From a virus: 64,000 bases of DNA. Where the stretch lies: positions 186,001-250,000 of the IMG/VR virus record IMGVR_UViG_3300033995_001164; one strand, 5' to 3'. Below are positions 1-64,000 of the stretch, piece after piece. The position numbers were made by a program, and so were the translations under genes. The notes under the pieces were generated by a model, which was given only the letters and a program-made list of their open reading frames with translations, was not told where the DNA came from and ran no database searches. The first letter of the stretch is position 1, and every line of letters starts with the position of its first letter.

Positions 1-711
1 AAACAATTAATAACAACACAAGATTTTTCATTATTAACTAAATCGGACACAATTAAATTCATTAACGCATTTATTAAAAAATGTAATGATAAAAGTCCTT
101 CAATTGGGGGAGTTGTAACTTTTTCATCTAATGCTCAAGACACCAATTTCCCAATATTTTTTAGACCATCAAATTCAATGTATTCATTAATTAATTCAAC
201 CTCATCTAGCATTGAATCAATTAATATTTCTCAAATATATAAAGAGGTTAAATTAAACTCTGCAGACCCAGGAGGTTATGGATTTATTTATGTTAAAGGT
301 AAAGTGACTTTACGTACTCCTTTAGTTCCTGTTAAAGTAGTTGTCCCACAAGATACTTATATTAGTACAGAGTCAACATATGGCGCTATTGGTGCGGATA
401 AATTATATTTGTTGTCTCATCTATCTCAAATACCGGGTAAATCAAAAATAAATTTTGATAATACATTATATGGAATTGATACTAAAAAATTCGCAGATGA
501 CATTGAACCTAATACTTCAAGTATGGTTAGAGGTGAAGAACTTTTAGAATTAATCAGTTTAATTGTTAGATTCTTGGTTAGTCACACACACGCTTATCCA
601 GGATTACCCCCTGTTAATGTCACTCAAGATGGTTCTAACGTTGCAAACATACTTACTGAAATGCAAAATGCCTATACTAAAATACTTAATGAAAATATTC
701 GACTTAATTGA
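1..711 (+). CDS. Virion structural protein, 5'-truncated by the window edge
   Basis: The frame is open from base 1, so the gene begins before the window and 236 residues are visible. The first internal ATG (178) is not the real start. The visible part has a beta-rich region followed by a C-terminal helix and the motif SHTHAYPGLPPV. Such His-Pro-Gly motifs are common in baseplate and spike-like proteins. It lies 21 bases before another large structural-looking gene. A baseplate or tail role is inferred from this; the family is not recognised. Confidence 0.6.
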   Translation, partial: KQLITTQDFSLLTKSDTIKFINAFIKKCNDKSPSIGGVVTFSSNAQDTNFPIFFRPSNSMYSLINSTSSSIESINISQIYKEVKLNSADPGGYGFIYVKGKVTLRTPLVPVKVVVPQDTYISTESTYGAIGADKLYLLSHLSQIPGKSKINFDNTLYGIDTKKFADDIEPNTSSMVRGEELLELISLIVRFLVSHTHAYPGLPPVNVTQDGSNVANILTEMQNAYTKILNENIRLN

Positions 712-732
712 TATTTATAATTAAAAAGATAG

Positions 733-2235
733 ATGTCAATTTTAAGGTCTTATATAGATAAAAACAATACCATTATTTCAAACTCTTATGTTAATACAGG
801 AAGGAACCCTGTTATTGAGTTAAATTTTGGTGCTTCTGATTTAATTGTTCCAAACTTTGGGTATACGAGATTCATCTTCGATTTAGATTTATCTTTACTA
901 CGTCAAAACATTCAATCGGGTGTAATCTCAACAGGTTGTACTACCGGAATGACACATACATTAAACATGACTAATACCTCTTCATTTGATAACGAATTAT
1001 TAAATACTTTCATGTCAAACGAAAGAAGAAGGGCAACCTCATTTGATTTAATCCTATTTAGAATCCCTGAGATTTCCGGAACTACCGGAGGACCTCAACT
1101 ATGGGATGAAGGTGTTGGATTTGATTATAGTGATTTTAATGTTAGTAAAGGAACCTCAAATGGTTCTTCAACCCCACTTACCTATGTTGATAGTCGTGCA
1201 TATTCGTCAAGACCATCTAACTGGTTTCAAACAACCACAATAGATAATTGGTCTCAACCGGGAATATATGACAACACTAATCAAGGGGTTGTTAATTATT
1301 CGGGATTAACTATTGTTAGTCGACAACATTTTGAATTAGGTAATGAAGACTTATATATGGATATGTCCGCCGAAATTAATGGAGTGTTAAATGGAAGTAT
1401 CACAGGAGTTACCGGGTGGGGATTGGCGTATCTCCCTCAAATTGAGAATATTTCAGGTCTTACCGATAGTTATAGTGTTGCATTCTTTTCAAGACAAACC
1501 CAGACGTTTTACCAACCATTCCTACAAACAACATATAATGATTTAATTCAAGACGATAGAAATCAATTTCTAAAAAACCAAGTTAATAAACTTTATCTAT
1601 ATATCTACCAAAATGGGAATTTTGTAAATTTAGATAGAAACCCTATTGTAAACGTTTATACTCGAGATAATTCACTTTGGTCAGGTGCGACCGGATTAAC
1701 TTCTTGTCTAATTACAAAAGGAATATATGAAGTCACTATTCCTAATGTATTTTCAGGATGTGCCGCCCCATGTGTTTTTTACGATGTATGGTCAAACCTT
1801 TCAATAAATGGACAAGGAATACCAAATGTAGAAAATCAATTTATTCTCCAAGAATATACTTCAGGAATACAAATTGGGTCAACATCTAAGGAGCCTCAAA
1901 AATATGGATTTAATTTTTATGGTATATTACAAAATGAAAATATCCTTAATACCGACATCAGGAAAGTTGGGGTAACCATTAAAAAGGCGTATACCGCTCA
2001 ACAAATGTTATTAGATGTTTCTTCATATTATCGAGTATATGTAAAAGAAGGGACGACTGAAGTTTTAGTTCAAGATTGGACCCCAATTAATAGAACACCG
2101 AATGAATATTATTTTATGTTTGACATGAGAGATAAAATACCAAATCAATATTATGTTGATATTCAAGTAAATACATCAGGTGAAAAAGACACCTATAAAA
2201 AACAATTAACCTTTAATATTGTAAATCACAAGTAA
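733..2235 (+). CDS. Large virion structural protein (baseplate/tail type)
   Basis: 500 residues, beta-rich, with many Ser/Thr/Asn/Gly and no signal peptide or membrane segment. The N-terminus (MSILRSYIDKNNTIISNSYVNTGRNPVIEL is its general region) and the repeated short beta segments resemble phage baseplate or fibre-associated proteins. Its stop overlaps the start of the next gene, so the two are translationally coupled. The function is inferred from size, composition and the structural neighbour upstream. Confidence 0.55.
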   Translation: MSILRSYIDKNNTIISNSYVNTGRNPVIELNFGASDLIVPNFGYTRFIFDLDLSLLRQNIQSGVISTGCTTGMTHTLNMTNTSSFDNELLNTFMSNERRRATSFDLILFRIPEISGTTGGPQLWDEGVGFDYSDFNVSKGTSNGSSTPLTYVDSRAYSSRPSNWFQTTTIDNWSQPGIYDNTNQGVVNYSGLTIVSRQHFELGNEDLYMDMSAEINGVLNGSITGVTGWGLAYLPQIENISGLTDSYSVAFFSRQTQTFYQPFLQTTYNDLIQDDRNQFLKNQVNKLYLYIYQNGNFVNLDRNPIVNVYTRDNSLWSGATGLTSCLITKGIYEVTIPNVFSGCAAPCVFYDVWSNLSINGQGIPNVENQFILQEYTSGIQIGSTSKEPQKYGFNFYGILQNENILNTDIRKVGVTIKKAYTAQQMLLDVSSYYRVYVKEGTTEVLVQDWTPINRTPNEYYFMFDMRDKIPNQYYVDIQVNTSGEKDTYKKQLTFNIVNHK

Positions 2236-2680
2236 TGAATAAAATAGTTAAACTAACGGAATCCGATTTAAATAGAATCGTAAAGAAAGTTCTTAAAGAA
2301 CAAGAAGTTGCTGATTATATGTTTTTTAGTAATCTTCAACAAATTAAAAGACAATGTGAAGTCTTATTAGAAATGGACCCTCAACAAATCGATGAAATTA
2401 TTAATGAAGGGGGGCATGATTGGGCGGATGACCATGTAACTGAAGCCAAAAATAATATGGACCAAGTATTTGATTTTTTAATGAATGAAACCAAAAAAGA
2501 ATATATCGATTATGAGGAGGTAAACGAAGGTAAAAAAAAAATGTTGCAACCAATAAAAAATTATGGAAACAATCTTTAGATTGGGCGAGGCAACGATATG
2601 ACGTTTGTCCTAGCGCTTATTGTAATGGTGCTGCCGTCAAACGATACAATTCTAAGGGGGGTAAATGGAAAAAAGAGTAA
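2235..2680 (+). CDS. Tagged protein with a probable -1 frameshift at A10
   Basis: The zero frame ends at 2579 (114 residues). A run of ten A (2532-2541) precedes that stop. Moving to the -1 frame there continues a well-formed protein to the stop at 2678-2680, giving about 148 residues in total. The extension reads like real coding sequence (LWKQSLDWARQRYD, then a Cys/Lys-rich tail). The N-terminus carries the tag LTESDLNRIVKKVLKEQ, shared with other proteins in the window and ending in L-K-E-Q. Either programmed slippage, transcript slippage or a sequencing indel would explain the break. Confidence 0.6.
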
Positions 2681-2697
2681 TAATACTCTTTTTTTTC
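2669..2697 (+). terminator. Rho-independent terminator
   Basis: The hairpin AAGAGTA-ATAA-TACTCTT is followed by a run of T. It overlaps the stop of the frameshifted product, which supports the longer gene ending here. Confidence 0.75.
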
Positions 2698-2750
2698 CGT
2701 AAAAAATTACATACTTAGACACTTTACCCAAAAACCATATATTTATATAT

Positions 2751-3659
2751 ATGGAAACAAAATATTGTAAAAAATGTGATAATTTTATCCCTATCGGTGA
2801 ATTTCATCAATCACAAAATTCTTCATTGTGTAAATACCATCATAATGAGATTGGTAGAAATAATAAAAAAAAATATCGAAAAGACCCGAAAAACAAAGAA
2901 AAAGAGAGATTAAACTATCACGAAAGAAAAGTTAGACTATGGGCAAATTATCTCCTATCCTCAACCAAAAAAAGAAATTATGAAAATAATTTAACTGTTG
3001 AAGATATTTTAGAGATATATAACAAACAAGAGGGTAAATGTTATTGGTTTAAAATCCCTTTAATCCCTTCAACTATTAAAAAACACCCTCAAAAACCATC
3101 TTTAGATAGAATAGATGGGTTAAAAGGTTATACAAAAGAAAATGTTGTATTATCCTGTTATGCTGCTAATATCGGAAGAAATGAAACTTCAAGTGAAATT
3201 TGGTCTGATTTTTTAGAGGTCTTGTTTAATGGTGTTAATAAAACTGAAAAAAAGATAAATAACGAAGTAATTAAATTAAATAAAAAAATTGAGGAAACCG
3301 ATGACAGGGACGAGTTCGCAATTTATGATGAAAATTTAAATTGTACTGTAGTTAAAAATTTAAATCAATATGCTAGAGATAATAATATTAGCGTAAATAC
3401 TATACATTCAAGTCGGAAAAAAATAAATAGAGTTATTCAAAAAGGATTAATTATATTAAATCGAAGTAAAAAAGAGACCGTGGAAAAACGAATGTATCTA
3501 TTAACATCACCAAACGGTAATAAATACACGGTTCAATCATTACGAAAATTTTGTAATGAAAACAACCTTAATGATAGTGCATTACAAAAAGTGGGAAAAG
3601 GAGAAATTAAACATTATAAAGGTTGGGGATGTGAATATGTGACAAAAATTTTAATTTAA
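2751..3659 (+). CDS. HNH-type homing endonuclease with NUMOD-like tail
   Basis: 302 residues. The N-terminus has a zinc-binding pattern (CKKC...C...H). The core around residues 115-145 (SLDRIDGLKGYTKENVVLSC) is the HNH pattern seen in phage homing nucleases. The C-terminal third has two short helix-turn segments resembling NUMOD DNA-binding modules. It sits alone after a terminator. Very low GC and its stand-alone position fit a selfish gene that cuts DNA lacking it. Confidence 0.8.
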   Translation: METKYCKKCDNFIPIGEFHQSQNSSLCKYHHNEIGRNNKKKYRKDPKNKEKERLNYHERKVRLWANYLLSSTKKRNYENNLTVEDILEIYNKQEGKCYWFKIPLIPSTIKKHPQKPSLDRIDGLKGYTKENVVLSCYAANIGRNETSSEIWSDFLEVLFNGVNKTEKKINNEVIKLNKKIEETDDRDEFAIYDENLNCTVVKNLNQYARDNNISVNTIHSSRKKINRVIQKGLIILNRSKKETVEKRMYLLTSPNGNKYTVQSLRKFCNENNLNDSALQKVGKGEIKHYKGWGCEYVTKILI

Positions 3660-3663
3660 AAAG

Positions 3664-3696
3664 TTTGGTGTATTCAAAAAAATATGTTTACCTTTG
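3664..3696 (+). promoter_or_regulatory. Bacteroidota-type promoter
   Basis: TTTG at 3664-3667 and TACCTTTG at 3689-3696, spacer 21. It lies 22 bases before the start of the next gene. Confidence 0.6.
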
Positions 3697-3718
3697 TCGA
3701 GTTAAAACACGATAAACT

Positions 3719-4117
3719 ATGAGGCATTTTTTTAGAAAAACGAGATTAAAAATTTACTTGAAATTTAGGGGGATTACCCGAATTAAAATGTCGTCTGTTG
3801 ATAAGAATGAGATAAAATCTTCTGCGATTTGTCGGCGTTTAATATCTCACCCGGATTCTAAATTTTTAATTGCTCCATTATCCCATAAAAGATATATTAA
3901 AAACGACCCATTAGGGATGTTTATTGTTTTATCAAACAATAGAATTAACATCACTAATCACATATATAACTATGATGTTAATTTAAGTCCAGCAATTTCC
4001 GATAAATTAAACGATATGTTTGATAATAAAGTTGAATTGTTAAGACAAACTTTTGAAACTGAAATTAAAAGTCAAATTAAGCATTCTCTTACCACAATAC
4101 TTGAAAAACTTATGTAG
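3719..4117 (+). CDS. Hypothetical protein
   Basis: 132 residues, basic N-terminus. An internal ATG at 3788 is an alternative start, but the promoter at 3664-3696 favours 3719. The end is predicted helical (LRQTFETEIKSQIKHSLTTILEKLM in general region). The stop overlaps the end of the convergent gene by 8 bases. Family not recognised. Confidence 0.55.
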   Translation: MRHFFRKTRLKIYLKFRGITRIKMSSVDKNEIKSSAICRRLISHPDSKFLIAPLSHKRYIKNDPLGMFIVLSNNRINITNHIYNYDVNLSPAISDKLNDMFDNKVELLRQTFETEIKSQIKHSLTTILEKLM

Positions 4118-4553
4118 ATAGTTGTTCTTTAATCACTTTTAAAATTAAACCTCTTAATGATTCATTTTGAGGTTTTTTTATTGGGGTTTTAATTAATCTT
4201 TTTTTAGTCCCATTCCACACCGATTCTGACTCTTTAATTGGATTACCACTTAAAGTGGGATTAACAGCGGAACCCTCTTCATCATTCTGACCTCGGTAAC
4301 TTTGTTTTTGTTTCATTAACAAATGAGACATTTTTTTAGTCTTAGACTCTATCTCTTTTCTTTTTTGGGGGGTTTCCTTATAATCTCCATCCGCCTCTTC
4401 ATAAGCCAATTCTGCATTTGTATAGTGGTAAACTTCATCAGTAAATGGGTCTAATTGTTTTTTTTCCCATATTTGAGGGGCTAAAACAATTGGTGTTTTA
4501 TAATTTCCGGAACTTCCGGAACCTGTTGCTTCATTTATTCTATTTTTTTTCAT
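4110..4553 (-). CDS. Hypothetical tagged protein (INEAT start, KVIKEQ end)
   Basis: 147 residues from the ATG at 4553. An upstream in-frame start at 4607 would add a hydrophobic stretch not matched by other family members. The start MKKNRINEATGSG parallels MKKNKVTEATD of the M15-like protein at 38429, and contains I-N-E|A. The C-terminus SLRGLILKVIKEQ resembles the L-x-E-Q tags found at other N-termini, here at the opposite end. The middle is polar and probably disordered. I infer a virion-associated protein; function unknown. Confidence 0.55.
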   Translation of the reverse strand: MKKNRINEATGSGSSGNYKTPIVLAPQIWEKKQLDPFTDEVYHYTNAELAYEEADGDYKETPQKRKEIESKTKKMSHLLMKQKQSYRGQNDEEGSAVNPTLSGNPIKESESVWNGTKKRLIKTPIKKPQNESLRGLILKVIKEQLST

Positions 4554-4585
4554 ATACTTAACTATAAATATACAATTAAAGAATA

Positions 4586-4831
4586 ATGGAACAAGAAAGA
4601 CAACCACTAGGGTTATTATTTGATAGCGTGGGATATAACTCCCCTGAAGATGTTGATAGATTAATAGATGACATGACTATTGAACAATCTTTTTATATCT
4701 TAACTCAATCGTTACACTATGTTCATAGTTCTCGATTATTTACGATGCAAGAAACTGAATTAGTTTCAAAATCGTTAAGGATACTACATAAAGTAATGTC
4801 GGGTAATAATGAATCAGAAACAACTGAATAA
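4586..4831 (+). CDS. Small hypothetical protein
   Basis: 81 residues, acidic, mostly helical. It is divergent from the preceding minus-strand gene, whose start is 33 bases away. A bidirectional terminator follows the stop. Family not recognised. Confidence 0.55.
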   Translation: MEQERQPLGLLFDSVGYNSPEDVDRLIDDMTIEQSFYILTQSLHYVHSSRLFTMQETELVSKSLRILHKVMSGNNESETTE

Positions 4832-4832
4832 A

Positions 4833-4861
4833 AAAAAAAAGGTCTCACGGGACCTTTTTTT
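4833..4861. terminator. Bidirectional terminator between convergent genes
   Basis: GGTC-TCACG-GGACC flanked by A-run and T-run, so it can work in both directions between genes ending at 4831 (+) and 4868 (-). Confidence 0.8.
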
Positions 4862-4867
4862 ATTTAA

Positions 4868-5716
4868 TTATAGTTTGTTTCCACAAGAAGGACAAAATTT
4901 AAAATTACTTTTTGTTTTGACCCCGCATTCCGTACAGTAATTTCTTATGTCAGAACTTGTTTTGTTTTTAGTACTCAAAGGTTGTATTTGAATTCGAATC
5001 TGATGAGACGCATAATACTCAAATTCTTTATTTGAGTTTTGAAAATGTTGATTTGTTTTTTCACCCTTTTCAACTCTTCCGGTTTCAATACTTTTACTTA
5101 TTGGGGTTTGGGATGAATTGTAAAATGCCGTATTAGTTATACCGGCAGTATTAGTTATACCGGCAGTATTTATGACCCCACTAACATTTGACGATGTGTT
5201 AAATGCCGTTGAAGAAATGCCATTAGTGAAAGTTGAACTACCACAAGTCCCAAAAATTGAATTATCTGTTGTTGTTGAAATAAAGGTTGGATTGTATGTA
5301 CTATTCAATTGATTTAGATTGGTGGTACCGTAACGATAATTATTACTCAATGTTAAATGGTTATTTCGTTTCTCATTGTAGAACTCAATTCGTATGTCCC
5401 CGTTTAAGGCAATTGCCGATTGATTTTCCGAAGTATTATTAACAGTGTAGGTACTGAACTGAAATTTGTTATTTGTGTCGAAGAAACGTTCTAAAAACAC
5501 TCTTTCTCCGGGTCTTAAAACTAAACCACTTTGTGAGATATAATCACCATGTAATTTTATTTTACAAAGAATAGTGTTTTGGGTTGGATTATGAATTTCG
5601 AATTCAAAATTGTCATTGTCTTCCATGAAGACTACGTGTCCGTTATAAACTTTTAGACGCGATTTTTTCTTAGTGATGTGAGCATTTGGTTTGCTCACCG
5701 CAGTTGTGTAATTCAT
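4868..5716 (-). CDS. Virion-associated protein with C-terminal zinc ribbon
   Basis: 282 residues. Residues 20-95 form a beta domain with phrases such as FEIHNPTQ and GLVLRPGERVFLER, which I know from conserved proteins of large phages. The middle (130-215) is Asn/Ser/Thr-rich and includes a tandem ITNTAG repeat. The last 25 residues are a zinc ribbon (CTEC...CPSC). Probably a virion or host-interaction protein. The zinc ribbon and the beta domain are clear; the role is inferred. Confidence 0.6.
   Translation of the reverse strand: MNYTTAVSKPNAHITKKKSRLKVYNGHVVFMEDNDNFEFEIHNPTQNTILCKIKLHGDYISQSGLVLRPGERVFLERFFDTNNKFQFSTYTVNNTSENQSAIALNGDIRIEFYNEKRNNHLTLSNNYRYGTTNLNQLNSTYNPTFISTTTDNSIFGTCGSSTFTNGISSTAFNTSSNVSGVINTAGITNTAGITNTAFYNSSQTPISKSIETGRVEKGEKTNQHFQNSNKEFEYYASHQIRIQIQPLSTKNKTSSDIRNYCTECGVKTKSNFKFCPSCGNKL
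5130..5168 (-). repeat. 18-bp tandem repeat inside the zinc-ribbon gene
   Basis: The unit GTATTAGTTATACCGGCA occurs twice in tandem and then as a partial third copy. It encodes the ITNTAG repeat and probably varies in copy number by slippage. Confidence 0.7.
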
Positions 5717-5840
5717 TTTACTTAATTTTATAATAGTTAATGACTATGTTACTGATACCTTTGTGTCCGTGAATACTCTAAAGTCAAATTGACTCGGGAC
5801 CAATAATCTAAAATCTATTAATAAATATATCTGAAAAAAT

Positions 5841-5871
5841 TTTGCAGTGAAGTAAAAAATATTTATTTTTG
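5841..5871 (+). promoter_or_regulatory. Bacteroidota-type promoter
   Basis: TTTG, 19-base spacer, TATTTTTG. The start codon at 5889 is 17 bases downstream. Confidence 0.7.
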
Positions 5872-5888
5872 TAGGAAATATTTAAATT

Positions 5889-6143
5889 ATGAAAAAGTTA
5901 TTATTATTGATTCTACTTATGGGAAGTTTATCGTCATTTTCACAAGTAAAGAAAAAAACCCCTAAACCCAAAAATTTGGATAAAGAGGTTAATCTTTCTT
6001 TAGATTCACTTTCCAAAATTTATAAAAAAAATGTTCTTGTGGTAAAAACATTTATTATAAATGACACATTAAAAAGATATATTGGGTACATTAAAGATGA
6101 TAAATTATACCACGAATTGATTGAAGTAAAACGTATTAACTAA
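5889..6143 (+). CDS. Small secreted protein
   Basis: 84 residues. Residues 1-19 are a signal peptide (MKK, then a Leu-rich core, then SSFS-Q). The mature part is short and Lys-rich. It has its own promoter, and its stop overlaps the end of the convergent OmpA-like gene by 8 bases. Periplasmic or outer-membrane location is inferred; function unknown. Confidence 0.6.
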   Translation: MKKLLLLILLMGSLSSFSQVKKKTPKPKNLDKEVNLSLDSLSKIYKKNVLVVKTFIINDTLKRYIGYIKDDKLYHELIEVKRIN

Positions 6144-7269
6144 TACAACGCCCAATTAAACCATATCCTGTTTTAATTTTATCCGTACCTATTGGGGAAA
6201 ATACTTTAACTTTTTTATCCCCTGATGGTGAGTCAAATGGTATGGTAATGCCTTTATTAGATAAATTATAAATAACAAACTCAGTCTGACCTTGTTCTAT
6301 CATTCTTTTCATCTTCAACAATGGTGGTCCAATTTCATCACCTGATTTTTGATACTGAATTGAATTTGAGTTATTTAATAATTGTCTAACCAAATCATTA
6401 TAATCAGTAACTGTTATTGTTAAAATCTTACTTCCTGAAACGGCCACTGAATTATTAATTTTTAATTTAGTTAAGAAAAAAACAGATAATGGAGTATATT
6501 TCCAATCTTTATATTTGCTAACCTCACTTGTGATATAACCAGTGTCTGTTTCAATGTTACCATCATTTGTCGTGATAATTAACCTATCAGGTATTTGGCC
6601 TGGAGTAAATACCATTTCCCCTTTACCATTCAAGAACTCATCAGTTAAAACATAATTTAATTTTGGGTCTCCCTGACCTGCATTAATTCCTAAATTAAAA
6701 TTACATTTTGTACCTCCACCTTTAATATCAAAGGTTACAAATTGTTCTTGACGATATTTTTTAATTAAATCAGGATTTCTATTATCCCCTTTTGTTTTAT
6801 CATATGGGGTTGACCCTATTTTAACATCTGATTCGGATTTTGGAGTGTTAATTGTTAAAACATTCTTTTTTATTAAATCAGGAAATATTTCATCAAAATA
6901 TTTTTTAACGGAATTAGCCCTTGCCAAACCTAAACTACCTTTAGTCTCAAAACCTTTAGGGTTTGTAACATTAGATTCTCCGGATGAAATATTCACAACA
7001 AATTGACCACCGCCAGAATTTTTAATAAACTCTTCTATTTTAGGTTTTAATGATAATATAACATTTTTAACTTTTTCAGAATCATACTCACCAAATCCAA
7101 AATTATTTCCAATATTTTGAGTTGGGAAAGTTTTTTGTACGGGTGTGTTATTAATATTTTTTGAAATTAATTGTTCGTTAATTAAATATAAATTTTTAGT
7201 CGCACTTTCATGTAAATTAAGAATTCTATTTCTTTCATCCTTGTTAATATCCCAAGTTTGTTTAATCAT
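6136..7269 (-). CDS. Tagged OmpA-like peptidoglycan-binding protein
   Basis: 377 residues. The start holds the tag ERNRILNLHESATKNLYL followed by I-N-E-Q (residue 33), a possible prohead-protease site. Residues 60-175 look like an OmpA-like domain: FVVNISSGES, then GLARANSVKKYFDEI, then the TFDIKGGG strand. OmpA-like domains bind peptidoglycan. The C-terminal half is beta-rich and not recognised. It belongs to a family of tagged wall-related proteins at 7964, 9096, 9550, 60700 and 61632. I infer packaged cargo that contacts the cell wall. Confidence 0.65.
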   Translation of the reverse strand: MIKQTWDINKDERNRILNLHESATKNLYLINEQLISKNINNTPVQKTFPTQNIGNNFGFGEYDSEKVKNVILSLKPKIEEFIKNSGGGQFVVNISSGESNVTNPKGFETKGSLGLARANSVKKYFDEIFPDLIKKNVLTINTPKSESDVKIGSTPYDKTKGDNRNPDLIKKYRQEQFVTFDIKGGGTKCNFNLGINAGQGDPKLNYVLTDEFLNGKGEMVFTPGQIPDRLIITTNDGNIETDTGYITSEVSKYKDWKYTPLSVFFLTKLKINNSVAVSGSKILTITVTDYNDLVRQLLNNSNSIQYQKSGDEIGPPLLKMKRMIEQGQTEFVIYNLSNKGITIPFDSPSGDKKVKVFSPIGTDKIKTGYGLIGRCIS

Positions 7270-7315
7270 TTTTATTTTTAATTATAAATAGTTTAAATTA
7301 TCTTATTAATTTTAT

Positions 7316-7346
7316 TTTGTGAATTACCATAATATCATTATCTTTG
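7316..7346 (+). promoter_or_regulatory. Bacteroidota-type promoter
   Basis: TTTG, 19-base spacer, TATCTTTG; start codon at 7365. Confidence 0.8.
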
Positions 7347-7364
7347 TACTCTAAAATAATAGAT

Positions 7365-7967
7365 ATGAAAAAAAAAATTTTATTATTCGTTATTGGTGTT
7401 CTAAGTTTAGTTTCAGAATCTTGTATCTCCCAAAAATTTAAAAATGGTGATATCATATTCCAAACATCAAAATCGTCTCAAAGTAAAATGATTCAAATTA
7501 TTACCGAATCAAAATTAACTCATTGTGGTATAATTTTTTATCAAAACGGAAAACCTTACGTATTTGAAGCGGTTCAACCTGTAAAAATAACACCTTTACA
7601 AAAATGGATTAGTCGTGGTTTTAATGAAAAATATATTGTATCTAGAGTTAAACTCCCATTAACTAATAATCAATTAAAGGAAATGTACGGATATTCCAAA
7701 TCTTTACTTGGTAAAAATTATGATATTAAGTTTGAATGGTCGGATAAAAACATGTATTGCTCAGAATTAGTTTATAAAGTATTTGTTGCTGGAGACCGAT
7801 TTATTGGACGAGCAAAAAAATTCTCCGATTACAACTTAAACAATAAAATTGTTAAAGACGCAATCAAGAGAAGATATGGGGATTCTATTAATCTAAATGA
7901 AATGGTTATTACACCTGTTGATATATATCAAAGTTCTGAACTTAATACAATATACGATAATTACTAA
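7365..7967 (+). CDS. YiiX-like permuted papain-fold hydrolase, exported
   Basis: 200 residues from the ATG at 7365, which follows the promoter; an earlier in-frame ATG at 7344 overlaps the promoter and is rejected. Residues 1-22 are a signal or lipoprotein peptide (SLVSESC). Then comes FKNGDIIFQTS, a His in SKLTHCGIIFY, and a Cys in MYCSELVYKVF. This His-before-Cys order is typical of YiiX/DUF830, a circularly permuted NlpC/P60 group acting on amide or ester bonds. It probably acts in the periplasm during infection. The stop overlaps the convergent gene by 4 bases. Confidence 0.75.
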   Translation: MKKKILLFVIGVLSLVSESCISQKFKNGDIIFQTSKSSQSKMIQIITESKLTHCGIIFYQNGKPYVFEAVQPVKITPLQKWISRGFNEKYIVSRVKLPLTNNQLKEMYGYSKSLLGKNYDIKFEWSDKNMYCSELVYKVFVAGDRFIGRAKKFSDYNLNNKIVKDAIKRRYGDSINLNEMVITPVDIYQSSELNTIYDNY

Positions 7968-9094
7968 ACTTGGAAGAAACTATCTGATTGGTCTTTAAAA
8001 CTATTTACCACTGAAATTGGGGTTGGGAAACAAAAAGACCCCGTTTGAATCCCTCCTGATTTAGCTACATCACGATTGAACGTACCACAATTAGCGTCCT
8101 CGTCACCAATAGAGAAATCAAGAGCACTGTATTCTCTTTGCTTTACCGATGCATAATCAATTGCCCCGGATGGGTTTGGTAATTTAACGACCGCAACAGT
8201 CATTGACATTGTTGGTCCCGGTGGATAAGTTTTTTGTTTTGCCAATTTTGATACTTGTTTAGGGTTTAGTAGTTGACCATCTTTAATTTTACCTACTCTA
8301 CCTAATGGGTGGGATAACACTTTACCATACCCTTTTTTAGAACCAGGGTATCTACCAAATTCATAACAAGTTGCATTACCGTCCGGTGATATTATAATAC
8401 AACCACCGTGACCTAATTTACCATAAGTACCTTCTTTACCACCACCTGACGTAACTCTAACTAAAGAACCAAGTAATTGAGATAAACCACTTTTCCCATC
8501 AATTTTAGGTTGATATTCGGGGAATGCCCATATTAACATAAACCCACCGTTTTTTGACGGTGAAGTTACTTTATTAGTTTTATTACCTTTAATCTTATCT
8601 AATCTTCTATCTTTCCCTAAACTAACTCTAGTATTATCAATTTCGGTTGGATTTAATTCCGGTTTAAGTTTAAATTTATCTGAACCTATAGATGTCTGAG
8701 TTTTTTTCTTTACTGGTTGTACTTTAGTTTGACCAACAACGGGAGGTGTTACTGTGTTTATAACAGGAATTTTTTCATTATATATTTTACCCTTTATTGA
8801 ATTAATTGACTTAGGGTTATTTGCTAAGACCCAATTAGGGTTGTCCCCATCCGACGATTTAGCGTAATAATAATCATTCCCCATTTTACCGTAAACATAA
8901 GGGTCTCCCACATTACCTTTTTTGATTATGGCTCCTTGAGTGTTTTGAAGATTTTGAGGACCAACTTGTGGTTGTGTGGGTAGTCCCATATCTAAAGTAG
9001 GTTGTTCGGATAAATATTGTCTTTTAGTCGCAGACTCGTGAAGATTTAAAATTCGGTCTTTTTCTTCATTATTAATTAAAAATAAATTATTCAT
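7964..9094 (-). CDS. Tagged permuted NlpC/P60-like hydrolase
   Basis: 376 residues. The tag NEEKDRILNLHESATKRQYL is followed by L-S-E-Q (28-31). Residues 55-110 form a small beta domain. After a Pro/Lys/Thr linker, residues 185-345 contain GHGGCIIISPDG (His229) and DANCGTFNRDVAKSGG (Cys336). His before Cys suggests a permuted papain-like amidase; the assignment rests on this motif order. It is third in a tight minus-strand group 10188-9550, 9545-9096, 9094-7964. I infer packaged cell-wall-acting cargo. Confidence 0.6.
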   Translation of the reverse strand: MNNLFLINNEEKDRILNLHESATKRQYLSEQPTLDMGLPTQPQVGPQNLQNTQGAIIKKGNVGDPYVYGKMGNDYYYAKSSDGDNPNWVLANNPKSINSIKGKIYNEKIPVINTVTPPVVGQTKVQPVKKKTQTSIGSDKFKLKPELNPTEIDNTRVSLGKDRRLDKIKGNKTNKVTSPSKNGGFMLIWAFPEYQPKIDGKSGLSQLLGSLVRVTSGGGKEGTYGKLGHGGCIIISPDGNATCYEFGRYPGSKKGYGKVLSHPLGRVGKIKDGQLLNPKQVSKLAKQKTYPPGPTMSMTVAVVKLPNPSGAIDYASVKQREYSALDFSIGDEDANCGTFNRDVAKSGGIQTGSFCFPTPISVVNSFKDQSDSFFQV

Positions 9095-9095
9095 A

Positions 9096-9545
9096 TTATT
9101 TTGGTGTTGAAACTGTTGTTGGAATTTGTGGTGCGTTAATTTGTGGTGCCGGTTGTTGTGTAGTTTCGGCGGGTTTTAAATCTGATTCAACGGGTTTAAG
9201 TTGTAATTTGTTGATTGCGACAATATTTTTATAAATTGCATTTGCTGTTTTTGGACCATATAAACCATCAGCAATTAATCCCGATTGAAATTTATCGTTT
9301 AATAATTGTTGTAATACCTGAACTCTTGGATTTTTAACCCCCATTTTAATTGGTTGAACGTTATTTGTTGGAGGTGGTGGTGTAGGCGCCACAGGTGTCT
9401 CAGGTGTGGTAGTTGTGGTTGCGGGTACTGCAGTTGTAGGTGCGGCAACCGGAGTTGATTGTTCTGAAACAACAATACCTCTTTTATACCCTAATAGGTA
9501 TTTCATATTTTCAATCTCTTCTGATATAATTTTTTTCATCTCCAT
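9096..9545 (-). CDS. Tagged PG_binding_1 protein
   Basis: 149 residues. Tag of a second type, KKIISEEIENMKYLLGYKRG, ending V-S-E-Q at about residue 28. A Pro/Thr/Ala linker follows. Residues 65-112 read as a PG_binding_1 three-helix domain (NPRVQVLQQLLNDKF...LIADGLYGPKTANAI). The tail is Pro/Gln-rich. The same tag type opens the 41215 protein. It binds peptidoglycan by family knowledge; packaging is inferred. Confidence 0.7.
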   Translation of the reverse strand: MEMKKIISEEIENMKYLLGYKRGIVVSEQSTPVAAPTTAVPATTTTTPETPVAPTPPPPTNNVQPIKMGVKNPRVQVLQQLLNDKFQSGLIADGLYGPKTANAIYKNIVAINKLQLKPVESDLKPAETTQQPAPQINAPQIPTTVSTPK

Positions 9546-9549
9546 AATA

Positions 9550-10188
9550 TTATTGGCTTAACAAATCAATCATTTTTTCAACATTAAGAGAATCAAGATT
9601 ACCTGTTTGGTTTTGACCTAACAATTTTTGAATTTCCTTGGTTGTTCTTTGAGTTTGTTGTGTTATTTGTTGTCTTCTTTGTTGAATCTTTTGTTGTTGA
9701 ACCATTTTAGGGTCAACTACTTGTGTTTTTGTTTTCGTTGCCGGTTTTTCTTTTTTAGGGTTTGTTATTGGTGTTGTTGAAGTCACCTTAAATGTTCCTT
9801 TATTTAACCAATCACCAGTTTTTGATATATCGGCAGTACTTTGAATTCCTATCGATTTTAAATGGGCGATAATTGATTTCATTCCCGGAACATCAATTGT
9901 CTCCCCATTAATCATAGAAGGTATATCGGAATATCCACCACCTTGTAACGCTAATTGAGCATTTACTGCATTATATGTTGGTATGTCCTTAATTTGAGAT
10001 ATCCAAGCAGGTAGTCCTGATGTTAAAGTTGTGTTTGTTCCAGGTCCACGAAAACCGGCGTATAAGTTTCTAGCAATTTTTTGAGCCTCAGTTTCTTGTT
10101 CTGTTAAGTATTGTTTCTTCGCAGCACTTTCGTGAATACTTAAGATTCTATTTTTTTCCTCTTCATCCAAGAAATATAATTTTTCCAT
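9550..10188 (-). CDS. Tagged virion/wall-related protein
   Basis: 212 residues. Tag EEEKNRILSIHESAAKKQYL then L-T-E-Q (28-31). The middle (40-130) has helical segments including a possible peptidoglycan-binding-like fold, but I cannot name it. The C-terminus is Gln/Thr-rich. First gene of the tight tagged group. Confidence 0.55.
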   Translation of the reverse strand: MEKLYFLDEEEKNRILSIHESAAKKQYLTEQETEAQKIARNLYAGFRGPGTNTTLTSGLPAWISQIKDIPTYNAVNAQLALQGGGYSDIPSMINGETIDVPGMKSIIAHLKSIGIQSTADISKTGDWLNKGTFKVTSTTPITNPKKEKPATKTKTQVVDPKMVQQQKIQQRRQQITQQTQRTTKEIQKLLGQNQTGNLDSLNVEKMIDLLSQ

Positions 10189-10218
10189 AAAATATTTTAT
10201 TTATAAATATCCAATATT

Positions 10219-10899
10219 TTATAATAATTTATTTGACTTACGAATATTCTCCTCACCCCACATCGGTTGGAGATTGTTTAACGACCAACATCTCATAAAC
10301 TCATCATCTCCCATCTCTTGAATATTAAAAGAAGTGATTGGTAGTTTATGGTCAACATGCCAAATCCCATAATTATCCCAAGTCATCGTGTCCGTGAATT
10401 GTTTTTCTAAATGATTAATTAATTCTTCCGGTGTATATTGTAGGATGTCAAAGTAATGACCGTATTTATCCACATTACTTTCTTTTAAGACTGTGTAAAT
10501 GGCGGTTCTGAAATTAGATATTAGTTTATATAATGGGTCTGAGTCTTTACGGTTTTTTTCATAATCACGTTTGGTTTTTCTCCACTTATCAACATTTTCA
10601 GTCCTCCATTTTTTATGATATTCTGTTAAATATTCTCTATTTTTTTCAGACCATTTTTTGTGATATTCTAATTTTTTTTCTTTATGTTTGTGATAAGTTC
10701 GTTTATCTGATTCTTTTTTACCACCAAGAAATCTTCTACCGGATGGGCCCATTATAACTCCATTTTCTTTTAATACTCTTAAAATTGTTGGTTTACTAAT
10801 TCCCGTTTTTTCAGAAATAGTATGTGAACCTAAAAGGTCTTGATTATACATTTTAAGTATATTTTTTAACTCCTCTTCTGTTGGTATAAATTTTTTCAT
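10219..10899 (-). CDS. HNH endonuclease with N-terminal HTH
   Basis: 226 residues. Residues 8-45 form a helix-turn-helix (EELKNILKMYNQ...ISKPTILRVLKENG). A very basic helix follows (75-115). The C-terminus has WHVDHKLPITSFN and a Trp-rich end (NNLQPMWGEEN), typical of phage HNH nucleases. It sits directly downstream of the capsid gene terminator. Probably a homing or free-standing mobile nuclease. Confidence 0.8.
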   Translation of the reverse strand: MKKFIPTEEELKNILKMYNQDLLGSHTISEKTGISKPTILRVLKENGVIMGPSGRRFLGGKKESDKRTYHKHKEKKLEYHKKWSEKNREYLTEYHKKWRTENVDKWRKTKRDYEKNRKDSDPLYKLISNFRTAIYTVLKESNVDKYGHYFDILQYTPEELINHLEKQFTDTMTWDNYGIWHVDHKLPITSFNIQEMGDDEFMRCWSLNNLQPMWGEENIRKSNKLL

Positions 10900-10955
10900 A
10901 TAATATAAATATACAACAATTATACCAAAAAACCGATTATTGAAAATAAAGGAAT

Positions 10956-10985
10956 AAAAAAAGGGACATATAGTCCCTTTTTATT
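10956..10985 (-). terminator. Terminator after the major capsid gene
   Basis: AAGGGAC-ATATA-GTCCCTT with T-run on the minus strand, 20 bases past the capsid stop. Confidence 0.8.
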
Positions 10986-11004
10986 AAATATTTTAAGATT
11001 TTGA

Positions 11005-12792
11005 TTATCTCAATTCTCTTAAATCGAATGTTCTAACACCATCAACAGTAATTCTTCCGTAAAATCTGTTGTTCACCATTTTTTTCGCGTAACGAGTCAT
11101 TATACCTTTAATCGGTGTAAAGTTGAATGGGTTGTACATTGTTGGAGTTAATTGTAATGGTACGTATGGTGCGTAGATGTATCCTGTGTCTAACAATGAT
11201 GTTCCTTTGTGTCCCATTAACACTTGGTTTGGTGGGAAGTAAGGGTCACGGTAAACTTGGTAACGTCCTGCAAGAGTACCAACTCTTTCAATACCCATGT
11301 TGTATTGGTCTTGCTCAGGAGAAGCATTTGATACGTGGAAGTATTCTAAATCGTCAAAGATAGCAGAGATTTCAGAAGAAACAACAATCCAGTTAGCTCC
11401 ACCTCTTAATGTAGATTTGTGGATTTGAGCAGAGATTTGGTTAATCGCTGTAATAAGCGTTTGGTTCCAGTCTTTTTGAGTATAAGGAACAGCAGAAGAA
11501 CCTAAACGTTTCCAACCATTGTAATCCCATCTCAAGTTCCAAGCAGCACCTTTACGTAAATCTCTTAAGATTTCACGGTCAATTTCTGCCGCCACTTGCT
11601 CAGATAATAAAGCTGTTAATTCAGCTTCAGCATCGATGTTGTGGAATGCAGCAACGTCTTGTGCCATTTCAGGAGACCATTGTGCTCTTAATTTTCTTTC
11701 TGTTACAGAAACAGTAACTGACATAAGGTCAAAAGAAACCTCACCAATTTTATCTTCAAACTCTAAGTTTTTGTAGATTTTATAAGATGCGGTGAATGCA
11801 GCATCATTAGCAGTTGAAGATGAGAATGTTGAACCTGTGTAACCGTCCATTGAACCACCACAAGTAATACAAACTGGTACTTGTAAGTCAACCTCTAAGT
11901 AGATTTTACCTTGAGCATCACATACGTTGTCATATTGACCACCTCCTGTTTTACTATCAGGGAATACTAATGTAGAGTTATTATTTCCGTATTCAACAAT
12001 ACCTTTACCATATTTTTGAGTTACAACTCTAAATAAATAAGGGTTATTTACGTTAGCCGCAGTTGTTGGGTTACCAGCAGCGCCTTTAATAGTTAAATCA
12101 GCTAAGAAAGATTCGTTATCCATTGGTTGACCGTCAGGACCGATTAATTTACCTGCTCCATCAGATGCGAAACCTGACATAACGATTAATACTTTTCTGT
12201 AATCAGATGTTCCATATCCTGAAACAACTAATTGGTCTCCAGCCCACGCAACAGTTGCAACAGACGCAGTAATAGCGGAAAATTGTCCTTTTGAATAGTC
12301 ATATAAACCTGGTGGGTCTAAAGCTGGTTCATTACCTTCATAGAATCTGTCATAAAGGTCTTTTGTATTATTGTAGTCATATCCACTGTTTGGTGTTTGA
12401 CCTTCAGTTGCATTTGGTGCTCCGTAAGGTGCGTAGTGAGCTCCCGGAGTTTCGTATGCTTGAATGTTTGGTACGAAGTAGAATAATTTACCAATTGGTA
12501 AGTTCATTGCTTGTACTGAAACGATGTCGTTAGATAATAATTTAGAGAATACTCTTCTAACGATTGGGAAAACCACTGTTTCAAATGCACCTGTATCAGA
12601 TGTAGATGATGCTTCGTTAATTAAATACGATGCTTGGTTTTCATATAATTGTGCAACGTTTTCTCTCATGTGACCTTTAAGACCCTCTAAGAATCCTAAT
12701 TTATCCCATTTGTTGATTGTGTCTTCTTTGATAACTTTAAGGTGTTTTAACCCGATGTTACCAACTAATCCTGATTCTAATAATGCTCCCAT
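11005..12792 (-). CDS. Major capsid protein, T4 gp23-like
   Basis: 595 residues; T4 gp23 has 521. The N-terminal 60 residues are helical, then SYLINE|ASS gives an I-N-E cleavage site for a T4-type prohead protease. Residues 75-110 (FPIVRRVFSKLLSNDIVSVQAMNLPIG) match the gp23 signature. It is the last gene of the head module, and composition is less AT-rich than its neighbours, with codon use typical of high expression. A dedicated terminator follows. Confidence 0.92.
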   Translation of the reverse strand: MGALLESGLVGNIGLKHLKVIKEDTINKWDKLGFLEGLKGHMRENVAQLYENQASYLINEASSTSDTGAFETVVFPIVRRVFSKLLSNDIVSVQAMNLPIGKLFYFVPNIQAYETPGAHYAPYGAPNATEGQTPNSGYDYNNTKDLYDRFYEGNEPALDPPGLYDYSKGQFSAITASVATVAWAGDQLVVSGYGTSDYRKVLIVMSGFASDGAGKLIGPDGQPMDNESFLADLTIKGAAGNPTTAANVNNPYLFRVVTQKYGKGIVEYGNNNSTLVFPDSKTGGGQYDNVCDAQGKIYLEVDLQVPVCITCGGSMDGYTGSTFSSSTANDAAFTASYKIYKNLEFEDKIGEVSFDLMSVTVSVTERKLRAQWSPEMAQDVAAFHNIDAEAELTALLSEQVAAEIDREILRDLRKGAAWNLRWDYNGWKRLGSSAVPYTQKDWNQTLITAINQISAQIHKSTLRGGANWIVVSSEISAIFDDLEYFHVSNASPEQDQYNMGIERVGTLAGRYQVYRDPYFPPNQVLMGHKGTSLLDTGYIYAPYVPLQLTPTMYNPFNFTPIKGIMTRYAKKMVNNRFYGRITVDGVRTFDLRELR

Positions 12793-12833
12793 TTTAAAAT
12801 ATTTTGTTTTTGATTTTTATTTATTTATTTTGA

Positions 12834-14336
12834 TTACCCTAATTTACTCATTAAATCTTTCATTCTAAGGAATTGAGGATTTTCATAAGTTTTTGATTCA
12901 AGTAGAGTAGTCGATGAACCTGTAGATACTGTTTTTTGAATTTTGTTTCCTACTGATTCACTAATTGATTTTTTAATTTCTGGTTTAGATAATTCACCTT
13001 TAATTGACTGATAAAGATTTTTAGATTCTTTTAAAGTTTCAACATCGTCAAATCTTCTTAAGATATTAATTTTCTCTTTTTTAGTAGTCGAATGTTCAGT
13101 GAACAATCTTGTTGCGTAAGCTAAGTTTGAATTAAATATTGCAACTTCATTAAGTTTTTCTCTGAAAACATTTAACGCTTTTCTATACTCTTCATTTTTC
13201 TCTCTTAACAACGAAACTTCTTCAGTAGATTCTTTATAAACTTTATTACGATTTGGTGTAATACCTTTTCTTAATCCTCTACCTTCTTTGGAACCCATTC
13301 CATAAGTGTGGGCAGCTTCTTTAGTTTCCTCTTTTTCAAAAGCTTTTCTTTTTAAAGTGTCACCTTGTTTAGTAGTGTAATCTTTATCACCTTTAAAGGT
13401 TTTAGATTTATCACCCTTATTCATTCCGTAATCACCTTCTTTTGTTTCTACCTTAACAACTTTGGATTTTCCCCCCATATTTGCCCCTGCTTTGTATTCG
13501 AATTTAGGTTTACCTGTCCCTACTGATTTAGGCCCTTGTTTTCTTTTTTCATTGAATCCTCCAGCCACTTTTTTAATTTCAGTTTTACCTGGTCCATTTC
13601 CAATTCCAACACCTTTAGGTTTGATTGTTGATTTCGCTTCTCTCACAGCTCTTCTTGAATTGTAAGACTCTTCTAAATCCTCTTCTTCGTCGTCCATCAT
13701 GTCATCTTCAAATTCGATTTCAAACATAATTTCTTCATCATCTTGGTCTAAATCGATGTCATTCGTACTACCACCCGCAAAAATCGCATCAAGTACGTCA
13801 TCTGTAGTTTGGTCATCCATTTCACCTAATTCATCAAATTCCATGTCGTCCTCTTCGTCTAACATTTCCTCTTCTTCTTCAGATTCCCCAAGTTTAACAA
13901 GATACTCAGAGTCATTATCGTTATCAGTTAAATGAATGTCATTACCGTCTTTTTGAACTATAATACCATCTTTTTCACCCATAGCTTTAAACACTTTAAG
14001 AATTTCTTCGTCAGAAGCTCCTGTTAAGTCAATTGGACTTTCATCAGAATCCATGTCCATGTCAAAATCCATGTCCATATCATCTTCATCTTCGTCTTCA
14101 TTATCAATGTCCATATCTAAGTCGATGTCTTCTTCATCAGAATCCATATCGTCTTCCACATCCATATCTAATTCAATCCCGTCTTCTTCTTGTTCAGAAA
14201 GAGATTCTTTTACTAGCTGATTGATTTCTTCCTTCATAGTTGAAGCAAGTATTCCTTTTGCGTTTTCGGCTATAGCTTCTTCAACTTGTCTCATTTGAAT
14301 AAGTGCCTCCTGTACTAATTTATTATTTTCTTGCAT
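12834..14336 (-). CDS. Prohead core scaffold protein, gp22-like by position
   Basis: 500 residues, larger than T4 gp22 (269). Residues 1-48 are helical and end in L-S-E-Q, a possible protease site. Residues 50-225 are extremely acidic, with repeated Asp-Met-Asp and Glu-Asp runs. Residues 230-350 are basic and Gly/Lys-rich, and the rest is helical. It lies between the protease and capsid genes, where T4 has its scaffold. Identity is from position and composition. Confidence 0.75.
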   Translation of the reverse strand: MQENNKLVQEALIQMRQVEEAIAENAKGILASTMKEEINQLVKESLSEQEEDGIELDMDVEDDMDSDEEDIDLDMDIDNEDEDEDDMDMDFDMDMDSDESPIDLTGASDEEILKVFKAMGEKDGIIVQKDGNDIHLTDNDNDSEYLVKLGESEEEEEMLDEEDDMEFDELGEMDDQTTDDVLDAIFAGGSTNDIDLDQDDEEIMFEIEFEDDMMDDEEEDLEESYNSRRAVREAKSTIKPKGVGIGNGPGKTEIKKVAGGFNEKRKQGPKSVGTGKPKFEYKAGANMGGKSKVVKVETKEGDYGMNKGDKSKTFKGDKDYTTKQGDTLKRKAFEKEETKEAAHTYGMGSKEGRGLRKGITPNRNKVYKESTEEVSLLREKNEEYRKALNVFREKLNEVAIFNSNLAYATRLFTEHSTTKKEKINILRRFDDVETLKESKNLYQSIKGELSKPEIKKSISESVGNKIQKTVSTGSSTTLLESKTYENPQFLRMKDLMSKLG

Positions 14337-14435
14337 GAAAAATTATTGTTATTTTCATTATAAATATTACCAAAAACAAAAAAAGTTTATTTTATCTAAC
14401 TAATAGACAAAATAAACTTTAATTTAGTGCAAAAA

Positions 14436-14461
14436 AAAGTAGTCGAATACGACTACTTTTT
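14436..14461 (-). terminator. Terminator
   Basis: AAAGTAGTCG-AATA-CGACTACTTT hairpin with T-run, minus strand, 20 bases after the 14483 gene. Confidence 0.8.
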
Positions 14462-14482
14462 GTTTATTGATGATTAAATCAG

Positions 14483-14692
14483 TTATTGAATAACCTCATC
14501 AATTTTACTTTCAGAGACTGCGGTTATTCTCCACTCGTGTGTGAACCCCTCATATTTTTTTGTAACCTTGGCCTCAACATCTGTTACTGAATACCCTTCT
14601 ACAAGTTTTTCTTCTCTGATTTTTCTAATTTTACCTGTATTCTCATCAGGTAAGTCGTACTGAATTTTTGCTACGAAATACTTTTCTTCCAT
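14483..14692 (-). CDS. Small DUF4494-like protein
   Basis: 69 residues with a beta-alpha-beta pattern (KYFVAKIQYD, then a Val/Glu-rich helix, then EWRITAVSESKIDEVI). This resembles DUF4494, a small family of Bacteroidota and their phages; match judged by eye. It follows the protease gene by 7 bases. Confidence 0.55.
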   Translation of the reverse strand: MEEKYFVAKIQYDLPDENTGKIRKIREEKLVEGYSVTDVEAKVTKKYEGFTHEWRITAVSESKIDEVIQ

Positions 14693-14699
14693 GTGTTTT

Positions 14700-15416
14700 T
14701 TATTTTCCTAAAAAGTCGTTTAATTTTTTCATTAAATCAACTGACTTCTCAACATAATCGTCTTTTTGTTTATGTTTTTTTTCTTCGTCTAAATTTTCCT
14801 CATATTTTTCTCTATCATCCGCATTTGAAAATAAATAAGCTCCCGGTGTGGACGGTGACGATACTAAGTCAAAACAGATTAATTCAAAATCTTCCTGAAC
14901 TTCATTTCTTTCTCCAACTTTTTTTAACGACCCAACCCCTCTTGATGATATACCTAAGGTTACTCCTTGTCTCATTAAGTTCGCTGCTATATCCCCTTTT
15001 GTGGATACAACTCCTGATTCGTGAAAACCCGGAGAAGTTAATAATTTTAGTTTTCCCATTAAAATATTTCGGTCCCACCATATTTCAGTGATAATATGGG
15101 ATACTCGGTCTAAATCGATTAAAGATGACTCAGGGTGGTTTAATTCGGATGTTGATAAACCTTTGTTAATTGTTTTTTGATAATTGTCCGCTTCTCTTCT
15201 TAATATCTTTTCAGGGTATGAACGACCATTTCTATTTGGTGTATCGTATTTTTGTAAAACAGCATAAAATTCAAATGGGTTTCTATAATCCATGTCTTTA
15301 GCTTCTTGTAAAACTTTTTCATTATGTTTGTCTTTAGGAGACACCCAACCGGCATCCGCTTCAACTAATATACCATGTCCTACTTCAGTCGCTTCTAATA
15401 TTCTTAATTGTTTCAT
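14700..15416 (-). CDS. Prohead maturation protease, T4 gp21-like
   Basis: 238 residues. The fold order matches T4 gp21/U9 peptidases: YAVLQKYDTPNRNGRSYP near the start, catalytic His in STSELNHPE (about 94), and catalytic Ser in LGISSRGVGS (about 155). The tail is charged. It lies between the portal and scaffold genes as in T4. It cleaves scaffold, capsid and internal proteins after (L/I)-x-E, which matters for the tags found across this window. Confidence 0.9.
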   Translation of the reverse strand: MKQLRILEATEVGHGILVEADAGWVSPKDKHNEKVLQEAKDMDYRNPFEFYAVLQKYDTPNRNGRSYPEKILRREADNYQKTINKGLSTSELNHPESSLIDLDRVSHIITEIWWDRNILMGKLKLLTSPGFHESGVVSTKGDIAANLMRQGVTLGISSRGVGSLKKVGERNEVQEDFELICFDLVSSPSTPGAYLFSNADDREKYEENLDEEKKHKQKDDYVEKSVDLMKKLNDFLGK

Positions 15417-15453
15417 TAATTCTTTTTAAGATAAATATATCGATTATGGTACT

Positions 15454-15894
15454 TTACAAGGATTCCTCTTTTTTTGTAGTAGAAAATTCAAAATATTTAT
15501 TGGTGGTAATATTATTATTAAAGATTGATTGGACAATATTTTTTACAGAATTTTTAATTTCTACGGATTTGAAATCAAATTCATTTGTGGTATATAAATT
15601 TATTTCTAAATTAAAAAATGATTTTTTTCCATGAGAAATGCCACTTGTCCTTAAGTCTAAATCAACAATACTTTTATCTTGGAAGATATTGGTATCAATT
15701 GATTTATAGACGGAATGTTTTATTTCTCTACTTAAATTAGAAACTATCCGATTCCAATTGTCATATTCATCTTTGGGGTTTACCCATGATTGAATGTTTA
15801 TGTATATTGATTTTAAATTTTTCGAATCTACTGTTCCGTAAACCGATTTAATTGGAGCGTATAAGTTTAATTTTACACTTTTTCCTTTTTTCAT
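15454..15894 (-). CDS. Head-module hypothetical protein
   Basis: 146 residues, alternating beta strands and short helices (KLNLYAPIKSVYGTV, then paired YINIQSWV and FFNLEINLY strands). It sits where T4 has small prohead core genes, between portal and protease. Family not recognised. Confidence 0.55.
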   Translation of the reverse strand: MKKGKSVKLNLYAPIKSVYGTVDSKNLKSIYINIQSWVNPKDEYDNWNRIVSNLSREIKHSVYKSIDTNIFQDKSIVDLDLRTSGISHGKKSFFNLEINLYTTNEFDFKSVEIKNSVKNIVQSIFNNNITTNKYFEFSTTKKEESL

Positions 15895-15965
15895 TAATGT
15901 TTTTCATTATAAATGTTTATTGATTATAGTGAAAATATAAGTTAAATTATAATTGATGTCAAAAA

Positions 15966-16002
15966 AAAAGTGTTTCTACTAATTGAATAGTAAAAACACT
16001 TA
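15966..16002 (-). terminator. Terminator inside the head module
   Basis: AAGTGTTT...AAACACTT stem of 8 pairs plus inner TACT/AGTA pairs, with T-run on the minus strand, just after the 16027 gene. Confidence 0.65.
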
Positions 16003-16026
16003 TCTTTTTTGATAAAATATGTTAAA

Positions 16027-16725
16027 TTAAATAGATTCTTCTAAACTTTTAAGTTTTAAAAAATTCATTTGGTCGAACTTTTCATCCCCCAATCTATCAA
16101 TTGTTTCGGAGATTTTTGTTTTTATTTCAAACTCTTGTTCCTTTTCTAAAATCACTTTTAATTTACTAATAGTGGTTTCACGTAAAACTTCAAATTTGGT
16201 TTCAAGTGATTTAGTATCTTCGGATATTAGTTGGAAAAATTCTTTTTTTGTTGTTTCATCTAAATTATCAATATATCCTCTTAATGTTTGGTTAGCAATA
16301 CTAACCATTGATTTAATTGGTATATTAATTGACCCTTTAACTACTTTTTTATTTTCTTTTAAAACATTAATTATTTGTTTCTTAACTGTTAATCTTTCGA
16401 TTAAGTCCAACTTATTGGAATAAACTAAAGTATCTAAATCCTCGTAATTATTTTTAACGGATTCAATTAATGATTTAGGTAATTTTATTGTCGGTAAAAT
16501 TTTATGTAACAGATTAATACCTTCTTCTAAGAATTCTTTAGCATCCTGTTCAGATAAACCTTGAGGAGTACTTAATTGGTCATATAAAGCATAGGCTTTC
16601 GACATAGATTTATTGTTCAATACATTATGTTTGAACTCTCTTAGAGATTTTTTAAAATCTTTCTCGTCATTATATGACTCAAGTAGATTTTTTTCGATTA
16701 TGGATTTTAGGTTTCCGAAGGTCAT
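16027..16725 (-). CDS. Head-module helical protein
   Basis: 232 residues, almost wholly helical and Lys/Glu/Leu-rich. It begins 25 bases after the portal stop. GLSEQ at about residue 57 is one more L-x-E-Q site. A prohead core role is inferred from position; family not recognised. Confidence 0.55.
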   Translation of the reverse strand: MTFGNLKSIIEKNLLESYNDEKDFKKSLREFKHNVLNNKSMSKAYALYDQLSTPQGLSEQDAKEFLEEGINLLHKILPTIKLPKSLIESVKNNYEDLDTLVYSNKLDLIERLTVKKQIINVLKENKKVVKGSINIPIKSMVSIANQTLRGYIDNLDETTKKEFFQLISEDTKSLETKFEVLRETTISKLKVILEKEQEFEIKTKISETIDRLGDEKFDQMNFLKLKSLEESI

Positions 16726-16750
16726 TATATGTAATTTTATTAAATAAATA

Positions 16751-19567
16751 TTAGGAATTTAGTAACTTATCCAATTCTTTTGAAATTTCTCCTAAAGATT
16801 CTTGTCCATGACCTAAATTAATCATTTGAGCCCCTTCTATTAAGTTATTCTCAACCAACATATTTAAGTTATTAATTCGAGATTCCGGGGTTATTTCCGC
16901 TTCTCCTCCGACTGGTGGAGGTGGAACTGTTTCTTCCCCTGCCGGTGGTAATTCTTCGCCGCCTAAATCGGAGGTTTCAAATTCTCCCCCGCCAAATGAT
17001 GGAGGTGGTTCAGATGTTTCAGTTGAAGCTGTTTGGGTTCCTCCTGAGGTACTACCATAAAGTTTATCGATATTATCAAATAAACCTGTTTTAGTGATAA
17101 CCGTAGCAGTTGCCTTAAGCTCTTCCCCTACCGCTCTTTCAATTCTTTGTTGTTGTAAATCCAAACGAACTTCTTCATCTGACCATCCAAAAATATGTTT
17201 CTTAGCCCATGTTGCTGAAGTCGCTTGAATACCATTTCCTGGGTCCGCAACTAAATCTTTGTATAATAAAACTTTTTCTTTCCAAACGTCAATTTTTAAT
17301 AAATCTGCTTGGGTTGATGGATTACTTAATCCTAATGTGAAATTATCCAATTCGTCTTCAAATCCTAATAAAAATAAATGGACGATTGCAATTTTATTTA
17401 ATTCTGCAACCATACTTTTTTGAATTCTATTAATTGTTCTAGCAAAACGAATATCTTGTAAAGATAAATTTTTACCATCTCCTACAACTTCTTCAAAACC
17501 TAAAAATGCTTTAGGTACACGAAGAGCTGTTAATAGTTTCTTTTGGATATATTCAATATCGGCAATTTCTGAAAGGTTGGTCGCCCCTGGTAATGTAGTA
17601 ATCGGGTCAGGTGCTGAAGGGTCTCTAACTGGGATGAAATAATCTTGGTCTACCGCCATTTGGTTAAACCTCATGTCAACATTACCTGTTTTATTATCTA
17701 CAACCTGTTCTCTTTTAAATTTATTTGCAACTCTTTGTACGTATGCCTCGACATCGTCATCGTTCATATTACCAACAAATACTTTAAACATTCTTCTTTC
17801 AGGTGCTCTTGATGTACGATAAATTAACATCGCATCTTCTGATAGTAATAATTGTTTCCAAATTCTTCTTGCTTTCTCTAACATAGAAGTACCATAAGGA
17901 AGTTTTCTGTCGTCACCTAATAATCTAAAATGACCAATTTCCCATGTTTGGAATTCCATGTTTTTAATCTTCCAAGTAAAATGAAGAGATTTTTTGTCTT
18001 TATCTAATTCTTTAGTTATGTCAGTCGATATTTTTGCACTTACCCCTACTTCATGTCTTTCAATCTCGATTGTTGGTAATTGTTGAACACCTACAATTCC
18101 TTTTTCAGGGTCTAATTTTAAAAAAATAAAGTTATCACCATACTTGCAAGTGTTTCTTGTCCACATTGGTAGGTTAGTGTTAATGTCAAGTGAGTTATTA
18201 AACAAGTCGGCTAATACCCCTTTTATTCTGTTTGACTCTGAATAAATTTGTAATATAAACCCATCTTCATTTGTTGTGGTTGATTCTTCCGCATAAATGT
18301 CTAACGCTGCTGATATTTCAGGAGTGTTATGGGAAAATATAGTATCTGTTGCAAAGTTTTTATATCCGGGAACTGTTAAATCATAAACAGGAATAACTCC
18401 ATTAGGTTCTATTGACACTATTTTATGATTCAAATTAATTGAAGACCCCACACTTTTTGACGTAGAGTATTTTGATTTTTCAATACCATAAGCGTCGAGG
18501 AATGTTGACCAATCTTTGTAACCGGAATTTGTAATATCTCTTTGTAATTTCCTGTATGAAACATTCAACTTTAAAGATGTTTTTTTCAAAGATTTCTCAA
18601 TTCTCGCCGTTTCAATGATATTGTCAAAAGGTATCGAAAAATATGCTGGATTTTTATTACCTTTACGTTTTCCACCCCAAGTCATTTTACCTTTACGTTT
18701 GGCAACTTCAGACATTTTTAATCTATACTCAGGATTAGACCATAATTTTTCATTATTCAATCTTGCATGATATGCTCTATGTTCTGAAATATCCATAATT
18801 AATAAATTTTCAGGAAGATTATTTTTCCCATTAAAATCAATATGGTGTACTTCTTCGTTGTCTTTTATTTCTACTTCATTATACCATTTTGCAATTAAAC
18901 TATGTTCTGATACCCACCCATGGTGTCCTTCATCTTTATTGCAAGTGTAAACCCAATTATAGTTTTGGTTATTATAAAATGATTTACGATAAAACGGCAT
19001 CATAGAATCCCCGTCTTTGAGGTTCATAACTCTCTCAAATGACCCATCTCTTTTCATTAATTGGTGTTCCCATGTTGTGATAATAAATGAACCATCGTCA
19101 AAAATAACTTTATATGTCATTTCATCTCGAGTGTAATGTGCATTTCGAGCCTTTGAGGGTACGACTTTTTTCAAATTGTGGTCATACGAATAAGTGATAA
19201 ATTCGTAATCTCTGCCTTTGTCAGCAAGTTCTTTTATGGTTATAAAACCATCAGGAGTTGCTATTTTTGTGTCTCCGGCGATGCAATATTCCATACTTTC
19301 ATAATCGTATTGTGCCGATAATCTTGACGGTTCATAATATATTGCCTGAGAATATAAATTATTCTCAACTTTTGCCCATTGATTGGTTAAATAAAAGGTT
19401 TGTTGCGCCTGTAACTTTTCTTTCTCGTATTCTTCTTTACTTTTGGTACGTAGTAATTCCTTTTTATCAAACTTAAAAGTTGGATAATCTTGGTTTAATT
19501 GAGAATTAGGCCCAAATGTTTGGGATAATCTCTGCCATACCGTCATATTATTTTGTTGTTCGCTCAT
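16751..19567 (-). CDS. Portal protein, T4 gp20-like, interrupted by an intein
   Basis: 938 residues as encoded; 618 after removal of the intein at residues 95-414. The host protein matches T4 gp20: YDYESMEY|TPEISAALDIYAEE at the junction, ERRMFKVFVGN, and LSLQDIRFARTINRIQKSMV. The C-terminal 90 residues are Pro/Gly/Glu-rich. The portal is the dodecameric DNA channel at the capsid vertex and docks the terminase encoded immediately upstream. Confidence 0.92.
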   Translation of the reverse strand: MSEQQNNMTVWQRLSQTFGPNSQLNQDYPTFKFDKKELLRTKSKEEYEKEKLQAQQTFYLTNQWAKVENNLYSQAIYYEPSRLSAQYDYESMEYCIAGDTKIATPDGFITIKELADKGRDYEFITYSYDHNLKKVVPSKARNAHYTRDEMTYKVIFDDGSFIITTWEHQLMKRDGSFERVMNLKDGDSMMPFYRKSFYNNQNYNWVYTCNKDEGHHGWVSEHSLIAKWYNEVEIKDNEEVHHIDFNGKNNLPENLLIMDISEHRAYHARLNNEKLWSNPEYRLKMSEVAKRKGKMTWGGKRKGNKNPAYFSIPFDNIIETARIEKSLKKTSLKLNVSYRKLQRDITNSGYKDWSTFLDAYGIEKSKYSTSKSVGSSINLNHKIVSIEPNGVIPVYDLTVPGYKNFATDTIFSHNTPEISAALDIYAEESTTTNEDGFILQIYSESNRIKGVLADLFNNSLDINTNLPMWTRNTCKYGDNFIFLKLDPEKGIVGVQQLPTIEIERHEVGVSAKISTDITKELDKDKKSLHFTWKIKNMEFQTWEIGHFRLLGDDRKLPYGTSMLEKARRIWKQLLLSEDAMLIYRTSRAPERRMFKVFVGNMNDDDVEAYVQRVANKFKREQVVDNKTGNVDMRFNQMAVDQDYFIPVRDPSAPDPITTLPGATNLSEIADIEYIQKKLLTALRVPKAFLGFEEVVGDGKNLSLQDIRFARTINRIQKSMVAELNKIAIVHLFLLGFEDELDNFTLGLSNPSTQADLLKIDVWKEKVLLYKDLVADPGNGIQATSATWAKKHIFGWSDEEVRLDLQQQRIERAVGEELKATATVITKTGLFDNIDKLYGSTSGGTQTASTETSEPPPSFGGGEFETSDLGGEELPPAGEETVPPPPVGGEAEITPESRINNLNMLVENNLIEGAQMINLGHGQESLGEISKELDKLLNS
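18326..19285 (-). mobile_element. Intein with HNH endonuclease inside the portal gene
   Basis: 320 residues. It starts at Cys95 in block A (CIAGDTKIATPDG). Block B is FIITTWEHQLM. A central endonuclease region contains EVHHIDFNGKNNLPENLLIM (HNH pattern). Block F is VIPVYDLTVPGYKNFATDTI, ending FSHN. The +1 extein residue is Thr. All splicing residues (Cys1, block-B Thr and His, terminal His-Asn, +1 Thr) are present, so it should be active. The insertion point is a conserved portal segment, as usual for inteins. Confidence 0.93.
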
Positions 19568-19606
19568 GATTTAAATTTACTTATTTCCTCAGTAATATAA
19601 ATAGTA

Positions 19607-21364
19607 TTACCCGCCAAATAACCACCCGTATTTTTGATAGTCTTCTCTCGTTGACCCCTGATTCATTGGATGTTGTCTACCCATTTGAGGCACCATCGGG
19701 TTAAAGAATTCTGAGGAGTTTTTATTTTCAGTCACAGCTGTCGACCAAGAGTTTAACATTGCTCTTGTGTGATTAGTAACTTTTTCTAGTGATTGGAATG
19801 ATTTCTCAGCAACATATATTGCCATAGCAATACTCATTATACAATCATCGTGATGCATTTTTTGGTGGTCAGGTCGTCCATTAATATAAACAAATGTGTT
19901 CATTTCATTATACAAACGACTCGAATAAATTCTAAACTTATGTCTCATCGCTTCTTCAAACGAGGCTATAATTTGAACCCTTTTTGAGTTAAAGTTAATT
20001 CCCGGGATTTTTTCATTTATTTTTGGGTCGTATTTCCATTTATTGGTCATATCAACACCATCAACATATAATCCACCTTGGTAATTCATTTCTTGGAGTT
20101 TTCTTGCGGTTGCAACTCCCATACCACCAGTTAAATCAACAACACAAAAGGCGCTATACATGGTTCCCCATTTATAAGCTATTTCTGCCAATACATCTGG
20201 TGGAATTTTTCCAACATATTCCAATACTTGTTCACGGGCGTCAAAATCAATTATTTCAATACTTGAGAAATCTTCGGAATCTCCTCGAGATACATCAACA
20301 CCCATTACATATTTATGACCATTTTCCGGTTCTTTCCATATCCAAAGACCTCCACCCATCATTTTAGCCTGCGGGTCTTTAACTTGGTTTTTAGAAATAT
20401 CTTGCATCATATCCGAATCAAATACATTATCTCCGGAACCTAAAAAGTTACATTCTAACTCTTGTGCAACTTTACGTCTATCATATTTTAATTTCTTAAC
20501 CATCCCTTCAAACCATGATGAACATGGTTTATACCCTTGTTCTATATAGTTTGTCACTATTGAATGGTCTCTTTCAAATGGGTTAGGCGTTGATAGGTTA
20601 ATTACAACCTCATCAAGATTATATTCTTCACGATTTAATAAGAAATGGACTAAGTCATTTGTTTTCACCATATATAAATCTTTTGTATATCGTGGGTCAC
20701 GATGCCAAAACATTTCAGTCACTTTGAAGTCATTCATACCTCTAAGTGATTGGTCATAAATTTCATAGTAGATTGGGTCGTATCCGTTAGGTGTGGAAAC
20801 AACTATAACCTTACCCCCTGTGGATAAGGATGCCATACAAGCAGCCCAAAAATCTCCATCCGCCTCAATATAAGCCGCCTCATCAAATATCAGAATAGTT
20901 GGGGTATAACCCCTAAGAGCATCTCGAGAGGTTGCAACTGCTTTAACTTCACATCCATTAGTTAGTTTAAAGTGACGTTGAGCATTTTTTTCTTGAGAGA
21001 ATCCAACACCAACCCACGCGGGCCATTGTTCAGTAAACCCTCTAACTTTATTAGCCATCTCCACCGCAGTATCTAACTTGTTGGCAATGATTAATATTTT
21101 TTCAGGTTTAGTTTTTTTTGCAAAGGCCAATTTTTTTGATGCCCAAGCGGCAGTTACGGTCGATACACCCGCTTGTCGATACTTTAGTGCAACATTTTCA
21201 TTGTGATTATCATAATCCTCAATAAGTGTAATTTGGTCGGGGAATAGGTCTAACGGTACGTATTTTGAGACCGTATTATCGTATGTCTGTAAATAAGTAC
21301 GAAGTGCGTAGGGAGTATTCCTCATGCACTTCGTTACTTCAATAATTAATTGTTCTTTATTCAA
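19607..21364 (-). CDS. Large terminase subunit, T4 gp17-like
   Basis: 585 residues. The ATPase region has a degenerate Walker A (YRQAGVST, 62-69), Walker B ILIFDEAAYI and the coupling motif VVSTPNG. The C-terminal RNase H-like nuclease has GVDVSRGDSEDFS, VVDLTGGMG and HHDDCIMS with the expected Asp residues. The Walker A lysine is replaced by Val, a variation seen in some phage terminases. It packages DNA through the neighbouring portal. Confidence 0.92.
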   Translation of the reverse strand: MNKEQLIIEVTKCMRNTPYALRTYLQTYDNTVSKYVPLDLFPDQITLIEDYDNHNENVALKYRQAGVSTVTAAWASKKLAFAKKTKPEKILIIANKLDTAVEMANKVRGFTEQWPAWVGVGFSQEKNAQRHFKLTNGCEVKAVATSRDALRGYTPTILIFDEAAYIEADGDFWAACMASLSTGGKVIVVSTPNGYDPIYYEIYDQSLRGMNDFKVTEMFWHRDPRYTKDLYMVKTNDLVHFLLNREEYNLDEVVINLSTPNPFERDHSIVTNYIEQGYKPCSSWFEGMVKKLKYDRRKVAQELECNFLGSGDNVFDSDMMQDISKNQVKDPQAKMMGGGLWIWKEPENGHKYVMGVDVSRGDSEDFSSIEIIDFDAREQVLEYVGKIPPDVLAEIAYKWGTMYSAFCVVDLTGGMGVATARKLQEMNYQGGLYVDGVDMTNKWKYDPKINEKIPGINFNSKRVQIIASFEEAMRHKFRIYSSRLYNEMNTFVYINGRPDHQKMHHDDCIMSIAMAIYVAEKSFQSLEKVTNHTRAMLNSWSTAVTENKNSSEFFNPMVPQMGRQHPMNQGSTREDYQKYGWLFGG

Positions 21365-21378
21365 GAGTTGTTTTTTGG

Positions 21379-22680
21379 TTATTTAGGTCTCGATATACCT
21401 AAACTACCCAAGAAATCATCTAATCCATCGTCGTCATCTTCGTCATCAGATTCAATCCCTTCTTCTTCTTTGTAGTTTTCAAACTCTTCTTTCATTTTAA
21501 TAGCCTCTTTCATGATTTCTTTAAATCTTGAAGTTGCTTTTGATACTTTTGAAGAGTCTTCAGAGATTGCATTTCCAATAATGTCTAAAAATTCTTGAGC
21601 TTCAATTTGGTATAAAACAGTATGAAACCAGTTTATCAAACCTTTATTTTCAGGTTCGTATATATCATCAGGTAAAGCAAACCTAATTCGTTCAACAATT
21701 TCAGGACCGATTCTTAGTTGCATTGGTTCATTACTCAATACATCTGTTTGTCCCATAACTTTTTGAGCCATTTCAGGGTCTTTTGGTAATCCATGTCTAC
21801 CTTTGGCTTCTTCTAAACCTTTAATAATTTCATGACATAAAATAGGGAAAATCATACCAAATGCTTTGATTACAGTATCAGGAGTTTCTTCCCCTTCTTC
21901 TCCTTCTTCACCATCTTCATCATCATTACTACCTAACTCAACTTTACCTGCAACTCCTTGACCTGTTTGACTCATCATTTCAATCATTTGTTCCATACTA
22001 AAATATAGGAAGTCATTAATTGCCATAATCCCTAAATAATCTCTATAAAGAGATGGGTCAATTTCATCAAGTCTTGCCTTAATATCCGGTTTTTGGAACA
22101 TATAATGTCCTTTCTTTGCGGCACCTTGAATAATTGCGTTGATGATATTTCTTTTATGTTTTTCTAATTCAAAAATTTCATCCTTAGTTAAATCCTCAAC
22201 CTCAAAAGATGGGATTTCAATTCCTTCTTCTTTTTCTTCTTCATCCTCCTCTTCCTCTTCAGGTTTCATTCTAAAGTTTGAAGTATCTATTGGTTCTCGA
22301 TTTAAATAAGCTTCAATTTTATACCAATCATCAGGAACTTCAGATTCTTCTAAAGATGCATCAATAGCCAATTGTTCTAACTCGTCTCTATGAGCGGCCT
22401 CAATTCTCATGATGTTTGGTAATTTTCTCATCATTTCTTGGTATATCATACCTTGAGTTTGTTGAGAACTTAAATTTTCAATACCTGTAACTTCACTTAA
22501 TTTTTCCGCAACTTTTTGGAAACGATTACTAATTAATCTTTGAACATCACCTTCTTTCTTTTTCATTGCAGGATTCTGAGCGTATAACCCCTCAGGACTT
22601 GCAAGTTTTCTTTCCAAATTTGGGTCCATTCTTTCAGGTCTATTCCCGTAATCTAATTGTTCTTTAATTTTCTTTGCCAT
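21379..22680 (-). CDS. Acidic head/packaging-associated protein
   Basis: 433 residues, helical, with Glu-rich stretches at about 140-155 and 255-270 and an Asp-rich end. It lies 14 bases upstream of the terminase gene in the same direction. No known family recognised; a structural or packaging role is inferred from context. Confidence 0.55.
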   Translation of the reverse strand: MAKKIKEQLDYGNRPERMDPNLERKLASPEGLYAQNPAMKKKEGDVQRLISNRFQKVAEKLSEVTGIENLSSQQTQGMIYQEMMRKLPNIMRIEAAHRDELEQLAIDASLEESEVPDDWYKIEAYLNREPIDTSNFRMKPEEEEEDEEEKEEGIEIPSFEVEDLTKDEIFELEKHKRNIINAIIQGAAKKGHYMFQKPDIKARLDEIDPSLYRDYLGIMAINDFLYFSMEQMIEMMSQTGQGVAGKVELGSNDDEDGEEGEEGEETPDTVIKAFGMIFPILCHEIIKGLEEAKGRHGLPKDPEMAQKVMGQTDVLSNEPMQLRIGPEIVERIRFALPDDIYEPENKGLINWFHTVLYQIEAQEFLDIIGNAISEDSSKVSKATSRFKEIMKEAIKMKEEFENYKEEEGIESDDEDDDDGLDDFLGSLGISRPK

Positions 22681-22682
22681 TA

Positions 22683-23519
22683 TTATTTTTCTAAGATTTG
22701 CATAATTACATCCATGATTTTATCTTTAGCTTCTTCCGGAGAAGGTCTATTAGCCTTTGGGGCTGGATTAACACCAGGGTTTGGATTTTTACCCGGATGA
22801 CTTGGTCTTGTTCCCGGTTTTGTTGTCGGTTTCACTCTTGTTGGTGCAACTTCAGTATCTCCTTTAGCTTTTGGGGCTGGATTAACACCAGGGTTTGGAT
22901 TTTTACCCGGATGACTTGGTCTTGTTCCCGGTTTTGTTGTCGGTTTCACTCTTGTTGGTGCAGGTGCCGTTTCGGCCTCTGTAAGATATTTAACAAGTTC
23001 ACCTTTAGTAATTCTTGGAGGTAAATTTCTCTCTACTATTTTCATAATTTCATTTTCAAGGAACAAAGATACAACATTTTTTCCTTCCCCCAACTGTTTT
23101 TTTACAGATTGTACACATCTTTCAAATTTTCTTGTTTTTTTTGGACCAACTTGTGCATGACAAATAGCCCATGGGTTTGATTTTCCTGTTTTTTCAGTTT
23201 CAAAAATACCCATTCCATCGTCGGTCGCATCAGGGTCTTTAGTGACATTAAGAGTTTCATCTTCTTCAATTTCCCCTTCCGCTGCAACCGCAATTGTTTT
23301 TTTAGTGACAGGGTCTGTTTTAACAGCGTAACCTTTAGGTGCTGAAGGTAAGCTCCCCCCTTGAGGTCCTATCTCGTATTTTGTAGTTTGTTTTTGAACT
23401 ACTTGTTCATTCACAAGCTTACTGTGTAACACATTAATTTGAGATTCAGTTAAATTACTGACAGTTTTTGACGATAGTCCTTTTTCAATAAGCTCTAATG
23501 CTTTCGTATTAATTTTCAT
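22683..23519 (-). CDS. Tagged Pro/Lys-rich protein with duplicated segment
   Basis: 278 residues from the ATG at 23519; a start at 23537 would overlap further into the upstream gene. The N-terminus contains LTESQINVLHSKLVNEQ, a variant of the tag ending L-V-N-E-Q. Residues 45-140 are mixed. Residues 185-262 contain two copies of a Pro/Lys/Thr-rich unit of 38 residues, and a short helix ends the protein. Probably a virion-associated protein. Confidence 0.55.
   Translation of the reverse strand: MKINTKALELIEKGLSSKTVSNLTESQINVLHSKLVNEQVVQKQTTKYEIGPQGGSLPSAPKGYAVKTDPVTKKTIAVAAEGEIEEDETLNVTKDPDATDDGMGIFETEKTGKSNPWAICHAQVGPKKTRKFERCVQSVKKQLGEGKNVVSLFLENEIMKIVERNLPPRITKGELVKYLTEAETAPAPTRVKPTTKPGTRPSHPGKNPNPGVNPAPKAKGDTEVAPTRVKPTTKPGTRPSHPGKNPNPGVNPAPKANRPSPEEAKDKIMDVIMQILEK
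22756..22962 (-). repeat. Two direct copies of a 93-bp segment
   Basis: Copies at 22756-22848 and 22870-22962, nearly identical, with a period of 114 bases (38 codons). They lie inside the 22683 gene and duplicate its Pro-rich stretch in frame. Confidence 0.9.
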
Positions 23520-23904
23520 AAATAACTTTCTTTTCAAATTCTAATAACAAATCTTTTTCATAAAGTTTGTCTTTTATTTCTTGTTCCGGAGTTCCGAATC
23601 TAAATACCATTCTTTTTTTGATATTATCATCGTCCGATTCCCAGGCTAATGCGATAACATCATCCATTGCATCTGTTATGGAAAAAAAATCGGAGTTTTG
23701 AATCAATTCCAATTTTACATCAGTATCTCTCAAAACTCCTACTTTTTTAATATATTTTAAATCAGGTGGTTGAGGGTATCCATTAGATGGACGATTGTCC
23801 CACGATTCGCCCCACACATCCAAATTATTAGAAAATATGAATTCGTAAAGATTGTCTCCTTTATAATTAGGACCTAAACCATTTACGTAAATCAAATAGC
23901 TCAT
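23509..23904 (-). CDS. Hypothetical protein
   Basis: 131 residues, compact alpha/beta. The C-terminus overlaps the next gene's start by 11 bases, and its own start overlaps the upstream stop by 4 bases, so it is translationally coupled on both sides. Family not recognised. Confidence 0.6.
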   Translation of the reverse strand: MSYLIYVNGLGPNYKGDNLYEFIFSNNLDVWGESWDNRPSNGYPQPPDLKYIKKVGVLRDTDVKLELIQNSDFFSITDAMDDVIALAWESDDDNIKKRMVFRFGTPEQEIKDKLYEKDLLLEFEKKVIYEN

Positions 23905-25409
23905 GATAATAACCCTTCAGGTGTGATTTTAATTTCTTTTCCTTTATTTTCAAAAATTAAATTATTTTTGTTTGTTTTCCCAATAATTTTAGCTGATGAA
24001 TTTTCTTCTAAAAATTTTTGAGAAGCTAATTCTTGTTCAATAGTTTCTGTTAATTTAATAACCGATTTCATTTGTCTTCTAACATCAGTAATTGATTTTG
24101 TTTTTTTCGATGCAGTTTTCTGTCTATTTTCAACAATTTCTTTTTTAGAAACTTCAAAATATCTTGACAATACTTTATCTACTTTGGATTCTCCAAAGAT
24201 ACTATCAAAGATTGCCCCATTACCTAAACTAGGTTTTTTAGTTCTAACTTTGAATGGTTTTCCCCCTGATAATTGTTTATATCTATTAAACCATTTTTCA
24301 CCTTGGTCTCCATTTCCAAACCATCTAGTATCACCGTGTTTTTCTTTAAATGAAGGAAAATCATGAACTTCTTCTTCATCATAATCAAAGTCAAAATCAC
24401 CACTATAGTTAACATCATCATTGTCATACCAATTCTCATCATCAAATGAACCAAATTTATTGCCTTTACTTGACTTACGAGTATATGGTTCACTTATTTC
24501 ATCAGAATTTATATCAACACCATCATAGAAAAACTCATCCAATTCACCTTCCATTGGAATGTCCATGTCAGATTGAATATCTTCAACTTCACTATCATCA
24601 GTGAAATCCTCACCATCCATGTCATCTCCACCTAAATCTTCAGTTTCATCTTCAAATTTAGATAAAATATCTTCTCTATCTTCTTCACTTAATTCACTTA
24701 AATCAAATGAAGATAGTACCATATTGATAACATATTTAATATTCTCAGAAGTCAAACCTTCCTCACTTTCTAATGTTCTGATTTTTTGAGTTAATTTACC
24801 TGTTAACTTTTGGATTGTTTTAAAAGTTACTTGTCCGTTAGAACCACCCTCATCTTCAATATCCGTATCAACATTAGTATCGATTTCAGTGTCTATACCC
24901 ATATCATCTTCCATACCCATATCATCTTCCATACCTATATCATCCATTGGGGATGGAGGTAATTCCGGTGTCGGAACCGATGGTGGTGCAGAAGGGGTTT
25001 CAGCAGGTGACGGCATATCCATTTGAGGTTTTGGGGTTTTCAAGGTGAATTTTTTTTGTTCACCATAAAGAGACAAACCTTCTTCATTTTCATTAAGTCG
25101 ATTTAACTCACCCGCAACAAGATTTAACCTTTTGAATGCTTGAGAATATGAAGAATAGTATTTTCTATTTTTCATCGGCTCAATATAATCAGTTTCAGAT
25201 TCTGAAATTGTTTTTTTAATAATATACCCTTGTCTCTCTTTAACAATTTCATATTTATTACCATCTGCAAGACCAATAGAATATTCTGATTTCGCAGTTT
25301 CATTTATACGGTTTGGTATTACTTCGTTAAAACGAGCAATTTCCATTATTCTTTTTAGTTTTTGGTCCCCTGTTAGTTTTTCACTACCAATTGGTTTTAA
25401 ATTTCCCAT
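23901..25409 (-). CDS. Large acidic head-module protein
   Basis: 502 residues. Residues 1-110 are mixed. A Pro/Ser-rich linker is followed by repeated MEDDMG units and a long Asp/Glu-rich region (150-330). The C-terminus is basic. The composition recalls the scaffold gene. It overlaps the downstream gene by 4 bases. A core or internal head role is inferred. Confidence 0.55.
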   Translation of the reverse strand: MGNLKPIGSEKLTGDQKLKRIMEIARFNEVIPNRINETAKSEYSIGLADGNKYEIVKERQGYIIKKTISESETDYIEPMKNRKYYSSYSQAFKRLNLVAGELNRLNENEEGLSLYGEQKKFTLKTPKPQMDMPSPAETPSAPPSVPTPELPPSPMDDIGMEDDMGMEDDMGIDTEIDTNVDTDIEDEGGSNGQVTFKTIQKLTGKLTQKIRTLESEEGLTSENIKYVINMVLSSFDLSELSEEDREDILSKFEDETEDLGGDDMDGEDFTDDSEVEDIQSDMDIPMEGELDEFFYDGVDINSDEISEPYTRKSSKGNKFGSFDDENWYDNDDVNYSGDFDFDYDEEEVHDFPSFKEKHGDTRWFGNGDQGEKWFNRYKQLSGGKPFKVRTKKPSLGNGAIFDSIFGESKVDKVLSRYFEVSKKEIVENRQKTASKKTKSITDVRRQMKSVIKLTETIEQELASQKFLEENSSAKIIGKTNKNNLIFENKGKEIKITPEGLLS

Positions 25410-25432
25410 CGTATATTAATTTGTTTTTGTTT

Positions 25433-25639
25433 TTAATTATTTAGTCCGTTAAAACCTCCAAGAGCGATTGCACTCAAATCGGTTACGGTATTCCCTGTAA
25501 GACCTGTTGATGTCGACATAGCAACTGGATGTGGTGCAACTCCATTTGCTGGCCCTCCAACATTAATAGACCCGCCACTAAAATTACCTAATATACCAAC
25601 TGAGTACTCATATTGAGAATTAACACTAATTTCCGCCAT
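25433..25639 (-). CDS. Small Gly/Ser-rich protein
   Basis: 68 residues rich in Gly, Ser, Thr and Asn. Probably a small virion component. Starts after a 50-base gap from the upstream gene. Not recognised. Confidence 0.5.
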   Translation of the reverse strand: MAEISVNSQYEYSVGILGNFSGGSINVGGPANGVAPHPVAMSTSTGLTGNTVTDLSAIALGGFNGLNN

Positions 25640-25692
25640 TTTTTTTTTATTTATAAATATATGAATATTAACAATTATTGAAAATTTAGTAC

Positions 25693-26424
25693 CTAATCCT
25701 CAATTTTTCTTTCAATAGATAGTTTTTTATCTGTCCCTTTATTAATCGAATCGAATAATTTTTTAACATGTCCTGACCTTCTTAGGTATTTAAACACTAA
25801 ATTTTCGTAAGATAGTTCTCCGCCATCATCCAATCCTGATTGACGATATTTTTTTAATTTATCTTTAATTGATTCAAGAATTTTAATGTCCCCATTCTCA
25901 ACGGAAGTATCAATTTTCTCAGTCCAATTTTTGATTTTATCTTCAAGAGCTTTTTTATTTATTTCTAAATTTGTTTTTTTTGGAACATTAATCCATTCAT
26001 TATTCATAATAGAGTATACTCCTGAACTAATATGGGGTTCTTCGGCGTCTTGAGCATATAATTCCACATCATAACCAAAGATTTTAATGTTATGATTTAT
26101 ATTAAAAAGTTGTTTTTTTAAATTGAAAAGTTCTTTGTATAATTCATCCTCGTCTCCGTATTCATCCATATCCACAATAACATGTAAATCAAAATCTGAA
26201 AATTCAGACCAATTAAAATTTGATAATGAACCGGTTAGAACGACATCTTCAACAAATACATTATCACCCAAATAATCTACAAACTCTTCGGCGATACGCT
26301 CAAGGGCTTCTTTAACCTTAGGAATCATAGTCGCCTTCTTCGGGTTATCCGGATTTTCCCATACTTTTGGGTTAAGGGTTTCTTTAATAGAAAAACTATT
26401 AAGTATTTGTTGGAATTTACTCAT
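25693..26424 (-). CDS. Nucleotidyltransferase-fold protein
   Basis: 243 residues. Residues 60-85 hold the polymerase-beta superfamily motif: LTGSLSNFNWSEFSDFDLHV, with Gly-Ser and the Asp-x-Asp pair. A third carboxylate follows in DVELYAQ. The C-terminus is helical. Enzymes of this fold transfer nucleotides to RNA, proteins or drugs; the substrate is unknown. Given the large tRNA array, an RNA target is possible but only a guess. Confidence 0.7.
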   Translation of the reverse strand: MSKFQQILNSFSIKETLNPKVWENPDNPKKATMIPKVKEALERIAEEFVDYLGDNVFVEDVVLTGSLSNFNWSEFSDFDLHVIVDMDEYGDEDELYKELFNLKKQLFNINHNIKIFGYDVELYAQDAEEPHISSGVYSIMNNEWINVPKKTNLEINKKALEDKIKNWTEKIDTSVENGDIKILESIKDKLKKYRQSGLDDGGELSYENLVFKYLRRSGHVKKLFDSINKGTDKKLSIERKIED

Positions 26425-26435
26425 TATTATAAATA

Positions 26436-26678
26436 CTACGCTTTCTTATACTTGTAGGCTTTTGATATTTCTGTTACAAAAAATTTTCCTTGGGATTCTG
26501 CAGCCCTAAATTTAGTGTATGTTTGGTGTGGAACTTCATCATACTCATACTTCAATCCATTGTTAAATTCAACAACTAATTTTTTTGTTTCAGTATCGTA
26601 TTCTGTTCTTTTAATGTTTGACGATTTAATTTCATTAATAATCTTCGTCCCCTTGATTTCCTCTCTCGTAATCCCCAT
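26436..26678 (-). CDS. KTSC-domain protein
   Basis: 80 residues. The part from residue 19 matches the KTSC domain: SSNIKRTEYD, LVVEFNNGLKYEYDEVP, AAESQGKFF and a final Tyr-Lys end. The domain is short and common in phages, and is sometimes fused to RNA or DNA enzymes. It starts inside the upstream gene's last 44 bases. Confidence 0.75.
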   Translation of the reverse strand: MGITREEIKGTKIINEIKSSNIKRTEYDTETKKLVVEFNNGLKYEYDEVPHQTYTKFRAAESQGKFFVTEISKAYKYKKA

Positions 26679-26967
26679 CGCTTAGTGGTGTTAGTTCGTT
26701 TATGTTTTGTAATATAGGTGTTAAATAACTAGTGAAGTCATTCCAATCTACATCAAAACCTAAGTCTTTTACCTGTTGAAATAAAGCTTTTTGTTCATCA
26801 CCAAAATTATGATATAATTTCATTAAACGATTTTCGTAATACGGTGGTTTTTCTAAATCTTTTTCACTCCATCCTTGAGATTGAAAATATTGTCTAATTT
26901 CAAGATATAATTCACTTAATCGTTGTAAACCAACGCTACTATTTAAAAATTTTTCAAATGGTTTCAT
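26635..26967 (-). CDS. Hypothetical protein
   Basis: 110 residues from the ATG at 26967; an upstream in-frame start at 27006 lies in the terminator of the gene before and is rejected. Helical, acidic C-terminus. Its end overlaps the KTSC gene by 44 bases. Not recognised. Confidence 0.55.
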   Translation of the reverse strand: MKPFEKFLNSSVGLQRLSELYLEIRQYFQSQGWSEKDLEKPPYYENRLMKLYHNFGDEQKALFQQVKDLGFDVDWNDFTSYLTPILQNINELTPLSDGDYERGNQGDEDY

Positions 26968-26997
26968 ATTAATAAATATGGTGTATATTAGAATAAG

Positions 26998-27023
26998 AAA
27001 CCCCACCGGTGAGGGTGGGGTTT
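26998..27023 (-). terminator. Terminator after the UVR-motif gene
   Basis: AAACCCCACC-CTCACC-GGTGGGGTTT, minus strand, 5 bases after the stop at 27028. Confidence 0.8.
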
Positions 27024-27027
27024 GATT

Positions 27028-27408
27028 TTAAAGTTTTAATTTTTTTAATTCATCACGAATTTCAATTGACCGTTCAAAGTTATGGTCTTTAATTGATTGT
27101 TTTAATTCTTCTTCAAGTTTAGAGATAGATTCTTGATTAGTTTCCATTTTTCTGATTTGGTCTCTAATCTCAACCGCTTTCTCAAAGTCTTCATTTTCGA
27201 TTGCCAACTCAAGTTGTCGTTTTAAACCATTACTACCTTTAGGTGTTTTTGGTTCTGAACTTCTATAGAATGAAGTCACTTTTATCGTACCATCTTCAGA
27301 TACTCTTGTTTCTGATTTCCATTCCCCTAACTGAGAAGAATCAAACTGAGAGAACATATTATCAAATTCTCTCAAAATGTCATTAAAATTTTTTCTGTTT
27401 CCAAACAT
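27028..27408 (-). CDS. UVR-motif protein, McsA-like adaptor candidate
   Basis: 126 residues. Two UVR motifs at about 67-94 (RQLELAIENEDFEKAVEIRD) and 98-125 (KQSIKDHNFERSIEIRDELK). UVR motifs occur in UvrB, UvrC, ClpC and the ClpC partner McsA. The gene is divergent from a Clp ATPase gene 170 bases away that has a UVR-like segment of its own. The zinc fingers of McsA are absent. An adaptor or regulator of the phage Clp is inferred. Confidence 0.65.
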   Translation of the reverse strand: MFGNRKNFNDILREFDNMFSQFDSSQLGEWKSETRVSEDGTIKVTSFYRSSEPKTPKGSNGLKRQLELAIENEDFEKAVEIRDQIRKMETNQESISKLEEELKQSIKDHNFERSIEIRDELKKLKL

Positions 27409-27578
27409 AATTTTATTTTTTAATTCAAATTTATTTTATACCTTTGTATTATTCAAATAATATACCAAACCAAAAAATATGTCAATATGTCAGGTTAAAA
27501 AAAACTTACTGACAATTTGTCTAAAAATTAGGATAAGAATAAAATTTGATACACCTTTGTAAAATAAAATTAGAAACT

Positions 27579-29594
27579 ATGAACGACTTAATGGACGACA
27601 ACGACAAATCAGGGAACAAAGCACAAAAACAAGCTATGGATACAAACACACCTGTATTAGACAACTTCAGTAGAGATTTAAATAAACTAGCTGAGGCGGG
27701 TAAATTAGACCCGGTTATTGGTAGAGATGCCGAGATTTTGAGAATCGCACAAATCCTTTCTCGTAGAAAAAAGAATAACCCTATTATCATAGGTGAACCC
27801 GGATGTGGTAAAACCGCATTGGTTGAAGGTTTGGCTATGAAAATTGTGAGTGGAGAATGTCCAAGAAACTTAGTGGACAAAAGAATCGTGAACCTTGATT
27901 TAACTTCAGTTGTTGCTGGTACAAAGTATCGTGGACAATTTGAGGAAAGAATGAAAGTGATTATCGAGGAACTTAGTGCTAATCCAAATATCATTGTGTT
28001 TATCGATGAGATTCACACATTGGTTGGTTCCGGTAATTCTTCAGGTTCAATGGATGGTTCAAACATCTTCAAACCGGCACTTGCCCGTGGAGAGGTTCAA
28101 TGTATTGGTGCGACAACTCTTGATGAGTTCCGTAAGAACATTGAGAAAGACGGAGCCTTGGAAAGAAGATTCCAAAAAGTAATTGTGGAGCCATCCACAG
28201 TTGAAGAAACAATCGAAATCCTTAAGAATGTTCGTGATAAATACGAATCATACCACAAAGTGTTGTATAGTGACGAAGTTGTGGAAACTTGTGTTAAGTT
28301 GGCTGACCGTTACATCACCGACCGTGAGTTCCCGGATAAAGCATTTGACATCTTAGATGAGGTTGGTGCTCGTATGCAAACCGAGATTAAAGTTCCTGAT
28401 GTTATTGAGGAATTAAAAAAGAAAGCCGCTGAGATTAAGATTGAAAAAATGGAAGTGGTTAAAAAACAAAACTACGAACAAGCAGCACAACTTAGAGATA
28501 AGGAGAAAAAGTTATTGATTAAACTTGAGGCGGAAAAAGATAAGTTTGCAAAACAAATGGATTTGGAGAAACAAACTATTGTTCTTGAAACCGTATATCA
28601 AGTTGTGTCAAGTATGACTAAAATCCCTGTGAGTAAAATGGATGCTGATGATTCCAAAGCGTTGATGAATTTAGATAAATCAATCATGGGTAAAGTGATT
28701 GGTCAGGATGCTGCTGTTGTTAAGATTGCAAAATCAATCAAGAGAAACCGTTTGGGTATCAAAGACCCTAACAGACCTATTGGTTCATTTATTTTCTTAG
28801 GTTCAACCGGTGTTGGTAAAACTCACTTGGCCAAACAATTAGCTAAAGAGATGTTTGGAACAGAAGATTCACTTATCCGTGTGGATATGTCAGAATACCA
28901 AGAGAAACACACCATCTCTAAATTGGTTGGAGCACCTCCGGGATATGTTGGTTACGAAGAAGGAGGTTTATTAACTGAGAAAGTTAAAAACAAACCATAT
29001 TCTGTAATCTTATTTGATGAGGTTGAAAAAGCTCACAAAGATGTTTTCACGGTATTACTTCAAATATTAGATGATGGACACGTAACCGATAGTTTAGGTA
29101 GAAAGATTAACTTCAAGAATACCTTAATCATCCTTACATCTAACTTAGGTGTTAAGAAATTACAAGACTTCGGTACTGGTATTGGATTCTCTAATAACTC
29201 TTACGCCGACGAAGAAGCTAAGAAAGAAATCTTGATGAAAGAGATGAAGAATTTCTTTTCTCCTGAGTTCATTAACCGTATTGATGACACTATTGTCTTT
29301 AATTCATTAACTCCTGAAGATATCGATAAAATCACCGATATTGAGTTAAAGAAATTAATGACTCGTCTTGGTGAGATGAAATACACCGTAACCTACGATG
29401 ATGAGGTTGTTAAATACCTATCTAAAATTGGATACGATGAAGTATATGGTGCAAGACCATTGAAGAGAGCAATCCAAGACAAAATTGAGGATTTGTTATC
29501 CGAAGAAGTATTAACCGGTAAAATGGTTGAGGGTAAATCCTACCAAATCAAAATGAAGGGTGAGGACATCACAATTCAGAAAAAAGGAAAATAA
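27579..29594 (+). CDS. ClpC/ClpA-type AAA+ unfoldase without N-domain
   Basis: 671 residues from the ATG at 27579. First ATPase: GEPGCGKT (72-79) and IVFIDEIHTL. A short middle segment has a UVR-like stretch (NYEQAAQLRDKEKK). Second ATPase: GSTGVGKTH (about 408) and VILFDEVEKAH. GTGIGF at about 532-537 matches the [LIV]-G-F loop that docks onto ClpP. The usual N-terminal repeat domain is missing, so substrates may come by an adaptor. A ClpP is encoded at 59177. The composition is less AT-biased than in neighbours. Confidence 0.9.
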   Translation: MNDLMDDNDKSGNKAQKQAMDTNTPVLDNFSRDLNKLAEAGKLDPVIGRDAEILRIAQILSRRKKNNPIIIGEPGCGKTALVEGLAMKIVSGECPRNLVDKRIVNLDLTSVVAGTKYRGQFEERMKVIIEELSANPNIIVFIDEIHTLVGSGNSSGSMDGSNIFKPALARGEVQCIGATTLDEFRKNIEKDGALERRFQKVIVEPSTVEETIEILKNVRDKYESYHKVLYSDEVVETCVKLADRYITDREFPDKAFDILDEVGARMQTEIKVPDVIEELKKKAAEIKIEKMEVVKKQNYEQAAQLRDKEKKLLIKLEAEKDKFAKQMDLEKQTIVLETVYQVVSSMTKIPVSKMDADDSKALMNLDKSIMGKVIGQDAAVVKIAKSIKRNRLGIKDPNRPIGSFIFLGSTGVGKTHLAKQLAKEMFGTEDSLIRVDMSEYQEKHTISKLVGAPPGYVGYEEGGLLTEKVKNKPYSVILFDEVEKAHKDVFTVLLQILDDGHVTDSLGRKINFKNTLIILTSNLGVKKLQDFGTGIGFSNNSYADEEAKKEILMKEMKNFFSPEFINRIDDTIVFNSLTPEDIDKITDIELKKLMTRLGEMKYTVTYDDEVVKYLSKIGYDEVYGARPLKRAIQDKIEDLLSEEVLTGKMVEGKSYQIKMKGEDITIQKKGK

Positions 29595-29598
29595 TAAG

Positions 29599-29626
29599 AA
29601 AGGGGGATGAAAATCCCCTTTTTTTT
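29599..29626. terminator. Bidirectional terminator
   Basis: AGGGGGAT-GAAA-ATCCCCTT with T-run, between the Clp gene (+) and the 29633 gene (-). Confidence 0.75.
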
Positions 29627-29632
29627 ATATGG

Positions 29633-29974
29633 TTAATTGTCGGAATATGACTTCCAAATAGTCCTTGTAGTTGATAATGGTTCTATGACAATATCAACAT
29701 CTAAATTATATGAATTTTGGAACCATACTGCAACCATCTCTTTAGTTTCCAACCACGGTTTATTAAACATTTTCATAATGAAAGTTATAATACTATCATC
29801 AAGTCCGAGTCTACCGTATTTTTCATAATATTCCATAACAACATCACCATTTTTCATAAAATAATAAAGGTCAGGATAATCAACAGAAACTTTGTGTTTT
29901 AACCCTCCATATTCATCTTCCAACCACTTGTTGATTAGACTATCAACCCTATTTTCGTTAATTAATATTTTCAT
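29633..29974 (-). CDS. Hypothetical protein with INEN start
   Basis: 113 residues. The start MKILINENRVDSLINKWLED is reminiscent of the tagged proteins (L-I-N-E-N) but is less certain. Helical. Not recognised. Confidence 0.5.
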   Translation of the reverse strand: MKILINENRVDSLINKWLEDEYGGLKHKVSVDYPDLYYFMKNGDVVMEYYEKYGRLGLDDSIITFIMKMFNKPWLETKEMVAVWFQNSYNLDVDIVIEPLSTTRTIWKSYSDN

Positions 29975-29993
29975 ATTAATAAATACCCTAAAA

Positions 29994-30020
29994 CAAAAAA
30001 GAAACCATTTGGTCTCTTTT
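29994..30020 (-). terminator. Terminator after the peptidase gene
   Basis: GAGACC-AAAT-GGTTTC on the minus strand, followed by T-run. Confidence 0.7.
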
Positions 30021-30025
30021 ATATT

Positions 30026-30868
30026 TTAGAAGAATCTGTGATTATATCTTGGAATCTCAACTACTTCTTTGTAGTGTAACTTATTCCCAAGTTTTTCAAT
30101 CATTTGTCTTCCCATTTCAATCCCTTTGAAAACATCCTCAATCACCACATATTCGTTTGGTGTGTGGTAATCGTAATACCCAATTGAAAAGTTGATACAA
30201 GAAAAACTAAATTTACTTCTCAACGCATAAACATCAGTATATGGATGAACCATGTATTGCATATCTTCGTTATGCATCCCTTCGGTTAATACTTGGTCAC
30301 AAACTTCAAAGAATTCTGACTCTCTATCAAATAAATCTTGACTGAAACATTTTTCGGTAATCATCCAGTTCTCCGGAGCGTCAAATTGAATTCCATAACC
30401 AACATTAGTGAAGAATTCAGGGTCAGCCTTTTTGGAACCGTGACATCCGGTTTCTTCAGATACAAAGAAAGTGGCTTTTAAATTTGGTAATTCTTTTAGT
30501 AATTTTAAACAAGCAAATACTCCACATTTATCATCACCACCGATTCCGGTTGGTAATCCATGTAAGTTGTAAGCTTTCAACGAATCTTTAATCTCACCTT
30601 GAGCATTAGGTAATTGTTCTTCATGAACTATTATATTGTCTAATCTGTGGACTGTGTCAGTATGTGCAATAACACAAGGGAAGTAAAAGTCCTCAGGAAG
30701 TGTTTCAAGTTCTTGTTTGGTTGCATAAACATTTTTGTGTTCATCAACATAATGTTCTATATTGTTTTCGGTCAACCAATTCTGTAAAAATTCAACCATT
30801 AGGTCTTCTTTATAAGTTACGGTTGGAACACTAAGAACTTCTTTTAGTAATAATATATCGTTTGTCAT
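30026..30868 (-). CDS. M20/M42-type metallopeptidase
   Basis: 280 residues. Metal-binding order of the family is intact: AHTDTVH (His69, Asp71), GIGGDDKCG (about 112), SEETGCHG (138-139), FDAPENW, and a late HTPNEYV His. Enzymes of this family remove residues from peptides. The small dimerisation domain appears reduced. It has its own promoter. It could finish degradation of peptides made by the phage ClpP; this is inferred from gene content. Confidence 0.8.
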   Translation of the reverse strand: MTNDILLLKEVLSVPTVTYKEDLMVEFLQNWLTENNIEHYVDEHKNVYATKQELETLPEDFYFPCVIAHTDTVHRLDNIIVHEEQLPNAQGEIKDSLKAYNLHGLPTGIGGDDKCGVFACLKLLKELPNLKATFFVSEETGCHGSKKADPEFFTNVGYGIQFDAPENWMITEKCFSQDLFDRESEFFEVCDQVLTEGMHNEDMQYMVHPYTDVYALRSKFSFSCINFSIGYYDYHTPNEYVVIEDVFKGIEMGRQMIEKLGNKLHYKEVVEIPRYNHRFF

Positions 30869-30872
30869 GGGA

Positions 30873-30904
30873 CAAAGGTAATAAATTAATACATGTCATC
30901 CAAA
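30873..30904 (-). promoter_or_regulatory. Bacteroidota-type promoter for the peptidase
   Basis: On the minus strand TTTG, 20-base spacer, TACCTTTG, ending 5 bases before the start codon. Confidence 0.65.
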
Positions 30905-32025
30905 TTAAATAAGGTATTTTGATATAAAAAATTGTTAAATTCTTCTTCTTCCAATTCAAGTTTTTTAAATAATCCGGTATCTTTAGTTTTGACAATTAAT
31001 TTAACTGACATATTACCCGGATTAAACGATTCAATTTGAAAAATAATATTGTCGTCTTTAGGGGTTTCATACCAAGTTTTTAATTTATATTTAGATACAA
31101 CTCGGTTTCTAAATTCAACAAAGTCTTGAATTGTATATTCTTCGTCACTTTTTTCATCTAATTTTTCAATAATCTTTTCAAATTGTCTTGTAACCTCATT
31201 ATTAAATGATACTGAATCGAAATATTGTTCATCTTGAAACTCGTAAATTTTCTCATACCAACCACCAGGAGTTGACCCTCCAAAAGACTTATTTATTATT
31301 TTTGTAACAATCTCTTTGGCATTAGAATTAAATAAATTTAGTTGTAACGCACCCAAATATAAATCGGCAAGAGTGATTTCCACTTCATCCATATTGTAAT
31401 TAAGGTTAATACCATTTTCCTCTAACGGTTTATTAAATTCATCTTCGATTGCCTTTTTTGCGACAGTATTCATTTCGTGCTCTTTTTCAGATTGAAAATC
31501 CCCGAGGATATAATCAATTTCATTAGGAAATAAATCAAGTAACATTTCGGATAATTCTTGTCTGTATTCTTCACTCTCGAGATTAAATTCTTTTTCAGGT
31601 AATATTGTGGATGCGATGTCCTTAAGAGTTTCTTTATTCTCATCGTTCAATTCATAATACACATTGTACCCTTCTTTAAAATCTTGTTCTATTTGATATG
31701 AATCTTGAAAATCATATCCATTGTATGAATTAATAGCTTGCATGAACCAAACATCTGATTCGTCCATGTCAATTTCTTCTAAAAATTCTTTATCATCTTC
31801 AAATTTAATGGTTATAATAGATTGACCTAAAGGTTCCTTAGTTTGAATATAGTCTATAGTATTATCGATATTATATAACTCGTCAGTACTAATTCTACCT
31901 TTAGAAAAATTTCTAAGACCGACAACTAAGTTCTTATCTTCCTCTTTTTCAGTGTCTTGCTCTGTCTGTATGACCCTTCTGATAATATGATTAAGGTCTG
32001 ATTCAGTTAATTTTATTACTTTCAT
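30886..32025 (-). CDS. Tagged protein of unknown function (KLTESDLN type)
   Basis: 379 residues from the ATG at 32025, chosen because the tag starts there; the longer frame from 32127 would run across the tmRNA promoter. The tag KVIKLTESDLNHIIRRVI ends in TEQ. The body is acidic, mostly helical and has no recognised domain. I infer a packaged or virion-associated protein from the tag. Confidence 0.6.
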   Translation of the reverse strand: MKVIKLTESDLNHIIRRVIQTEQDTEKEEDKNLVVGLRNFSKGRISTDELYNIDNTIDYIQTKEPLGQSIITIKFEDDKEFLEEIDMDESDVWFMQAINSYNGYDFQDSYQIEQDFKEGYNVYYELNDENKETLKDIASTILPEKEFNLESEEYRQELSEMLLDLFPNEIDYILGDFQSEKEHEMNTVAKKAIEDEFNKPLEENGINLNYNMDEVEITLADLYLGALQLNLFNSNAKEIVTKIINKSFGGSTPGGWYEKIYEFQDEQYFDSVSFNNEVTRQFEKIIEKLDEKSDEEYTIQDFVEFRNRVVSKYKLKTWYETPKDDNIIFQIESFNPGNMSVKLIVKTKDTGLFKKLELEEEEFNNFLYQNTLFNLDDMY

Positions 32026-32056
32026 TAAAATGATTTTACAATAAATACTTTTTTTG

Positions 32057-32087
32057 TTTGGAATTTCAATATTTATGTTTATCTTTG
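32057..32087 (+). promoter_or_regulatory. Promoter of the tmRNA gene
   Basis: TTTG, 19-base spacer, TATCTTTG; the mature tmRNA would start 15 bases after the box. Confidence 0.85.
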
Positions 32088-32101
32088 TACCATAATAATA
32101 G

Positions 32102-32511
32102 GGGGATGAAATGGAATTGACTGACATATCTACTTATTTAGGGCACGTAGTGAGAAGTTTCCTATCACTTAAATCTATGGATGACAAAATTATAAATGGC
32201 AACATTTTAAACAAAATGGCTCTAGTAGGTCTTGTACGTCAAGATGAGCTTGTGAACGTAGCGTAAGCAAACACACATTGGGGTCGACGGATATATGTAC
32301 CTTGCAACAGAAATATCTTAAGGTGTGATACCACCCGAAGAGTGTCAAGGTCTCGTTTGAGGGTCTACCTATTAAAGTGAACCTCCCACAGTTGTAGGTA
32401 ATGATGGAAAAATTAAAACCTTCTTATTTGTCAGTTGAGAATTAATTGAATAAACGTGTAGACCTAAACACTTAGGATGGACAACACCCGATTTCGAAAT
32501 CGGCATCTCCA
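32102..32511 (+). ncRNA. ssrA: Transfer-messenger RNA (tmRNA)
   Basis: About 410 bases. The 5' end GGGGATG pairs with the 3' CATCTCC, followed by discriminator A. GGAATTGAC near the start matches the tmRNA signature (E. coli GGATTCGAC). The T arm CCGAT-TTCGAA-ATCGG is at the 3' end. An internal frame at 32228-32266 after CTAGTA reads Gly-Leu-Val-Arg-Gln-Asp-Glu-Leu-Val-Asn-Val-Ala-stop, with the Gly resume codon typical of Bacteroidota. A GCT nine bases earlier in the same frame is an alternative resume codon. CCA is not encoded. It would free stalled ribosomes and tag their products. Confidence 0.9.
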
Positions 32512-32520
32512 CTTTAATAA

Positions 32521-32556
32521 AAAAAAAATCCATCATATGATGGATTTTTTTTTTAT
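32521..32556 (+). terminator. Terminator of the tmRNA gene
   Basis: AAAAAATCCATCAT-ATGATGGATTTTTT, strong stem with T-run. Confidence 0.9.
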
Positions 32557-32616
32557 TAATTTTCTAAAATCATATCATTATATCCATTTTTTTTATTTAT
32601 ATTTGCAAGATAAAAT

Positions 32617-33348
32617 ATGCGTGAAATGAAAGGTAAATTAAAGAAAATAGATGATAAGTGGGTTGTTGAATACTCCGGTATTTCATATAGTGGTGGCAAT
32701 CCAAAACAATTAGGTAGTTACACCAAAAAAGTATGTAAAAAAACTTTACCATTACACCCCAATTTTATTACAATGACAGATTATGTTTGGGTTAAAGGAT
32801 ACAAATTTTACGATGGTTATGAAGTTGAATTTACCGAAGTATTGGTTAATTCTATAGGTAGAGAAGTTGACCCAAATAATTTAGGTCAAAATCACTCAAA
32901 ATGTATATGGTATGCCAGACCCTCTTTATCGGAAAAAGAAGATTTGGGTTATACAACCAAAATGGGAATTGGGGTTAGTGATGAGATGGTTCGAGCAACT
33001 ATGATTCCAAAAGAATATTTTGGAAAAGAAGAACAAAAACAACATCTAATTGATATGATGAAGGATGATGAAGAATTGGGGTTGTATGAACAAATCGACC
33101 AAAATAATCCTGTTACAAAAGGTAGTACTGCTTTAGTAAAAAAAATCAAATTTGAGGATGTCTTCAACGATGAGAAAAGAGAAGGGGTTAAAAGAGTAAT
33201 TCATCAACATAAAGTTTTAAAAGATTTAAGTTTAGTCAATCCCGCCCATTTACAAATGACAAGTAATGGTCATGGAGAATTCCCTGATAGTTATAAATTA
33301 ACTGAAAAAGGTATTCAATATATTATTGAACAATTAAATAAAGAGTAA
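32617..33348 (+). CDS. Hypothetical protein
   Basis: 243 residues, alpha/beta, no signal or membrane segment. First gene of a plus-strand run of small genes extending to 38388. The sequence TATATTTG at about 32595 may be a -7 box but lacks a clear partner. Not recognised. Confidence 0.6.
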   Translation: MREMKGKLKKIDDKWVVEYSGISYSGGNPKQLGSYTKKVCKKTLPLHPNFITMTDYVWVKGYKFYDGYEVEFTEVLVNSIGREVDPNNLGQNHSKCIWYARPSLSEKEDLGYTTKMGIGVSDEMVRATMIPKEYFGKEEQKQHLIDMMKDDEELGLYEQIDQNNPVTKGSTALVKKIKFEDVFNDEKREGVKRVIHQHKVLKDLSLVNPAHLQMTSNGHGEFPDSYKLTEKGIQYIIEQLNKE

Positions 33349-33351
33349 GGA

Positions 33352-33765
33352 ATGGGTGAGAACAAAAAACCAAGAGTATATCATTCAAAAATATTAGAAG
33401 ATGTATTATCAAACATTACTCCGGAAGAGTTGGAATCAACTGAAATTGAAATGAGAAATATGGGGTATGAAGAGACCTATACCAATAAAGAAATTAGAAC
33501 TTGGTGGTTAAACCAAACTGAGGGAAGAAGACGAGATATGGTTCGGGAATACTTCAAAGGTGGTAATAGTGAAAGAATCAACACATTATACGGCATTATG
33601 CCGGAAGAAATGGAGGAAATATATAACATTAATGTTGATGTTATTATAATGGATTGGGAAGAAATCTTATTTGATTTTATAGATTTTTACCCGTGTCAAT
33701 TACCTGACGAATTATTTGAATGGTTGGATAATAATTACGAAATACCAAAGAAAAAAAATGGTTAA
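33352..33765 (+). CDS. Hypothetical protein
   Basis: 137 residues, acidic, helical. Starts 3 bases after the previous stop. Not recognised. Confidence 0.55.
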   Translation: MGENKKPRVYHSKILEDVLSNITPEELESTEIEMRNMGYEETYTNKEIRTWWLNQTEGRRRDMVREYFKGGNSERINTLYGIMPEEMEEIYNINVDVIIMDWEEILFDFIDFYPCQLPDELFEWLDNNYEIPKKKNG

Positions 33766-34366
33766 ATGTTATCAACATATTGATACCACATCTGATGAAT
33801 GGTGTTGGAAATGTCAGGGATTAACCGATAATGAGAGGTTTAATTCAACTAAAATAATAAATAAGATGGAAAAGATTAAAATAATATTCCTTGATATCGA
33901 TGGAGTTCTTAATGTTTACTCCCACGACCACGATGAGTTTGGTAGTCAATTTCAACCCCAATTTGTTAATAACCTTAAACGAGTTATTGAAGAAACGGGT
34001 GCCAAGATTGTAATATCATCAACTTGGAGATATGGTGGATTACAGAGGATGAAAGATATGTGGGAAAAGAGGAACTTACCTGGTGAGGTGATTGATATCA
34101 CACCGGATTGTACTTACTTACATAATGAAGGTTTATTTGAATGGATAGATGAAGTTGAAAGAGGTCACGAAGTACAATATTGGTTGGATGAACATCCTGA
34201 AGTGGAAAGATATGTTATCTTAGATGATGATAACGATTTCTTACCCCACCAACGAGGTAATTTTGTTAGAACGGCAAACAATATCAATCATCCGGATGCG
34301 TTGGACATCGGATATGGATTAACGAATGAATGTACAAACAAATCAATTAGAATATTAAACGTGTAA
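33758..34366 (+). CDS. HAD-fold hydrolase with short Cys/His leader
   Basis: 202 residues from 33758 (overlapping the previous gene by 8 bases); a start at 33866 is the alternative. Residues 1-30 contain CYQH and CWKC, possibly a metal knuckle. Then IIFLDIDGVLN (DxD motif I), KIVISSTWR (motif II) and YVILDDDND (motif IV). This pattern fits the HAD group associated with RNA repair and phage 'Swiss army knife' proteins. Substrate unknown. Confidence 0.7.
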   Translation: MVKCYQHIDTTSDEWCWKCQGLTDNERFNSTKIINKMEKIKIIFLDIDGVLNVYSHDHDEFGSQFQPQFVNNLKRVIEETGAKIVISSTWRYGGLQRMKDMWEKRNLPGEVIDITPDCTYLHNEGLFEWIDEVERGHEVQYWLDEHPEVERYVILDDDNDFLPHQRGNFVRTANNINHPDALDIGYGLTNECTNKSIRILNV

Positions 34367-34370
34367 TAAG

Positions 34371-34781
34371 ATGATAACAAAAGAAAAGTATTTAGATTTA
34401 ATTAAAACTAAAGAAGTGGTAGAAAATAGAGCGTATGAGGTATCAACTCTATTAAATAAATTAAATTCGTCAATGTGGGGAATGTATTCAGATTCCGGAG
34501 AGATGTATTTTTATGATGATTCAGTTTCATTAAACACTCACGATTATTTTAGAGGAAGTTATGATTCAACGTCAATGGACTTTAATTCGGATTATTTGTT
34601 TATGTCGGATGATGAAATTATAGAAGATGCTAATAGAATAATTGAATTTGACAAAGAAAAAACTAGACAAATTAAAGAGAATAAAGACAAATTATTAATA
34701 GAACAAACAGAAGAAAAAGAGAGAATAGAGTATGAGCGTCTAAAGAACAAATATCATAAACTTGAACCAAATGGAAAATAA
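34371..34781 (+). CDS. Hypothetical protein
   Basis: 136 residues; middle Tyr/Ser/Asp-rich, C-terminal coiled coil (EKTRQIKENKDKLLIEQ). Starts 4 bases after the HAD gene. Not recognised. Confidence 0.5.
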   Translation: MITKEKYLDLIKTKEVVENRAYEVSTLLNKLNSSMWGMYSDSGEMYFYDDSVSLNTHDYFRGSYDSTSMDFNSDYLFMSDDEIIEDANRIIEFDKEKTRQIKENKDKLLIEQTEEKERIEYERLKNKYHKLEPNGK

Positions 34782-34786
34782 TTAAT

Positions 34787-34939
34787 ATGTTCAAGAAATT
34801 ATTCAAGAAGTTCTCTGATGTTAAATGTAACCATTCATTTATTATGGAAGAGGTGTGGGACCTTGAGAAAGACCCGGTTTGTACCAAATGCGGTAAACCA
34901 ATAAGTGAATTAACCCCTAAAGTTAAAAAGAAAAAATGA
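34787..34939 (+). CDS. Small zinc-finger-like protein
   Basis: 50 residues, very basic ends. Contains CNHSF and VCTKCG, a likely Cys/His zinc site. ATG at 34787; its TGA overlaps the next ATG. Too short for most gene callers but well placed in the run. Confidence 0.55.
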   Translation: MFKKLFKKFSDVKCNHSFIMEEVWDLEKDPVCTKCGKPISELTPKVKKKK

Positions 34940-35193
34940 AAACACACACAAAAGGAAGCGTAATTGTTGAGGAGATTAAAATTGGTGATATTCATTATGA
35001 ATATGACTATGGTATGGGAATTAAATGTCAAGTAACAACCTTACCAAGAATAAACGAGTCAGGTCAATATGAATGGGAAAGTGAAAATATGAAAACAGGT
35101 AAAACAATCAATTATTTGGTTGACCCAAAATATTCACATTACTCCGCAAATCTTTATGATTATGAAGCGTATAAAGTTAATACCTACATATAA
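34936..35193 (+). CDS. Hypothetical protein
   Basis: 85 residues, beta-rich. Overlaps the zinc-finger gene by 4 bases. Not recognised. Confidence 0.5.
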   Translation: MKTHTKGSVIVEEIKIGDIHYEYDYGMGIKCQVTTLPRINESGQYEWESENMKTGKTINYLVDPKYSHYSANLYDYEAYKVNTYI

Positions 35194-35194
35194 G

Positions 35195-35371
35195 ATGAGA
35201 GAAACATTTACAATAGATGAGATTAGGAAGTACATCCTATCACAGGATAGTTTGGGAGATGTTCTATACAATTTAAGTTCTTCTAAAATATTTGAAGCAA
35301 ATGAATTAGAAGATGATGAATTGGATTGGGACGATTTAGATGATAATGAAATTAGAGAAACGTATCGATAA
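35195..35371 (+). CDS. Small acidic protein
   Basis: 58 residues from the ATG at 35195, one base after the previous stop; the longer frame starting at 35120 overlaps that gene and is rejected. Asp/Glu-rich end. Not recognised. Confidence 0.5.
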   Translation: MRETFTIDEIRKYILSQDSLGDVLYNLSSSKIFEANELEDDELDWDDLDDNEIRETYR

Positions 35372-35556
35372 TGAAAGAAAAAATAAAATTAAGAATTAAT
35401 TTATTTTATGTATTTTTGCAATGGTGTTGTTTAGTACCAAGTGAGATTAAAGAACATTGGGATGATATGAATCGTAGATATTATAATGAGACAGACCCTG
35501 AAATGTTAAAAATATTTAAAGAATTAGAAGATAAATGGGAAGAGAAAATTGATTAA
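35371..35556 (+). CDS. Small hypothetical protein
   Basis: 61 residues, first half hydrophobic (LFYVFLQWCCLV), second half charged. Overlaps the previous stop by one base. Not recognised. Confidence 0.45.
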   Translation: MKEKIKLRINLFYVFLQWCCLVPSEIKEHWDDMNRRYYNETDPEMLKIFKELEDKWEEKID

Positions 35557-35566
35557 TAATAAAGAA

Positions 35567-35980
35567 ATGGAAAAAGAGACATTTGAAGAATACTTACAGA
35601 GATTAAAAGACAGACGCACCGAAGGAGATTACAAATACAGTGATGAGGATTTTAAAAACTACATTTACCATATTATTGATTGTTATGAAAAGAATATTAG
35701 TGTTTATGAATGTCTTGAATTTATGTATTTTATAGTAAGAGAGCCCATCCAAGAATTGGGAGTACTGGAAGTACCGATGCCTATATCAAAACAAGAAACA
35801 CTTCCCGAATTAGTCAACATACCAATGATGGTTAGTATGGATGGGAAAAATTGGGAAAGAAGAAATGTAATTGCATTGTCAAAAGGAATCTATATTACCT
35901 CTGAAGGAAGAAAAACGTGTTTACATACAGAAGAGGAATTTGAATCAATCGATTATTGGAAATTTGCTAAACCTATTTAA
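35567..35980 (+). CDS. Hypothetical protein
   Basis: 137 residues from the ATG at 35567, preferred to a TTG at 35549. Mixed alpha/beta. Not recognised. Confidence 0.5.
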   Translation: MEKETFEEYLQRLKDRRTEGDYKYSDEDFKNYIYHIIDCYEKNISVYECLEFMYFIVREPIQELGVLEVPMPISKQETLPELVNIPMMVSMDGKNWERRNVIALSKGIYITSEGRKTCLHTEEEFESIDYWKFAKPI

Positions 35981-35982
35981 TT

Positions 35983-36270
35983 ATGGTAAATTTTGAAAAC
36001 TTACAAGAAGGGTGGGTTAAATTTTCACGAATACCTTGTGTTGAAGGATGTATTGATGTTTGGTATGGTGATTGTGCTTATAACCCAAATAGTGAAATTG
36101 AACCTCGTTGGAACCTAAACTCATTCACAACATTTATTAGATTAAATGGTGAAGGAGAATGGTTTCCAAACGGATATAGAAAAGGAATTAAAGGGTTTGC
36201 CGGAGAAATGGATGAAGTTGCAACATCACAAGAAATTTGGGACGAAATAAGTAAATGCAATGAAGAATGA
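35983..36270 (+). CDS. Hypothetical protein
   Basis: 95 residues, Trp/Gly/Glu-rich. Overlaps the next start by 4 bases. Not recognised. Confidence 0.5.
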   Translation: MVNFENLQEGWVKFSRIPCVEGCIDVWYGDCAYNPNSEIEPRWNLNSFTTFIRLNGEGEWFPNGYRKGIKGFAGEMDEVATSQEIWDEISKCNEE

Positions 36271-36518
36271 ATAAAGTAAAAATAACAGACATATCACAAC
36301 TAGTGGAAGGTCAATTAGATATTGATGTTGTTCGTCAATTCTATTTAGAGGTTTTGTATTGTGTTGTGGAGGATTATAGAAGTATAAACGACATTAACGA
36401 TATTGTTAATGATTTATCACCCCTCCCGGAAAAAAAGTTAGAACATTTCAAAATACATTTGGAAGGTTTTGTTGATGATTTAATTTATGATGGTGTAATA
36501 ACGAAAGTTCAAAAATGA
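36267..36518 (+). CDS. Hypothetical protein
   Basis: 83 residues, acidic helical. Translationally coupled on both sides by 4-base overlaps. Not recognised. Confidence 0.5.
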   Translation: MNKVKITDISQLVEGQLDIDVVRQFYLEVLYCVVEDYRSINDINDIVNDLSPLPEKKLEHFKIHLEGFVDDLIYDGVITKVQK

Positions 36519-36910
36519 TGAAAGGGATTATAAAAGTTAGAAGTTTTGATTCATTAAAAAAATTGAATTACAAACGAGCAAAAGGGAAAAGTATAAACAT
36601 TAAATCGTTGGATACCTCAACTAGTGAATCAATTATAACTTTAGAGAAATTAGGTCTTTTAACTCCTGAATTGTTATGGGAGTTAGTTGAAAGACGAAAA
36701 TATCTCTGTATTGAAGAACATAAATTAGAATGGGTAATACGAGCCAGAGAAAAAAACTTACCTCTATTTGCTGAAGATATAGATAAGTATGTTAATCATT
36801 TTTCAGACGTTAAATTAGCGGTTTTAAGAATCCCGTATGAAATAAGAATAATACCTAAGTATAGAACTTACATTTGGAAAAAAGAAATTGGAGAAATAGA
36901 TGGAAACTAA
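36515..36910 (+). CDS. Hypothetical protein
   Basis: 131 residues, basic, helical. Overlaps the following HAD gene by 11 bases. Not recognised. Confidence 0.5.
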   Translation: MMKGIIKVRSFDSLKKLNYKRAKGKSINIKSLDTSTSESIITLEKLGLLTPELLWELVERRKYLCIEEHKLEWVIRAREKNLPLFAEDIDKYVNHFSDVKLAVLRIPYEIRIIPKYRTYIWKKEIGEIDGN

Positions 36911-37487
36911 AAAAATATTGTTTTTGGATAATGATGGGGTAATCTGTCTCTCCAATAATTGGGGTGGGAGAACCAAAAAATGGGATAAGTATAAAAAACT
37001 TAATCCCGAGGCGACCAGTGATACTACGGCGCCCGTCGATGTGAGGTTTGATGATTTTGATAAAAAGGCCATCAAAGTATTAAATCAAGTATTAGAAGAG
37101 ACCGGAGCGGAAATCGTTGTTTCCTCTGATTGGAGATTACACGCAACATTAGAAGAAATCGGAGAATACTATCTCTCTCAAGGAATCTTAAAAGCTCCAA
37201 TTGCATTTACCAAACGATACATCGGTTGTGATAAACCTGATGAGTTTGAATGGGTTAGAAGAACAATGTACGAACAACAAAGATGTATAGAAGTTAGACA
37301 ATATCTAACCGACCATCCTGAAGTTACACATTGGGCTTGTATCGATGATTTAGAGTTAGGTGAAAAAGATACTCACGATAGAGAACAAAAGTGGGGTTTA
37401 TCCAACTTCGTTCACACGCCAAGAATGAATGAAGGAATTAAACAATCAGGCATTAAAGAAAAATTATTACAATACCTGAATGACTGA
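36900..37487 (+). CDS. Second HAD-fold hydrolase
   Basis: 195 residues. ILFLDNDGVI (motif I; the second Asp is present as DND), EIVVSSDWR (motif II) and ACIDDLEL (motif IV). Same group as the protein at 33758, with an extra insertion at 25-60. Two such genes in one small-gene run suggest related but separate substrates, possibly nucleic-acid ends. Confidence 0.7.
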   Translation: METKKILFLDNDGVICLSNNWGGRTKKWDKYKKLNPEATSDTTAPVDVRFDDFDKKAIKVLNQVLEETGAEIVVSSDWRLHATLEEIGEYYLSQGILKAPIAFTKRYIGCDKPDEFEWVRRTMYEQQRCIEVRQYLTDHPEVTHWACIDDLELGEKDTHDREQKWGLSNFVHTPRMNEGIKQSGIKEKLLQYLND

Positions 37488-37498
37488 TATTTATCAGT

Positions 37499-38020
37499 AT
37501 GATTCAATACTTCACAGAAATCCTTAAAACATTTTCAACAGCCCAACGTATTTGGGCTTTGATTATTTTATGTATATCCGTATTTTTAATAACATTCGGT
37601 TCAGATATAATTGACGCGTTAAAACCGGACTTCACACAACAGAATTTGGTAATTAAGAGACAAAGAACTATGATTACATCTCTGAATACCCAATTAGACA
37701 GTTTGACCTTCAGAGTTAATGATTTGACTCAAGAAGTGATTGATGGACAATCGGAATGTTCTTATAAAAGGATAGAAAGAGAAAAGGAGATTATTACTCA
37801 AATTGATGAGTTAGAAAAGATAATAAGAAATATGAATCCTCGTACAATGGTTAAAAACCCTCGTGTATTGGCAATGAAACGAACTAATGATACTATTGAG
37901 GTCGATACAATAAGAGTTATTCCGGATGAAAATACAGAATCAATTATGGAAGATAATACTGAACTCGCAATATCGGCGTTACATGAGTTGAAAAATAGGA
38001 TTAAAAATAAGAAATATTAA
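37499..38020 (+). CDS. Membrane-anchored coiled-coil protein, spanin-like
   Basis: 173 residues. One membrane segment at about 18-37 (IWALIILCISVFLITFG), then a coiled coil (50-110). The tail is charged. Layout resembles an inner-membrane spanin, but no partner was identified. Position near a lysis-type peptidase gene (38429) is supportive only. Confidence 0.45.
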   Translation: MIQYFTEILKTFSTAQRIWALIILCISVFLITFGSDIIDALKPDFTQQNLVIKRQRTMITSLNTQLDSLTFRVNDLTQEVIDGQSECSYKRIEREKEIITQIDELEKIIRNMNPRTMVKNPRVLAMKRTNDTIEVDTIRVIPDENTESIMEDNTELAISALHELKNRIKNKKY

Positions 38021-38025
38021 TTTAT

Positions 38026-38388
38026 ATGAGTCAAGTTAAAGTATCTGCTAAACGACATTTAGCAAAAACAATAAGTTATCGAATAATCAGTACTGTAATT
38101 GGTTTTTTAATAATGTGGGTAATATCCGGTTCTATTAAAATTGGCGCAGCCTTTGGAATTGCGGAATTAATTTATAAGCCAATACAATATTATATTCATG
38201 AAAGAGTTTGGTATAGATGGATTACTTTTGGTTTGATTAAATCTATTCCGGTTAAGGAAAAAACTAAAAGAGTTTTTAAAAAGACTTATCATACACCACC
38301 TTTACAAGAACCAAGAGTTATTAAAGAAGAGGAACAACCAACACCTGAAATCAAAAGATTAACATATAGTAAGAAATCCGACAATTAG
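38026..38388 (+). CDS. DUF2061 membrane protein
   Basis: 120 residues. AKRHLAKTISYRIISTVIGF at the start, a membrane segment, and YKPIQYYIHERVWYRW are the DUF2061 signature. Inner-membrane location; biochemical role unknown. Confidence 0.75.
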   Translation: MSQVKVSAKRHLAKTISYRIISTVIGFLIMWVISGSIKIGAAFGIAELIYKPIQYYIHERVWYRWITFGLIKSIPVKEKTKRVFKKTYHTPPLQEPRVIKEEEQPTPEIKRLTYSKKSDN

Positions 38389-38402
38389 TCGGATTTTTTT
38401 TT
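38374..38402 (+). terminator. Terminator of the small-gene run
   Basis: AAATCCGAC-AATTA-GTCGGATTT with T-run, overlapping the DUF2061 stop. Confidence 0.85.
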
Positions 38403-38428
38403 TATCTAATAATGAGGTATTTATTATT

Positions 38429-39067
38429 ATGAATGAATTTAATAAAATAACTCGAACATATAATATCATTTCTGATATGAAAAAAAATAAAGTAACTGAG
38501 GCAACCGACATTAATGGTGTTGACGAATTAGTTTACAATCCTGTAACAAAAAAAGGCGGGGAGATAGGATACGGATATGACAATGGACAACGAAAAGAAG
38601 GGATGACTTGGTCCGGTCATGAAAATCATTTACACATAGGTTTTACCGACCGTAATGCCGCAATAGCAATCATAGATAAAGCACATTCGATGGGATTAAA
38701 AACTACTGAAAACCCATACGCAAAAAAAGACCCTAATAATAAAGTTGACAATGTTCACACAGGGGGGAGTTTACATTACAAAAATTTTCCGGGAACTCCG
38801 ACAGTTGGGATGGCTGTTGATATTAGTGGTAACCAAATTAAAATTACGGAATTAATTAAATGGATAGAATCTAAATATTCTAAAGAGTCAAGTTCCTCAT
38901 CAATAGACTCAAAAACCGGGACTGAAACCCCATCAGAAGAAGATGGTTATTTATCAAATTGGGCGGGTAATGTAGCTAAAACGATAATGCCGGTAGGAAC
39001 ATCAATCGATGTTCGTTCAATGGTTGGTCTTAAAGAAGAAATAGATAGGATTAAAAAATTATTATAA
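38429..39067 (+). CDS. M15-like peptidase domain in permuted order
   Basis: 212 residues; an internal ATG at 38477 begins MKKNKVTEATD, like the 4110 protein, and may be the true start. HENHLHIGF (His67, His69) precedes SLHYKNFPGTPTVGMAVDI (His116, Asp131). In M15 D,D-peptidases the H...AxD pair comes before the HxH motif, so the order here is reversed. The motifs fit a zinc peptidase on peptidoglycan stems, perhaps an endolysin or virion lysin. Confidence 0.6.
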   Translation: MNEFNKITRTYNIISDMKKNKVTEATDINGVDELVYNPVTKKGGEIGYGYDNGQRKEGMTWSGHENHLHIGFTDRNAAIAIIDKAHSMGLKTTENPYAKKDPNNKVDNVHTGGSLHYKNFPGTPTVGMAVDISGNQIKITELIKWIESKYSKESSSSSIDSKTGTETPSEEDGYLSNWAGNVAKTIMPVGTSIDVRSMVGLKEEIDRIKKLL

Positions 39068-39100
39068 AAAAAAACCATCTTTAATGATGGTTTTTTTTTT
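39066..39100 (+). terminator. Terminator
   Basis: AAAACCATC-TTTAAT-GATGGTTTT with long T-run. Confidence 0.85.
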
Positions 39101-39118
39101 ATATTTAATAATCTATTT

Positions 39119-39583
39119 TTATTTTAAAAATCTTAACTTATATACTGTGGAAAATATCAGTTCCTGAACTGTATCAATTTGGTTTTGGATGAACGATTCT
39201 TTAACACCTTTTCTTGCATTATCAATCATTGTATCTAATGATTTGAAATAATTAATCACTTGTTCAGAACTCTTGTAGTCCTCGGTTTTAATTGAATCGT
39301 AATTTTTAATAACATCGTACTTACCTTGGTAACTTTCAATAATACCATCTACCAATGTATCAATCCCTTCATAGTATCCTTGTAATGCCTTATGTTCAGA
39401 ATACGATTTGGTTTGTAAATGAAAAATGTGAACTTGAGTTTGTGAATGTAGTAATGTTGATACCATATTTTTAAACCCTGAATTACTTTTAGTGTTCGTA
39501 TTTTCTTCTTTTTTACTTTCTTGTTCACTTAATCTCATTGCCTTAAAGAGCATTTCTTTGGTCATTGTTATTTTATCGTTCAT
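39119..39583 (-). CDS. Tagged ferritin/Dps-like protein (DUF5856-like)
   Basis: 154 residues. The tag MTKEMLFKAMRLSEQ ends L-S-E-Q. The body has HSQTQVHIFHLQTKSYSEHKALQGYY and VDGIIESYQGKYDV, which I recognise as the phage DUF5856 pattern with ferritin-like His/Glu residues on helices. Dps-like proteins bind iron or DNA. A tagged, packaged DNA-protecting protein is one reading. Confidence 0.6.
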   Translation of the reverse strand: MNDKITMTKEMLFKAMRLSEQESKKEENTNTKSNSGFKNMVSTLLHSQTQVHIFHLQTKSYSEHKALQGYYEGIDTLVDGIIESYQGKYDVIKNYDSIKTEDYKSSEQVINYFKSLDTMIDNARKGVKESFIQNQIDTVQELIFSTVYKLRFLK

Positions 39584-39615
39584 AATTTACTATTTTTGTT
39601 TAGCAATAAATATCA

Positions 39616-39966
39616 TTAGTTTATCAATTGTAATAATATATACGATAATTTATATCCGGTGAACGCCCCAAGAGCGGATGGAATTGGGAAAACAATTAAC
39701 TGTCCCAAATCAGTAACATATTTGGGACGATTAACTATTTTACCCATGAAGAAGTAATAAGTTAAATACCCTAAGAATACTGCAATATCTGCCCTTGTCG
39801 AAATAAACACTACAAGCGTAGCACCAAGGAATCCAAATATAAAATTATCTCTTACTCCTTCGAATATTTCACGACGAGTTGCGGTTTTATATTCCTTAAC
39901 TATTTTCTTAATTTTGGTCTTCCTTTGTTTAAAGAAATTTGGATTTAATTCTTCATTTTCCATCAT
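39616..39966 (-). CDS. Small membrane protein, holin-like
   Basis: 116 residues from the ATG at 39966 (or 39963); the longer frame from 40020 overlaps the upstream gene strongly. A basic N-terminus is followed by two or three membrane segments (IFGFLGATLVVFI, AVFLGYLTYYFFM, a Gly-rich last helix). Holin is a guess from topology. Confidence 0.5.
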   Translation of the reverse strand: MMENEELNPNFFKQRKTKIKKIVKEYKTATRREIFEGVRDNFIFGFLGATLVVFISTRADIAVFLGYLTYYFFMGKIVNRPKYVTDLGQLIVFPIPSALGAFTGYKLSYILLQLIN

Positions 39967-40561
39967 CCAATATATTAGGGTAATACAATAATGTCGGATT
40001 CTTTTTTTGAATGTCAACATCCGGATAAAGTTTACTAAACTCCATCACATTGAATTTTTGAGTGATTAAATGGAACCCATTTTTAGTGGGAATCACTTTT
40101 TCAACTTTACTCCCAACTGGCTGAATCTCCATAAGGTCCATGGTAATGTCCCTCAAGAATTTTTTATCCTTAGTGTCGATATCGATAATCCATCTCTTTT
40201 CCTGAGTTTTAATTTGTCCAACAACTGAATCAAATAACCCTTTTTGGACCTGAGCACCATTCTTAATCCTTTGGGCCAAGGTTGACAACATCTCCAATGA
40301 TACATCTCGGTGATTTTGTTTTTGAACATGGATATACGCTCGGGCTTTAAACATCTCACAAAGTTGTTTAATCTCATCATACCTTTTATCAAGGTATTCA
40401 AGACTATCGACGCAGTAAGTTTTAATAGTTCTCACTGATTGGTGATTATCTCTCTCCCCTTCAGGTTGGTCTTTTTTCCTTTTGAATACATACAACATAT
40501 AGAAGTCTCCCGGTTCGGAAAAATTTAATAAGGATTTTACTACGTCAATATTATCTATCAT
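39953..40561 (-). CDS. Hypothetical enzyme, weak primase-like features
   Basis: 202 residues. RWIIDIDTKD and PTKNGFHLI recall the Asp-x-Asp and Gly-x-His parts of archaeo-eukaryotic primase folds, but the match is weak. It overlaps the membrane-protein gene. Function uncertain. Confidence 0.45.
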   Translation of the reverse strand: MIDNIDVVKSLLNFSEPGDFYMLYVFKRKKDQPEGERDNHQSVRTIKTYCVDSLEYLDKRYDEIKQLCEMFKARAYIHVQKQNHRDVSLEMLSTLAQRIKNGAQVQKGLFDSVVGQIKTQEKRWIIDIDTKDKKFLRDITMDLMEIQPVGSKVEKVIPTKNGFHLITQKFNVMEFSKLYPDVDIQKKNPTLLYYPNILDDGK

Positions 40562-40566
40562 ATCTT

Positions 40567-41112
40567 TTATTTATTATCCATCCAATCAATTTTAGGACAG
40601 TATTTGTTATATTTTGCCTTTGCGAATTCCACCACCAAATAAGTTTTTTCTTCTTTTGGTTCACTCCATATTCTCCGACCATTCTCATCGTATTTTATCT
40701 TACGTTTTCGGTTCCGGTCTTTAAGAGCTGTAACACCTTCAATAACCCCAATCATAATTGATGCCATCCATAATATAGCACCTATTGTTCCCATAAAATC
40801 ATAAAAACTATCTTTAGTTGGTAATATAAAAAACCAACCAATAAATGACAACATGCAAAAGATGAAGAACAATAAAAAATAAAACAACACTCCAATCCCA
40901 ATACGCTTTCCGGTACTATTATCATTATATTCGTAATCTTTATCATAAAGTTCCATAACAATCGATGGAAGACCAACCAAAGAATAAGGGATTAACACTA
41001 ACCAAGCTAACACCAATTTCCAAAAATAAGGACATAAGTTGTTTGGTAAAACATTTGTTCCGTAGAACCATCTGTACAGTTTTGAACTGATTGAATTCGA
41101 ATTTAATTTCAT
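40567..41112 (-). CDS. Membrane protein
   Basis: 181 residues with about three membrane segments (LVLAWLVLIPYSLVG, VLFYFLLFFIFCMLSFIGWFF, GAILWMASIMIGVIEG) and a basic cytoplasmic tail. It has its own promoter. Not recognised. Confidence 0.6.
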   Translation of the reverse strand: MKLNSNSISSKLYRWFYGTNVLPNNLCPYFWKLVLAWLVLIPYSLVGLPSIVMELYDKDYEYNDNSTGKRIGIGVLFYFLLFFIFCMLSFIGWFFILPTKDSFYDFMGTIGAILWMASIMIGVIEGVTALKDRNRKRKIKYDENGRRIWSEPKEEKTYLVVEFAKAKYNKYCPKIDWMDNK

Positions 41113-41128
41113 ATTTTTATATTTTTGA

Positions 41129-41159
41129 CAAAGATAATACTTTTTTTCATTACACCAAA
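41129..41159 (-). promoter_or_regulatory. Bacteroidota-type promoter
   Basis: Minus strand TTTG, 19-base spacer, TATCTTTG; start codon at 41112. Confidence 0.8.
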
Positions 41160-41200
41160 TAAAAAACCCCCAAATTAAAAATAATCTGAGGGTTTTTATA
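41157..41200 (-). terminator. Terminator of the 41215 gene
   Basis: AACCCTCAGATT...AATTTGGGGGTT, 12 pairs allowing G-U, T-run on the minus strand. It abuts the promoter of the next gene. Confidence 0.75.
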
Positions 41201-41214
41201 ATCCTTATTTTTTT

Positions 41215-41520
41215 TTATTCCATAAAATCGTTGTCATCGTAATCAAATTCACCAACTTCAGTGCCACCCATTTTTGTTCCATATGGGATGTCTTTTGGGT
41301 GAGATTCGTAACCTAATTCTTCACCATAAGAATTTGGGTGAAATCCAAGTCCGTGTTGGTAGGTACCAACAATTTTACCGGTTTCAATGTCTTTTACTAA
41401 TCTTTCAGGTCGTTTTTTGGTGGTTTCATAATGAGATTGTTCTGAAATAACCTTTCCTGATTTATACCCAAAAAGGTATTTTATATCACCTAATTCTTCA
41501 GTTAATATTTTCTTATCCAT
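41215..41520 (-). CDS. Tagged small protein (EEL...KVISEQ type)
   Basis: 101 residues. KKILTEELGDIKYLFGYKSG then V-I-S-E-Q is the same tag as in the PG-binding protein at 9096. The rest is polar and acidic. Probable virion cargo; function unknown. Confidence 0.55.
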   Translation of the reverse strand: MDKKILTEELGDIKYLFGYKSGKVISEQSHYETTKKRPERLVKDIETGKIVGTYQHGLGFHPNSYGEELGYESHPKDIPYGTKMGGTEVGEFDYDDNDFME

Positions 41521-41553
41521 TTTAATTGTTTTAATATAAATATAACGTATAAT

Positions 41554-41582
41554 AAAAAACCCCCAAGTTTCCTCGGAGGTTA
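41554..41582 (-). terminator. Terminator at the end of the stable-RNA region
   Basis: AACCTCC...GGGGGTT with T-run on the minus strand, directly downstream of the last tRNA. Confidence 0.6.
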
Positions 41583-41694
41583 TATGTAGGGTTGCCGGGT
41601 ACCTAAACTGATTAACGACAATCAGACCATCGTTCGCGACCTGTAAGAGTCCAACGACTGATATTATACTATACTTACACTCAAATATCTATTG

Positions 41695-41767
41695 TGGCCC
41701 CGGAGAATTACGATATCCCGACTTCTACATTATGAGTGTAGCACTCTAACCTCTGAGTTACGAGACC
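41695..41767 (-). tRNA. tRNA with CAT anticodon, unusual T-loop
   Basis: Acceptor GGTCTCG/CGGGGCC, anticodon loop CTCATAA. The T-loop reads ATCGTAA instead of TTCRA. Could be Met or Ile2. Confidence 0.7.
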
Positions 41768-41772
41768 TTAAA

Positions 41773-41812
41773 TTAGGTTTTGGTGTAAACACCCTACACG
41801 ACTTTAACCTAA
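41773..41812 (-). ncRNA. Short stem-loop element next to tRNA
   Basis: TTAGGTT/AACCTAA closing stem and an inner GTGTA/TACAC stem with a 7-base loop. Confidence 0.4.
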
Positions 41813-41858
41813 AAAGTACACTGAGTAATTTAAAACCCTCAGCGGTTTAATTGTTAAC

Positions 41859-42089
41859 CTATTGGTGGTGTTTTATATACCGACCAAACTTATCCACCCT
41901 CACAGAGAGTTTCTCCAATCTAAAGTTCCATTCTTTGAACTTTCCTAAGCCCGATTTTACTCTTGCTTGTTTAATCGCAGATTCTTCTGCCTTCTCACGT
42001 CCGTCTTCTGTTGTTTCAACAAAAAACGTGGGAGCCTGAACACCGTTTCTAACGGGAACTACTCTCCAAATTCTCAATTTCTGAGTCAT
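41859..42089 (-). CDS. Small hypothetical protein
   Basis: 76 residues, basic, beta then helix then beta. It lies between the tRNAs, same strand. Not recognised, but the composition is that of a real protein. Confidence 0.5.
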   Translation of the reverse strand: MTQKLRIWRVVPVRNGVQAPTFFVETTEDGREKAEESAIKQARVKSGLGKFKEWNFRLEKLSVRVDKFGRYIKHHQ

Positions 42090-42173
42090 AAATTTTAGCT
42101 AATAGCTAAAACTATGTGGAGTTCGGATTTTGGTTTTTCATATTGATAATTTACACATTTTCTAATTAAAAGA

Positions 42174-42277
42174 AATATTAAACATATGGTGGTCTATCAC
42201 CTCACATTTTCAACGGGTCCAATTTTATGTGTGCCTCACTGGTTTACTTCTGCAATGTCACTTTAATGTTTAATATT
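42174..42277 (-). ncRNA. Structured RNA bounded by 12-bp inverted repeats
   Basis: AATATTAAACAT at one end and ATGTTTAATATT at the other. The interior has GTG/CAC hairpins and is richer in GC than the flanks. It touches the stop codon of the next HNH gene. No known RNA family recognised. Confidence 0.5.
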
Positions 42278-43073
42278 ACTTATTTTGGACAATTTTTATC
42301 ATTTCCATAATCCCATAATTTTTACACCATTTTCTAACCGCATTATCACTAACATTATAATGACGACCAACGGATGTAAATGTCTTGTGTTTCTCAAAAA
42401 TTTCCAATAATTCAGGAACTTTTGGGATTATGTTATTTATTCTTTTTCCTTCATAATAACACTCAATAGAACAATATTTTTTACTTTTTCCAGTATATTC
42501 TCCGTTACAAGTTAAACATTGTTTAATTTCTTTTTCCTTTGGTGGTAATTTAACTAACTCGGCATTTGTTAAATTATTTAACCACTCTATGGATGGTTCT
42601 GATTTTTTTGTTTTTACATTTTTACCTCGATAATTATTAGTCATAGCGTGACAATTAGGGCATAATATTTGTAAATTATTTAATCTATTATCATTTGAAT
42701 CACCATTTATATGATGTAATTCTAATTTAATTGGTTGTTCCATCCATTGTGATAATCCACAACATTCACAGGTTTTAGTTTTTAACCCGTCTTCAATTAA
42801 TCGTTTTCTTAAATTATGACTCCCATAAACAGAACCTTTAATTAATATTTTATCCAAACTCATTGGTGGGATAACTTTTCTATATCTATCACCCTGATTC
42901 CAACCTTGTCCGGTAAAATGGGATGTATCAATATTAAATTCTGTAATTTTATTTCTGAGTGTTTTATAATTTCCACCAGCAGCAATAATCCCTAATTTTT
43001 TACAAACTTCAGATATTGACAACGATTCTTTAATAACTTGTTCTAAACTCTCTTTTGTGTGTTTATATTTCAT
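42276..43073 (-). CDS. HNH homing-type endonuclease
   Basis: 265 residues. N-terminal HTH-like repeats (SLEQVIKESLSISEVCKKLG), then a Cys-flanked HNH core (CECCG...LELHHINGDSNDNRLNNL...CPNCH), a second zinc pair, and a C-terminal HTH. Same architecture as the 46994 gene. Located among tRNA genes, a usual target for mobile nucleases. Confidence 0.85.
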   Translation of the reverse strand: MKYKHTKESLEQVIKESLSISEVCKKLGIIAAGGNYKTLRNKITEFNIDTSHFTGQGWNQGDRYRKVIPPMSLDKILIKGSVYGSHNLRKRLIEDGLKTKTCECCGLSQWMEQPIKLELHHINGDSNDNRLNNLQILCPNCHAMTNNYRGKNVKTKKSEPSIEWLNNLTNAELVKLPPKEKEIKQCLTCNGEYTGKSKKYCSIECYYEGKRINNIIPKVPELLEIFEKHKTFTSVGRHYNVSDNAVRKWCKNYGIMEMIKIVQNK

Positions 43074-43150
43074 AATGTTCCTTTATTATAAATATCTCGA
43101 ACCTACACAAAGTTTAAGTTTTTTAATTATTTTTTACGATTACCTTTTTG

Positions 43151-43235
43151 TACCCGGAGAGGGACTTGAACCCTCAACCCCCTTACGGAGGACTAGATTT
43201 TAAGTCTAGCGTGTATACCATTCCACCACCCGGGT
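43151..43235 (-). tRNA. tRNA-Leu (TAA)
   Basis: 85 bases, class II. Acceptor ACCCGGG/TCCGGGT, anticodon loop CTTAAAA, T-loop TTCAAGT, long variable arm. Confidence 0.9.
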
Positions 43236-43240
43236 AGTTG

Positions 43241-43316
43241 TTGATAAGGTGGGTTTCGAACCCACGGACTCTCGGCAGTTACCCACCGAGTGTTTCGCCA
43301 ACAAAACTTCTTACCA
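43241..43316 (-). tRNA. tRNA-like gene with 10-base anticodon loop
   Basis: Acceptor TGGTAAG/CTTATCA, D arm GTTT/AAAC, T arm GTGGG/CCCAC with TTCGAAA. The anticodon stem CTCGG/CCGAG encloses ten bases, TGGGTAACTG, instead of seven, so the anticodon cannot be assigned. Confidence 0.6.
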
Positions 43317-43530
43317 ATCCTTCCACCAATGAGATTATTTTGGTGTAGATGTCCACAGTTTTTCTATTCAAAACCCATCGCGTCTTACCGCTTAAAAGTC
43401 AACAACTACTCGGAGGGATTGTTGTCAGTTCCCTTTATTCCGACAGACCCCCTCTGTAAAACCGTATGAGGCGTCAGCTACATCATTATTTCGAACGATG
43501 CCAAATCATTGAGTATCTCTATCTCATTTG
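43317..43530 (-). other. Structured spacer between tRNAs
   Basis: No gene seen. It holds several short inverted repeats, such as ACAGA-CCCCC-TCTGT, CAACAA...TTGTTG and CAAAT...ATTTG. Confidence 0.4.
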
Positions 43531-43620
43531 TTGTTAGAACAGGAATCGAACCCGTGCTCTGCCGAAGATACCCCACTTTCGTGAATCGACGACCAAATAC
43601 TACCACTATATCATCTAACA
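43531..43620 (-). tRNA. tRNA-like gene, 90 bases, anticodon unresolved
   Basis: Acceptor TGTTAGA/TCTAACA, D arm ATAT...GTAT, T arm ACGGG/CCTGT with TTCGATT. Between them are 39 bases that do not fold as a 5-7-5 anticodon arm; a small insertion is possible. Confidence 0.55.
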
Positions 43621-43624
43621 ATTG

Positions 43625-43698
43625 AGGTTCCTGTCAGAATCGAACTGACTCTATTCGGGGTTACAAAACCCGTGCACCACCTTTTATGCGTAGGAACC
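43625..43698 (-). tRNA. tRNA-Thr (TGT)
   Basis: Acceptor GGTTCCT/AGGAACC, loop TTTGTAA, T-loop TTCGATT. Confidence 0.88.
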
Positions 43699-43910
43699 CT
43701 GTTGCAGAGTATTTTTTTTAAGTAGAAGTCAACTCTGTCTCTTAAACTACTAAAAGAAACTGTCCAAGGTCTATCCTGCTTTCGCTGTCCAGATTTTTCT
43801 CTGTTTCTTTTAACATCATCACTTCGGCCACATTGGGAGAACCGCAGTTCCCACGTTGTTTAAGGAGGTAGTTTGGCGGTGTATCACACCGAGTTATGAT
43901 AATGTATTTG
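43699..43910 (-). other. Structured spacer with stem-loops
   Basis: Contains AAAGAAAC...GTTTCTTT (43753-43810) enclosing a GC-GAAA-GC tetraloop hairpin, CAGAGT...ACTCTG, and CGGTGT-GAT-ACACCG. No gene seen. Confidence 0.45.
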
Positions 43911-43984
43911 TACCCCCGGTGAGAGTCGAACTCACAAAACTCTTCATCCTAAGTGAAGCGGCTTTCCCGTTTGCCCACGAGGGT
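43911..43984 (-). tRNA. Class I tRNA with TAG anticodon
   Basis: Acceptor ACCCTCG/CGGGGGT, anticodon stem CTTCA/TGAAG, loop CTTAGGA giving UAG (reads CUA). The variable loop is short, unlike normal Leu tRNAs. Confidence 0.75.
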
Positions 43985-43991
43985 ATTATTG

Positions 43992-44064
43992 TATCCTTAT
44001 CGGGATTCGAACCCAAACGACAAATTTAGAAGATTTGTATGCCAATCCATTACATCATAAGGAC
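43992..44064 (-). tRNA. tRNA-Arg (TCT)
   Basis: Acceptor GTCCTTA/TAAGGAT, loop CTTCTAA, T-loop TTCGAAT. Confidence 0.92.
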
Positions 44065-44077
44065 GTTTTTTTTTTTG

Positions 44078-44151
44078 AGACGATAGTCGGTCTCGAACCG
44101 ACCTTATTCCACATTGGAAGTGTGGTGCCATACCTACTAGGCGATACCGTC
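44078..44151 (-). tRNA. tRNA-Gly (TCC)
   Basis: Acceptor GACGGTA/TATCGTC, loop CTTCCAA, T-loop TTCGAGA. Confidence 0.92.
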
Positions 44152-44230
44152 ATTTTTTGGGTAGATTCAGACTAGTACTGTCTACCGGGACCTCAAGTTT
44201 GAATTTCTTCAGGGAATTGAGACACATTCG

Positions 44231-44302
44231 TAGCAGGTGCTGGATTCGAACCAACGACCTAGAGGTTATGAGCCTCCCGAGCTACCTCTGCTCTAACCTG
44301 CA
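44231..44302 (-). tRNA. tRNA with CAT anticodon, initiator-like
   Basis: Acceptor TGCAGGT/ACCTGCT with an unpaired first position (T-T), as in initiator tRNAs. Loop CTCATAA, T-loop TTCGAAT. The three G-C pairs of initiators are absent. Confidence 0.85.
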
Positions 44303-44319
44303 ATTTATTTGTTTTTAGT

Positions 44320-44393
44320 AGCGAAGTACAGGTACCGCCCCTGTCTTATGTCAAGTTTATGAGACTTGCGGAAACTCTATGCCCCCCACTCGC
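44320..44393 (-). tRNA. tRNA-like gene with CAT anticodon, unusual T-loop
   Basis: Anticodon arm CAAGT-CTCATAA-ACTTG is clear. T arm ACAGG/CCTGT has loop GGCGGTA. The acceptor pairs at five of seven positions only. Confidence 0.55.
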
Positions 44394-44410
44394 GATGTAT
44401 TATTTAATTG

Positions 44411-44486
44411 CGGTCCCGGAGGGTTTCGAACCCTCATTTTAGAGCAGTGACAGTGCAATTCCCCTACCAATGGGGCTCACAAGACC
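44411..44486 (-). tRNA. tRNA-Asp (GTC)
   Basis: Acceptor GGTCTTG/CGGGACC, loop CTGTCAC, discriminator G, T-loop TTCGAAA. The anticodon stem has only three good pairs. Confidence 0.82.
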
Positions 44487-44587
44487 AAAATTTTCAATTC
44501 AAAGGTGACTATCCTATAACAATTGAAGGAGAAAGAACCGTGTTTCCCGGGTAGTGACTTCCCGTATTCTGTCTTTCTGTTTTTTGT

Positions 44588-44660
44588 GGAACTGACGGGG
44601 GTCGAACCCGCATACCTTCTCGTTGCAAACGAGCTATTCAGCCAATTGAACTACAGCCCC
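44588..44660 (-). tRNA. tRNA-Ala (TGC)
   Basis: Acceptor GGGGCTG/CAGTTCC, loop TTTGCAA, T-loop TTCGACC. Confidence 0.92.
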
Positions 44661-44724
44661 AATTATTCGTCTTTCCGAATCGTCAACATTGTGTAATTAG
44701 GGGACACGTTGCTCATAACCCTTG

Positions 44725-44796
44725 TACTGCCACGGAGAATCGAACTCCGATTTTATGGATGAAAACCATATATCCTGACCGTTAGATGATGGCAGC
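44725..44796 (-). tRNA. tRNA-Glu (TTC)
   Basis: Acceptor GCTGCCA/TGGCAGT, loop TTTTCAT, T-loop TTCGATT. Confidence 0.92.
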
Positions 44797-44842
44797 TTAT
44801 GAATAACCAATATTTCAATTAACTTGTTTCTTTTTGATGGTA

Positions 44843-44873
44843 CAAAGATAATGCTTTATTTCATTCTACCAAA
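44843..44873 (-). promoter_or_regulatory. Promoter for a tRNA operon
   Basis: Minus strand TTTG, 19-base spacer, TATCTTTG; first product is tRNA-Glu. Confidence 0.85.
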
Positions 44874-44875
44874 CT

Positions 44876-44974
44876 TTACTCTTCTTTTTTTTCTTCTTCG
44901 ACTAAAACATTTTTTAATCCGTAGGTTACTCCCAATATCGGTGAGTAATCCATAACCAACTCTTCTCTAATCAT
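44876..44974 (-). CDS. Very small acidic protein
   Basis: 32 residues, starting MIREELVMDYSPILG and ending in a Glu/Lys run. Starts within the end of the upstream gene (8-base overlap). Weakly supported. Confidence 0.35.
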   Translation of the reverse strand: MIREELVMDYSPILGVTYGLKNVLVEEEKKEE

Positions 44975-45098
44975 ACCTGTTATTATTATTTTTAGTTATT
45001 GTATCAATATATTTTTTACCTGCGAGTATCAATACCAGTAAACATACCAACAATCCACCCATTATGACCAATATTTGTTCTCCTGTATATTCTTCCAT
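44967..45098 (-). CDS. Small single-span membrane protein
   Basis: 43 residues from the ATG at 45098, four bases after the lipoprotein stop. One membrane segment (LVIMGGLLVCLLVLILAG). The longer frame from 45218 overlaps the lipoprotein gene and is rejected. Confidence 0.5.
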   Translation of the reverse strand: MEEYTGEQILVIMGGLLVCLLVLILAGKKYIDTITKNNNNRYD

Positions 45099-45102
45099 AA
45101 CT

Positions 45103-45345
45103 TTAATTTGATTTTCTCCAATTATTGGTGTTATAAATACAAAATTGTGAACCCACTTGGGCGTTTCTCCAATCATTCGGGTATAGATAAAATAATTTAT
45201 CATCTCCGGTACATTCATTTCTAATTACAACAGAATAATCTCTCACTCTATTACTAATTACTAGCCCACAATTACAACTCACATATCCATCAACAGAACA
45301 AGATAAGAATAGTGGGATGGACATAATTAAAATTAATTTTTTCAT
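45103..45345 (-). CDS. Small lipoprotein
   Basis: 80 residues. Signal and lipobox: MKKLILIMSIPLFLSC, Cys at 16. The mature part has several Cys. It has its own promoter 18 bases upstream. Such proteins may block superinfection, but that is only a guess. Confidence 0.6.
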   Translation of the reverse strand: MKKLILIMSIPLFLSCSVDGYVSCNCGLVISNRVRDYSVVIRNECTGDDKLFYLYPNDWRNAQVGSQFCIYNTNNWRKSN

Positions 45346-45362
45346 AATCCTTTTATTTGTTA

Positions 45363-45393
45363 CAAAGGTAATACATTATTTCATTCTACCAAA
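45363..45393 (-). promoter_or_regulatory. Promoter of the lipoprotein gene
   Basis: Minus strand TTTG, 19-base spacer, TACCTTTG. Confidence 0.8.
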
Positions 45394-45401
45394 TAAAAAC
45401 A

Positions 45402-45440
45402 AAAAAAAAATCCACCTTTTTTGAAGATGGATTTTTAAAT
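45402..45440 (-). terminator. Terminator
   Basis: AAAATCCA...TGGATTTTT hairpin with T-run on the minus strand. Confidence 0.65.
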
Positions 45441-45599
45441 ATTTTTTTTTACTTAAATATATATCATACCATCTCCTTCCAAGTCGTATCTCTACCCTCA
45501 GTTCCCGCTATCGTAAGTAATATGTTTAAAGTTTGCATTTTCTGTGTTATTGTAATTTCTAATAAATATACACCTTTTTATAAAAGTGTCAAGTATTAA

Positions 45600-45986
45600 T
45601 TATTTATTTTCTATAAGTTCATCTAAAACAGCCGGAATGTATTGTTTAAACAATTTAATTGCATTCATTTTAAGTTCAATCATTTCCTTAATATTGTCAG
45701 ATAATTTTTTAATCTTATCGTATTCATCCGGAGTTAATAAGAACACTTCTTTTGGTATAGTGTTATATGTCTTCCCTATAATTGGACTTGTTATTTCAAT
45801 AATATTGGTATCTCCATCGTAATAATACGGTGTTAACCCCTGAGACTTAAATTTAAGTAAACTCATTGGAGTTATATCAAAATCTAATATTTTTCTATTC
45901 TCCGGAAGTTTTGGTTTATCCATCATTTCTTTGTGTTGGTTTAATATATCGTCTTTTTCTTCTTCGGTAATTATAAATTTTCTCAT
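45600..45986 (-). CDS. Tagged small protein (EEEKDDILNQH type)
   Basis: 128 residues. The start MRKFIITEEEKDDILNQHKE is the same tag type as at 7964 and 9550, but the expected E-Q end is replaced by LPENR. The rest is alpha/beta and not recognised. Confidence 0.55.
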   Translation of the reverse strand: MRKFIITEEEKDDILNQHKEMMDKPKLPENRKILDFDITPMSLLKFKSQGLTPYYYDGDTNIIEITSPIIGKTYNTIPKEVFLLTPDEYDKIKKLSDNIKEMIELKMNAIKLFKQYIPAVLDELIENK

Positions 45987-46127
45987 ACTAATAAATATCT
46001 TAACATAATGAATTACTATTCAAATACATTTTTTTTTAAACCGGTATAGATAATATTGTTTTAACAATTATCGGAAATGGATAATTTCTTCGAGGTGAAG
46101 GTATTTTAATCATAAGTAATATTATTA

Positions 46128-46325
46128 AAAAAGTTTAACAACCCCGCCCTCGGGTCGTAGCGGGCTACATGGGAATTCCGGAATTCGTCGTGTTCGTCAC
46201 CGGCGTACTAGTCCTTATCTATCCTTTACCGTATTACTACGGTGCTACTATTGGGAGGTCACCCCTATCAACACGCTAGTCCATTAATTTTTTAGAGTAT
46301 GGACACCCCGGTTGTTAAACTTTTT
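46128..46325 (-). ncRNA. Large structured RNA with 16-bp terminal inverted repeat
   Basis: AAAAAGTTTAACAACC at one end and its perfect complement at the other. The 166-base interior is GC-rich for this genome. It has hairpin ACCGTA-GTAA-TACGGT, palindrome GAATTCCGGAATTC and a CCCGC/GCGGG stem. No coding frame. Family not recognised. Confidence 0.6.
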
Positions 46326-46335
46326 ATTTACATTC

Positions 46336-46375
46336 ACCGTATTTCTACGGCGATTATCGCCGGTATTCACCGTAT
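46336..46375 (-). ncRNA. Pair of GC-rich hairpins
   Basis: CCGTA-TTTC-TACGG followed by CGGCGA-TTA-TCGCCG, directly after the large structured RNA. Confidence 0.45.
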
Positions 46376-46387
46376 CGATAAATTTTG

Positions 46388-46528
46388 TGGGTAACAGGGG
46401 ATTCGCACCGAGAGCCTTGACATATCTTTTTTTCTAGAAATATTACAATACATTGTACTCCAATTAACCTTATTCTCTGACACCACCCTCACCGAATGGC
46501 CCGATTCGCTACACCGGAAAGGTTACCC
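46388..46528 (-). ncRNA. tRNA-like element with long insertion
   Basis: 141 bases. A perfect seven-pair acceptor GGGTAAC/GTTACCC plus discriminator A, a TGCGAAT loop where a T-loop would be, and hairpin CGAAT-CGGGCC-ATTCG. The middle is about 70 bases too long for a tRNA. Confidence 0.45.
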
Positions 46529-46536
46529 AAATAATT

Positions 46537-46687
46537 AAAAACAGACAGAATGATTCTCCGATATTTACGTCTTAGGGGACTAGACGGGCATCATACCCGT
46601 GTTTACCCTCGGCGGTCTCTTGGTTTGGTTGATTACTCCGAACCTCACATCCGTATTACCACTGACTTAAGTTATGTGTCTGTTTTT
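46537..46687 (-). ncRNA. Structured RNA with 11-bp terminal inverted repeat
   Basis: AAAAACAGACA/TGTCTGTTTTT ends; internal hairpin CGGG-TATGATG-CCCG. 151 bases, no coding frame. Confidence 0.5.
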
Positions 46688-46801
46688 GTGGAATATTTGG
46701 GATTCGAACCCATGCCTCGCACCGTCTGATGCTTGCACATCCTTATGTGCTTTTATCCCTTTTTTTTGTAAAACAACAGACGGCTTTGAAGTACATCCAC
46801 A
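46687..46801 (-). ncRNA. tRNA-like element with insertion and canonical T-loop
   Basis: Ends TGTGGA/TCCACA. It has TGGG-TTCGAAT-CCCA, a 7-pair stem CCGTCTG/CAGACGG, and an inserted hairpin GCACAT-AAGG-ATGTGC. Probably a tRNA derivative; anticodon not identifiable. Confidence 0.45.
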
Positions 46802-46921
46802 CCAACAATTATGACCGACTTCACCTTATGTGGAAGTTTAGTTTTACAATATTTCTTCGGGAGAGACCCTCAAGGGGTCACCTAACGGAATTATACCCTT
46901 AAATCACTCTCCGTCTTCTTG

Positions 46922-46992
46922 CACGTTTGATAGGTCTCGAACCCATACAAATTCTTTTGGAGAGAATTATGCTACCATTACATCACAAACGT
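46922..46992 (-). tRNA. tRNA-Trp (CCA)
   Basis: Acceptor ACGTTTG/CAAACGT, loop CTCCAAA, discriminator G, T-loop TTCGAGA. It starts 2 bases after the HNH stop. Confidence 0.92.
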
Positions 46993-46993
46993 A

Positions 46994-47641
46994 TTATTTT
47001 AACCATTTTCTAATGGCGTTATCACTAACACCATATTTACGACCTGTTCCTTTATACCCAAGATTAATTACATCTTGTTTTATTTGTTCTATGGATGGTC
47101 TCTCAACTTTTCTATTTTGTTTATTTGTACATTTGATACATTTATCACTTTTTTTATCTTTTGTACCACCACACTCACAATGGTATTTAATTTTATTAGA
47201 TTTCCCGGAATATGTGCTAGTTTGGGAGTGACAATTAGGACATAAAAATCTTAAATTTTCTATTCTATTGTCATTATTAACCCCATTAATATGGTCTAAA
47301 TGTAGGCTAATATTTTTACCATTCCATTCCCCATTATTGCCACATTCGACACATTTATACTCAAGTAAATTTTTCTTTAATATTCTATTTTTAATTTTAC
47401 CTCTCGCAAATGTTGAATCTTTAACAAAAACGTCCTCGTCTAATCTAACTTCTTTAGGTCCTGTACCATAATAATTATATTTAGGAATCTCTAAACCCAA
47501 TTTAATAATTCTGTCTTTAATATTTCTATAACCACCCGACCCATTTGGTGATAAATTAAATAATAAAATAACCTCTCTCATTGATTTTGAATTATTTAAT
47601 ATTTCAAATAATTCTTCTTTTGTTACAGTTTTTAAATTCAT
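46994..47641 (-). CDS. HNH homing-type endonuclease
   Basis: 215 residues. HTH-like start (TKEELFEILNNSKSMREVIL), HNH core (CVECG...LHLDHINGVNNDNRIENL...CPNCHSQ), an extra zinc pair and a C-terminal HTH (GRKYGVSDNAIRKWLK). Related in layout to the 42276 gene. It abuts tRNA-Trp. Confidence 0.85.
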   Translation of the reverse strand: MNLKTVTKEELFEILNNSKSMREVILLFNLSPNGSGGYRNIKDRIIKLGLEIPKYNYYGTGPKEVRLDEDVFVKDSTFARGKIKNRILKKNLLEYKCVECGNNGEWNGKNISLHLDHINGVNNDNRIENLRFLCPNCHSQTSTYSGKSNKIKYHCECGGTKDKKSDKCIKCTNKQNRKVERPSIEQIKQDVINLGYKGTGRKYGVSDNAIRKWLK

Positions 47642-47711
47642 ATACTTTATTTTAATATAAATATCTTAAAAAACTAAAAAGGGTCACCATAACCTATGTT
47701 TCACCAAAAAT

Positions 47712-47872
47712 AATAACATAATTTTTTGTAGTCCCCCGCCGGGTAACCCCCCTACTTTTTCACACAACCCGGATGCCTCCGAATCTAATTTTCTATTTCA
47801 CCTCTTACTAAGAAACGCGTTTTCCATTCAGAGATTCAAGCCGATTTTCGCGAGTTAAAAAACTATGTTATT
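47712..47872 (-). ncRNA. Structured RNA with about 16-bp terminal inverted repeat
   Basis: AATAACATA-A-TTTTTT pairs with AAAAAA-C-TATGTTATT (one mismatch). GC-rich interior (ccccgccgggtaacccccc). It abuts tRNA-Cys. Confidence 0.5.
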
Positions 47873-47874
47873 TG

Positions 47875-47944
47875 AGGTCTCGGGGGGAATCGAACCCACT
47901 CTATTAGTTTTGCAGACTAACCGGTCGCCACGACCAACAAGACC
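47875..47944 (-). tRNA. tRNA-Cys (GCA)
   Basis: Acceptor GGTCTTG/CGAGACC, anticodon stem TTAGT/ACTAA, loop CTGCAAA, T-loop TTCGATT, short D-loop. Confidence 0.88.
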
Positions 47945-47948
47945 ATTT

Positions 47949-48006
47949 AACCTACGACCTAAAGAACAGGAATTGTATCCATATCATTCTATGAGCACTG
48001 TAGGTT
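47949..48006 (-). ncRNA. Stem-loop element of 58 bases
   Basis: AACCTAC/GTAGGTT closing stem with an inner CATA/TATG hairpin; starts four bases from tRNA-Cys. Confidence 0.4.
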
Positions 48007-48017
48007 TTCTATTTTAA

Positions 48018-48089
48018 AAAACACCCGGACTGACCTTTTCTCCCTTGTCTGTACGTGTTATCCGGCCGTGACTACGTAGCGGGTGTTTT
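48018..48089 (-). ncRNA. Stem-loop element of 72 bases
   Basis: AAAACACCC/GGGTGTTTT closing stem, GC-rich interior. Confidence 0.4.
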
Positions 48090-48254
48090 AATAAATCACA
48101 CATCCATCAAGATTGGGATAATTAGAAGGGCTATTTATTTTCAAACTATTTCATTCCTCCCTAAAACTAACTTACTCAACAAACATAACACTTCTTGTAG
48201 TGTTACATTTTCTAACTTTAACGCTGTTTGTCTTTCTATGTGTAAATTTAATTT

Positions 48255-48641
48255 TTATGTGTCAATTCCAAAAAACTCCTTACCGGTTGATTCTTGTAAT
48301 CCATACATATATTCTTCCGCTTCTTCTTCAGAATCAAAATACGTGCTATGTGATGTCTTATCAGATAAATTAACGGTTATTTGAGATTTTTGTCGAATTT
48401 CTTTAGTTTCTTCATTGATAAGATACCATTTGTATTCACTTAAATATTCCGTAGTTCTTCGGTTTATTCCGGAATTATAATTACTCCACCCTTCAGGTGT
48501 TTCTTCTGTCATACCATACTTAATCCCTAAAAATGTTTTAGGTTTTGATGGTACTTTATCAAACCACTTATAACCTGTTTCTTTTTCCGGTTGGAAACTC
48601 ATTGACGCCACTCTATCTACTTGGAAATAATATCTACCCAT
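48255..48641 (-). CDS. Hypothetical protein
   Basis: 128 residues, Tyr/Glu-rich, beta-alpha. Second or third gene of a minus-strand group starting at 49044. Not recognised. Confidence 0.55.
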   Translation of the reverse strand: MGRYYFQVDRVASMSFQPEKETGYKWFDKVPSKPKTFLGIKYGMTEETPEGWSNYNSGINRRTTEYLSEYKWYLINEETKEIRQKSQITVNLSDKTSHSTYFDSEEEAEEYMYGLQESTGKEFFGIDT

Positions 48642-48647
48642 ATTTGT

Positions 48648-48800
48648 TTATTTAATATCTTCTCTAAAATATGACATCTCAACATTGTATAATTCACAAA
48701 TTCTTTCTGTGGACATTTTGGAGAATAAACTTCCCAAACAATGGATAAAATATCCATCAATAAACCACTTTAATCTTTGTTTTGCTTCGTATTCTGTCAT
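48648..48800 (-). CDS. Small hypothetical protein
   Basis: 50 residues, starting MTEYEAKQRLKWFIDGYF. ATG at 48800, one base after the previous gene's stop. Fits the operon 49044-48255. Confidence 0.5.
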   Translation of the reverse strand: MTEYEAKQRLKWFIDGYFIHCLGSLFSKMSTERICELYNVEMSYFREDIK

Positions 48801-48801
48801 C

Positions 48802-49044
48802 TTAATATCCTATTTCATCTTTAATCTTCCATTGTTCATCAATGGGGATTCTTTCAACCCTTTCAACCGGAACAAATCCGTCCAATCTTTTTTCTTTAAC
48901 ATCCTCAAAATGTTCAATGGTGTCCAAATAAAACCCGAACTGATATCGAATGTATTGGAACTTTTCACCATCCCAATATGCCATGTGGTTGTTTCTACAG
49001 AAACCATTATACCACCCTTCAACCATATCTTTTTTTAATATCAT
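48802..49044 (-). CDS. Small hypothetical protein
   Basis: 80 residues with Trp/Tyr-rich start and charged end. First gene of its group with a promoter about 50 bases upstream. Not recognised. Confidence 0.55.
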   Translation of the reverse strand: MILKKDMVEGWYNGFCRNNHMAYWDGEKFQYIRYQFGFYLDTIEHFEDVKEKRLDGFVPVERVERIPIDEQWKIKDEIGY

Positions 49045-49095
49045 AATTTCTATTTTTAATCCTCTTACACCAAGAGTTAATCTTTAATTTTTTTA

Positions 49096-49127
49096 CAAAG
49101 GTAGGAATAAATTTTTAACCAACCAAA
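49096..49127 (-). promoter_or_regulatory. Bacteroidota-type promoter
   Basis: Minus strand TTTG, 20-base spacer, TACCTTTG. Confidence 0.7.
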
Positions 49128-49173
49128 TTAAAAATTAGAAAATTATATAGGAAGTTTTACTTTACTTAAAATA

Positions 49174-49305
49174 TTATTTGAAACGTGAGTATAAACTTTC
49201 TAAGAAAGGTTTAACATGCGATAAATAATTATTTCCAGTTTTAGGGGAGTAGTTCAGATATATAAACTTTTCTTCACAAATCTTTATAATTTTTTGGTTT
49301 TTCAT
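49174..49305 (-). pseudogene. N-terminal fragment resembling a tyrosine recombinase
   Basis: 43 residues, with YLNYSPKTGNNYLSHVKPFL, which resembles the SAM-like core-binding domain of XerC/D-type and integron integrases. The catalytic domain is absent. It lies at one end of the attC-like array at 49340-50510. Called a remnant; it could also be an unrelated small gene. Confidence 0.4.
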
Positions 49306-49385
49306 AATATAACTTACTAATAATTAATGTTTTACACAATATTACATATATAACATAGTTATGTGTAATAAAATAAAAATTATGA

Positions 49386-49598
49386 TTATCCTATATCACA
49401 TTTGGTTATTAATCCTTTATCAATCTCCAAGTTTATTCTATCAAATCGTAAATCCATTGTGATTACATAATTATTAGAATCTTCTCTTGTTATTCTAACT
49501 TTATAATCATTTTCTTTACATAATTCTGTTCCTGATTCTTTATTCATTCCGATTAAAGATTCTAATAATTCATTACTTCCGTTTCTATTTCGTCCCAT
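49386..49598 (-). CDS. I78-like small protein
   Basis: 70 residues. The pattern KVRITREDSNNYVITMDLR and RINLEIDKGLITKCDIG resembles peptidase inhibitor I78 proteins, small beta-hairpin proteins. It is flanked by attC-like elements like a gene cassette. Function not proven. Confidence 0.55.
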   Translation of the reverse strand: MGRNRNGSNELLESLIGMNKESGTELCKENDYKVRITREDSNNYVITMDLRFDRINLEIDKGLITKCDIG

Positions 49599-49631
49599 AA
49601 TTTTAAATTTGTATAATTTTTATTTTACATA

Positions 49632-49687
49632 CACATAACAAATGATAAACAACATTAAAACGATTGTTTATCATCGGACGTTATAAA
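49632..49687 (-). repeat. attC-like element 1
   Basis: ACATAAC, AA, stem ATGATAAACA/TGTTTATCAT around loop ACATTAAAACGAT, CGGAC, GTTAT. Outer and inner inverted repeats as in integron attC sites. Confidence 0.5.
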
Positions 49688-49702
49688 ACATTAAAACGAT
49701 TT

Positions 49703-49832
49703 TATAACAAAGTATAAAAGAAATGCTCCAAAAGTTCGACATTGGAAATCCTCTGTTACGGAGTTGAACCGCATCTACCTTGCAAGATAGTTGTTACACA
49801 ACCGCACTTCTTTTATACTCAATCGTTATGTT
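49703..49832 (-). repeat. attC-like element 2 enclosing a tRNA-like sequence
   Basis: ATAAC, AAA, AGTATAAAAGAA/TTCTTTTATACT, TCAATC, GTTATGT. Inside, at about 49738-49815, is a tRNA-like fold with T arm TGCGG-TTCAACT-CCGTA and anticodon stem CTATC/GGTAG around TTGCAA (Cys or Ala), but no acceptor of its own. Confidence 0.45.
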
Positions 49833-49846
49833 TAATTTTAAGAAAT

Positions 49847-50116
49847 TTATTTGTTTTTTAATTTGTCTTGAAGTATTTTGTTTACATCAAATTTAGTCCA
49901 AGAAGTTTGTTCTTCAAGTGGTTTTCGTTCTGTTGGTGGCGTTGGTACATCATCAATAACCATATAGTGACTAAATGTTAAATGAGACAAACTTCTTCCC
50001 ATTTGTCCTTTCAATTTACTTGGAAACATATGACCATTTGTTCTATTTACCCACCAACAAAATAATTCTTCATTTGGTAAATCTTGTTCTGAATTTATCT
50101 CTATCCATTCTTTCAT
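49847..50116 (-). CDS. Small hypothetical protein (cassette gene)
   Basis: 89 residues from the ATG at 50116 (MKEWIEINSEQDLPNEELF); the longer frame to 50200 runs into attC-like element 3 and is rejected. Not recognised. Confidence 0.5.
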   Translation of the reverse strand: MKEWIEINSEQDLPNEELFCWWVNRTNGHMFPSKLKGQMGRSLSHLTFSHYMVIDDVPTPPTERKPLEEQTSWTKFDVNKILQDKLKNK

Positions 50117-50152
50117 ATAATATATTTTTAAGTTGTATAAATTTTTTAAAAC

Positions 50153-50212
50153 TAAACATAACAAAGTGTAAAAAACATTAAAACAATTTTTTACACCCAA
50201 CCGTTATGTGTA
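50153..50212 (-). repeat. attC-like element 3
   Basis: ACATAAC, AAA, stem GTGTAAAAA/TTTTTACAC around loop ACATTAAAACAAT, CCAACC, GTTATGT. Same plan as element 1 with a different but paired stem. Confidence 0.55.
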
Positions 50213-50226
50213 ATAAAAAACTAAAA

Positions 50227-50451
50227 TTAAACTACCTCAACTTTATACAGTGTTCTATTATCGAAGTTTTCTTTTGAAAACCCCTTTATTACATCATTAT
50301 TTTTGTGTGAAATTGTTTCAATGTCATCTATGTTGTTTTTGATGTCATTCAGTGTTTTACTCAATCTACTCCAGTAAATTTGTTCACACAAAAATAAACC
50401 AGTCCATTGTAGGTTTTTCAAAATAAAATCTGTTAATTTAGTTCGTTTCAT
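50227..50451 (-). CDS. Small hypothetical protein (cassette gene)
   Basis: 74 residues, helical, start MKRTKLTDFILKNLQWTG. Between two attC-like elements. Not recognised. Confidence 0.45.
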   Translation of the reverse strand: MKRTKLTDFILKNLQWTGLFLCEQIYWSRLSKTLNDIKNNIDDIETISHKNNDVIKGFSKENFDNRTLYKVEVV

Positions 50452-50517
50452 ATATTTAAAAGTTTAATTTTTTTACGTTTTTTACATACACATAACAAGG
50501 TGTATATGTAATAATTT

Positions 50518-50703
50518 TTACAAAGATACGATTATATTCCTACTCCGGAGTGTTTTTCTTAAAAGAGATAATCTTTTTCTATGATTGACATATTGGTCAC
50601 CATCATTAGCTTTATGTCCTTTAAAAATTGATTCAGTTATCTCACATTCCAATTTAATAATTTCACTTATTAGCTCTTCTGTTGTTAAATCACTCTCAAT
50701 CAT
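50518..50703 (-). CDS. Small hypothetical protein
   Basis: 61 residues, helical, acidic then basic. Its start overlaps the upstream stop by 4 bases, so it is co-translated with the 50700 gene. Confidence 0.5.
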   Translation of the reverse strand: MIESDLTTEELISEIIKLECEITESIFKGHKANDGDQYVNHRKRLSLLRKTLRSRNIIVSL

Positions 50704-51023
50704 ATTTTCTCAAATTCGTCTTCAAATCCGTACCATTCCTCACCTTCTTCATCTTCGTACCAATATGTGTATGCCCGGTCGTATTTATGCCAATCAATTC
50801 TAGTCAATTCAACCTCATTTCCACTATTTTTATCTCTAACCACATTACCAACTTGAAATGCTTGTGGTACGTAATCATTGATTGTTTCACTTTTAATAAT
50901 CAATTCTCCAACACTTTTAACCTCATCAGTTTGGATATTGGTATAGTTTCCTTCGGATGATAATTCCCACCCATTGTCATACAACCAATTCGTAAAATCT
51001 AAAATTTCGTTTTCTAATAACAT
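50700..51023 (-). CDS. Hypothetical protein
   Basis: 107 residues, with a beta domain and an acidic Tyr/Trp-rich end (AYTYWYEDEEGEEWYG). Own promoter. Not recognised. Confidence 0.55.
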   Translation of the reverse strand: MLLENEILDFTNWLYDNGWELSSEGNYTNIQTDEVKSVGELIIKSETINDYVPQAFQVGNVVRDKNSGNEVELTRIDWHKYDRAYTYWYEDEEGEEWYGFEDEFEKI

Positions 51024-51045
51024 AATATATCAGTTTTTGTGGGGA

Positions 51046-51076
51046 CAAAGATACTACGATTTTTTAATCTACCAAA
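51046..51076 (-). promoter_or_regulatory. Bacteroidota-type promoter
   Basis: Minus strand TTTG, 19-base spacer, TATCTTTG. Confidence 0.8.
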
Positions 51077-51339
51077 TTTTTATCTTTATTTTCCAAATAT
51101 TTTCTTGACTCACTACACATTTTTTCCAAAACCTCTAATGATTTGAGATTCTTAAAGATGATTGTTAGAATTTCCTCACTTTCACCACCTAACACATCAA
51201 CACCAACCTCATTCGGTTCTGACAATGAATCAATCGTAATGAATGGTAATTTAACACTGTTCTCAATTCCCATTCCAAATGATAATTCACCATCTCCGGC
51301 CACAATAACTCTCTCACGTTGTTTTTTTACTTCTGACAT
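51064..51339 (-). CDS. Hypothetical protein
   Basis: 91 residues. VIVAGDGELSFGMGIENSVKLP is an unusual Gly-rich start. It follows the transporter-like gene by 5 bases. Not recognised. Confidence 0.5.
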   Translation of the reverse strand: MSEVKKQRERVIVAGDGELSFGMGIENSVKLPFITIDSLSEPNEVGVDVLGGESEEILTIIFKNLKSLEVLEKMCSESRKYLENKDKNLVD

Positions 51340-51344
51340 AATAT

Positions 51345-52187
51345 TTAATTTTCTGTTTCTAATCTTTTAATAACGTCCTTAATATTAATATATGATGTTA
51401 AAATTGTTGGTAACCCAAGAAGAGCATTACAAAAATCAAACATATATCTATAAGTTGAGAATACACTTCCCACACTCACCTTATTGTACATTACGTAGTA
51501 TGTTAATAATGCTGTCACACTTCCATAAACAATACCTTGAATCCAAATTGAAAACTTAGCATCAATACTTGACATTTTAAGTGATAAGAACTGACCTCTC
51601 TTTAATAAATTATTAATTGAGGCAATTTTTCTTGTACCAATCACATCAGTTTGTTCTTCAGACAAATCATTATATTTACTTGTAATGTTGGCAATTTTTG
51701 GTGAATAATATGCTGTTGCCCCCAAGATTAATATTGTTGTAATAATCAAGAATCCAACAATCGGTAAACTTACCATTGCCAAGAAGTAGATGGCGCCAAC
51801 CAAACCAATAATCGTCTGTATTACCAATAACATATCTCGTTCAAAAAACAGGACAATATAGTGCATTAAGGTTAATCTTCCGTTGATTTTTGTTGTCTCA
51901 ACATCATTATCAAGTTGATTACTTGTTTCAATAGAGGCAAATCTCCTATAAATCCCGGAGAATACTTTAGTGTCATAAATTTTACTGATGTACCCGAAGA
52001 ACATAATTGATGCAAATGTAGAAACCAAATACCATATGTATGAATAATCTTTGGTAATTAAGTGGTCAATTGCATTACCCAAAACTTTGGGATACATAAC
52101 CATCAATATCGCATTAATCATGAACAATGAATATGAAAATATTATTGATTTCCAATTCTCACTAAACATTATTTTTAACTTATCCAT
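51345..52187 (-). CDS. Orphan ABC-exporter transmembrane domain
   Basis: 280 residues with about six membrane helices, typical of type I ABC exporter permeases (MYPKVLGNAIDHLI; YRRFASIETSNQLDNDVETTKI; SMSSIDAKFSIWIQGIVYGSV region). No nucleotide-binding domain follows. It has its own promoter. Unusual in a phage; it might modify a host transporter or be an inert remnant. Confidence 0.7.
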   Translation of the reverse strand: MDKLKIMFSENWKSIIFSYSLFMINAILMVMYPKVLGNAIDHLITKDYSYIWYLVSTFASIMFFGYISKIYDTKVFSGIYRRFASIETSNQLDNDVETTKINGRLTLMHYIVLFFERDMLLVIQTIIGLVGAIYFLAMVSLPIVGFLIITTILILGATAYYSPKIANITSKYNDLSEEQTDVIGTRKIASINNLLKRGQFLSLKMSSIDAKFSIWIQGIVYGSVTALLTYYVMYNKVSVGSVFSTYRYMFDFCNALLGLPTILTSYINIKDVIKRLETEN

Positions 52188-52209
52188 ATCTTATCTTTTT
52201 TGATTTTGA

Positions 52210-52240
52210 CAAAGATACAACTAAAATTTAATCTACCAAA
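52210..52240 (-). promoter_or_regulatory. Promoter of the transporter-like gene
   Basis: Minus strand TTTG, 19-base spacer, TATCTTTG. Confidence 0.8.
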
Positions 52241-52256
52241 TAATTATGAATTTTCT

Positions 52257-52484
52257 TTAAATTGTTTTCCAAGTCTTTTTAATGGTTTTTGAAAAGTTAA
52301 CAATTTTTTGACAGTCTTCACAATTTACATTTTCATTTGTTTTTACAAATTGACCACAAGTCATAAAATCCCCATCAAGTGTTAAACCACATAAAGTGTA
52401 ATCACTTCCAACCGGTGATGTAAAATGAATTTCATTTTTGAATATATCATCACCATTACCAATGAATTTTATTTTATTTGACAT
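52257..52484 (-). CDS. Small Cys-containing protein
   Basis: 75 residues; CGL, CGQ and CEDCQ may bind a metal. Overlaps the next upstream stop by one base. Not recognised. Confidence 0.5.
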   Translation of the reverse strand: MSNKIKFIGNGDDIFKNEIHFTSPVGSDYTLCGLTLDGDFMTCGQFVKTNENVNCEDCQKIVNFSKTIKKTWKTI

Positions 52485-52660
52485 TATTCCTCACTTTTTT
52501 TAGGTCCCTTGAAATCACAATCAAGACAAACGTATCTCTGTTCTTCAATGCTCCAATCCATATTATAATGTTGACATTCCTTAGGTTTTAAATATTTTTG
52601 TTGTTTCTTGTATTCCGACACCACTTTAAGTGCTGTTTTATACTGACTTTCTGTTATCAT
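52484..52660 (-). CDS. Small zinc-binding protein
   Basis: 58 residues from the ATG at 52660, two bases after the HNH stop. CQHYNMDW and YVCLDCDFKG form a possible zinc site. Confidence 0.5.
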   Translation of the reverse strand: MITESQYKTALKVVSEYKKQQKYLKPKECQHYNMDWSIEEQRYVCLDCDFKGPKKSEE

Positions 52661-52662
52661 AG

Positions 52663-53172
52663 TTAAAAGAATAAGTAGGGTCTCCATTCATCAGGGATTT
52701 CGTGATGAACTTGTTTCATTAACATCAAGTAATGAGGTCTCCTTGGTTGAGGAATTTCCTTACCGTATTCCTCCAACGTCAAATTGGACTTCTCACCGTT
52801 ACACCTTCTACAAGCGGTAACTAAGTTGTCCCAACTGTCTTTCCCCCCCTTAGATTGGGGTATTACGTGGTCCAAAGTTAGCGTCTTTCTATTATTGTCT
52901 CCACAATATACACACTCAAAGTTATCTCTACGATAAACATTCTCTCTACTTAAAGGAACTTTTTGAATTATCTGATTCACATATTTGTAGACCCGAATAA
53001 TTGAAGGTTTTTTGATATCCAATTCAGGATTCACTAATTTGAATGATTCCGGATGTTCATTTATAACGTCAGCATTACCCTTATAAGAAATGACGAAAGC
53101 CCTCTCTGTGGAAATAATACTCCTCGCCATAAAACTTGAATCCAAAACCAAAGTTTTTTGGTAACTACTCAC
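52663..53172 (-). CDS. HNH endonuclease
   Basis: 169 residues. VYRRDNFECVYCG, LTLDHVIPQSKGG and CRRCNGEKSN give a complete HNH with two Cys pairs. The N-terminus TLVLDSSFMARSIISTERAF is typical of a group found in bacteria and phages, not only homing enzymes. Confidence 0.88.
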   Translation of the reverse strand: MSSYQKTLVLDSSFMARSIISTERAFVISYKGNADVINEHPESFKLVNPELDIKKPSIIRVYKYVNQIIQKVPLSRENVYRRDNFECVYCGDNNRKTLTLDHVIPQSKGGKDSWDNLVTACRRCNGEKSNLTLEEYGKEIPQPRRPHYLMLMKQVHHEIPDEWRPYLFF

Positions 53173-53206
53173 GACTATTAATTTTTAATTAAACATTTTT
53201 TTTTTG

Positions 53207-53277
53207 TTCCCCCAAATGGTACTGGCCCATTTTCCCGATATTAAAAGTATCGTGCTTCACCTTAAAGCTTTAGGGGA
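53207..53277 (-). tRNA. tRNA-Lys (TTT), unusual T-loop
   Basis: Acceptor TCCCCTA/TGGGGGA, D arm GCTT/AAGC, anticodon stem CGATA/TATCG, loop CTTTTAA. T arm AATGG/CCATT with loop GCCAGTA instead of TTCRA. Confidence 0.8.
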
Positions 53278-53305
53278 TTATTGAGCTCATTTTGTTTTGT
53301 TATTC

Positions 53306-53353
53306 GGCTCAAAATATAAGTAATTTGAGATTAATAATCAAACTTTATGAGCC
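53306..53353 (-). ncRNA. Stem-loop element of 48 bases
   Basis: GGCTCA/TGAGCC ends with inner TTTGA/TCAAA stem, between tRNA-Lys and tRNA-Ile. Confidence 0.4.
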
Positions 53354-53360
53354 ACATTTG

Positions 53361-53433
53361 TCGGTCAGGTGGGTATCGAACCCACTACCTTTCGCGTATC
53401 AGGCGAATGCTCTACCGATTGAGCTACTGACCG
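53361..53433 (-). tRNA. tRNA-Ile (GAT)
   Basis: Acceptor CGGTCAG/CTGACCG, loop CTGATAC, T-loop TTCGATA. Confidence 0.93.
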
Positions 53434-53438
53434 AATTG

Positions 53439-53510
53439 TTAGGGTGGAGAGGGTCGAACTCTCCGCTTCCTGCCTCCAATGCAGGCTTCTCACCCCGAGA
53501 ATACACCCTA
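53439..53510 (-). tRNA. tRNA-Pro (TGG)
   Basis: Acceptor TAGGGTG/CACCCTA, loop ATTGGAG, T-loop TTCGACC. Confidence 0.9.
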
Positions 53511-53524
53511 ATATATTTTTTTTG

Positions 53525-53609
53525 TAGAGAATATGGGATTCGAACCCATACCCCCATTTAAGGAGGGACACATTAGCAGTGTGTTCTGATACCGTTACAG
53601 CAATTCTCT
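53525..53609 (-). tRNA. tRNA-Ser (GCT)
   Basis: Class II, 85 bases. Acceptor AGAGAAT/ATTCTCT, loop CTGCTAA, T-loop TTCGAAT. Its 5' end overlaps the end of the HNH gene by 15 bases. Confidence 0.92.
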
Positions 53610-54389
53610 TTTTGAATAATTAACAATAAATTCTGATTTACCTGTTTCAGTTATTTCTTCGTGTATTTCACAATGACAATTACTACAAACCAAAACACAT
53701 TTATCAACCTCTTTTTTCATTTTTTCTTCTGAATAATTTTTACCCCCTATAGTAAAATCTTTTTCATCAGGATTGATATGGTGAAATTGTAAGGCGTTCA
53801 TAGATTTACTATAACCACATCTCTGACAACAACCACCTTTATACTCAACTAATCTTTTTTTTCTATTTTTACGACATCTAACTACGTGTTCAACAGAACT
53901 TTTCCTACGTTCAATCGCGGTTTGAGTTTTGACCTCAACAATACTACTAATAATCTTTCTACCAACTCCTAATATTTCACTAACTTTTCGGATGCTACCA
54001 ATTTTGTCATATAATTCTTTTATTTTTTTTATAAAATCCTCATCTTTAAATCTTAATTCATTTTTATTTTTATTAAGATTAAAAATTTTACAAATTCTGA
54101 TTACTTTATCTTGACTAATATTAACTTGGGGAAAAATACTTTTATATGTTTCACCATTTTGTTTTAAATTAATAATTTTATCAATTACCGATTTGTCAAT
54201 TAGTTTTAAAAAATCTTCATCATTTATTGTTGTTGTTTTATAATTTTCGTGAACACCTCCCATACCATTTTTATTAATATGATATGAAATAACACCGACG
54301 CTACAACCCAATATATTTTTAATATTTGTAATACTATATCCTTCTAACCTCAATTTTAATATTGAATCTTTTAATTTTTCTGTTTCCAT
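53595..54389 (-). CDS. HNH homing-type endonuclease
   Basis: 264 residues. Three HTH-like repeats, then RLVEYKGGCCQRCGY, ALQFHHINPDEKDF and CVLVCSNCHCEIHEEI, a full HNH with zinc pairs. Its last codons lie within tRNA-Ser, so the two are physically linked, which fits a selfish gene parked beside a tRNA. Confidence 0.87.
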   Translation of the reverse strand: METEKLKDSILKLRLEGYSITNIKNILGCSVGVISYHINKNGMGGVHENYKTTTINDEDFLKLIDKSVIDKIINLKQNGETYKSIFPQVNISQDKVIRICKIFNLNKNKNELRFKDEDFIKKIKELYDKIGSIRKVSEILGVGRKIISSIVEVKTQTAIERRKSSVEHVVRCRKNRKKRLVEYKGGCCQRCGYSKSMNALQFHHINPDEKDFTIGGKNYSEEKMKKEVDKCVLVCSNCHCEIHEEITETGKSEFIVNYSKRELL

Positions 54390-54449
54390 TTACTTAATTT
54401 GTTTATTAATAAATATATCAAAAATATTGAAAAGTTCAAGTTTTTTTTG

Positions 54450-54522
54450 TGTCCCCAAGAGGATTCGAACCCCTATTCTATCTGTCGTAAAGATAAGTCC
54501 TTTCCAGTTGAACGATGGAGAC
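54450..54522 (-). tRNA. tRNA-Arg (ACG)
   Basis: Acceptor GTCTCCA/TGGGGAC, loop TTACGAC, T-loop TTCGAAT. Confidence 0.92.
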
Positions 54523-54579
54523 AATTTGATGTCTTTCCATCAGTCATCCCTATTATTTGGTAAGGGTGGAACATCCTTG

Positions 54580-54722
54580 TGGTCAGGACAGGTCTCGAAC
54601 CTGTACGATTGAAAAGACCAATTTTACTCGGTTCTTCGGGATGGTCAACATATTTAATGTGATGTCTCACGGCCCGATTAATCAATCACCCATTACGCGT
54701 CTACCAATTCCGCCACCTGACC
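54580..54722 (-). tRNA. Leu-type tRNA with an insertion of about 57 bases
   Basis: Acceptor GGTCAGG/CCTGACC, D arm GCGGAATTGGTAGACGC as in Leu tRNAs, T arm ACAGG/CCTGT with TTCGAGA. 143 bases instead of about 86; the extra sequence lies in the anticodon to variable region. Anticodon not resolved. Confidence 0.6.
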
Positions 54723-54724
54723 AA

Positions 54725-54827
54725 TTTGAGGTTGAGAATTCCTCTGTGTCATAGAGAACTTATACTCTAGTTTTTAGTACCCCTCATCTCACAACGGTTT
54801 GCGTACCGTATCGGGAATAACACATTT
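54725..54827 (-). ncRNA. Duplicated RNA element, copy 1
   Basis: Shares both ends with the copy at 54968: AAATGTGTTATTCCCG at the 5' end and GAGGAATTCTCAACCTCAA at the 3' end. Confidence 0.5.
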
Positions 54828-54829
54828 CG

Positions 54830-54967
54830 AATTAAAGGTAGGACTCGAACCTACGACCTGATTTCCTTTTCCACTTAGTTCGGTATTGGATGTGACTCCG
54901 TCCCTTATTCGTTGTTTTTCTCTTTCGAGTTAGGTATGTCTGTTCTAACCAACTGAACTACTTTAAT
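54830..54967 (-). tRNA. tRNA with an insertion of about 65 bases
   Basis: Acceptor ATTAAAG/CTTTAAT, D arm GTTC/GAAC, T arm GTAGG/CCTAC with TTCGAGT. 138 bases. The insertion in the anticodon region contains CTC-GAAA-GAG and other small hairpins. Anticodon not resolved. Confidence 0.6.
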
Positions 54968-55074
54968 TTTGAGGTTGAGAACTCCTCGTGTTGTGCAAAT
55001 ATAGACATAAATCCTTTAAAATTTATAATCTCACCCGACTATTCCATTCCCCTCCCACCGGGAACAACACATTT
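54968..55074 (-). ncRNA. Duplicated RNA element, copy 2
   Basis: AAATGTGTTGTTCCCGGT at the 5' end, GTGAGAT inside and GAGGAGTTCTCAACCTCAA at the 3' end, matching copy 1. Confidence 0.5.
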
Positions 55075-55224
55075 ACCATTACTGATAGTATCTTTATGTA
55101 AATTAGAGATATTCTATTCCAGACTTACCTGGACTTCTGTATTATATTTCAGAAACTTTTAAGGTTTCACCTCTATCTGATTGTCCCAGATTAATTTACA
55201 AAGATACTTAATATTTACCAATTT
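55075..55224 (-). other. Spacer without clear gene
   Basis: A TCCAG-ACTTAC-CTGGA hairpin is the only feature seen. Confidence 0.4.
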
Positions 55225-55428
55225 TTATTTCCATTGAGTTTTTCGGTTATACTTCCAAGTTTTGTGTTCTCTATATTTGTGAGAGAACTGACCTTTTCTG
55301 TAATGAACACCCTCGTCCCAATATGGTGGGTATTCAAACTTTAACCAAATCAATCTATAATCTTTTGAACAAGTCGCCTTGTTCAATTTCATTCTGTTTG
55401 TGTTTACACTCATAATCTCTGAGTCCAT
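55225..55428 (-). CDS. Small basic protein
   Basis: 67 residues, Lys/Arg/Tyr/Trp-rich (GQFSHKYREHKTWKYNRKTQ). Nucleic-acid binding is possible from charge only. Lies between tRNAs. Confidence 0.45.
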   Translation of the reverse strand: MDSEIMSVNTNRMKLNKATCSKDYRLIWLKFEYPPYWDEGVHYRKGQFSHKYREHKTWKYNRKTQWK

Positions 55429-55483
55429 TGTTTAGTGGACCTCAAAGATTGTCTAATACCTTTTTCATAATATTTTAATTAAG

Positions 55484-55556
55484 TGTGAAAGGTGGGACTC
55501 GAACCCACAATCTCCTGGACCACAACCAGACGCTTTACCAATTCAGCTACAATCAC
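55484..55556 (-). tRNA. tRNA-His (GTG)
   Basis: Anticodon arm TCTGG-TTGTGGT-CCAGG, T arm GTGGG/CCCAC with TTCGAGT. Two mismatches in the acceptor GTGATTG/CTTTCAC. Confidence 0.85.
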
Positions 55557-55572
55557 CATGTACTTTATTTTG

Positions 55573-55646
55573 CTCTCCAGCTAGGACTTGAACCTAGGAC
55601 TCTCGTATTAACAGTACGATGCTCTAACCAACTGAGCTACTGAAGA
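55573..55646 (-). tRNA. tRNA-Asn (GTT)
   Basis: Acceptor TCTTCAG/CTGGAGA, loop CTGTTAA, discriminator G, T-loop TTCAAGT. Confidence 0.92.
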
Positions 55647-55652
55647 ATTTTT

Positions 55653-55703
55653 ACCTTACTTCCCCGGCTTAACGGACCGAGTGCCATATAGGAGGTGTAA
55701 GGT
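55653..55703 (-). ncRNA. Stem-loop element of 51 bases
   Basis: ACCTTAC/GTAAGGT closing stem, between the two Asn tRNAs. Confidence 0.4.
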
Positions 55704-55710
55704 GACCTCG

Positions 55711-55782
55711 AGGACCGGGGGAATTTCGAAATCCCGACCCGCAGACTAACAACCTGCCGCTCTTCCTCTGAGCTACCAATCC
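55711..55782 (-). tRNA. Second tRNA-Asn (GTT)
   Basis: Acceptor GGATTGG/CCGGTCC, stem GCAGG/TCTGC, loop TTGTTAG, T-loop TTCGAAA. Confidence 0.85.
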
Positions 55783-55788
55783 GATTTT

Positions 55789-55847
55789 GACCACTATGTT
55801 ATTTTGCGAACGTATGAAGCTCGTATCATTATTAAGTCATAGTAGTC
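55789..55847 (-). ncRNA. Stem-loop element of 59 bases
   Basis: GACCACTATG pairs with CATAGTAGTC (one mismatch), between tRNA-Asn and tRNA-Phe. A 14-base palindrome GGTAAGGCCTTACC follows at 55893. Confidence 0.4.
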
Positions 55848-55932
55848 CAAGGCGTTACGCATCCATCTGTAACTTTACTTTTCTTGAGTCCCGGTAAGGC
55901 CTTACCAACTCTGGGAACGATTACCTCGTTTG

Positions 55933-56005
55933 TGTGTCCTACAGGAATCGAACCTGTTCCTTTCGCTCTTCAGGCGGACGTACGCACCAGCTATACGAAA
56001 GACAC
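55933..56005 (-). tRNA. tRNA-Phe (GAA)
   Basis: Acceptor GTGTCTT/AGGACAC, loop CTGAAGA, T-loop TTCGATT. Confidence 0.9.
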
Positions 56006-56164
56006 AATTATAATAATGTTGGAGTACCCGTCTCGCTCCAATCTTAAGTGCTTAATCGTAGTTTTACGAGGCCCTCGGCACATTCCCTTTTCAGGGGGGT
56101 GATGATTTCTTTGACCTATCCTGAATTGTCGACATCCGATGGATAGAGAAAACCATTATTATAG

Positions 56165-56245
56165 TGGAAAATAGTGGACTCGAACCACTCCCGTGAGGAC
56201 CTGATTTACAGTCAGGGTGCCGTATCCGAACGACTTTTATTTTCC
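56165..56245 (-). tRNA. tRNA-Tyr (GTA)
   Basis: Class II, 81 bases. Acceptor GGAAAAT/ATTTTCC, loop CTGTAAA, T-loop TTCGAGT. Confidence 0.92.
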
Positions 56246-56250
56246 TTTTG

Positions 56251-56321
56251 TACCTCGTGATGGTTACGCTCCACCGCCATTTGTATGTAAAACAAATACG
56301 CTCCTATTACGCCAACGAGGT
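56251..56321 (-). tRNA. tRNA-Val (TAC), unusual T-loop
   Basis: Acceptor ACCTCGT/ACGAGGT, stem TTTGT/ACAAA, loop TTTACAT, T arm GGTGG/CCATC with loop AGCGTAA. Confidence 0.78.
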
Positions 56322-56327
56322 AAATTG

Positions 56328-56399
56328 TACCGATGGGTGGGATTGAACCACCGACACCTTCCGTATGAAAGAAGTGCTCTACCACTGAGCTACATCAGT
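56328..56399 (-). tRNA. tRNA with CAT anticodon (Met or Ile2)
   Basis: Acceptor ACTGATG/CATCGGT, loop TTCATAC, T-loop TTCAATC. Confidence 0.9.
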
Positions 56400-56404
56400 A
56401 TTGT

Positions 56405-56443
56405 GGTGGACATAGGCTCATCACCTACTCGTGGGTTTCCACC
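56405..56443 (-). ncRNA. Stem-loop element of 39 bases
   Basis: GGTGGA/TCCACC ends, inner TAGG-TGATGAG-CCTA hairpin. Confidence 0.4.
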
Positions 56444-56453
56444 GAACCCCTTG

Positions 56454-56525
56454 TTACCCCTAATGGAATCGAACCACTCCCGCATGGACCAAAACCATGT
56501 GTACTAACCGATATACGAAGGGGCA
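56454..56525 (-). tRNA. tRNA-Gln (TTG)
   Basis: Acceptor TGCCCCT/AGGGGTA, loop TTTTGGT, T-loop TTCGATT. Confidence 0.92.
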
Positions 56526-56534
56526 AAATATTTT

Positions 56535-56622
56535 TTAGTTAAAGAACGGTTACCACAATTACGTTCGCCTCGGCTTCACTCCGAACATTCTTTTTTGGGT
56601 GTGGATTAAACTATTTAACTAA
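56535..56622 (-). ncRNA. Structured RNA with 9-bp terminal inverted repeat
   Basis: TTAGTTAAA/TTTAACTAA ends; inner GTTCG/CGAAC stem around a CGG/CCG hairpin. 88 bases. Confidence 0.45.
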
Positions 56623-56626
56623 CCCG

Positions 56627-56709
56627 CGGAGGAGACAGGATTCGAACCTGCAACCCGTTTCCGAGCGACGGTTTTCAAGACCGCTCGACAACCAACTGTC
56701 CACTCCTCC
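56627..56709 (-). tRNA. tRNA-Ser (TGA)
   Basis: Class II, 83 bases. Acceptor GGAGGAG/CTCCTCC, loop CTTGAAA, discriminator G, T-loop TTCGAAT. First tRNA after the promoter. Confidence 0.93.
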
Positions 56710-56759
56710 ATTTTTCTTACCAATATGTCAAATAACTAATTCCTTTATTTTTGATGGGA

Positions 56760-56790
56760 CAAAGGTAATCCTTTTTTTGTTTCTACCAAA
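56760..56790 (-). promoter_or_regulatory. Promoter of the main tRNA operon
   Basis: Minus strand TTTG, 19-base spacer, TACCTTTG, 50 bases before tRNA-Ser. Confidence 0.85.
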
Positions 56791-56802
56791 CTTTTTTGTA
56801 AA

Positions 56803-56834
56803 AAAAAATCCCGAACTTTTTGAGTTCAGGATTT
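56803..56834 (-). terminator. Terminator upstream of the tRNA promoter
   Basis: AATCC-GAACT hairpin (AATCCTGAACT/AGTTCGGGATT) with T-run. From here to 57045 no gene is convincing. Confidence 0.75.
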
Positions 56835-57045
56835 AGGTTATATTTTATGTTTAACTTTTATATTGTCGTTAAATCATTTAATAAACTATCTGAACTTGTA
56901 TGCGAAATACGCGGATACGAACAATTACTAAACTGTTGGTTCCAAATCGAGACATTCATATGTTTATTACTATTTTTCATTTTTCTTTTTTTTTTTAGGT
57001 ATTTCTACCTGTGTTTTTAATAACTATTACAAACTTACGAAAAGT

Positions 57046-57210
57046 TTAAAAACTTGTCAATATTTTTTCTGATAATTTTATTAATTCTTCTTGGAGGTAT
57101 TCTTCCATCCACTCAGCTATTTTACTGTTGGTATCAGCGTAGGCTCCAAATTCAGTGAAATGTTCCTCTTGTTTTTTATCTAAAAAAATTTTTGCATTTA
57201 AATAATTCAT
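57046..57210 (-). CDS. Small hypothetical protein
   Basis: 54 residues, helical and acidic, starting MNYLNAKIFLDKKQEEHF. ATG at 57210, 12 bases after the previous stop. Fits the operon from 58551. Confidence 0.5.
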   Translation of the reverse strand: MNYLNAKIFLDKKQEEHFTEFGAYADTNSKIAEWMEEYLQEELIKLSEKILTSF

Positions 57211-57222
57211 TTTCTTTTTTTT

Positions 57223-57933
57223 TTAAAAATTTGTTTCAAATAATGTATTTGAATCGTTTTCTTCAATATTTTCAGTGTGATATAAAGTGACGGTATTATC
57301 ATTAAAGTTAAACATAAAATACCCTTCACCACCTTCATTATTTTCCCAACCACCAAAATTATTTGATAATACAGTATAACAAAAATCTTCCATAAGACTT
57401 GGGACTGACTCATTAATCTCGTCAAAACTACCATCAAGGGAACCGTCATCACCACCACCATTATAACGAGCGGTTAATATACCATCTTCAGGGATTTCAA
57501 CATTATTAGATGATAATTCATCCCTAAATGAATCCATATCCACTTCATCCCCTTCAAAATCAACCTCAGATTTACCACCAACATCATAATAACTGTAAAT
57601 TTGTCTTATAGTTAATTCTCTATTTCTTGTGTCAAAATCTATTAAAAAATCGTGGTAATTAATTCCCTCAATGTCAGGAAAAGAATAACTACCTGATGAA
57701 TCTAAATAATTAAAAATTTTCTGTAATATTTCAATAAATCCTGATGGAATATCTAAAGTTGAGTTATAATCAAAATTAGTTACATATTCCCACTCAATAT
57801 TACTGATTTCTGATTTGTTATCCCATTCATTAGCTTCAATTCTAATTTCAACAACTTTCTGTCCCATTGATTGGACATATCTCGAAACTCTTTCTAAATA
57901 TTTTTTCTCTTCCGGTGTTAATAATTCATTCAT
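57223..57933 (-). CDS. Hypothetical acidic protein
   Basis: 236 residues, beta-rich, with a Gly/Asp-rich stretch (RYNGGGDDGSLDGSFDE). The start MNELLTPEEKKYLERVSRYV is helical. Not recognised. Confidence 0.55.
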   Translation of the reverse strand: MNELLTPEEKKYLERVSRYVQSMGQKVVEIRIEANEWDNKSEISNIEWEYVTNFDYNSTLDIPSGFIEILQKIFNYLDSSGSYSFPDIEGINYHDFLIDFDTRNRELTIRQIYSYYDVGGKSEVDFEGDEVDMDSFRDELSSNNVEIPEDGILTARYNGGGDDGSLDGSFDEINESVPSLMEDFCYTVLSNNFGGWENNEGGEGYFMFNFNDNTVTLYHTENIEENDSNTLFETNF

Positions 57934-57944
57934 ACTAATAAATA

Positions 57945-58292
57945 TTAGTCTTCTAGTTTAAGTGTCTTTAACATCCATAATGGACGTGTTTTTTCTCTAA
58001 TATTGTCAACCCACTCTTTCGCAGTTGGTATATAATTATTACAATCTTCTCTAACATGTTGCTCTCCAATATATCGGGTGTAGACAATTTTCCCATCACT
58101 ATTTAGGAATTCTGAACCAAATCTTTTTTCCATCTCAAAGATTCCTTCTGAGTGATGTCTCCATATTCTATGTAATGAATCCGCATACCATGATTTGGTT
58201 TCATCCATCCATTCATGTAAATGAGTGTAATCTTCCGGTTTTCCTCCAAATTTCTTTGCCGAGGATTTTGAATGTAAATTTGGGTGAGCCAT
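57945..58292 (-). CDS. DUF6915-like protein
   Basis: 115 residues. AHPNLHSKSSAKKFGGKPED, HEWMDETKSW, RHHSEGIFEMEKRFG and RYIGEQHVREDC match the DUF6915 pattern, a small His-rich family of phages and bacteria. Role unknown. Confidence 0.7.
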   Translation of the reverse strand: MAHPNLHSKSSAKKFGGKPEDYTHLHEWMDETKSWYADSLHRIWRHHSEGIFEMEKRFGSEFLNSDGKIVYTRYIGEQHVREDCNNYIPTAKEWVDNIREKTRPLWMLKTLKLED

Positions 58293-58296
58293 AAAG

Positions 58297-58551
58297 TTAA
58301 AGTCTATTTGAAATGTTTTTGATAATCATTTCCTCATCGTTTGTTAACATTAGTCGGGACTTCATTAATTTACTCATAATAACACTCCATTCCTCATCTA
58401 AAAGGTTATGGTGTCTGTTGGATGTGATTGGTCCCCCATCTAAATATCCTTCCTCAATAAGGATATCGACTAATTCTTCAATATCTGAATCCCGACAATT
58501 TTCAACATATTCGGAGGGTTCAATGTTAACATAGGTACTAAAGTTTGGCAT
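58297..58551 (-). CDS. Small hypothetical protein
   Basis: 84 residues, acidic. First gene of its operon with a promoter 22 bases upstream. Not recognised. Confidence 0.55.
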   Translation of the reverse strand: MPNFSTYVNIEPSEYVENCRDSDIEELVDILIEEGYLDGGPITSNRHHNLLDEEWSVIMSKLMKSRLMLTNDEEMIIKNISNRL

Positions 58552-58572
58552 AATATTTTAATTTAATTTCGA

Positions 58573-58603
58573 CAAAAATATAAAATAAAATTGATACTAC
58601 AAA
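58573..58603 (-). promoter_or_regulatory. Bacteroidota-type promoter
   Basis: Minus strand TTTG, 19-base spacer, TATTTTTG. Confidence 0.75.
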
Positions 58604-58626
58604 CTATTTTGAAGATATTTATTAAT

Positions 58627-58727
58627 ATGATGATGACCAATTATAAATTGGGACTTTTGGAAATCATACAAATATGAGAAGGGTTGTGTTATTAGGATTG
58701 GAAACCTTATACAATCGAATAATTTAA
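58627..58727 (+). other. Two overlapping tiny open frames
   Basis: 58627-58677 encodes 16 residues (TNYKLGLLEIIQI end) and 58674-58727 encodes 17 (MRRVVLLGLETLYNRII). They overlap by 4 bases, share an L-G-L-x-E pattern and are followed by a terminator. May be a small expressed locus. Confidence 0.35.
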
Positions 58728-58732
58728 CATTT

Positions 58733-58761
58733 AAAAAGGGGTCTACCCCTTTTTTTTATTA
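58733..58761 (+). terminator. Terminator
   Basis: AAAAGGGG-TCTA-CCCCTTTT with T-run. Confidence 0.8.
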
Positions 58762-58796
58762 CCAAAATTTATTAGATTTAAAAAAAAACTTATTAT

Positions 58797-59120
58797 ATGG
58801 AAAATTACACAAACCCTGAGACGGGAGAAACAACACAAGACGTTCAAGATTTACTTAATGCATCATTAATTTTTGCAAGAGCATTGGGTCTTATTTTTAA
58901 AGAGGGTGAGGGAATTGTTGTTGATATTAAAGGAGACATTAAATTAAATGACGGTTCTAAAAAAGTAATTGTTTTTGGTCATAACGACCAAATTCACATA
59001 TACAAATGTGAAGAAGATTTAGAAGAAGGAACGGCTGTTAGTATGAATAATGATGAAGTTGACCCATCAAATATTGATGTTGTTGATTCAGAAATTATAT
59101 CTCCAACTGAAGAAAATTAA
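58797..59120 (+). CDS. Hypothetical acidic protein
   Basis: 107 residues, beta-rich with an acidic end. Precedes the ClpP gene, which has its own promoter. Not recognised. Confidence 0.55.
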   Translation: MENYTNPETGETTQDVQDLLNASLIFARALGLIFKEGEGIVVDIKGDIKLNDGSKKVIVFGHNDQIHIYKCEEDLEEGTAVSMNNDEVDPSNIDVVDSEIISPTEEN

Positions 59121-59128
59121 AATTATAT

Positions 59129-59160
59129 TTTGGTGAATCAATTATTTTTATATATCTTTG
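59129..59160 (+). promoter_or_regulatory. Promoter of the clpP gene
   Basis: TTTG, 20-base spacer, TATCTTTG; start codon at 59177. Confidence 0.75.
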
Positions 59161-59176
59161 TCAAAAATTAAAACAT

Positions 59177-59920
59177 ATGAACGTAGGACAAGAATTTCAA
59201 AATTATTACACAAAACATTTAGGTAAACCATCTTTGGATTTACATAACTTCAACAATCACATTCAAAACTCGATGACTCCATATATTTTAGAGGAAAGAG
59301 AGATGAGAGTAACTCAAATGGATATTTTTTCTCGTTTGATGATGGATAGAATTCTTTGGGCTTCGGGTCCGGTTGACGATAGAATGGGTGATATTATACA
59401 ATCACAACTTATCTTCTTAGATAATTTGGATAAGAAAAAAGATATCAATTTATATCTACAAACTCCGGGTGGTAGTGTATTAAGTGGTTTAGGTATTAGA
59501 GATACTATGAACTTCATCAATGCCGATGTTGCAACCACAAATATTGGTATGTGTGCGTCCATGGGTTCGGTATTACTATCTTCAGGGGCAAAAGGTAAAA
59601 GGGAATCTTTAATTTTTTCAAAGGTTATGACTCACATGGTGTCTCACGGAACACAAGGGAATGTTCAAGACACTAGAATTGGTCAACTTGAAGCTGAAAA
59701 ATATAACTACTTGTTATTTAAAATATTAGCTGAGAATTGTGGTAAAACATTTGAACAAATGTTAGAATCATCAAGAAATGACAAATGGTTTAATTCAGAT
59801 GAAGCGTTAGAGTTTGGATTAATTGATAAAATTATCGGTGTTGAGAAAAATCAATCAATGACTGATATGATGATTGGTTTTGATGAGTATTATGAGAAAG
59901 AAATTCTTAAAAGAAAATAA
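59177..59920 (+). CDS. clpP: ClpP-type serine protease
   Basis: 247 residues, with about 30 extra at the N-terminus compared with E. coli ClpP. The triad is intact: Ser128 in GMCASMGS, His153 in VMTHMVSHG, Asp202 in NDKWF. The spacings (25 and 49) equal those of E. coli Ser97-His122-Asp171. NLYLQTPGGS is the oxyanion region. It should form barrels that receive substrates from an unfoldase; the Clp ATPase at 27579 carries a matching IGF loop. Confidence 0.92.
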   Translation: MNVGQEFQNYYTKHLGKPSLDLHNFNNHIQNSMTPYILEEREMRVTQMDIFSRLMMDRILWASGPVDDRMGDIIQSQLIFLDNLDKKKDINLYLQTPGGSVLSGLGIRDTMNFINADVATTNIGMCASMGSVLLSSGAKGKRESLIFSKVMTHMVSHGTQGNVQDTRIGQLEAEKYNYLLFKILAENCGKTFEQMLESSRNDKWFNSDEALEFGLIDKIIGVEKNQSMTDMMIGFDEYYEKEILKRK

Positions 59921-59938
59921 GAATAAGTGTTAAATGAA

Positions 59939-59971
59939 AAAAGAAGGTATTACTACCTTCTTTTTTTTTTA
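59939..59971 (+). terminator. Terminator of the clpP gene
   Basis: GAAGGTA-TTAC-TACCTTC with long T-run. Confidence 0.88.
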
Positions 59972-60032
59972 GATAAGATAAACACCCCCTTGTTTTTAAA
60001 AATCTAATTTATATAATAGAGTTTTATATCTA

Positions 60033-60689
60033 TTATGTTGTAACCACAGGTTTAATTTTATTATAAACATCTGTCGCTTTTTTGTTAAAACCATTAAACA
60101 TTCCACAAACTATTCCGGATAATTGATTTTCTAAACTTGAGATAAATGCGGTGTCTTTAACGGCGCCTCCCAAAGCATTTCTTAAGAATGAATACCCTTG
60201 ACCTTCAAGTCCAGCTTTTTCTCCTAACATTTGAACAACCGCCTCAGATAATGATTCAGCAATTAATTTAGTTAATTCTTTACAATCTTTAAGAGCTAAA
60301 GCTAATCTTCTTGGGTCTGAAACTATAAATGATGTTATTGCATTTGTAAAAAAATTACTTAACCCTAACTTTCCAACTAAAGATTTAACCATTGGTTCAA
60401 CAACTGTTTGAGCAATTCCACTCAAAGCATTACTCCCAAATAATTTTCCTAAAACGTCCATCAATTGTTCGTTTAAGATTTTATTCTCACTTAAAAAATT
60501 AATCTCTTCAAGAAGAGAATAAGCAATTTTTTCTTGTTTCTTTTTAGGTAATTTATTAAAATTTTTAATATTATCTTCCGATTCAACAATCATTAATATT
60601 CTACTTCTAACTAAATTCTCTTCAATTAAAGTTTTTTCTTGATTATCTTTCGCTTCTAATATCGCTCTTTTTATTTGTTTTTCTAACAT
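60033..60689 (-). CDS. Helical virion-cargo candidate
   Basis: 218 residues. The first 75 are charged helices and include LSENKILNEQLMD (L-N-E-Q at about 78). Then hydrophobic helices (GIAQTVVEPMVKSLVGKLG, FITSFIVSD region), possibly membrane-active. Last gene of a minus-strand group 62978-60033. Not recognised. Confidence 0.5.
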   Translation of the reverse strand: MLEKQIKRAILEAKDNQEKTLIEENLVRSRILMIVESEDNIKNFNKLPKKKQEKIAYSLLEEINFLSENKILNEQLMDVLGKLFGSNALSGIAQTVVEPMVKSLVGKLGLSNFFTNAITSFIVSDPRRLALALKDCKELTKLIAESLSEAVVQMLGEKAGLEGQGYSFLRNALGGAVKDTAFISSLENQLSGIVCGMFNGFNKKATDVYNKIKPVVTT

Positions 60690-60699
60690 AACTTATTGA

Positions 60700-61623
60700 T
60701 TATTTCAATCTCCATTTAGCGTCTTCACCATAAGATAATGGCCCACCCGTTCCACCTCTTAATGTTTTAATATAATTGTCAACAATACTAAAAACTCCAC
60801 CCCATTTACCGTTAAATTGGTTGGCACAAGCCTGAACTTGAGATTTTAATGAATCAAATTGACTTTGAGGTATGTCTTCTCTTTTAGTTTTCCAATAATC
60901 ATAATATTGTTTCACTTTATCTCGACACACTTTTTTATCTTGTTCTCCGGCAGCTGGTTTATACATGATTAAACCTCCAGGGAAATATTGTTCACTACCT
61001 TGAACATTAACTTTTTGATAAGTCCCAGATGCTAATTGTTCAGGGGTTAGTTTTTCAACATATCCTTCGTTTTTTATCCATTGATTGATAAAAGCTTGTT
61101 GTTCCGGAGTATAACCACCTTGTTTTGCAGTATTAACCTTTAATTTATATAAATCGTATTTTGGATGTTTTTGGTATAATTGAGAAAGTTCTGTATCTGT
61201 TACGGCAATGTCAGCTCTTTTTTTCCATCCGTATTGTTCCAATTCTCTTGCAATGTCAGTATCTACTGTTGCTTTTTGAGATGCTTGTGTCGCTTGTTGA
61301 GAATCCATTTGAGCAATCTTATCACATTTCCAATTACCACTTTTACTTCCATCTCTAAATTTATAAGTCATATCACCATAAAAGTCGATTTCTTTACCAC
61401 TTTTAGTAGTTGCACGATAAACAAATTTAGTTTTATCAGGATTTGTAAATAATTGACCATTAATTAAACATCCCGCAGCTTTAGCCTTTCTTAATATTTC
61501 TTCACCCGTGTTTGAAACTGGCGTGACAGGTACAATAGGTTGTATTTGTTCCTTCATCAATGATTTGTGCATTGATAAAATTTCATTCTTTTCGGATTCT
61601 TCTATAATATATCTTTTCTTCAT
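60700..61623 (-). CDS. Tagged protein (ESEKNEILSMHKSLMKEQ)
   Basis: 307 residues. The tag ends L-M-K-E-Q at residue 26. Residues 45-105 form a small beta domain; the rest is helical with several Cys (VCRDKVKQYYDYW, VQACANQF). Neighbours are wall-related. Probably packaged; function unknown. Confidence 0.55.
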   Translation of the reverse strand: MKKRYIIEESEKNEILSMHKSLMKEQIQPIVPVTPVSNTGEEILRKAKAAGCLINGQLFTNPDKTKFVYRATTKSGKEIDFYGDMTYKFRDGSKSGNWKCDKIAQMDSQQATQASQKATVDTDIARELEQYGWKKRADIAVTDTELSQLYQKHPKYDLYKLKVNTAKQGGYTPEQQAFINQWIKNEGYVEKLTPEQLASGTYQKVNVQGSEQYFPGGLIMYKPAAGEQDKKVCRDKVKQYYDYWKTKREDIPQSQFDSLKSQVQACANQFNGKWGGVFSIVDNYIKTLRGGTGGPLSYGEDAKWRLK

Positions 61624-61631
61624 TTTTAAAA

Positions 61632-62696
61632 TTAAGTATTAATCAATGATAATGAATCGTCCGCATCTGCTTGAACTGAGAATTCATCTGTTTGTGGTTT
61701 AACCGGTTGTTTAGATGCACAGATTTTTGTAACATCAGCATCAGTAAATGAGGTAAACCCTTTAGATGCTAACGCGGCTTTAGTCTTTTTACCAAATTTT
61801 CCGTCAGGAGTTAATCCTAAACATCCTTGAACTTTTGCAATTGTATTTGATTTACATCCATAGGAATAAGTTCCTGAACATGGTTTGTAAGTACTTTTAC
61901 CGGGTGTTTTACCACCTGTTTTATTACCACCTCCGCCACTACTAGTGTCTTTAATAGTTAATAAAGAATCCTCAACACAATTTCTAATTGGTCTGTATAT
62001 TTGTTTCCATTCAGACTCCGAATCAATGTCGATATCTAAATCATCAAATAAATCACCACTATCGGAATGTGCGTTATAATATTTAACTAACGCACAGAAA
62101 TCAGATGCAGTACCGGATTCTAATTTTTTGAATGCTCCAAATAATTTTTCTTCATCAGTTCCTCCTTGAAATCCGTAACTATCATTAACAATTGCGTCTT
62201 CAATATCATCAGTAATTGAACGTAAATCAGTATCTTGTAATTTTCGTTGTAATTTGGCAATTTTAATACCCTCAGATGAACACATTTCAAACATTTTTTT
62301 CACTTTGTTCATTCCCGTATCTTTTGTTACAAACCAATAAACTAATGGTAGTAACGCAAGTCCGGCTGCTCCTCCTACAATTGCTCCAGCTGCTGTCGCC
62401 CCAACCCCAAGAGATGATAACGCACCTACTAATCCCGTACCTTGTGACGCGGCAATTGCAGTTGCACCAGCGATTTTAGGTAACGCAACCCCCGCAGCCC
62501 CTAAAGCACCCGACGCACCTAATCCTGCTCCCGCAGCGGCTCCTAATCCAGCTCCTGCAACGGTTGGTGACACGTATTGTTCTTCAATAATTCCAATTTC
62601 TTTTTTATTTTCGTTCAGAGTTTTTGACATATCGTAAGACATCATCAATTTAACTCTTTCTAACGCCTCCGCCGGGCTATATTTTGGTTGTACCAT
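61632..62696 (-). CDS. Tagged glycine-zipper protein with PG_binding_1 domain
   Basis: 354 residues. N-terminal helix ALERVKLMMSYDMSKTLNEN and then I-I-E-E-Q (about 40). Residues 45-125 are Gly/Ala zipper repeats forming a membrane-inserting segment. Residues 130-260 are acidic. The C-terminus (about 288-325: IAKVQGCLGLTPDGKFGKKT) is PG_binding_1-like. It could insert in membranes and hold peptidoglycan during genome entry; this is inferred. Confidence 0.65.
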   Translation of the reverse strand: MVQPKYSPAEALERVKLMMSYDMSKTLNENKKEIGIIEEQYVSPTVAGAGLGAAAGAGLGASGALGAAGVALPKIAGATAIAASQGTGLVGALSSLGVGATAAGAIVGGAAGLALLPLVYWFVTKDTGMNKVKKMFEMCSSEGIKIAKLQRKLQDTDLRSITDDIEDAIVNDSYGFQGGTDEEKLFGAFKKLESGTASDFCALVKYYNAHSDSGDLFDDLDIDIDSESEWKQIYRPIRNCVEDSLLTIKDTSSGGGGNKTGGKTPGKSTYKPCSGTYSYGCKSNTIAKVQGCLGLTPDGKFGKKTKAALASKGFTSFTDADVTKICASKQPVKPQTDEFSVQADADDSLSLINT

Positions 62697-62729
62697 CTTT
62701 AAAGTATTTTAATTATAAATATGTTGTTA

Positions 62730-62978
62730 TTACCAAATCTGATTAGCAGCACCTCGGGTTAATCCAGTTTGCCATTTTTGACCTGATTTCATTAGTGGAT
62801 TTGCTTTACCTCGAGTTAATGTATATGTATCTTCCCATTTAGGTATTGACCCTCCACCACCTCCAGATGAGGGAGTTGATGCCGCAGCATCGTCTTGTTC
62901 TTCCATTTCTTCCCTTGGTTCACTATCTGAAGTGTATTTTTTAAAGAAGTCGATAAGTGCATTAATATCTCTAACCAT
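62730..62978 (-). CDS. Small Gly/Ser-rich protein
   Basis: 82 residues. Helical start (VRDINALIDFFKKYTSD), acidic REEMEEQDD (E-E-Q), then a Gly-rich linker and a basic end with TRGKANPLM and TRGAANQIW repeats. Possibly another cargo protein. Confidence 0.5.
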   Translation of the reverse strand: MVRDINALIDFFKKYTSDSEPREEMEEQDDAAASTPSSGGGGGSIPKWEDTYTLTRGKANPLMKSGQKWQTGLTRGAANQIW

Positions 62979-63010
62979 TTTTAATATTTTTTTGTTATTT
63001 AAATAAATAG

Positions 63011-63319
63011 TTAATAAAACTCATTTTTTGGTAATTGGAGTGGGTTAATTAAATAATATTCATTTAAGAATATGATTAGTTCATCTTCATCTAATTCGAT
63101 TGTCTCATGTTCAAAAATTCCCCCTTCAAAATCGTCCTCATCATCTCCGAAAAAATCGAATGTTTCTGTGACAAGGTCAAATCCGTATTCCTCAACAATA
63201 CTATAATCGATTGTGTCATTTCTTAACACATCTTCTTCATCATCTATAGTTCTAAATGATACCTCAATCATATTAGTCTCTCCGTTCAAATAATATGATA
63301 TAATTTCTTTAATTTCCAT
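63011..63319 (-). CDS. Small acidic protein
   Basis: 102 residues from the ATG at 63319; a start at 63337 is possible. Very Asp/Glu-rich. Not recognised. Confidence 0.5.
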   Translation of the reverse strand: MEIKEIISYYLNGETNMIEVSFRTIDDEEDVLRNDTIDYSIVEEYGFDLVTETFDFFGDDEDDFEGGIFEHETIELDEDELIIFLNEYYLINPLQLPKNEFY

Positions 63320-63383
63320 AATAACTTTTATAAACAAATATGTTAAAATATCTCAAAAGACAATATTTTTATCACTAAATCGC

Positions 63384-63413
63384 ATAAAAAACCCCTCCGG
63401 TTAGAGGGGTTTA
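63384..63413 (-). terminator. Terminator of the right-end gene
   Basis: AAACCCCTC-TAACCG-GAGGGGTTT with T-run, minus strand. Confidence 0.85.
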
Positions 63414-63424
63414 TTAAATTAGTT

Positions 63425-64000
63425 TTAAAGTTTAATATCACCACCAACATTAATCATTTTTCTTATTTCGTTTTCATTATGTTTTTTAGATAATGGTGTT
63501 TGCATAATATTTAAATTTTCTCCCACACTTTTTAATTCACCAAAAGTCTTAATTGGGCAATTTTGGATAAATAAATTTTCTACCGATTCTAATTTCCCCA
63601 AAGACTTTAAATTAAGGCAATTCATAATTCTTATATATTTTGCCGATTTTATATTACCCAAAGATTCTAAATTAGGACAATGTTGGATATCTATCATTTC
63701 GGCGAATGTTACAACACCTAAATTTTCAATTGATGTCTCAGAAATCACTAAAATATTTACATATTTTAACATATTTAATGATTTTAAATTAGGACAATTA
63801 CGAATTTCTAACGATGTAACACTTTTTAAGTTTTCTAAAGATTTAAAATTACAATTATTTAATACAAGTCTTCCATCAACTGATGTTAAATCACCTAAAG
63901 TATTGGTTGAGTTAAGAATTAAATCTCCTTTAGACCCATCTTTAATATATTTTTGTATTTTCTTTTGTTCAGCGATTTGATGATTTTTAGAACGTTCCCC
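63425..64000 (-). CDS. Leucine-rich-repeat-like protein, 5'-truncated by the window
   Basis: 192 residues visible; the frame is open to the window edge, so the start lies beyond 64000 and the internal ATG at 63772 is not the start. Repeats of about 20 residues follow the plan SLENLKSVTSLEIRNCPNLK, like irregular leucine-rich repeats of Bacteroidota and their phages. Such arrays bind proteins or sugars. A host-contact role is possible. Confidence 0.6.
   Translation of the reverse strand, partial: GERSKNHQIAEQKKIQKYIKDGSKGDLILNSTNTLGDLTSVDGRLVLNNCNFKSLENLKSVTSLEIRNCPNLKSLNMLKYVNILVISETSIENLGVVTFAEMIDIQHCPNLESLGNIKSAKYIRIMNCLNLKSLGKLESVENLFIQNCPIKTFGELKSVGENLNIMQTPLSKKHNENEIRKMINVGGDIKL

Follow-up and report, generated by a model that had tools for sequence, protein, structure and literature searches.

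A tmRNA gene linked to Clp protease genes in a giant phage: a putative phage-owned trans-translation and degradation pathway

The window (the whole stretch of 64,000 nt that was analysed) belongs to an IMG/VR record of 309 kb, that of a giant phage whose hosts are Bacteroidota-type bacteria. The gene set picked out in a preliminary description, i.e., a tmRNA, an N-domain-less Clp ATPase (identified here as ClpC-type), ClpP, a protein with two UVR motifs and an M20/M42-type peptidase, is real, and the particulars given there also hold: the ATPase lacks the N-domain and retains an IGF loop, the UVR protein is divergent from it, and the catalytic triad of ClpP has the E. coli spacing. That description includes neither the tag sequence nor smpB, which is found at another place of the genome. 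An array of 24 tRNAs (41695..56709, minus strand; Rfam gathering score) is situated between the tmRNA and clpP.

The ATPase gene (27579..29594, plus strand; phrog_4871, 795 bits) encodes a ClpC-like double AAA+ unfoldase of 671 aa, with two AAA+ domains, a middle domain that itself contains a UVR motif, and the IGF loop at residues 535-537. ClpC is the best relative in the PDB (742 bits), and since the alignment starts only at ClpC residue 144, the protein is devoid of the N-domain; the stretch ahead of D1 mostly comprises 30-70 residues in phage ATPases vs 180-240 in those of hosts. An I/V/L-G-F loop for docking to ClpP is found in 103 of 104 phage ATPases, in which both Walker A/B pairs as well as the pore loops are conserved. 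The exception, LR756501, still has an N-terminal region as large as an N-domain and, alone among 36 records, lacks ClpP. ClpB ranked first for the ATPase in the NCBIfam search; with an IGF loop present and ClpC matching best in the PDB, a ClpB-type disaggregase was set aside. The position of F436 in Staphylococcus aureus ClpC is occupied by Y299 in the window (Y in 98 and F in 5 of 104 phage ATPases), such that an aromatic residue is kept in all 103 phage ATPases that have a middle domain. S. aureus ClpC without its N-domain binds ClpP, ssrA being read by the central pore; with the exchange F436A it degrades GFP-ssrA well, and with F436 retained it forms inactive rods with ClpP (PMC12583610). 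Given that the phage ATPases keep this aromatic, a further activator seems to be needed.

Divergently from the ATPase, as its neighbour on the minus strand (27028..27408), lies the gene of a protein of 126 aa with two UVR hairpins (Pfam UVR, 54 bits, in two stretches). Its profile matches in the PDB are the UVR part of McsA, the middle domain of ClpC and the UVR part of UvrB. The protein is free of cysteine and therefore lacks the zinc fingers of McsA, for which reason an identification as McsA was rejected. Of 79 contigs that could be tested, 37 have it next to the ATPase, i.e., about half of the relatives, and it was thus also rejected as a constant part of the gene set. The middle domain of the ATPase exhibits no standout difference between phages with and without the UVR protein, and the structure model of the latter is of low confidence (pLDDT 65.8). 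We regard it as a candidate for a protein that regulates the ATPase or serves as its adaptor.

The predicted single-domain M20/M42-type metallopeptidase (30026..30868, minus strand) matches phrog_4191 with 109 bits and Pfam M20 with 24.8 bits, and its M20-type metal ligands (H69, D71, D112, E138, E139, D163, H235) are all invariant in 40 relatives. The structure model (pLDDT 86.6) finds PepT as the best match in the PDB, followed by M42. With 280 aa the protein is devoid of the second (lid/dimerisation) domain, and long gaps interrupt its alignments with the PDB matches, which have 305-416 aa. Its gene is near-universal beside the ATPase; since its PHROG family occurs in other phages, too, its place in a pathway is a guess, and it could trim Clp products.

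The tmRNA gene (ssrA; 32102..32514, plus strand) does not encode the CCA tail. It reaches 50.6 bits with Rfam RF00023, above the gathering score of 47, and is thus genuine, as had been proposed; the tmRNAs of relatives score up to 112 bits. ARAGORN did not detect the tmRNA of the window, which we ascribe to the long tag and the shortened T-arm. In a comparison of 30 clade members, compensatory changes at 34 of the 40 pairs back the fold, the conserved paired domain is present, and the acceptor pair G3-U70, an identity element for AlaRS, is GU in all 30. Upstream, a Bacteroidota-type promoter-like site was read from the sequence (32058..32087, plus strand; TTG, 19 nt, TATCTTTG); TAnnTTTG precedes 79 of 95 clade tmRNAs, compared with 9.5% in shuffled upstream sequences. 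An inverted repeat with A/T runs, AAAAAAAAATCCATCATATGATGGATTTTTTTTT, which looks terminator-like, follows directly after the tmRNA (32518..32557).

The tag reading frame within the tmRNA (32198..32266, plus strand) reads GNILNKMALVGLVRQDELVNVA and then stop, and a homologous frame exists in 71 loci. The tag, which would be added at the C-terminus, is hydrophobic and comprises 22 residues in the window and 21-22 across the clade. It is conserved as a peptide: among 39 variants, pN/pS is 0.55 in frame vs 1.09 and 1.43 in the shifted frames, with G11 invariant and K6 and L12 nearly so. Its end is mostly V/T/A-x-A (a V-rich ..VxA), without LAA or MAA, whereas host-type tags have 9-10 aa and end in ..LAA/..MAA in all 25 Bacteroidota genomes checked. 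In a second phage group the tag is also long but of another sequence, GNDFVVSENFLTEAACSFAGELAVA or a variant of it.

The smpB gene of the same genome (record 23555-23968; PF01668, 161 bits) encodes a full-length protein with the C-terminal tail, ending in KKIHDKKNSIKERDIDRDIKREINR. Elsewhere, smpB is located near the tmRNA and the ATPase (G010), near the ATPase (LR756504), or around 2-3 kb from a ClpP paralogue (G012, G017, LR756502); it was undetected in many relatives, most records being fragments. LR745206 and LR756502 (phages of 634-642 kb) presumably belong to the set of Al-Shayeb et al. 2020.

Concerning ClpP, the predicted peptidase subunit (59177..59920, plus strand) matches PF00574 (CLP_protease) with 171 bits, and PRK14514 is its best NCBIfam model. 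The residues of the triad S128/H153/D202 are spaced by 25 and 49 positions, exactly as in E. coli, and Ser-His-Asp is invariant in 63 phage ClpPs. Within the hydrophobic docking pocket, F49, Y62, F82 and L114 are kept in the protein of the window and Y60, I90 and F112 are changed. The genome contains a separate S77-type prohead protease (14700..15416, minus strand; PF03420, 80 bits, at record positions 200832-201305, i.e., 14832-15305 of the window), which makes a role of ClpP in capsid maturation unlikely; as ClpP is not the sole candidate for a capsid protease, this assignment was set aside.

In all 63 related contigs that extend far enough, the ATPase is followed downstream by the tmRNA, which is on the same strand at a distance of 1.9-5.7 kb (63 of 63), and in the second phage group it lies 116-691 nt downstream of clpP. 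Five divergent-clade contigs offer 32-59 kb of sequence downstream of the ATPase, and a search for clpP in its vicinity was negative there; some relatives possess clpP without the ATPase. The expected co-occurrence of the genes in relatives is largely confirmed for the tmRNA and the Clp genes, but not for the UVR protein with its 37 of 79 contigs. With a tmRNA whose tag is long and unlike that of hosts, an SmpB and both Clp subunits of its own, and with relatives that keep the tmRNA next to Clp genes, the phage may possess a private route for tagging and destroying proteins in its host.

We lean towards the view that the phage owns a trans-translation system coupled to its own Clp protease. 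The sequence itself shows the genes and their linkage, the tag frame and the selection on it, the RNA fold, the ClpP triad and the docking loop of the ATPase. The core of the system, the tmRNA, SmpB, the N-domain-less ClpC and ClpP, is best explained by trans-translation followed by degradation, both in the possession of the phage, with the UVR protein and the peptidase as weaker, optional members; the rescue and degradation route suggested by the preliminary description is thus retained for genes that the phage owns and that co-occur in relatives, and loosened for these two. Host AlaRS would alanylate the phage tmRNA via G3-U70, and phage or host SmpB would carry it into stalled ribosomes, where the phage-specific tag of 22 residues would be added in place of the 9-residue ..LAA/..MAA tag of the host. 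The phage ClpC-like ATPase would then thread the tagged chain into ClpP, bound via the IGF loop, where it would be cut, with loss of the N-terminal regulatory domain rendering the ATPase independent of N-domain adaptors. Possible further steps are a control of the ATPase by the UVR protein, acting on the UVR-type middle domain of the former, and a trimming of the peptides by the metallopeptidase. In this scheme, the phage ATPase and the phage ClpP are presumably partners, and the tag would serve as a degron for the ATPase; in the absence of an LAA end, recognition by the ClpC pore is not a given. A match between tag and phage Clp, as had been proposed, is suggested by circumstantial evidence (a long, clade-specific tag unlike those of hosts, and a tmRNA linked to the ATPase or to clpP), but in a partial Mantel test of tag vs ATPase given a neighbour gene, r was only 0.06 (p 0.035), no better than for the neighbour gene, such that no tight co-evolution of tag and ATPase was detected.

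For the coupled pathway we counted the real and constrained tmRNA, the phage's own SmpB, the conserved tag, the linkage, the docking loop and the S. aureus ClpC precedent; counted against it were the tag without LAA, the weak Mantel result, the F436-type aromatic, the partly conserved ClpP pocket, the clpP-less stretches in the five divergent contigs and the relatives with undetected smpB. That the pathway would be fully orthogonal, with a private degron ignored by host proteases and read only by the phage ClpC-ClpP, and with the UVR protein activating the ATPase by releasing middle-domain contacts, is a possibility which we entertain only tentatively.

Alternatively, the tmRNA might merely free ribosomes with a tag hidden from host proteases, while the phage Clp has another job, e.g., the removal of misfolded proteins or of proteins of the host, without the tag having to act as a Clp degron. 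The missing LAA/MAA end and tag variation that tracks the ATPase no better than a neighbour gene would agree with this, and the long Mesoplasma florum tag, which escapes most E. coli proteases (PMC9382460), provides a precedent; however, the tmRNA is tightly linked to Clp genes in two different arrangements, and a tag serving avoidance only need not keep specific residues such as G11, K6 and L12, so that we consider this unlikely. Still less probable is that host proteases (ClpXP, ClpCP or Lon) read the tag, with the phage parts raising capacity or swapping subunits: phage and host ATPases share around 59% identity and the docking loop type (VGF/IGF), which makes subunit mixing conceivable, and clpP occurs without the ATPase in some relatives, but the tag is unlike that of the host and the phages encode ATPase and ClpP themselves. 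Finally, it was already disfavoured and is very improbable that there is no pathway and that shared ancestry has placed a disaggregase of the ClpB kind, a ClpP for capsid maturation and a tmRNA unrelated to them near each other, since, despite the frequency of ClpP-like head proteases, the NCBIfam ranking and a within-clade synteny partly due to ancestry, the IGF loop is present in 103 of 104 ATPases, ClpC is the best PDB match, the S77 prohead protease is separate, and a second, independent clpP-tmRNA arrangement exists.

If the coupled pathway is true, a virus would, with a private tag and a private protease, take over protein quality control besides translation; the locus would offer an orthogonal pair of degron and protease from nature and a natural setting for testing the regulation of N-domain-less ClpC, and the conserved tag is a direct and cheap experimental handle. 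Reports on tmRNA in phages and reports on Clp genes in phages already exist; a limited literature search found no paper joining the two. tmRNA and SmpB are known from huge phages (Al-Shayeb et al. 2020, PMC7162821), and a word search of the main text of that paper returned no mention of Clp or protease, so that this main text contains neither a tag comparison nor a Clp link. Several Clp proteins within one phage are described for the jumbo phages Atu_ph07 (ClpX, ClpA, ClpB and ClpS, without tmRNA) and AP-J-162, for which a tmRNA is listed as well; the passages concerned describe no tag and do not tie a tmRNA to Clp (PMC6102473, PMC11242549).

Among known systems, ClpC/McsA resembles the phage proteins in that the phage ATPase is ClpC-like and UVR motifs occur in McsA and in the middle domain of ClpC, whereas the phage ATPase lacks the N-domain and the phage UVR protein the cysteines of the McsA zinc fingers. 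In Mesoplasma/Mycoplasma, a long ssrA tag is read by Lon (Gur and Sauer 2008, as cited in PMC9382460); a lineage-specific, longer tag likewise goes together with an altered protease, which is Lon in cells lacking ClpXP and, in the viral case, presumably ClpP with a ClpC devoid of the N-domain. The bacterial tmRNA-SmpB system with ClpXP/ClpAP is shared in the tmRNA fold, G3-U70, the stop codon and the SmpB partner, and the resume codon of the phage is Gly, as in Bacteroidota; the differences are the tag, with 21-22 aa and a V-rich ..VxA end in the phage vs 9-10 aa and ..LAA/..MAA in bacteria, and the fact that the system is here phage-encoded and linked to Clp genes.

The Clp ATPase (27579-29594, plus strand; 671 aa) comprises both AAA+ domains and the middle domain. 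As the preliminary description had it, the protein lacks the N-domain and carries the IGF loop, located at residues 535-537; the ClpP triad (gene at 59177-59920, plus strand) is intact and shows the E. coli spacing, as also stated there. Of 104 distinct phage ATPases, 103 carry the ClpP-docking I/V/L-G-F loop. The sole exception, from the 735 kb phage LR756501 (contig L204), has MTD in the loop position and retains 182 residues ahead of the first AAA+ domain, i.e., an N-terminus of N-domain size; this is also the only one of 36 related records without a ClpP match. This joint absence is a single case, but it points the way one would predict for a loop with a role in ClpP docking. Second ClpP-like genes in LR756504, Lak-C1 (MK250029) and Lak-B5 (MK250024) contain in-frame TGA or TAA, perhaps reflecting recoding.

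Concerning co-occurrence, ClpP was found in 35, the ATPase in 31, a tmRNA above the cut-off in 23 and SmpB in 12 of the 36 records; since many of these were picked via ClpP, sets picked by the ATPase or the UVR protein give fairer figures. ClpP is present in 12 of 13 such records (the match in LR756508 being weak), and clpP lies downstream of the ATPase in 9 of 14 smaller ATPase-picked contigs with at least 29 kb of downstream sequence; the five in which it was not found there are all divergent-clade fragments. In every one of the 63 contigs with enough sequence, the tmRNA is encoded on the ATPase strand, 1.9-5.7 kb downstream of that gene, and in most long records ClpP follows about 18-30 kb further on, past the tRNA array. 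The peptidase is an almost constant companion of the ATPase, and the UVR protein is found with it in 37 of 79 contigs. The proposed co-occurrence of the five genes in relatives largely holds. As a genetic unit, the core pathway has good support; the UVR protein and the peptidase may be accessories to it. SmpB adjoins the tmRNA, close to the ATPase, in the related record G010 and is close to the ATPase in LR756504; in G012, G017 and LR756502, some 2-3 kb separate it from a ClpP paralogue. In a second phage group (L158, L159, L162-L165), a gap of 116-691 nt separates clpP from a tmRNA directly behind it, which encodes a different tag (25-26 aa, e.g., GNDFVVSENFLTEAACSFAGELAVA); no ATPase was detected in these mostly short contigs.

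The window tmRNA (32102-32514, plus strand) was detected by Rfam and not called by ARAGORN. In a comparison of 30 members of the clade, compensatory changes occur at 34 of the 40 predicted pairs, and G3-U70 never varies. The T-arm (32480-32514) is shorter by one base, a feature shared with L013 and L038, and the gene does not include the CCA end. SmpB with its C-terminal tail is encoded outside the window, at 23555-23968 of the source record (L387, 2550-3050); on the scale of this IMG/VR virus record, which has 309,177 bases and of which the window is bases 186001-250000, some 194 kb separate it from the tmRNA. Within the tRNA array (41695-56709, minus strand), an Rfam match at 54830-54967 (minus strand), missed by ARAGORN, spreads across 138 bases, twice the usual length, so that the tRNA possibly contains an insert or an intron; an ARAGORN tRNA at 43240-43316 (minus strand) was called with a four-base anticodon loop (gtaa) and without type assignment.

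The tag frame (32198-32266) encodes GNILNKMALVGLVRQDELVNVA; relatives encode, e.g., GNTFAKMATLGLTREASVVAA and GNVLDKMATIGLIRENASVVA. The clade's 39 distinct peptides, of 21-22 residues, all have G at position 11, and K6 and L12 each occur in 38 of them. The pN/pS ratio is 0.55 in-frame versus 1.09 and 1.43 in two shifted frames, the latter values resting on few stop-free pairs. All tags of 25 Bacteroidota genomes have 9-10 residues with a LAA or MAA end. The phage tag is thus a peptide under selection, differing from Bacteroidota tags. Bacteroidota ClpC proteins (56-61% identity) are the nearest cellular relatives of the ATPase among the best 80 hits, the nearest NCBIfam model to ClpP is PRK14514, a model for Bacteroidetes, and 79 of 95 tmRNA genes have the promoter form of Bacteroidota, TAnnTTTG (9.5% expected). 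This makes Bacteroidota the probable host group.

The UVR protein (27028-27408, minus strand; 126 aa) and the M20/M42-type peptidase (30026-30868, minus strand) fit their initial description. The former has two UVR hairpins of the kind present in McsA, in UvrB and in the middle domain of ClpC; the latter has a complete metal site and a structural model resembling PepT and M42 aminopeptidases. Two more small UVR-motif proteins are encoded outside the window (14388-14477 and 42254-42310 of the source record). Beside the ATPase, two small minus-strand genes are kept in nearly all relatives, at 26436-26678 (80 aa, possibly a KTSC domain) and 25693-26424 (nucleotidyltransferase-like, phrog_36119).

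In S. aureus ClpC, the central pore reads ssrA and N-domain deletion permits ClpP binding; by itself this deletion yields inactive rods with ClpP via middle-domain contacts, and together with F436A it yields good GFP-ssrA degradation (PMC12583610). The phage ATPase is a ClpC naturally without the N-domain, and an aromatic residue occupies the F436 position in all 103 phage ATPases having a middle domain. It may therefore dock on ClpP adaptor-free and yet depend on some factor that disrupts the contacts between middle domains. The UVR protein, which shares this type of hairpin with the middle domain, is a candidate for that factor, but about half of the relatives lack it, which weakens the case. 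A match between the phage tag, as a putative degron, and the phage protease is plausible.

Phage tmRNA and SmpB (huge phages; PMC7162821) and phage Clp proteins (jumbo phages; PMC7824862, PMC6102473, PMC11242549) are known separately. Our search, mostly outside subscription journals, found no published account of a clade-wide private tag, tmRNA-Clp linkage or N-domain loss. A longer, altered tag paired with an altered protease is described for Mesoplasma (PMC9382460).
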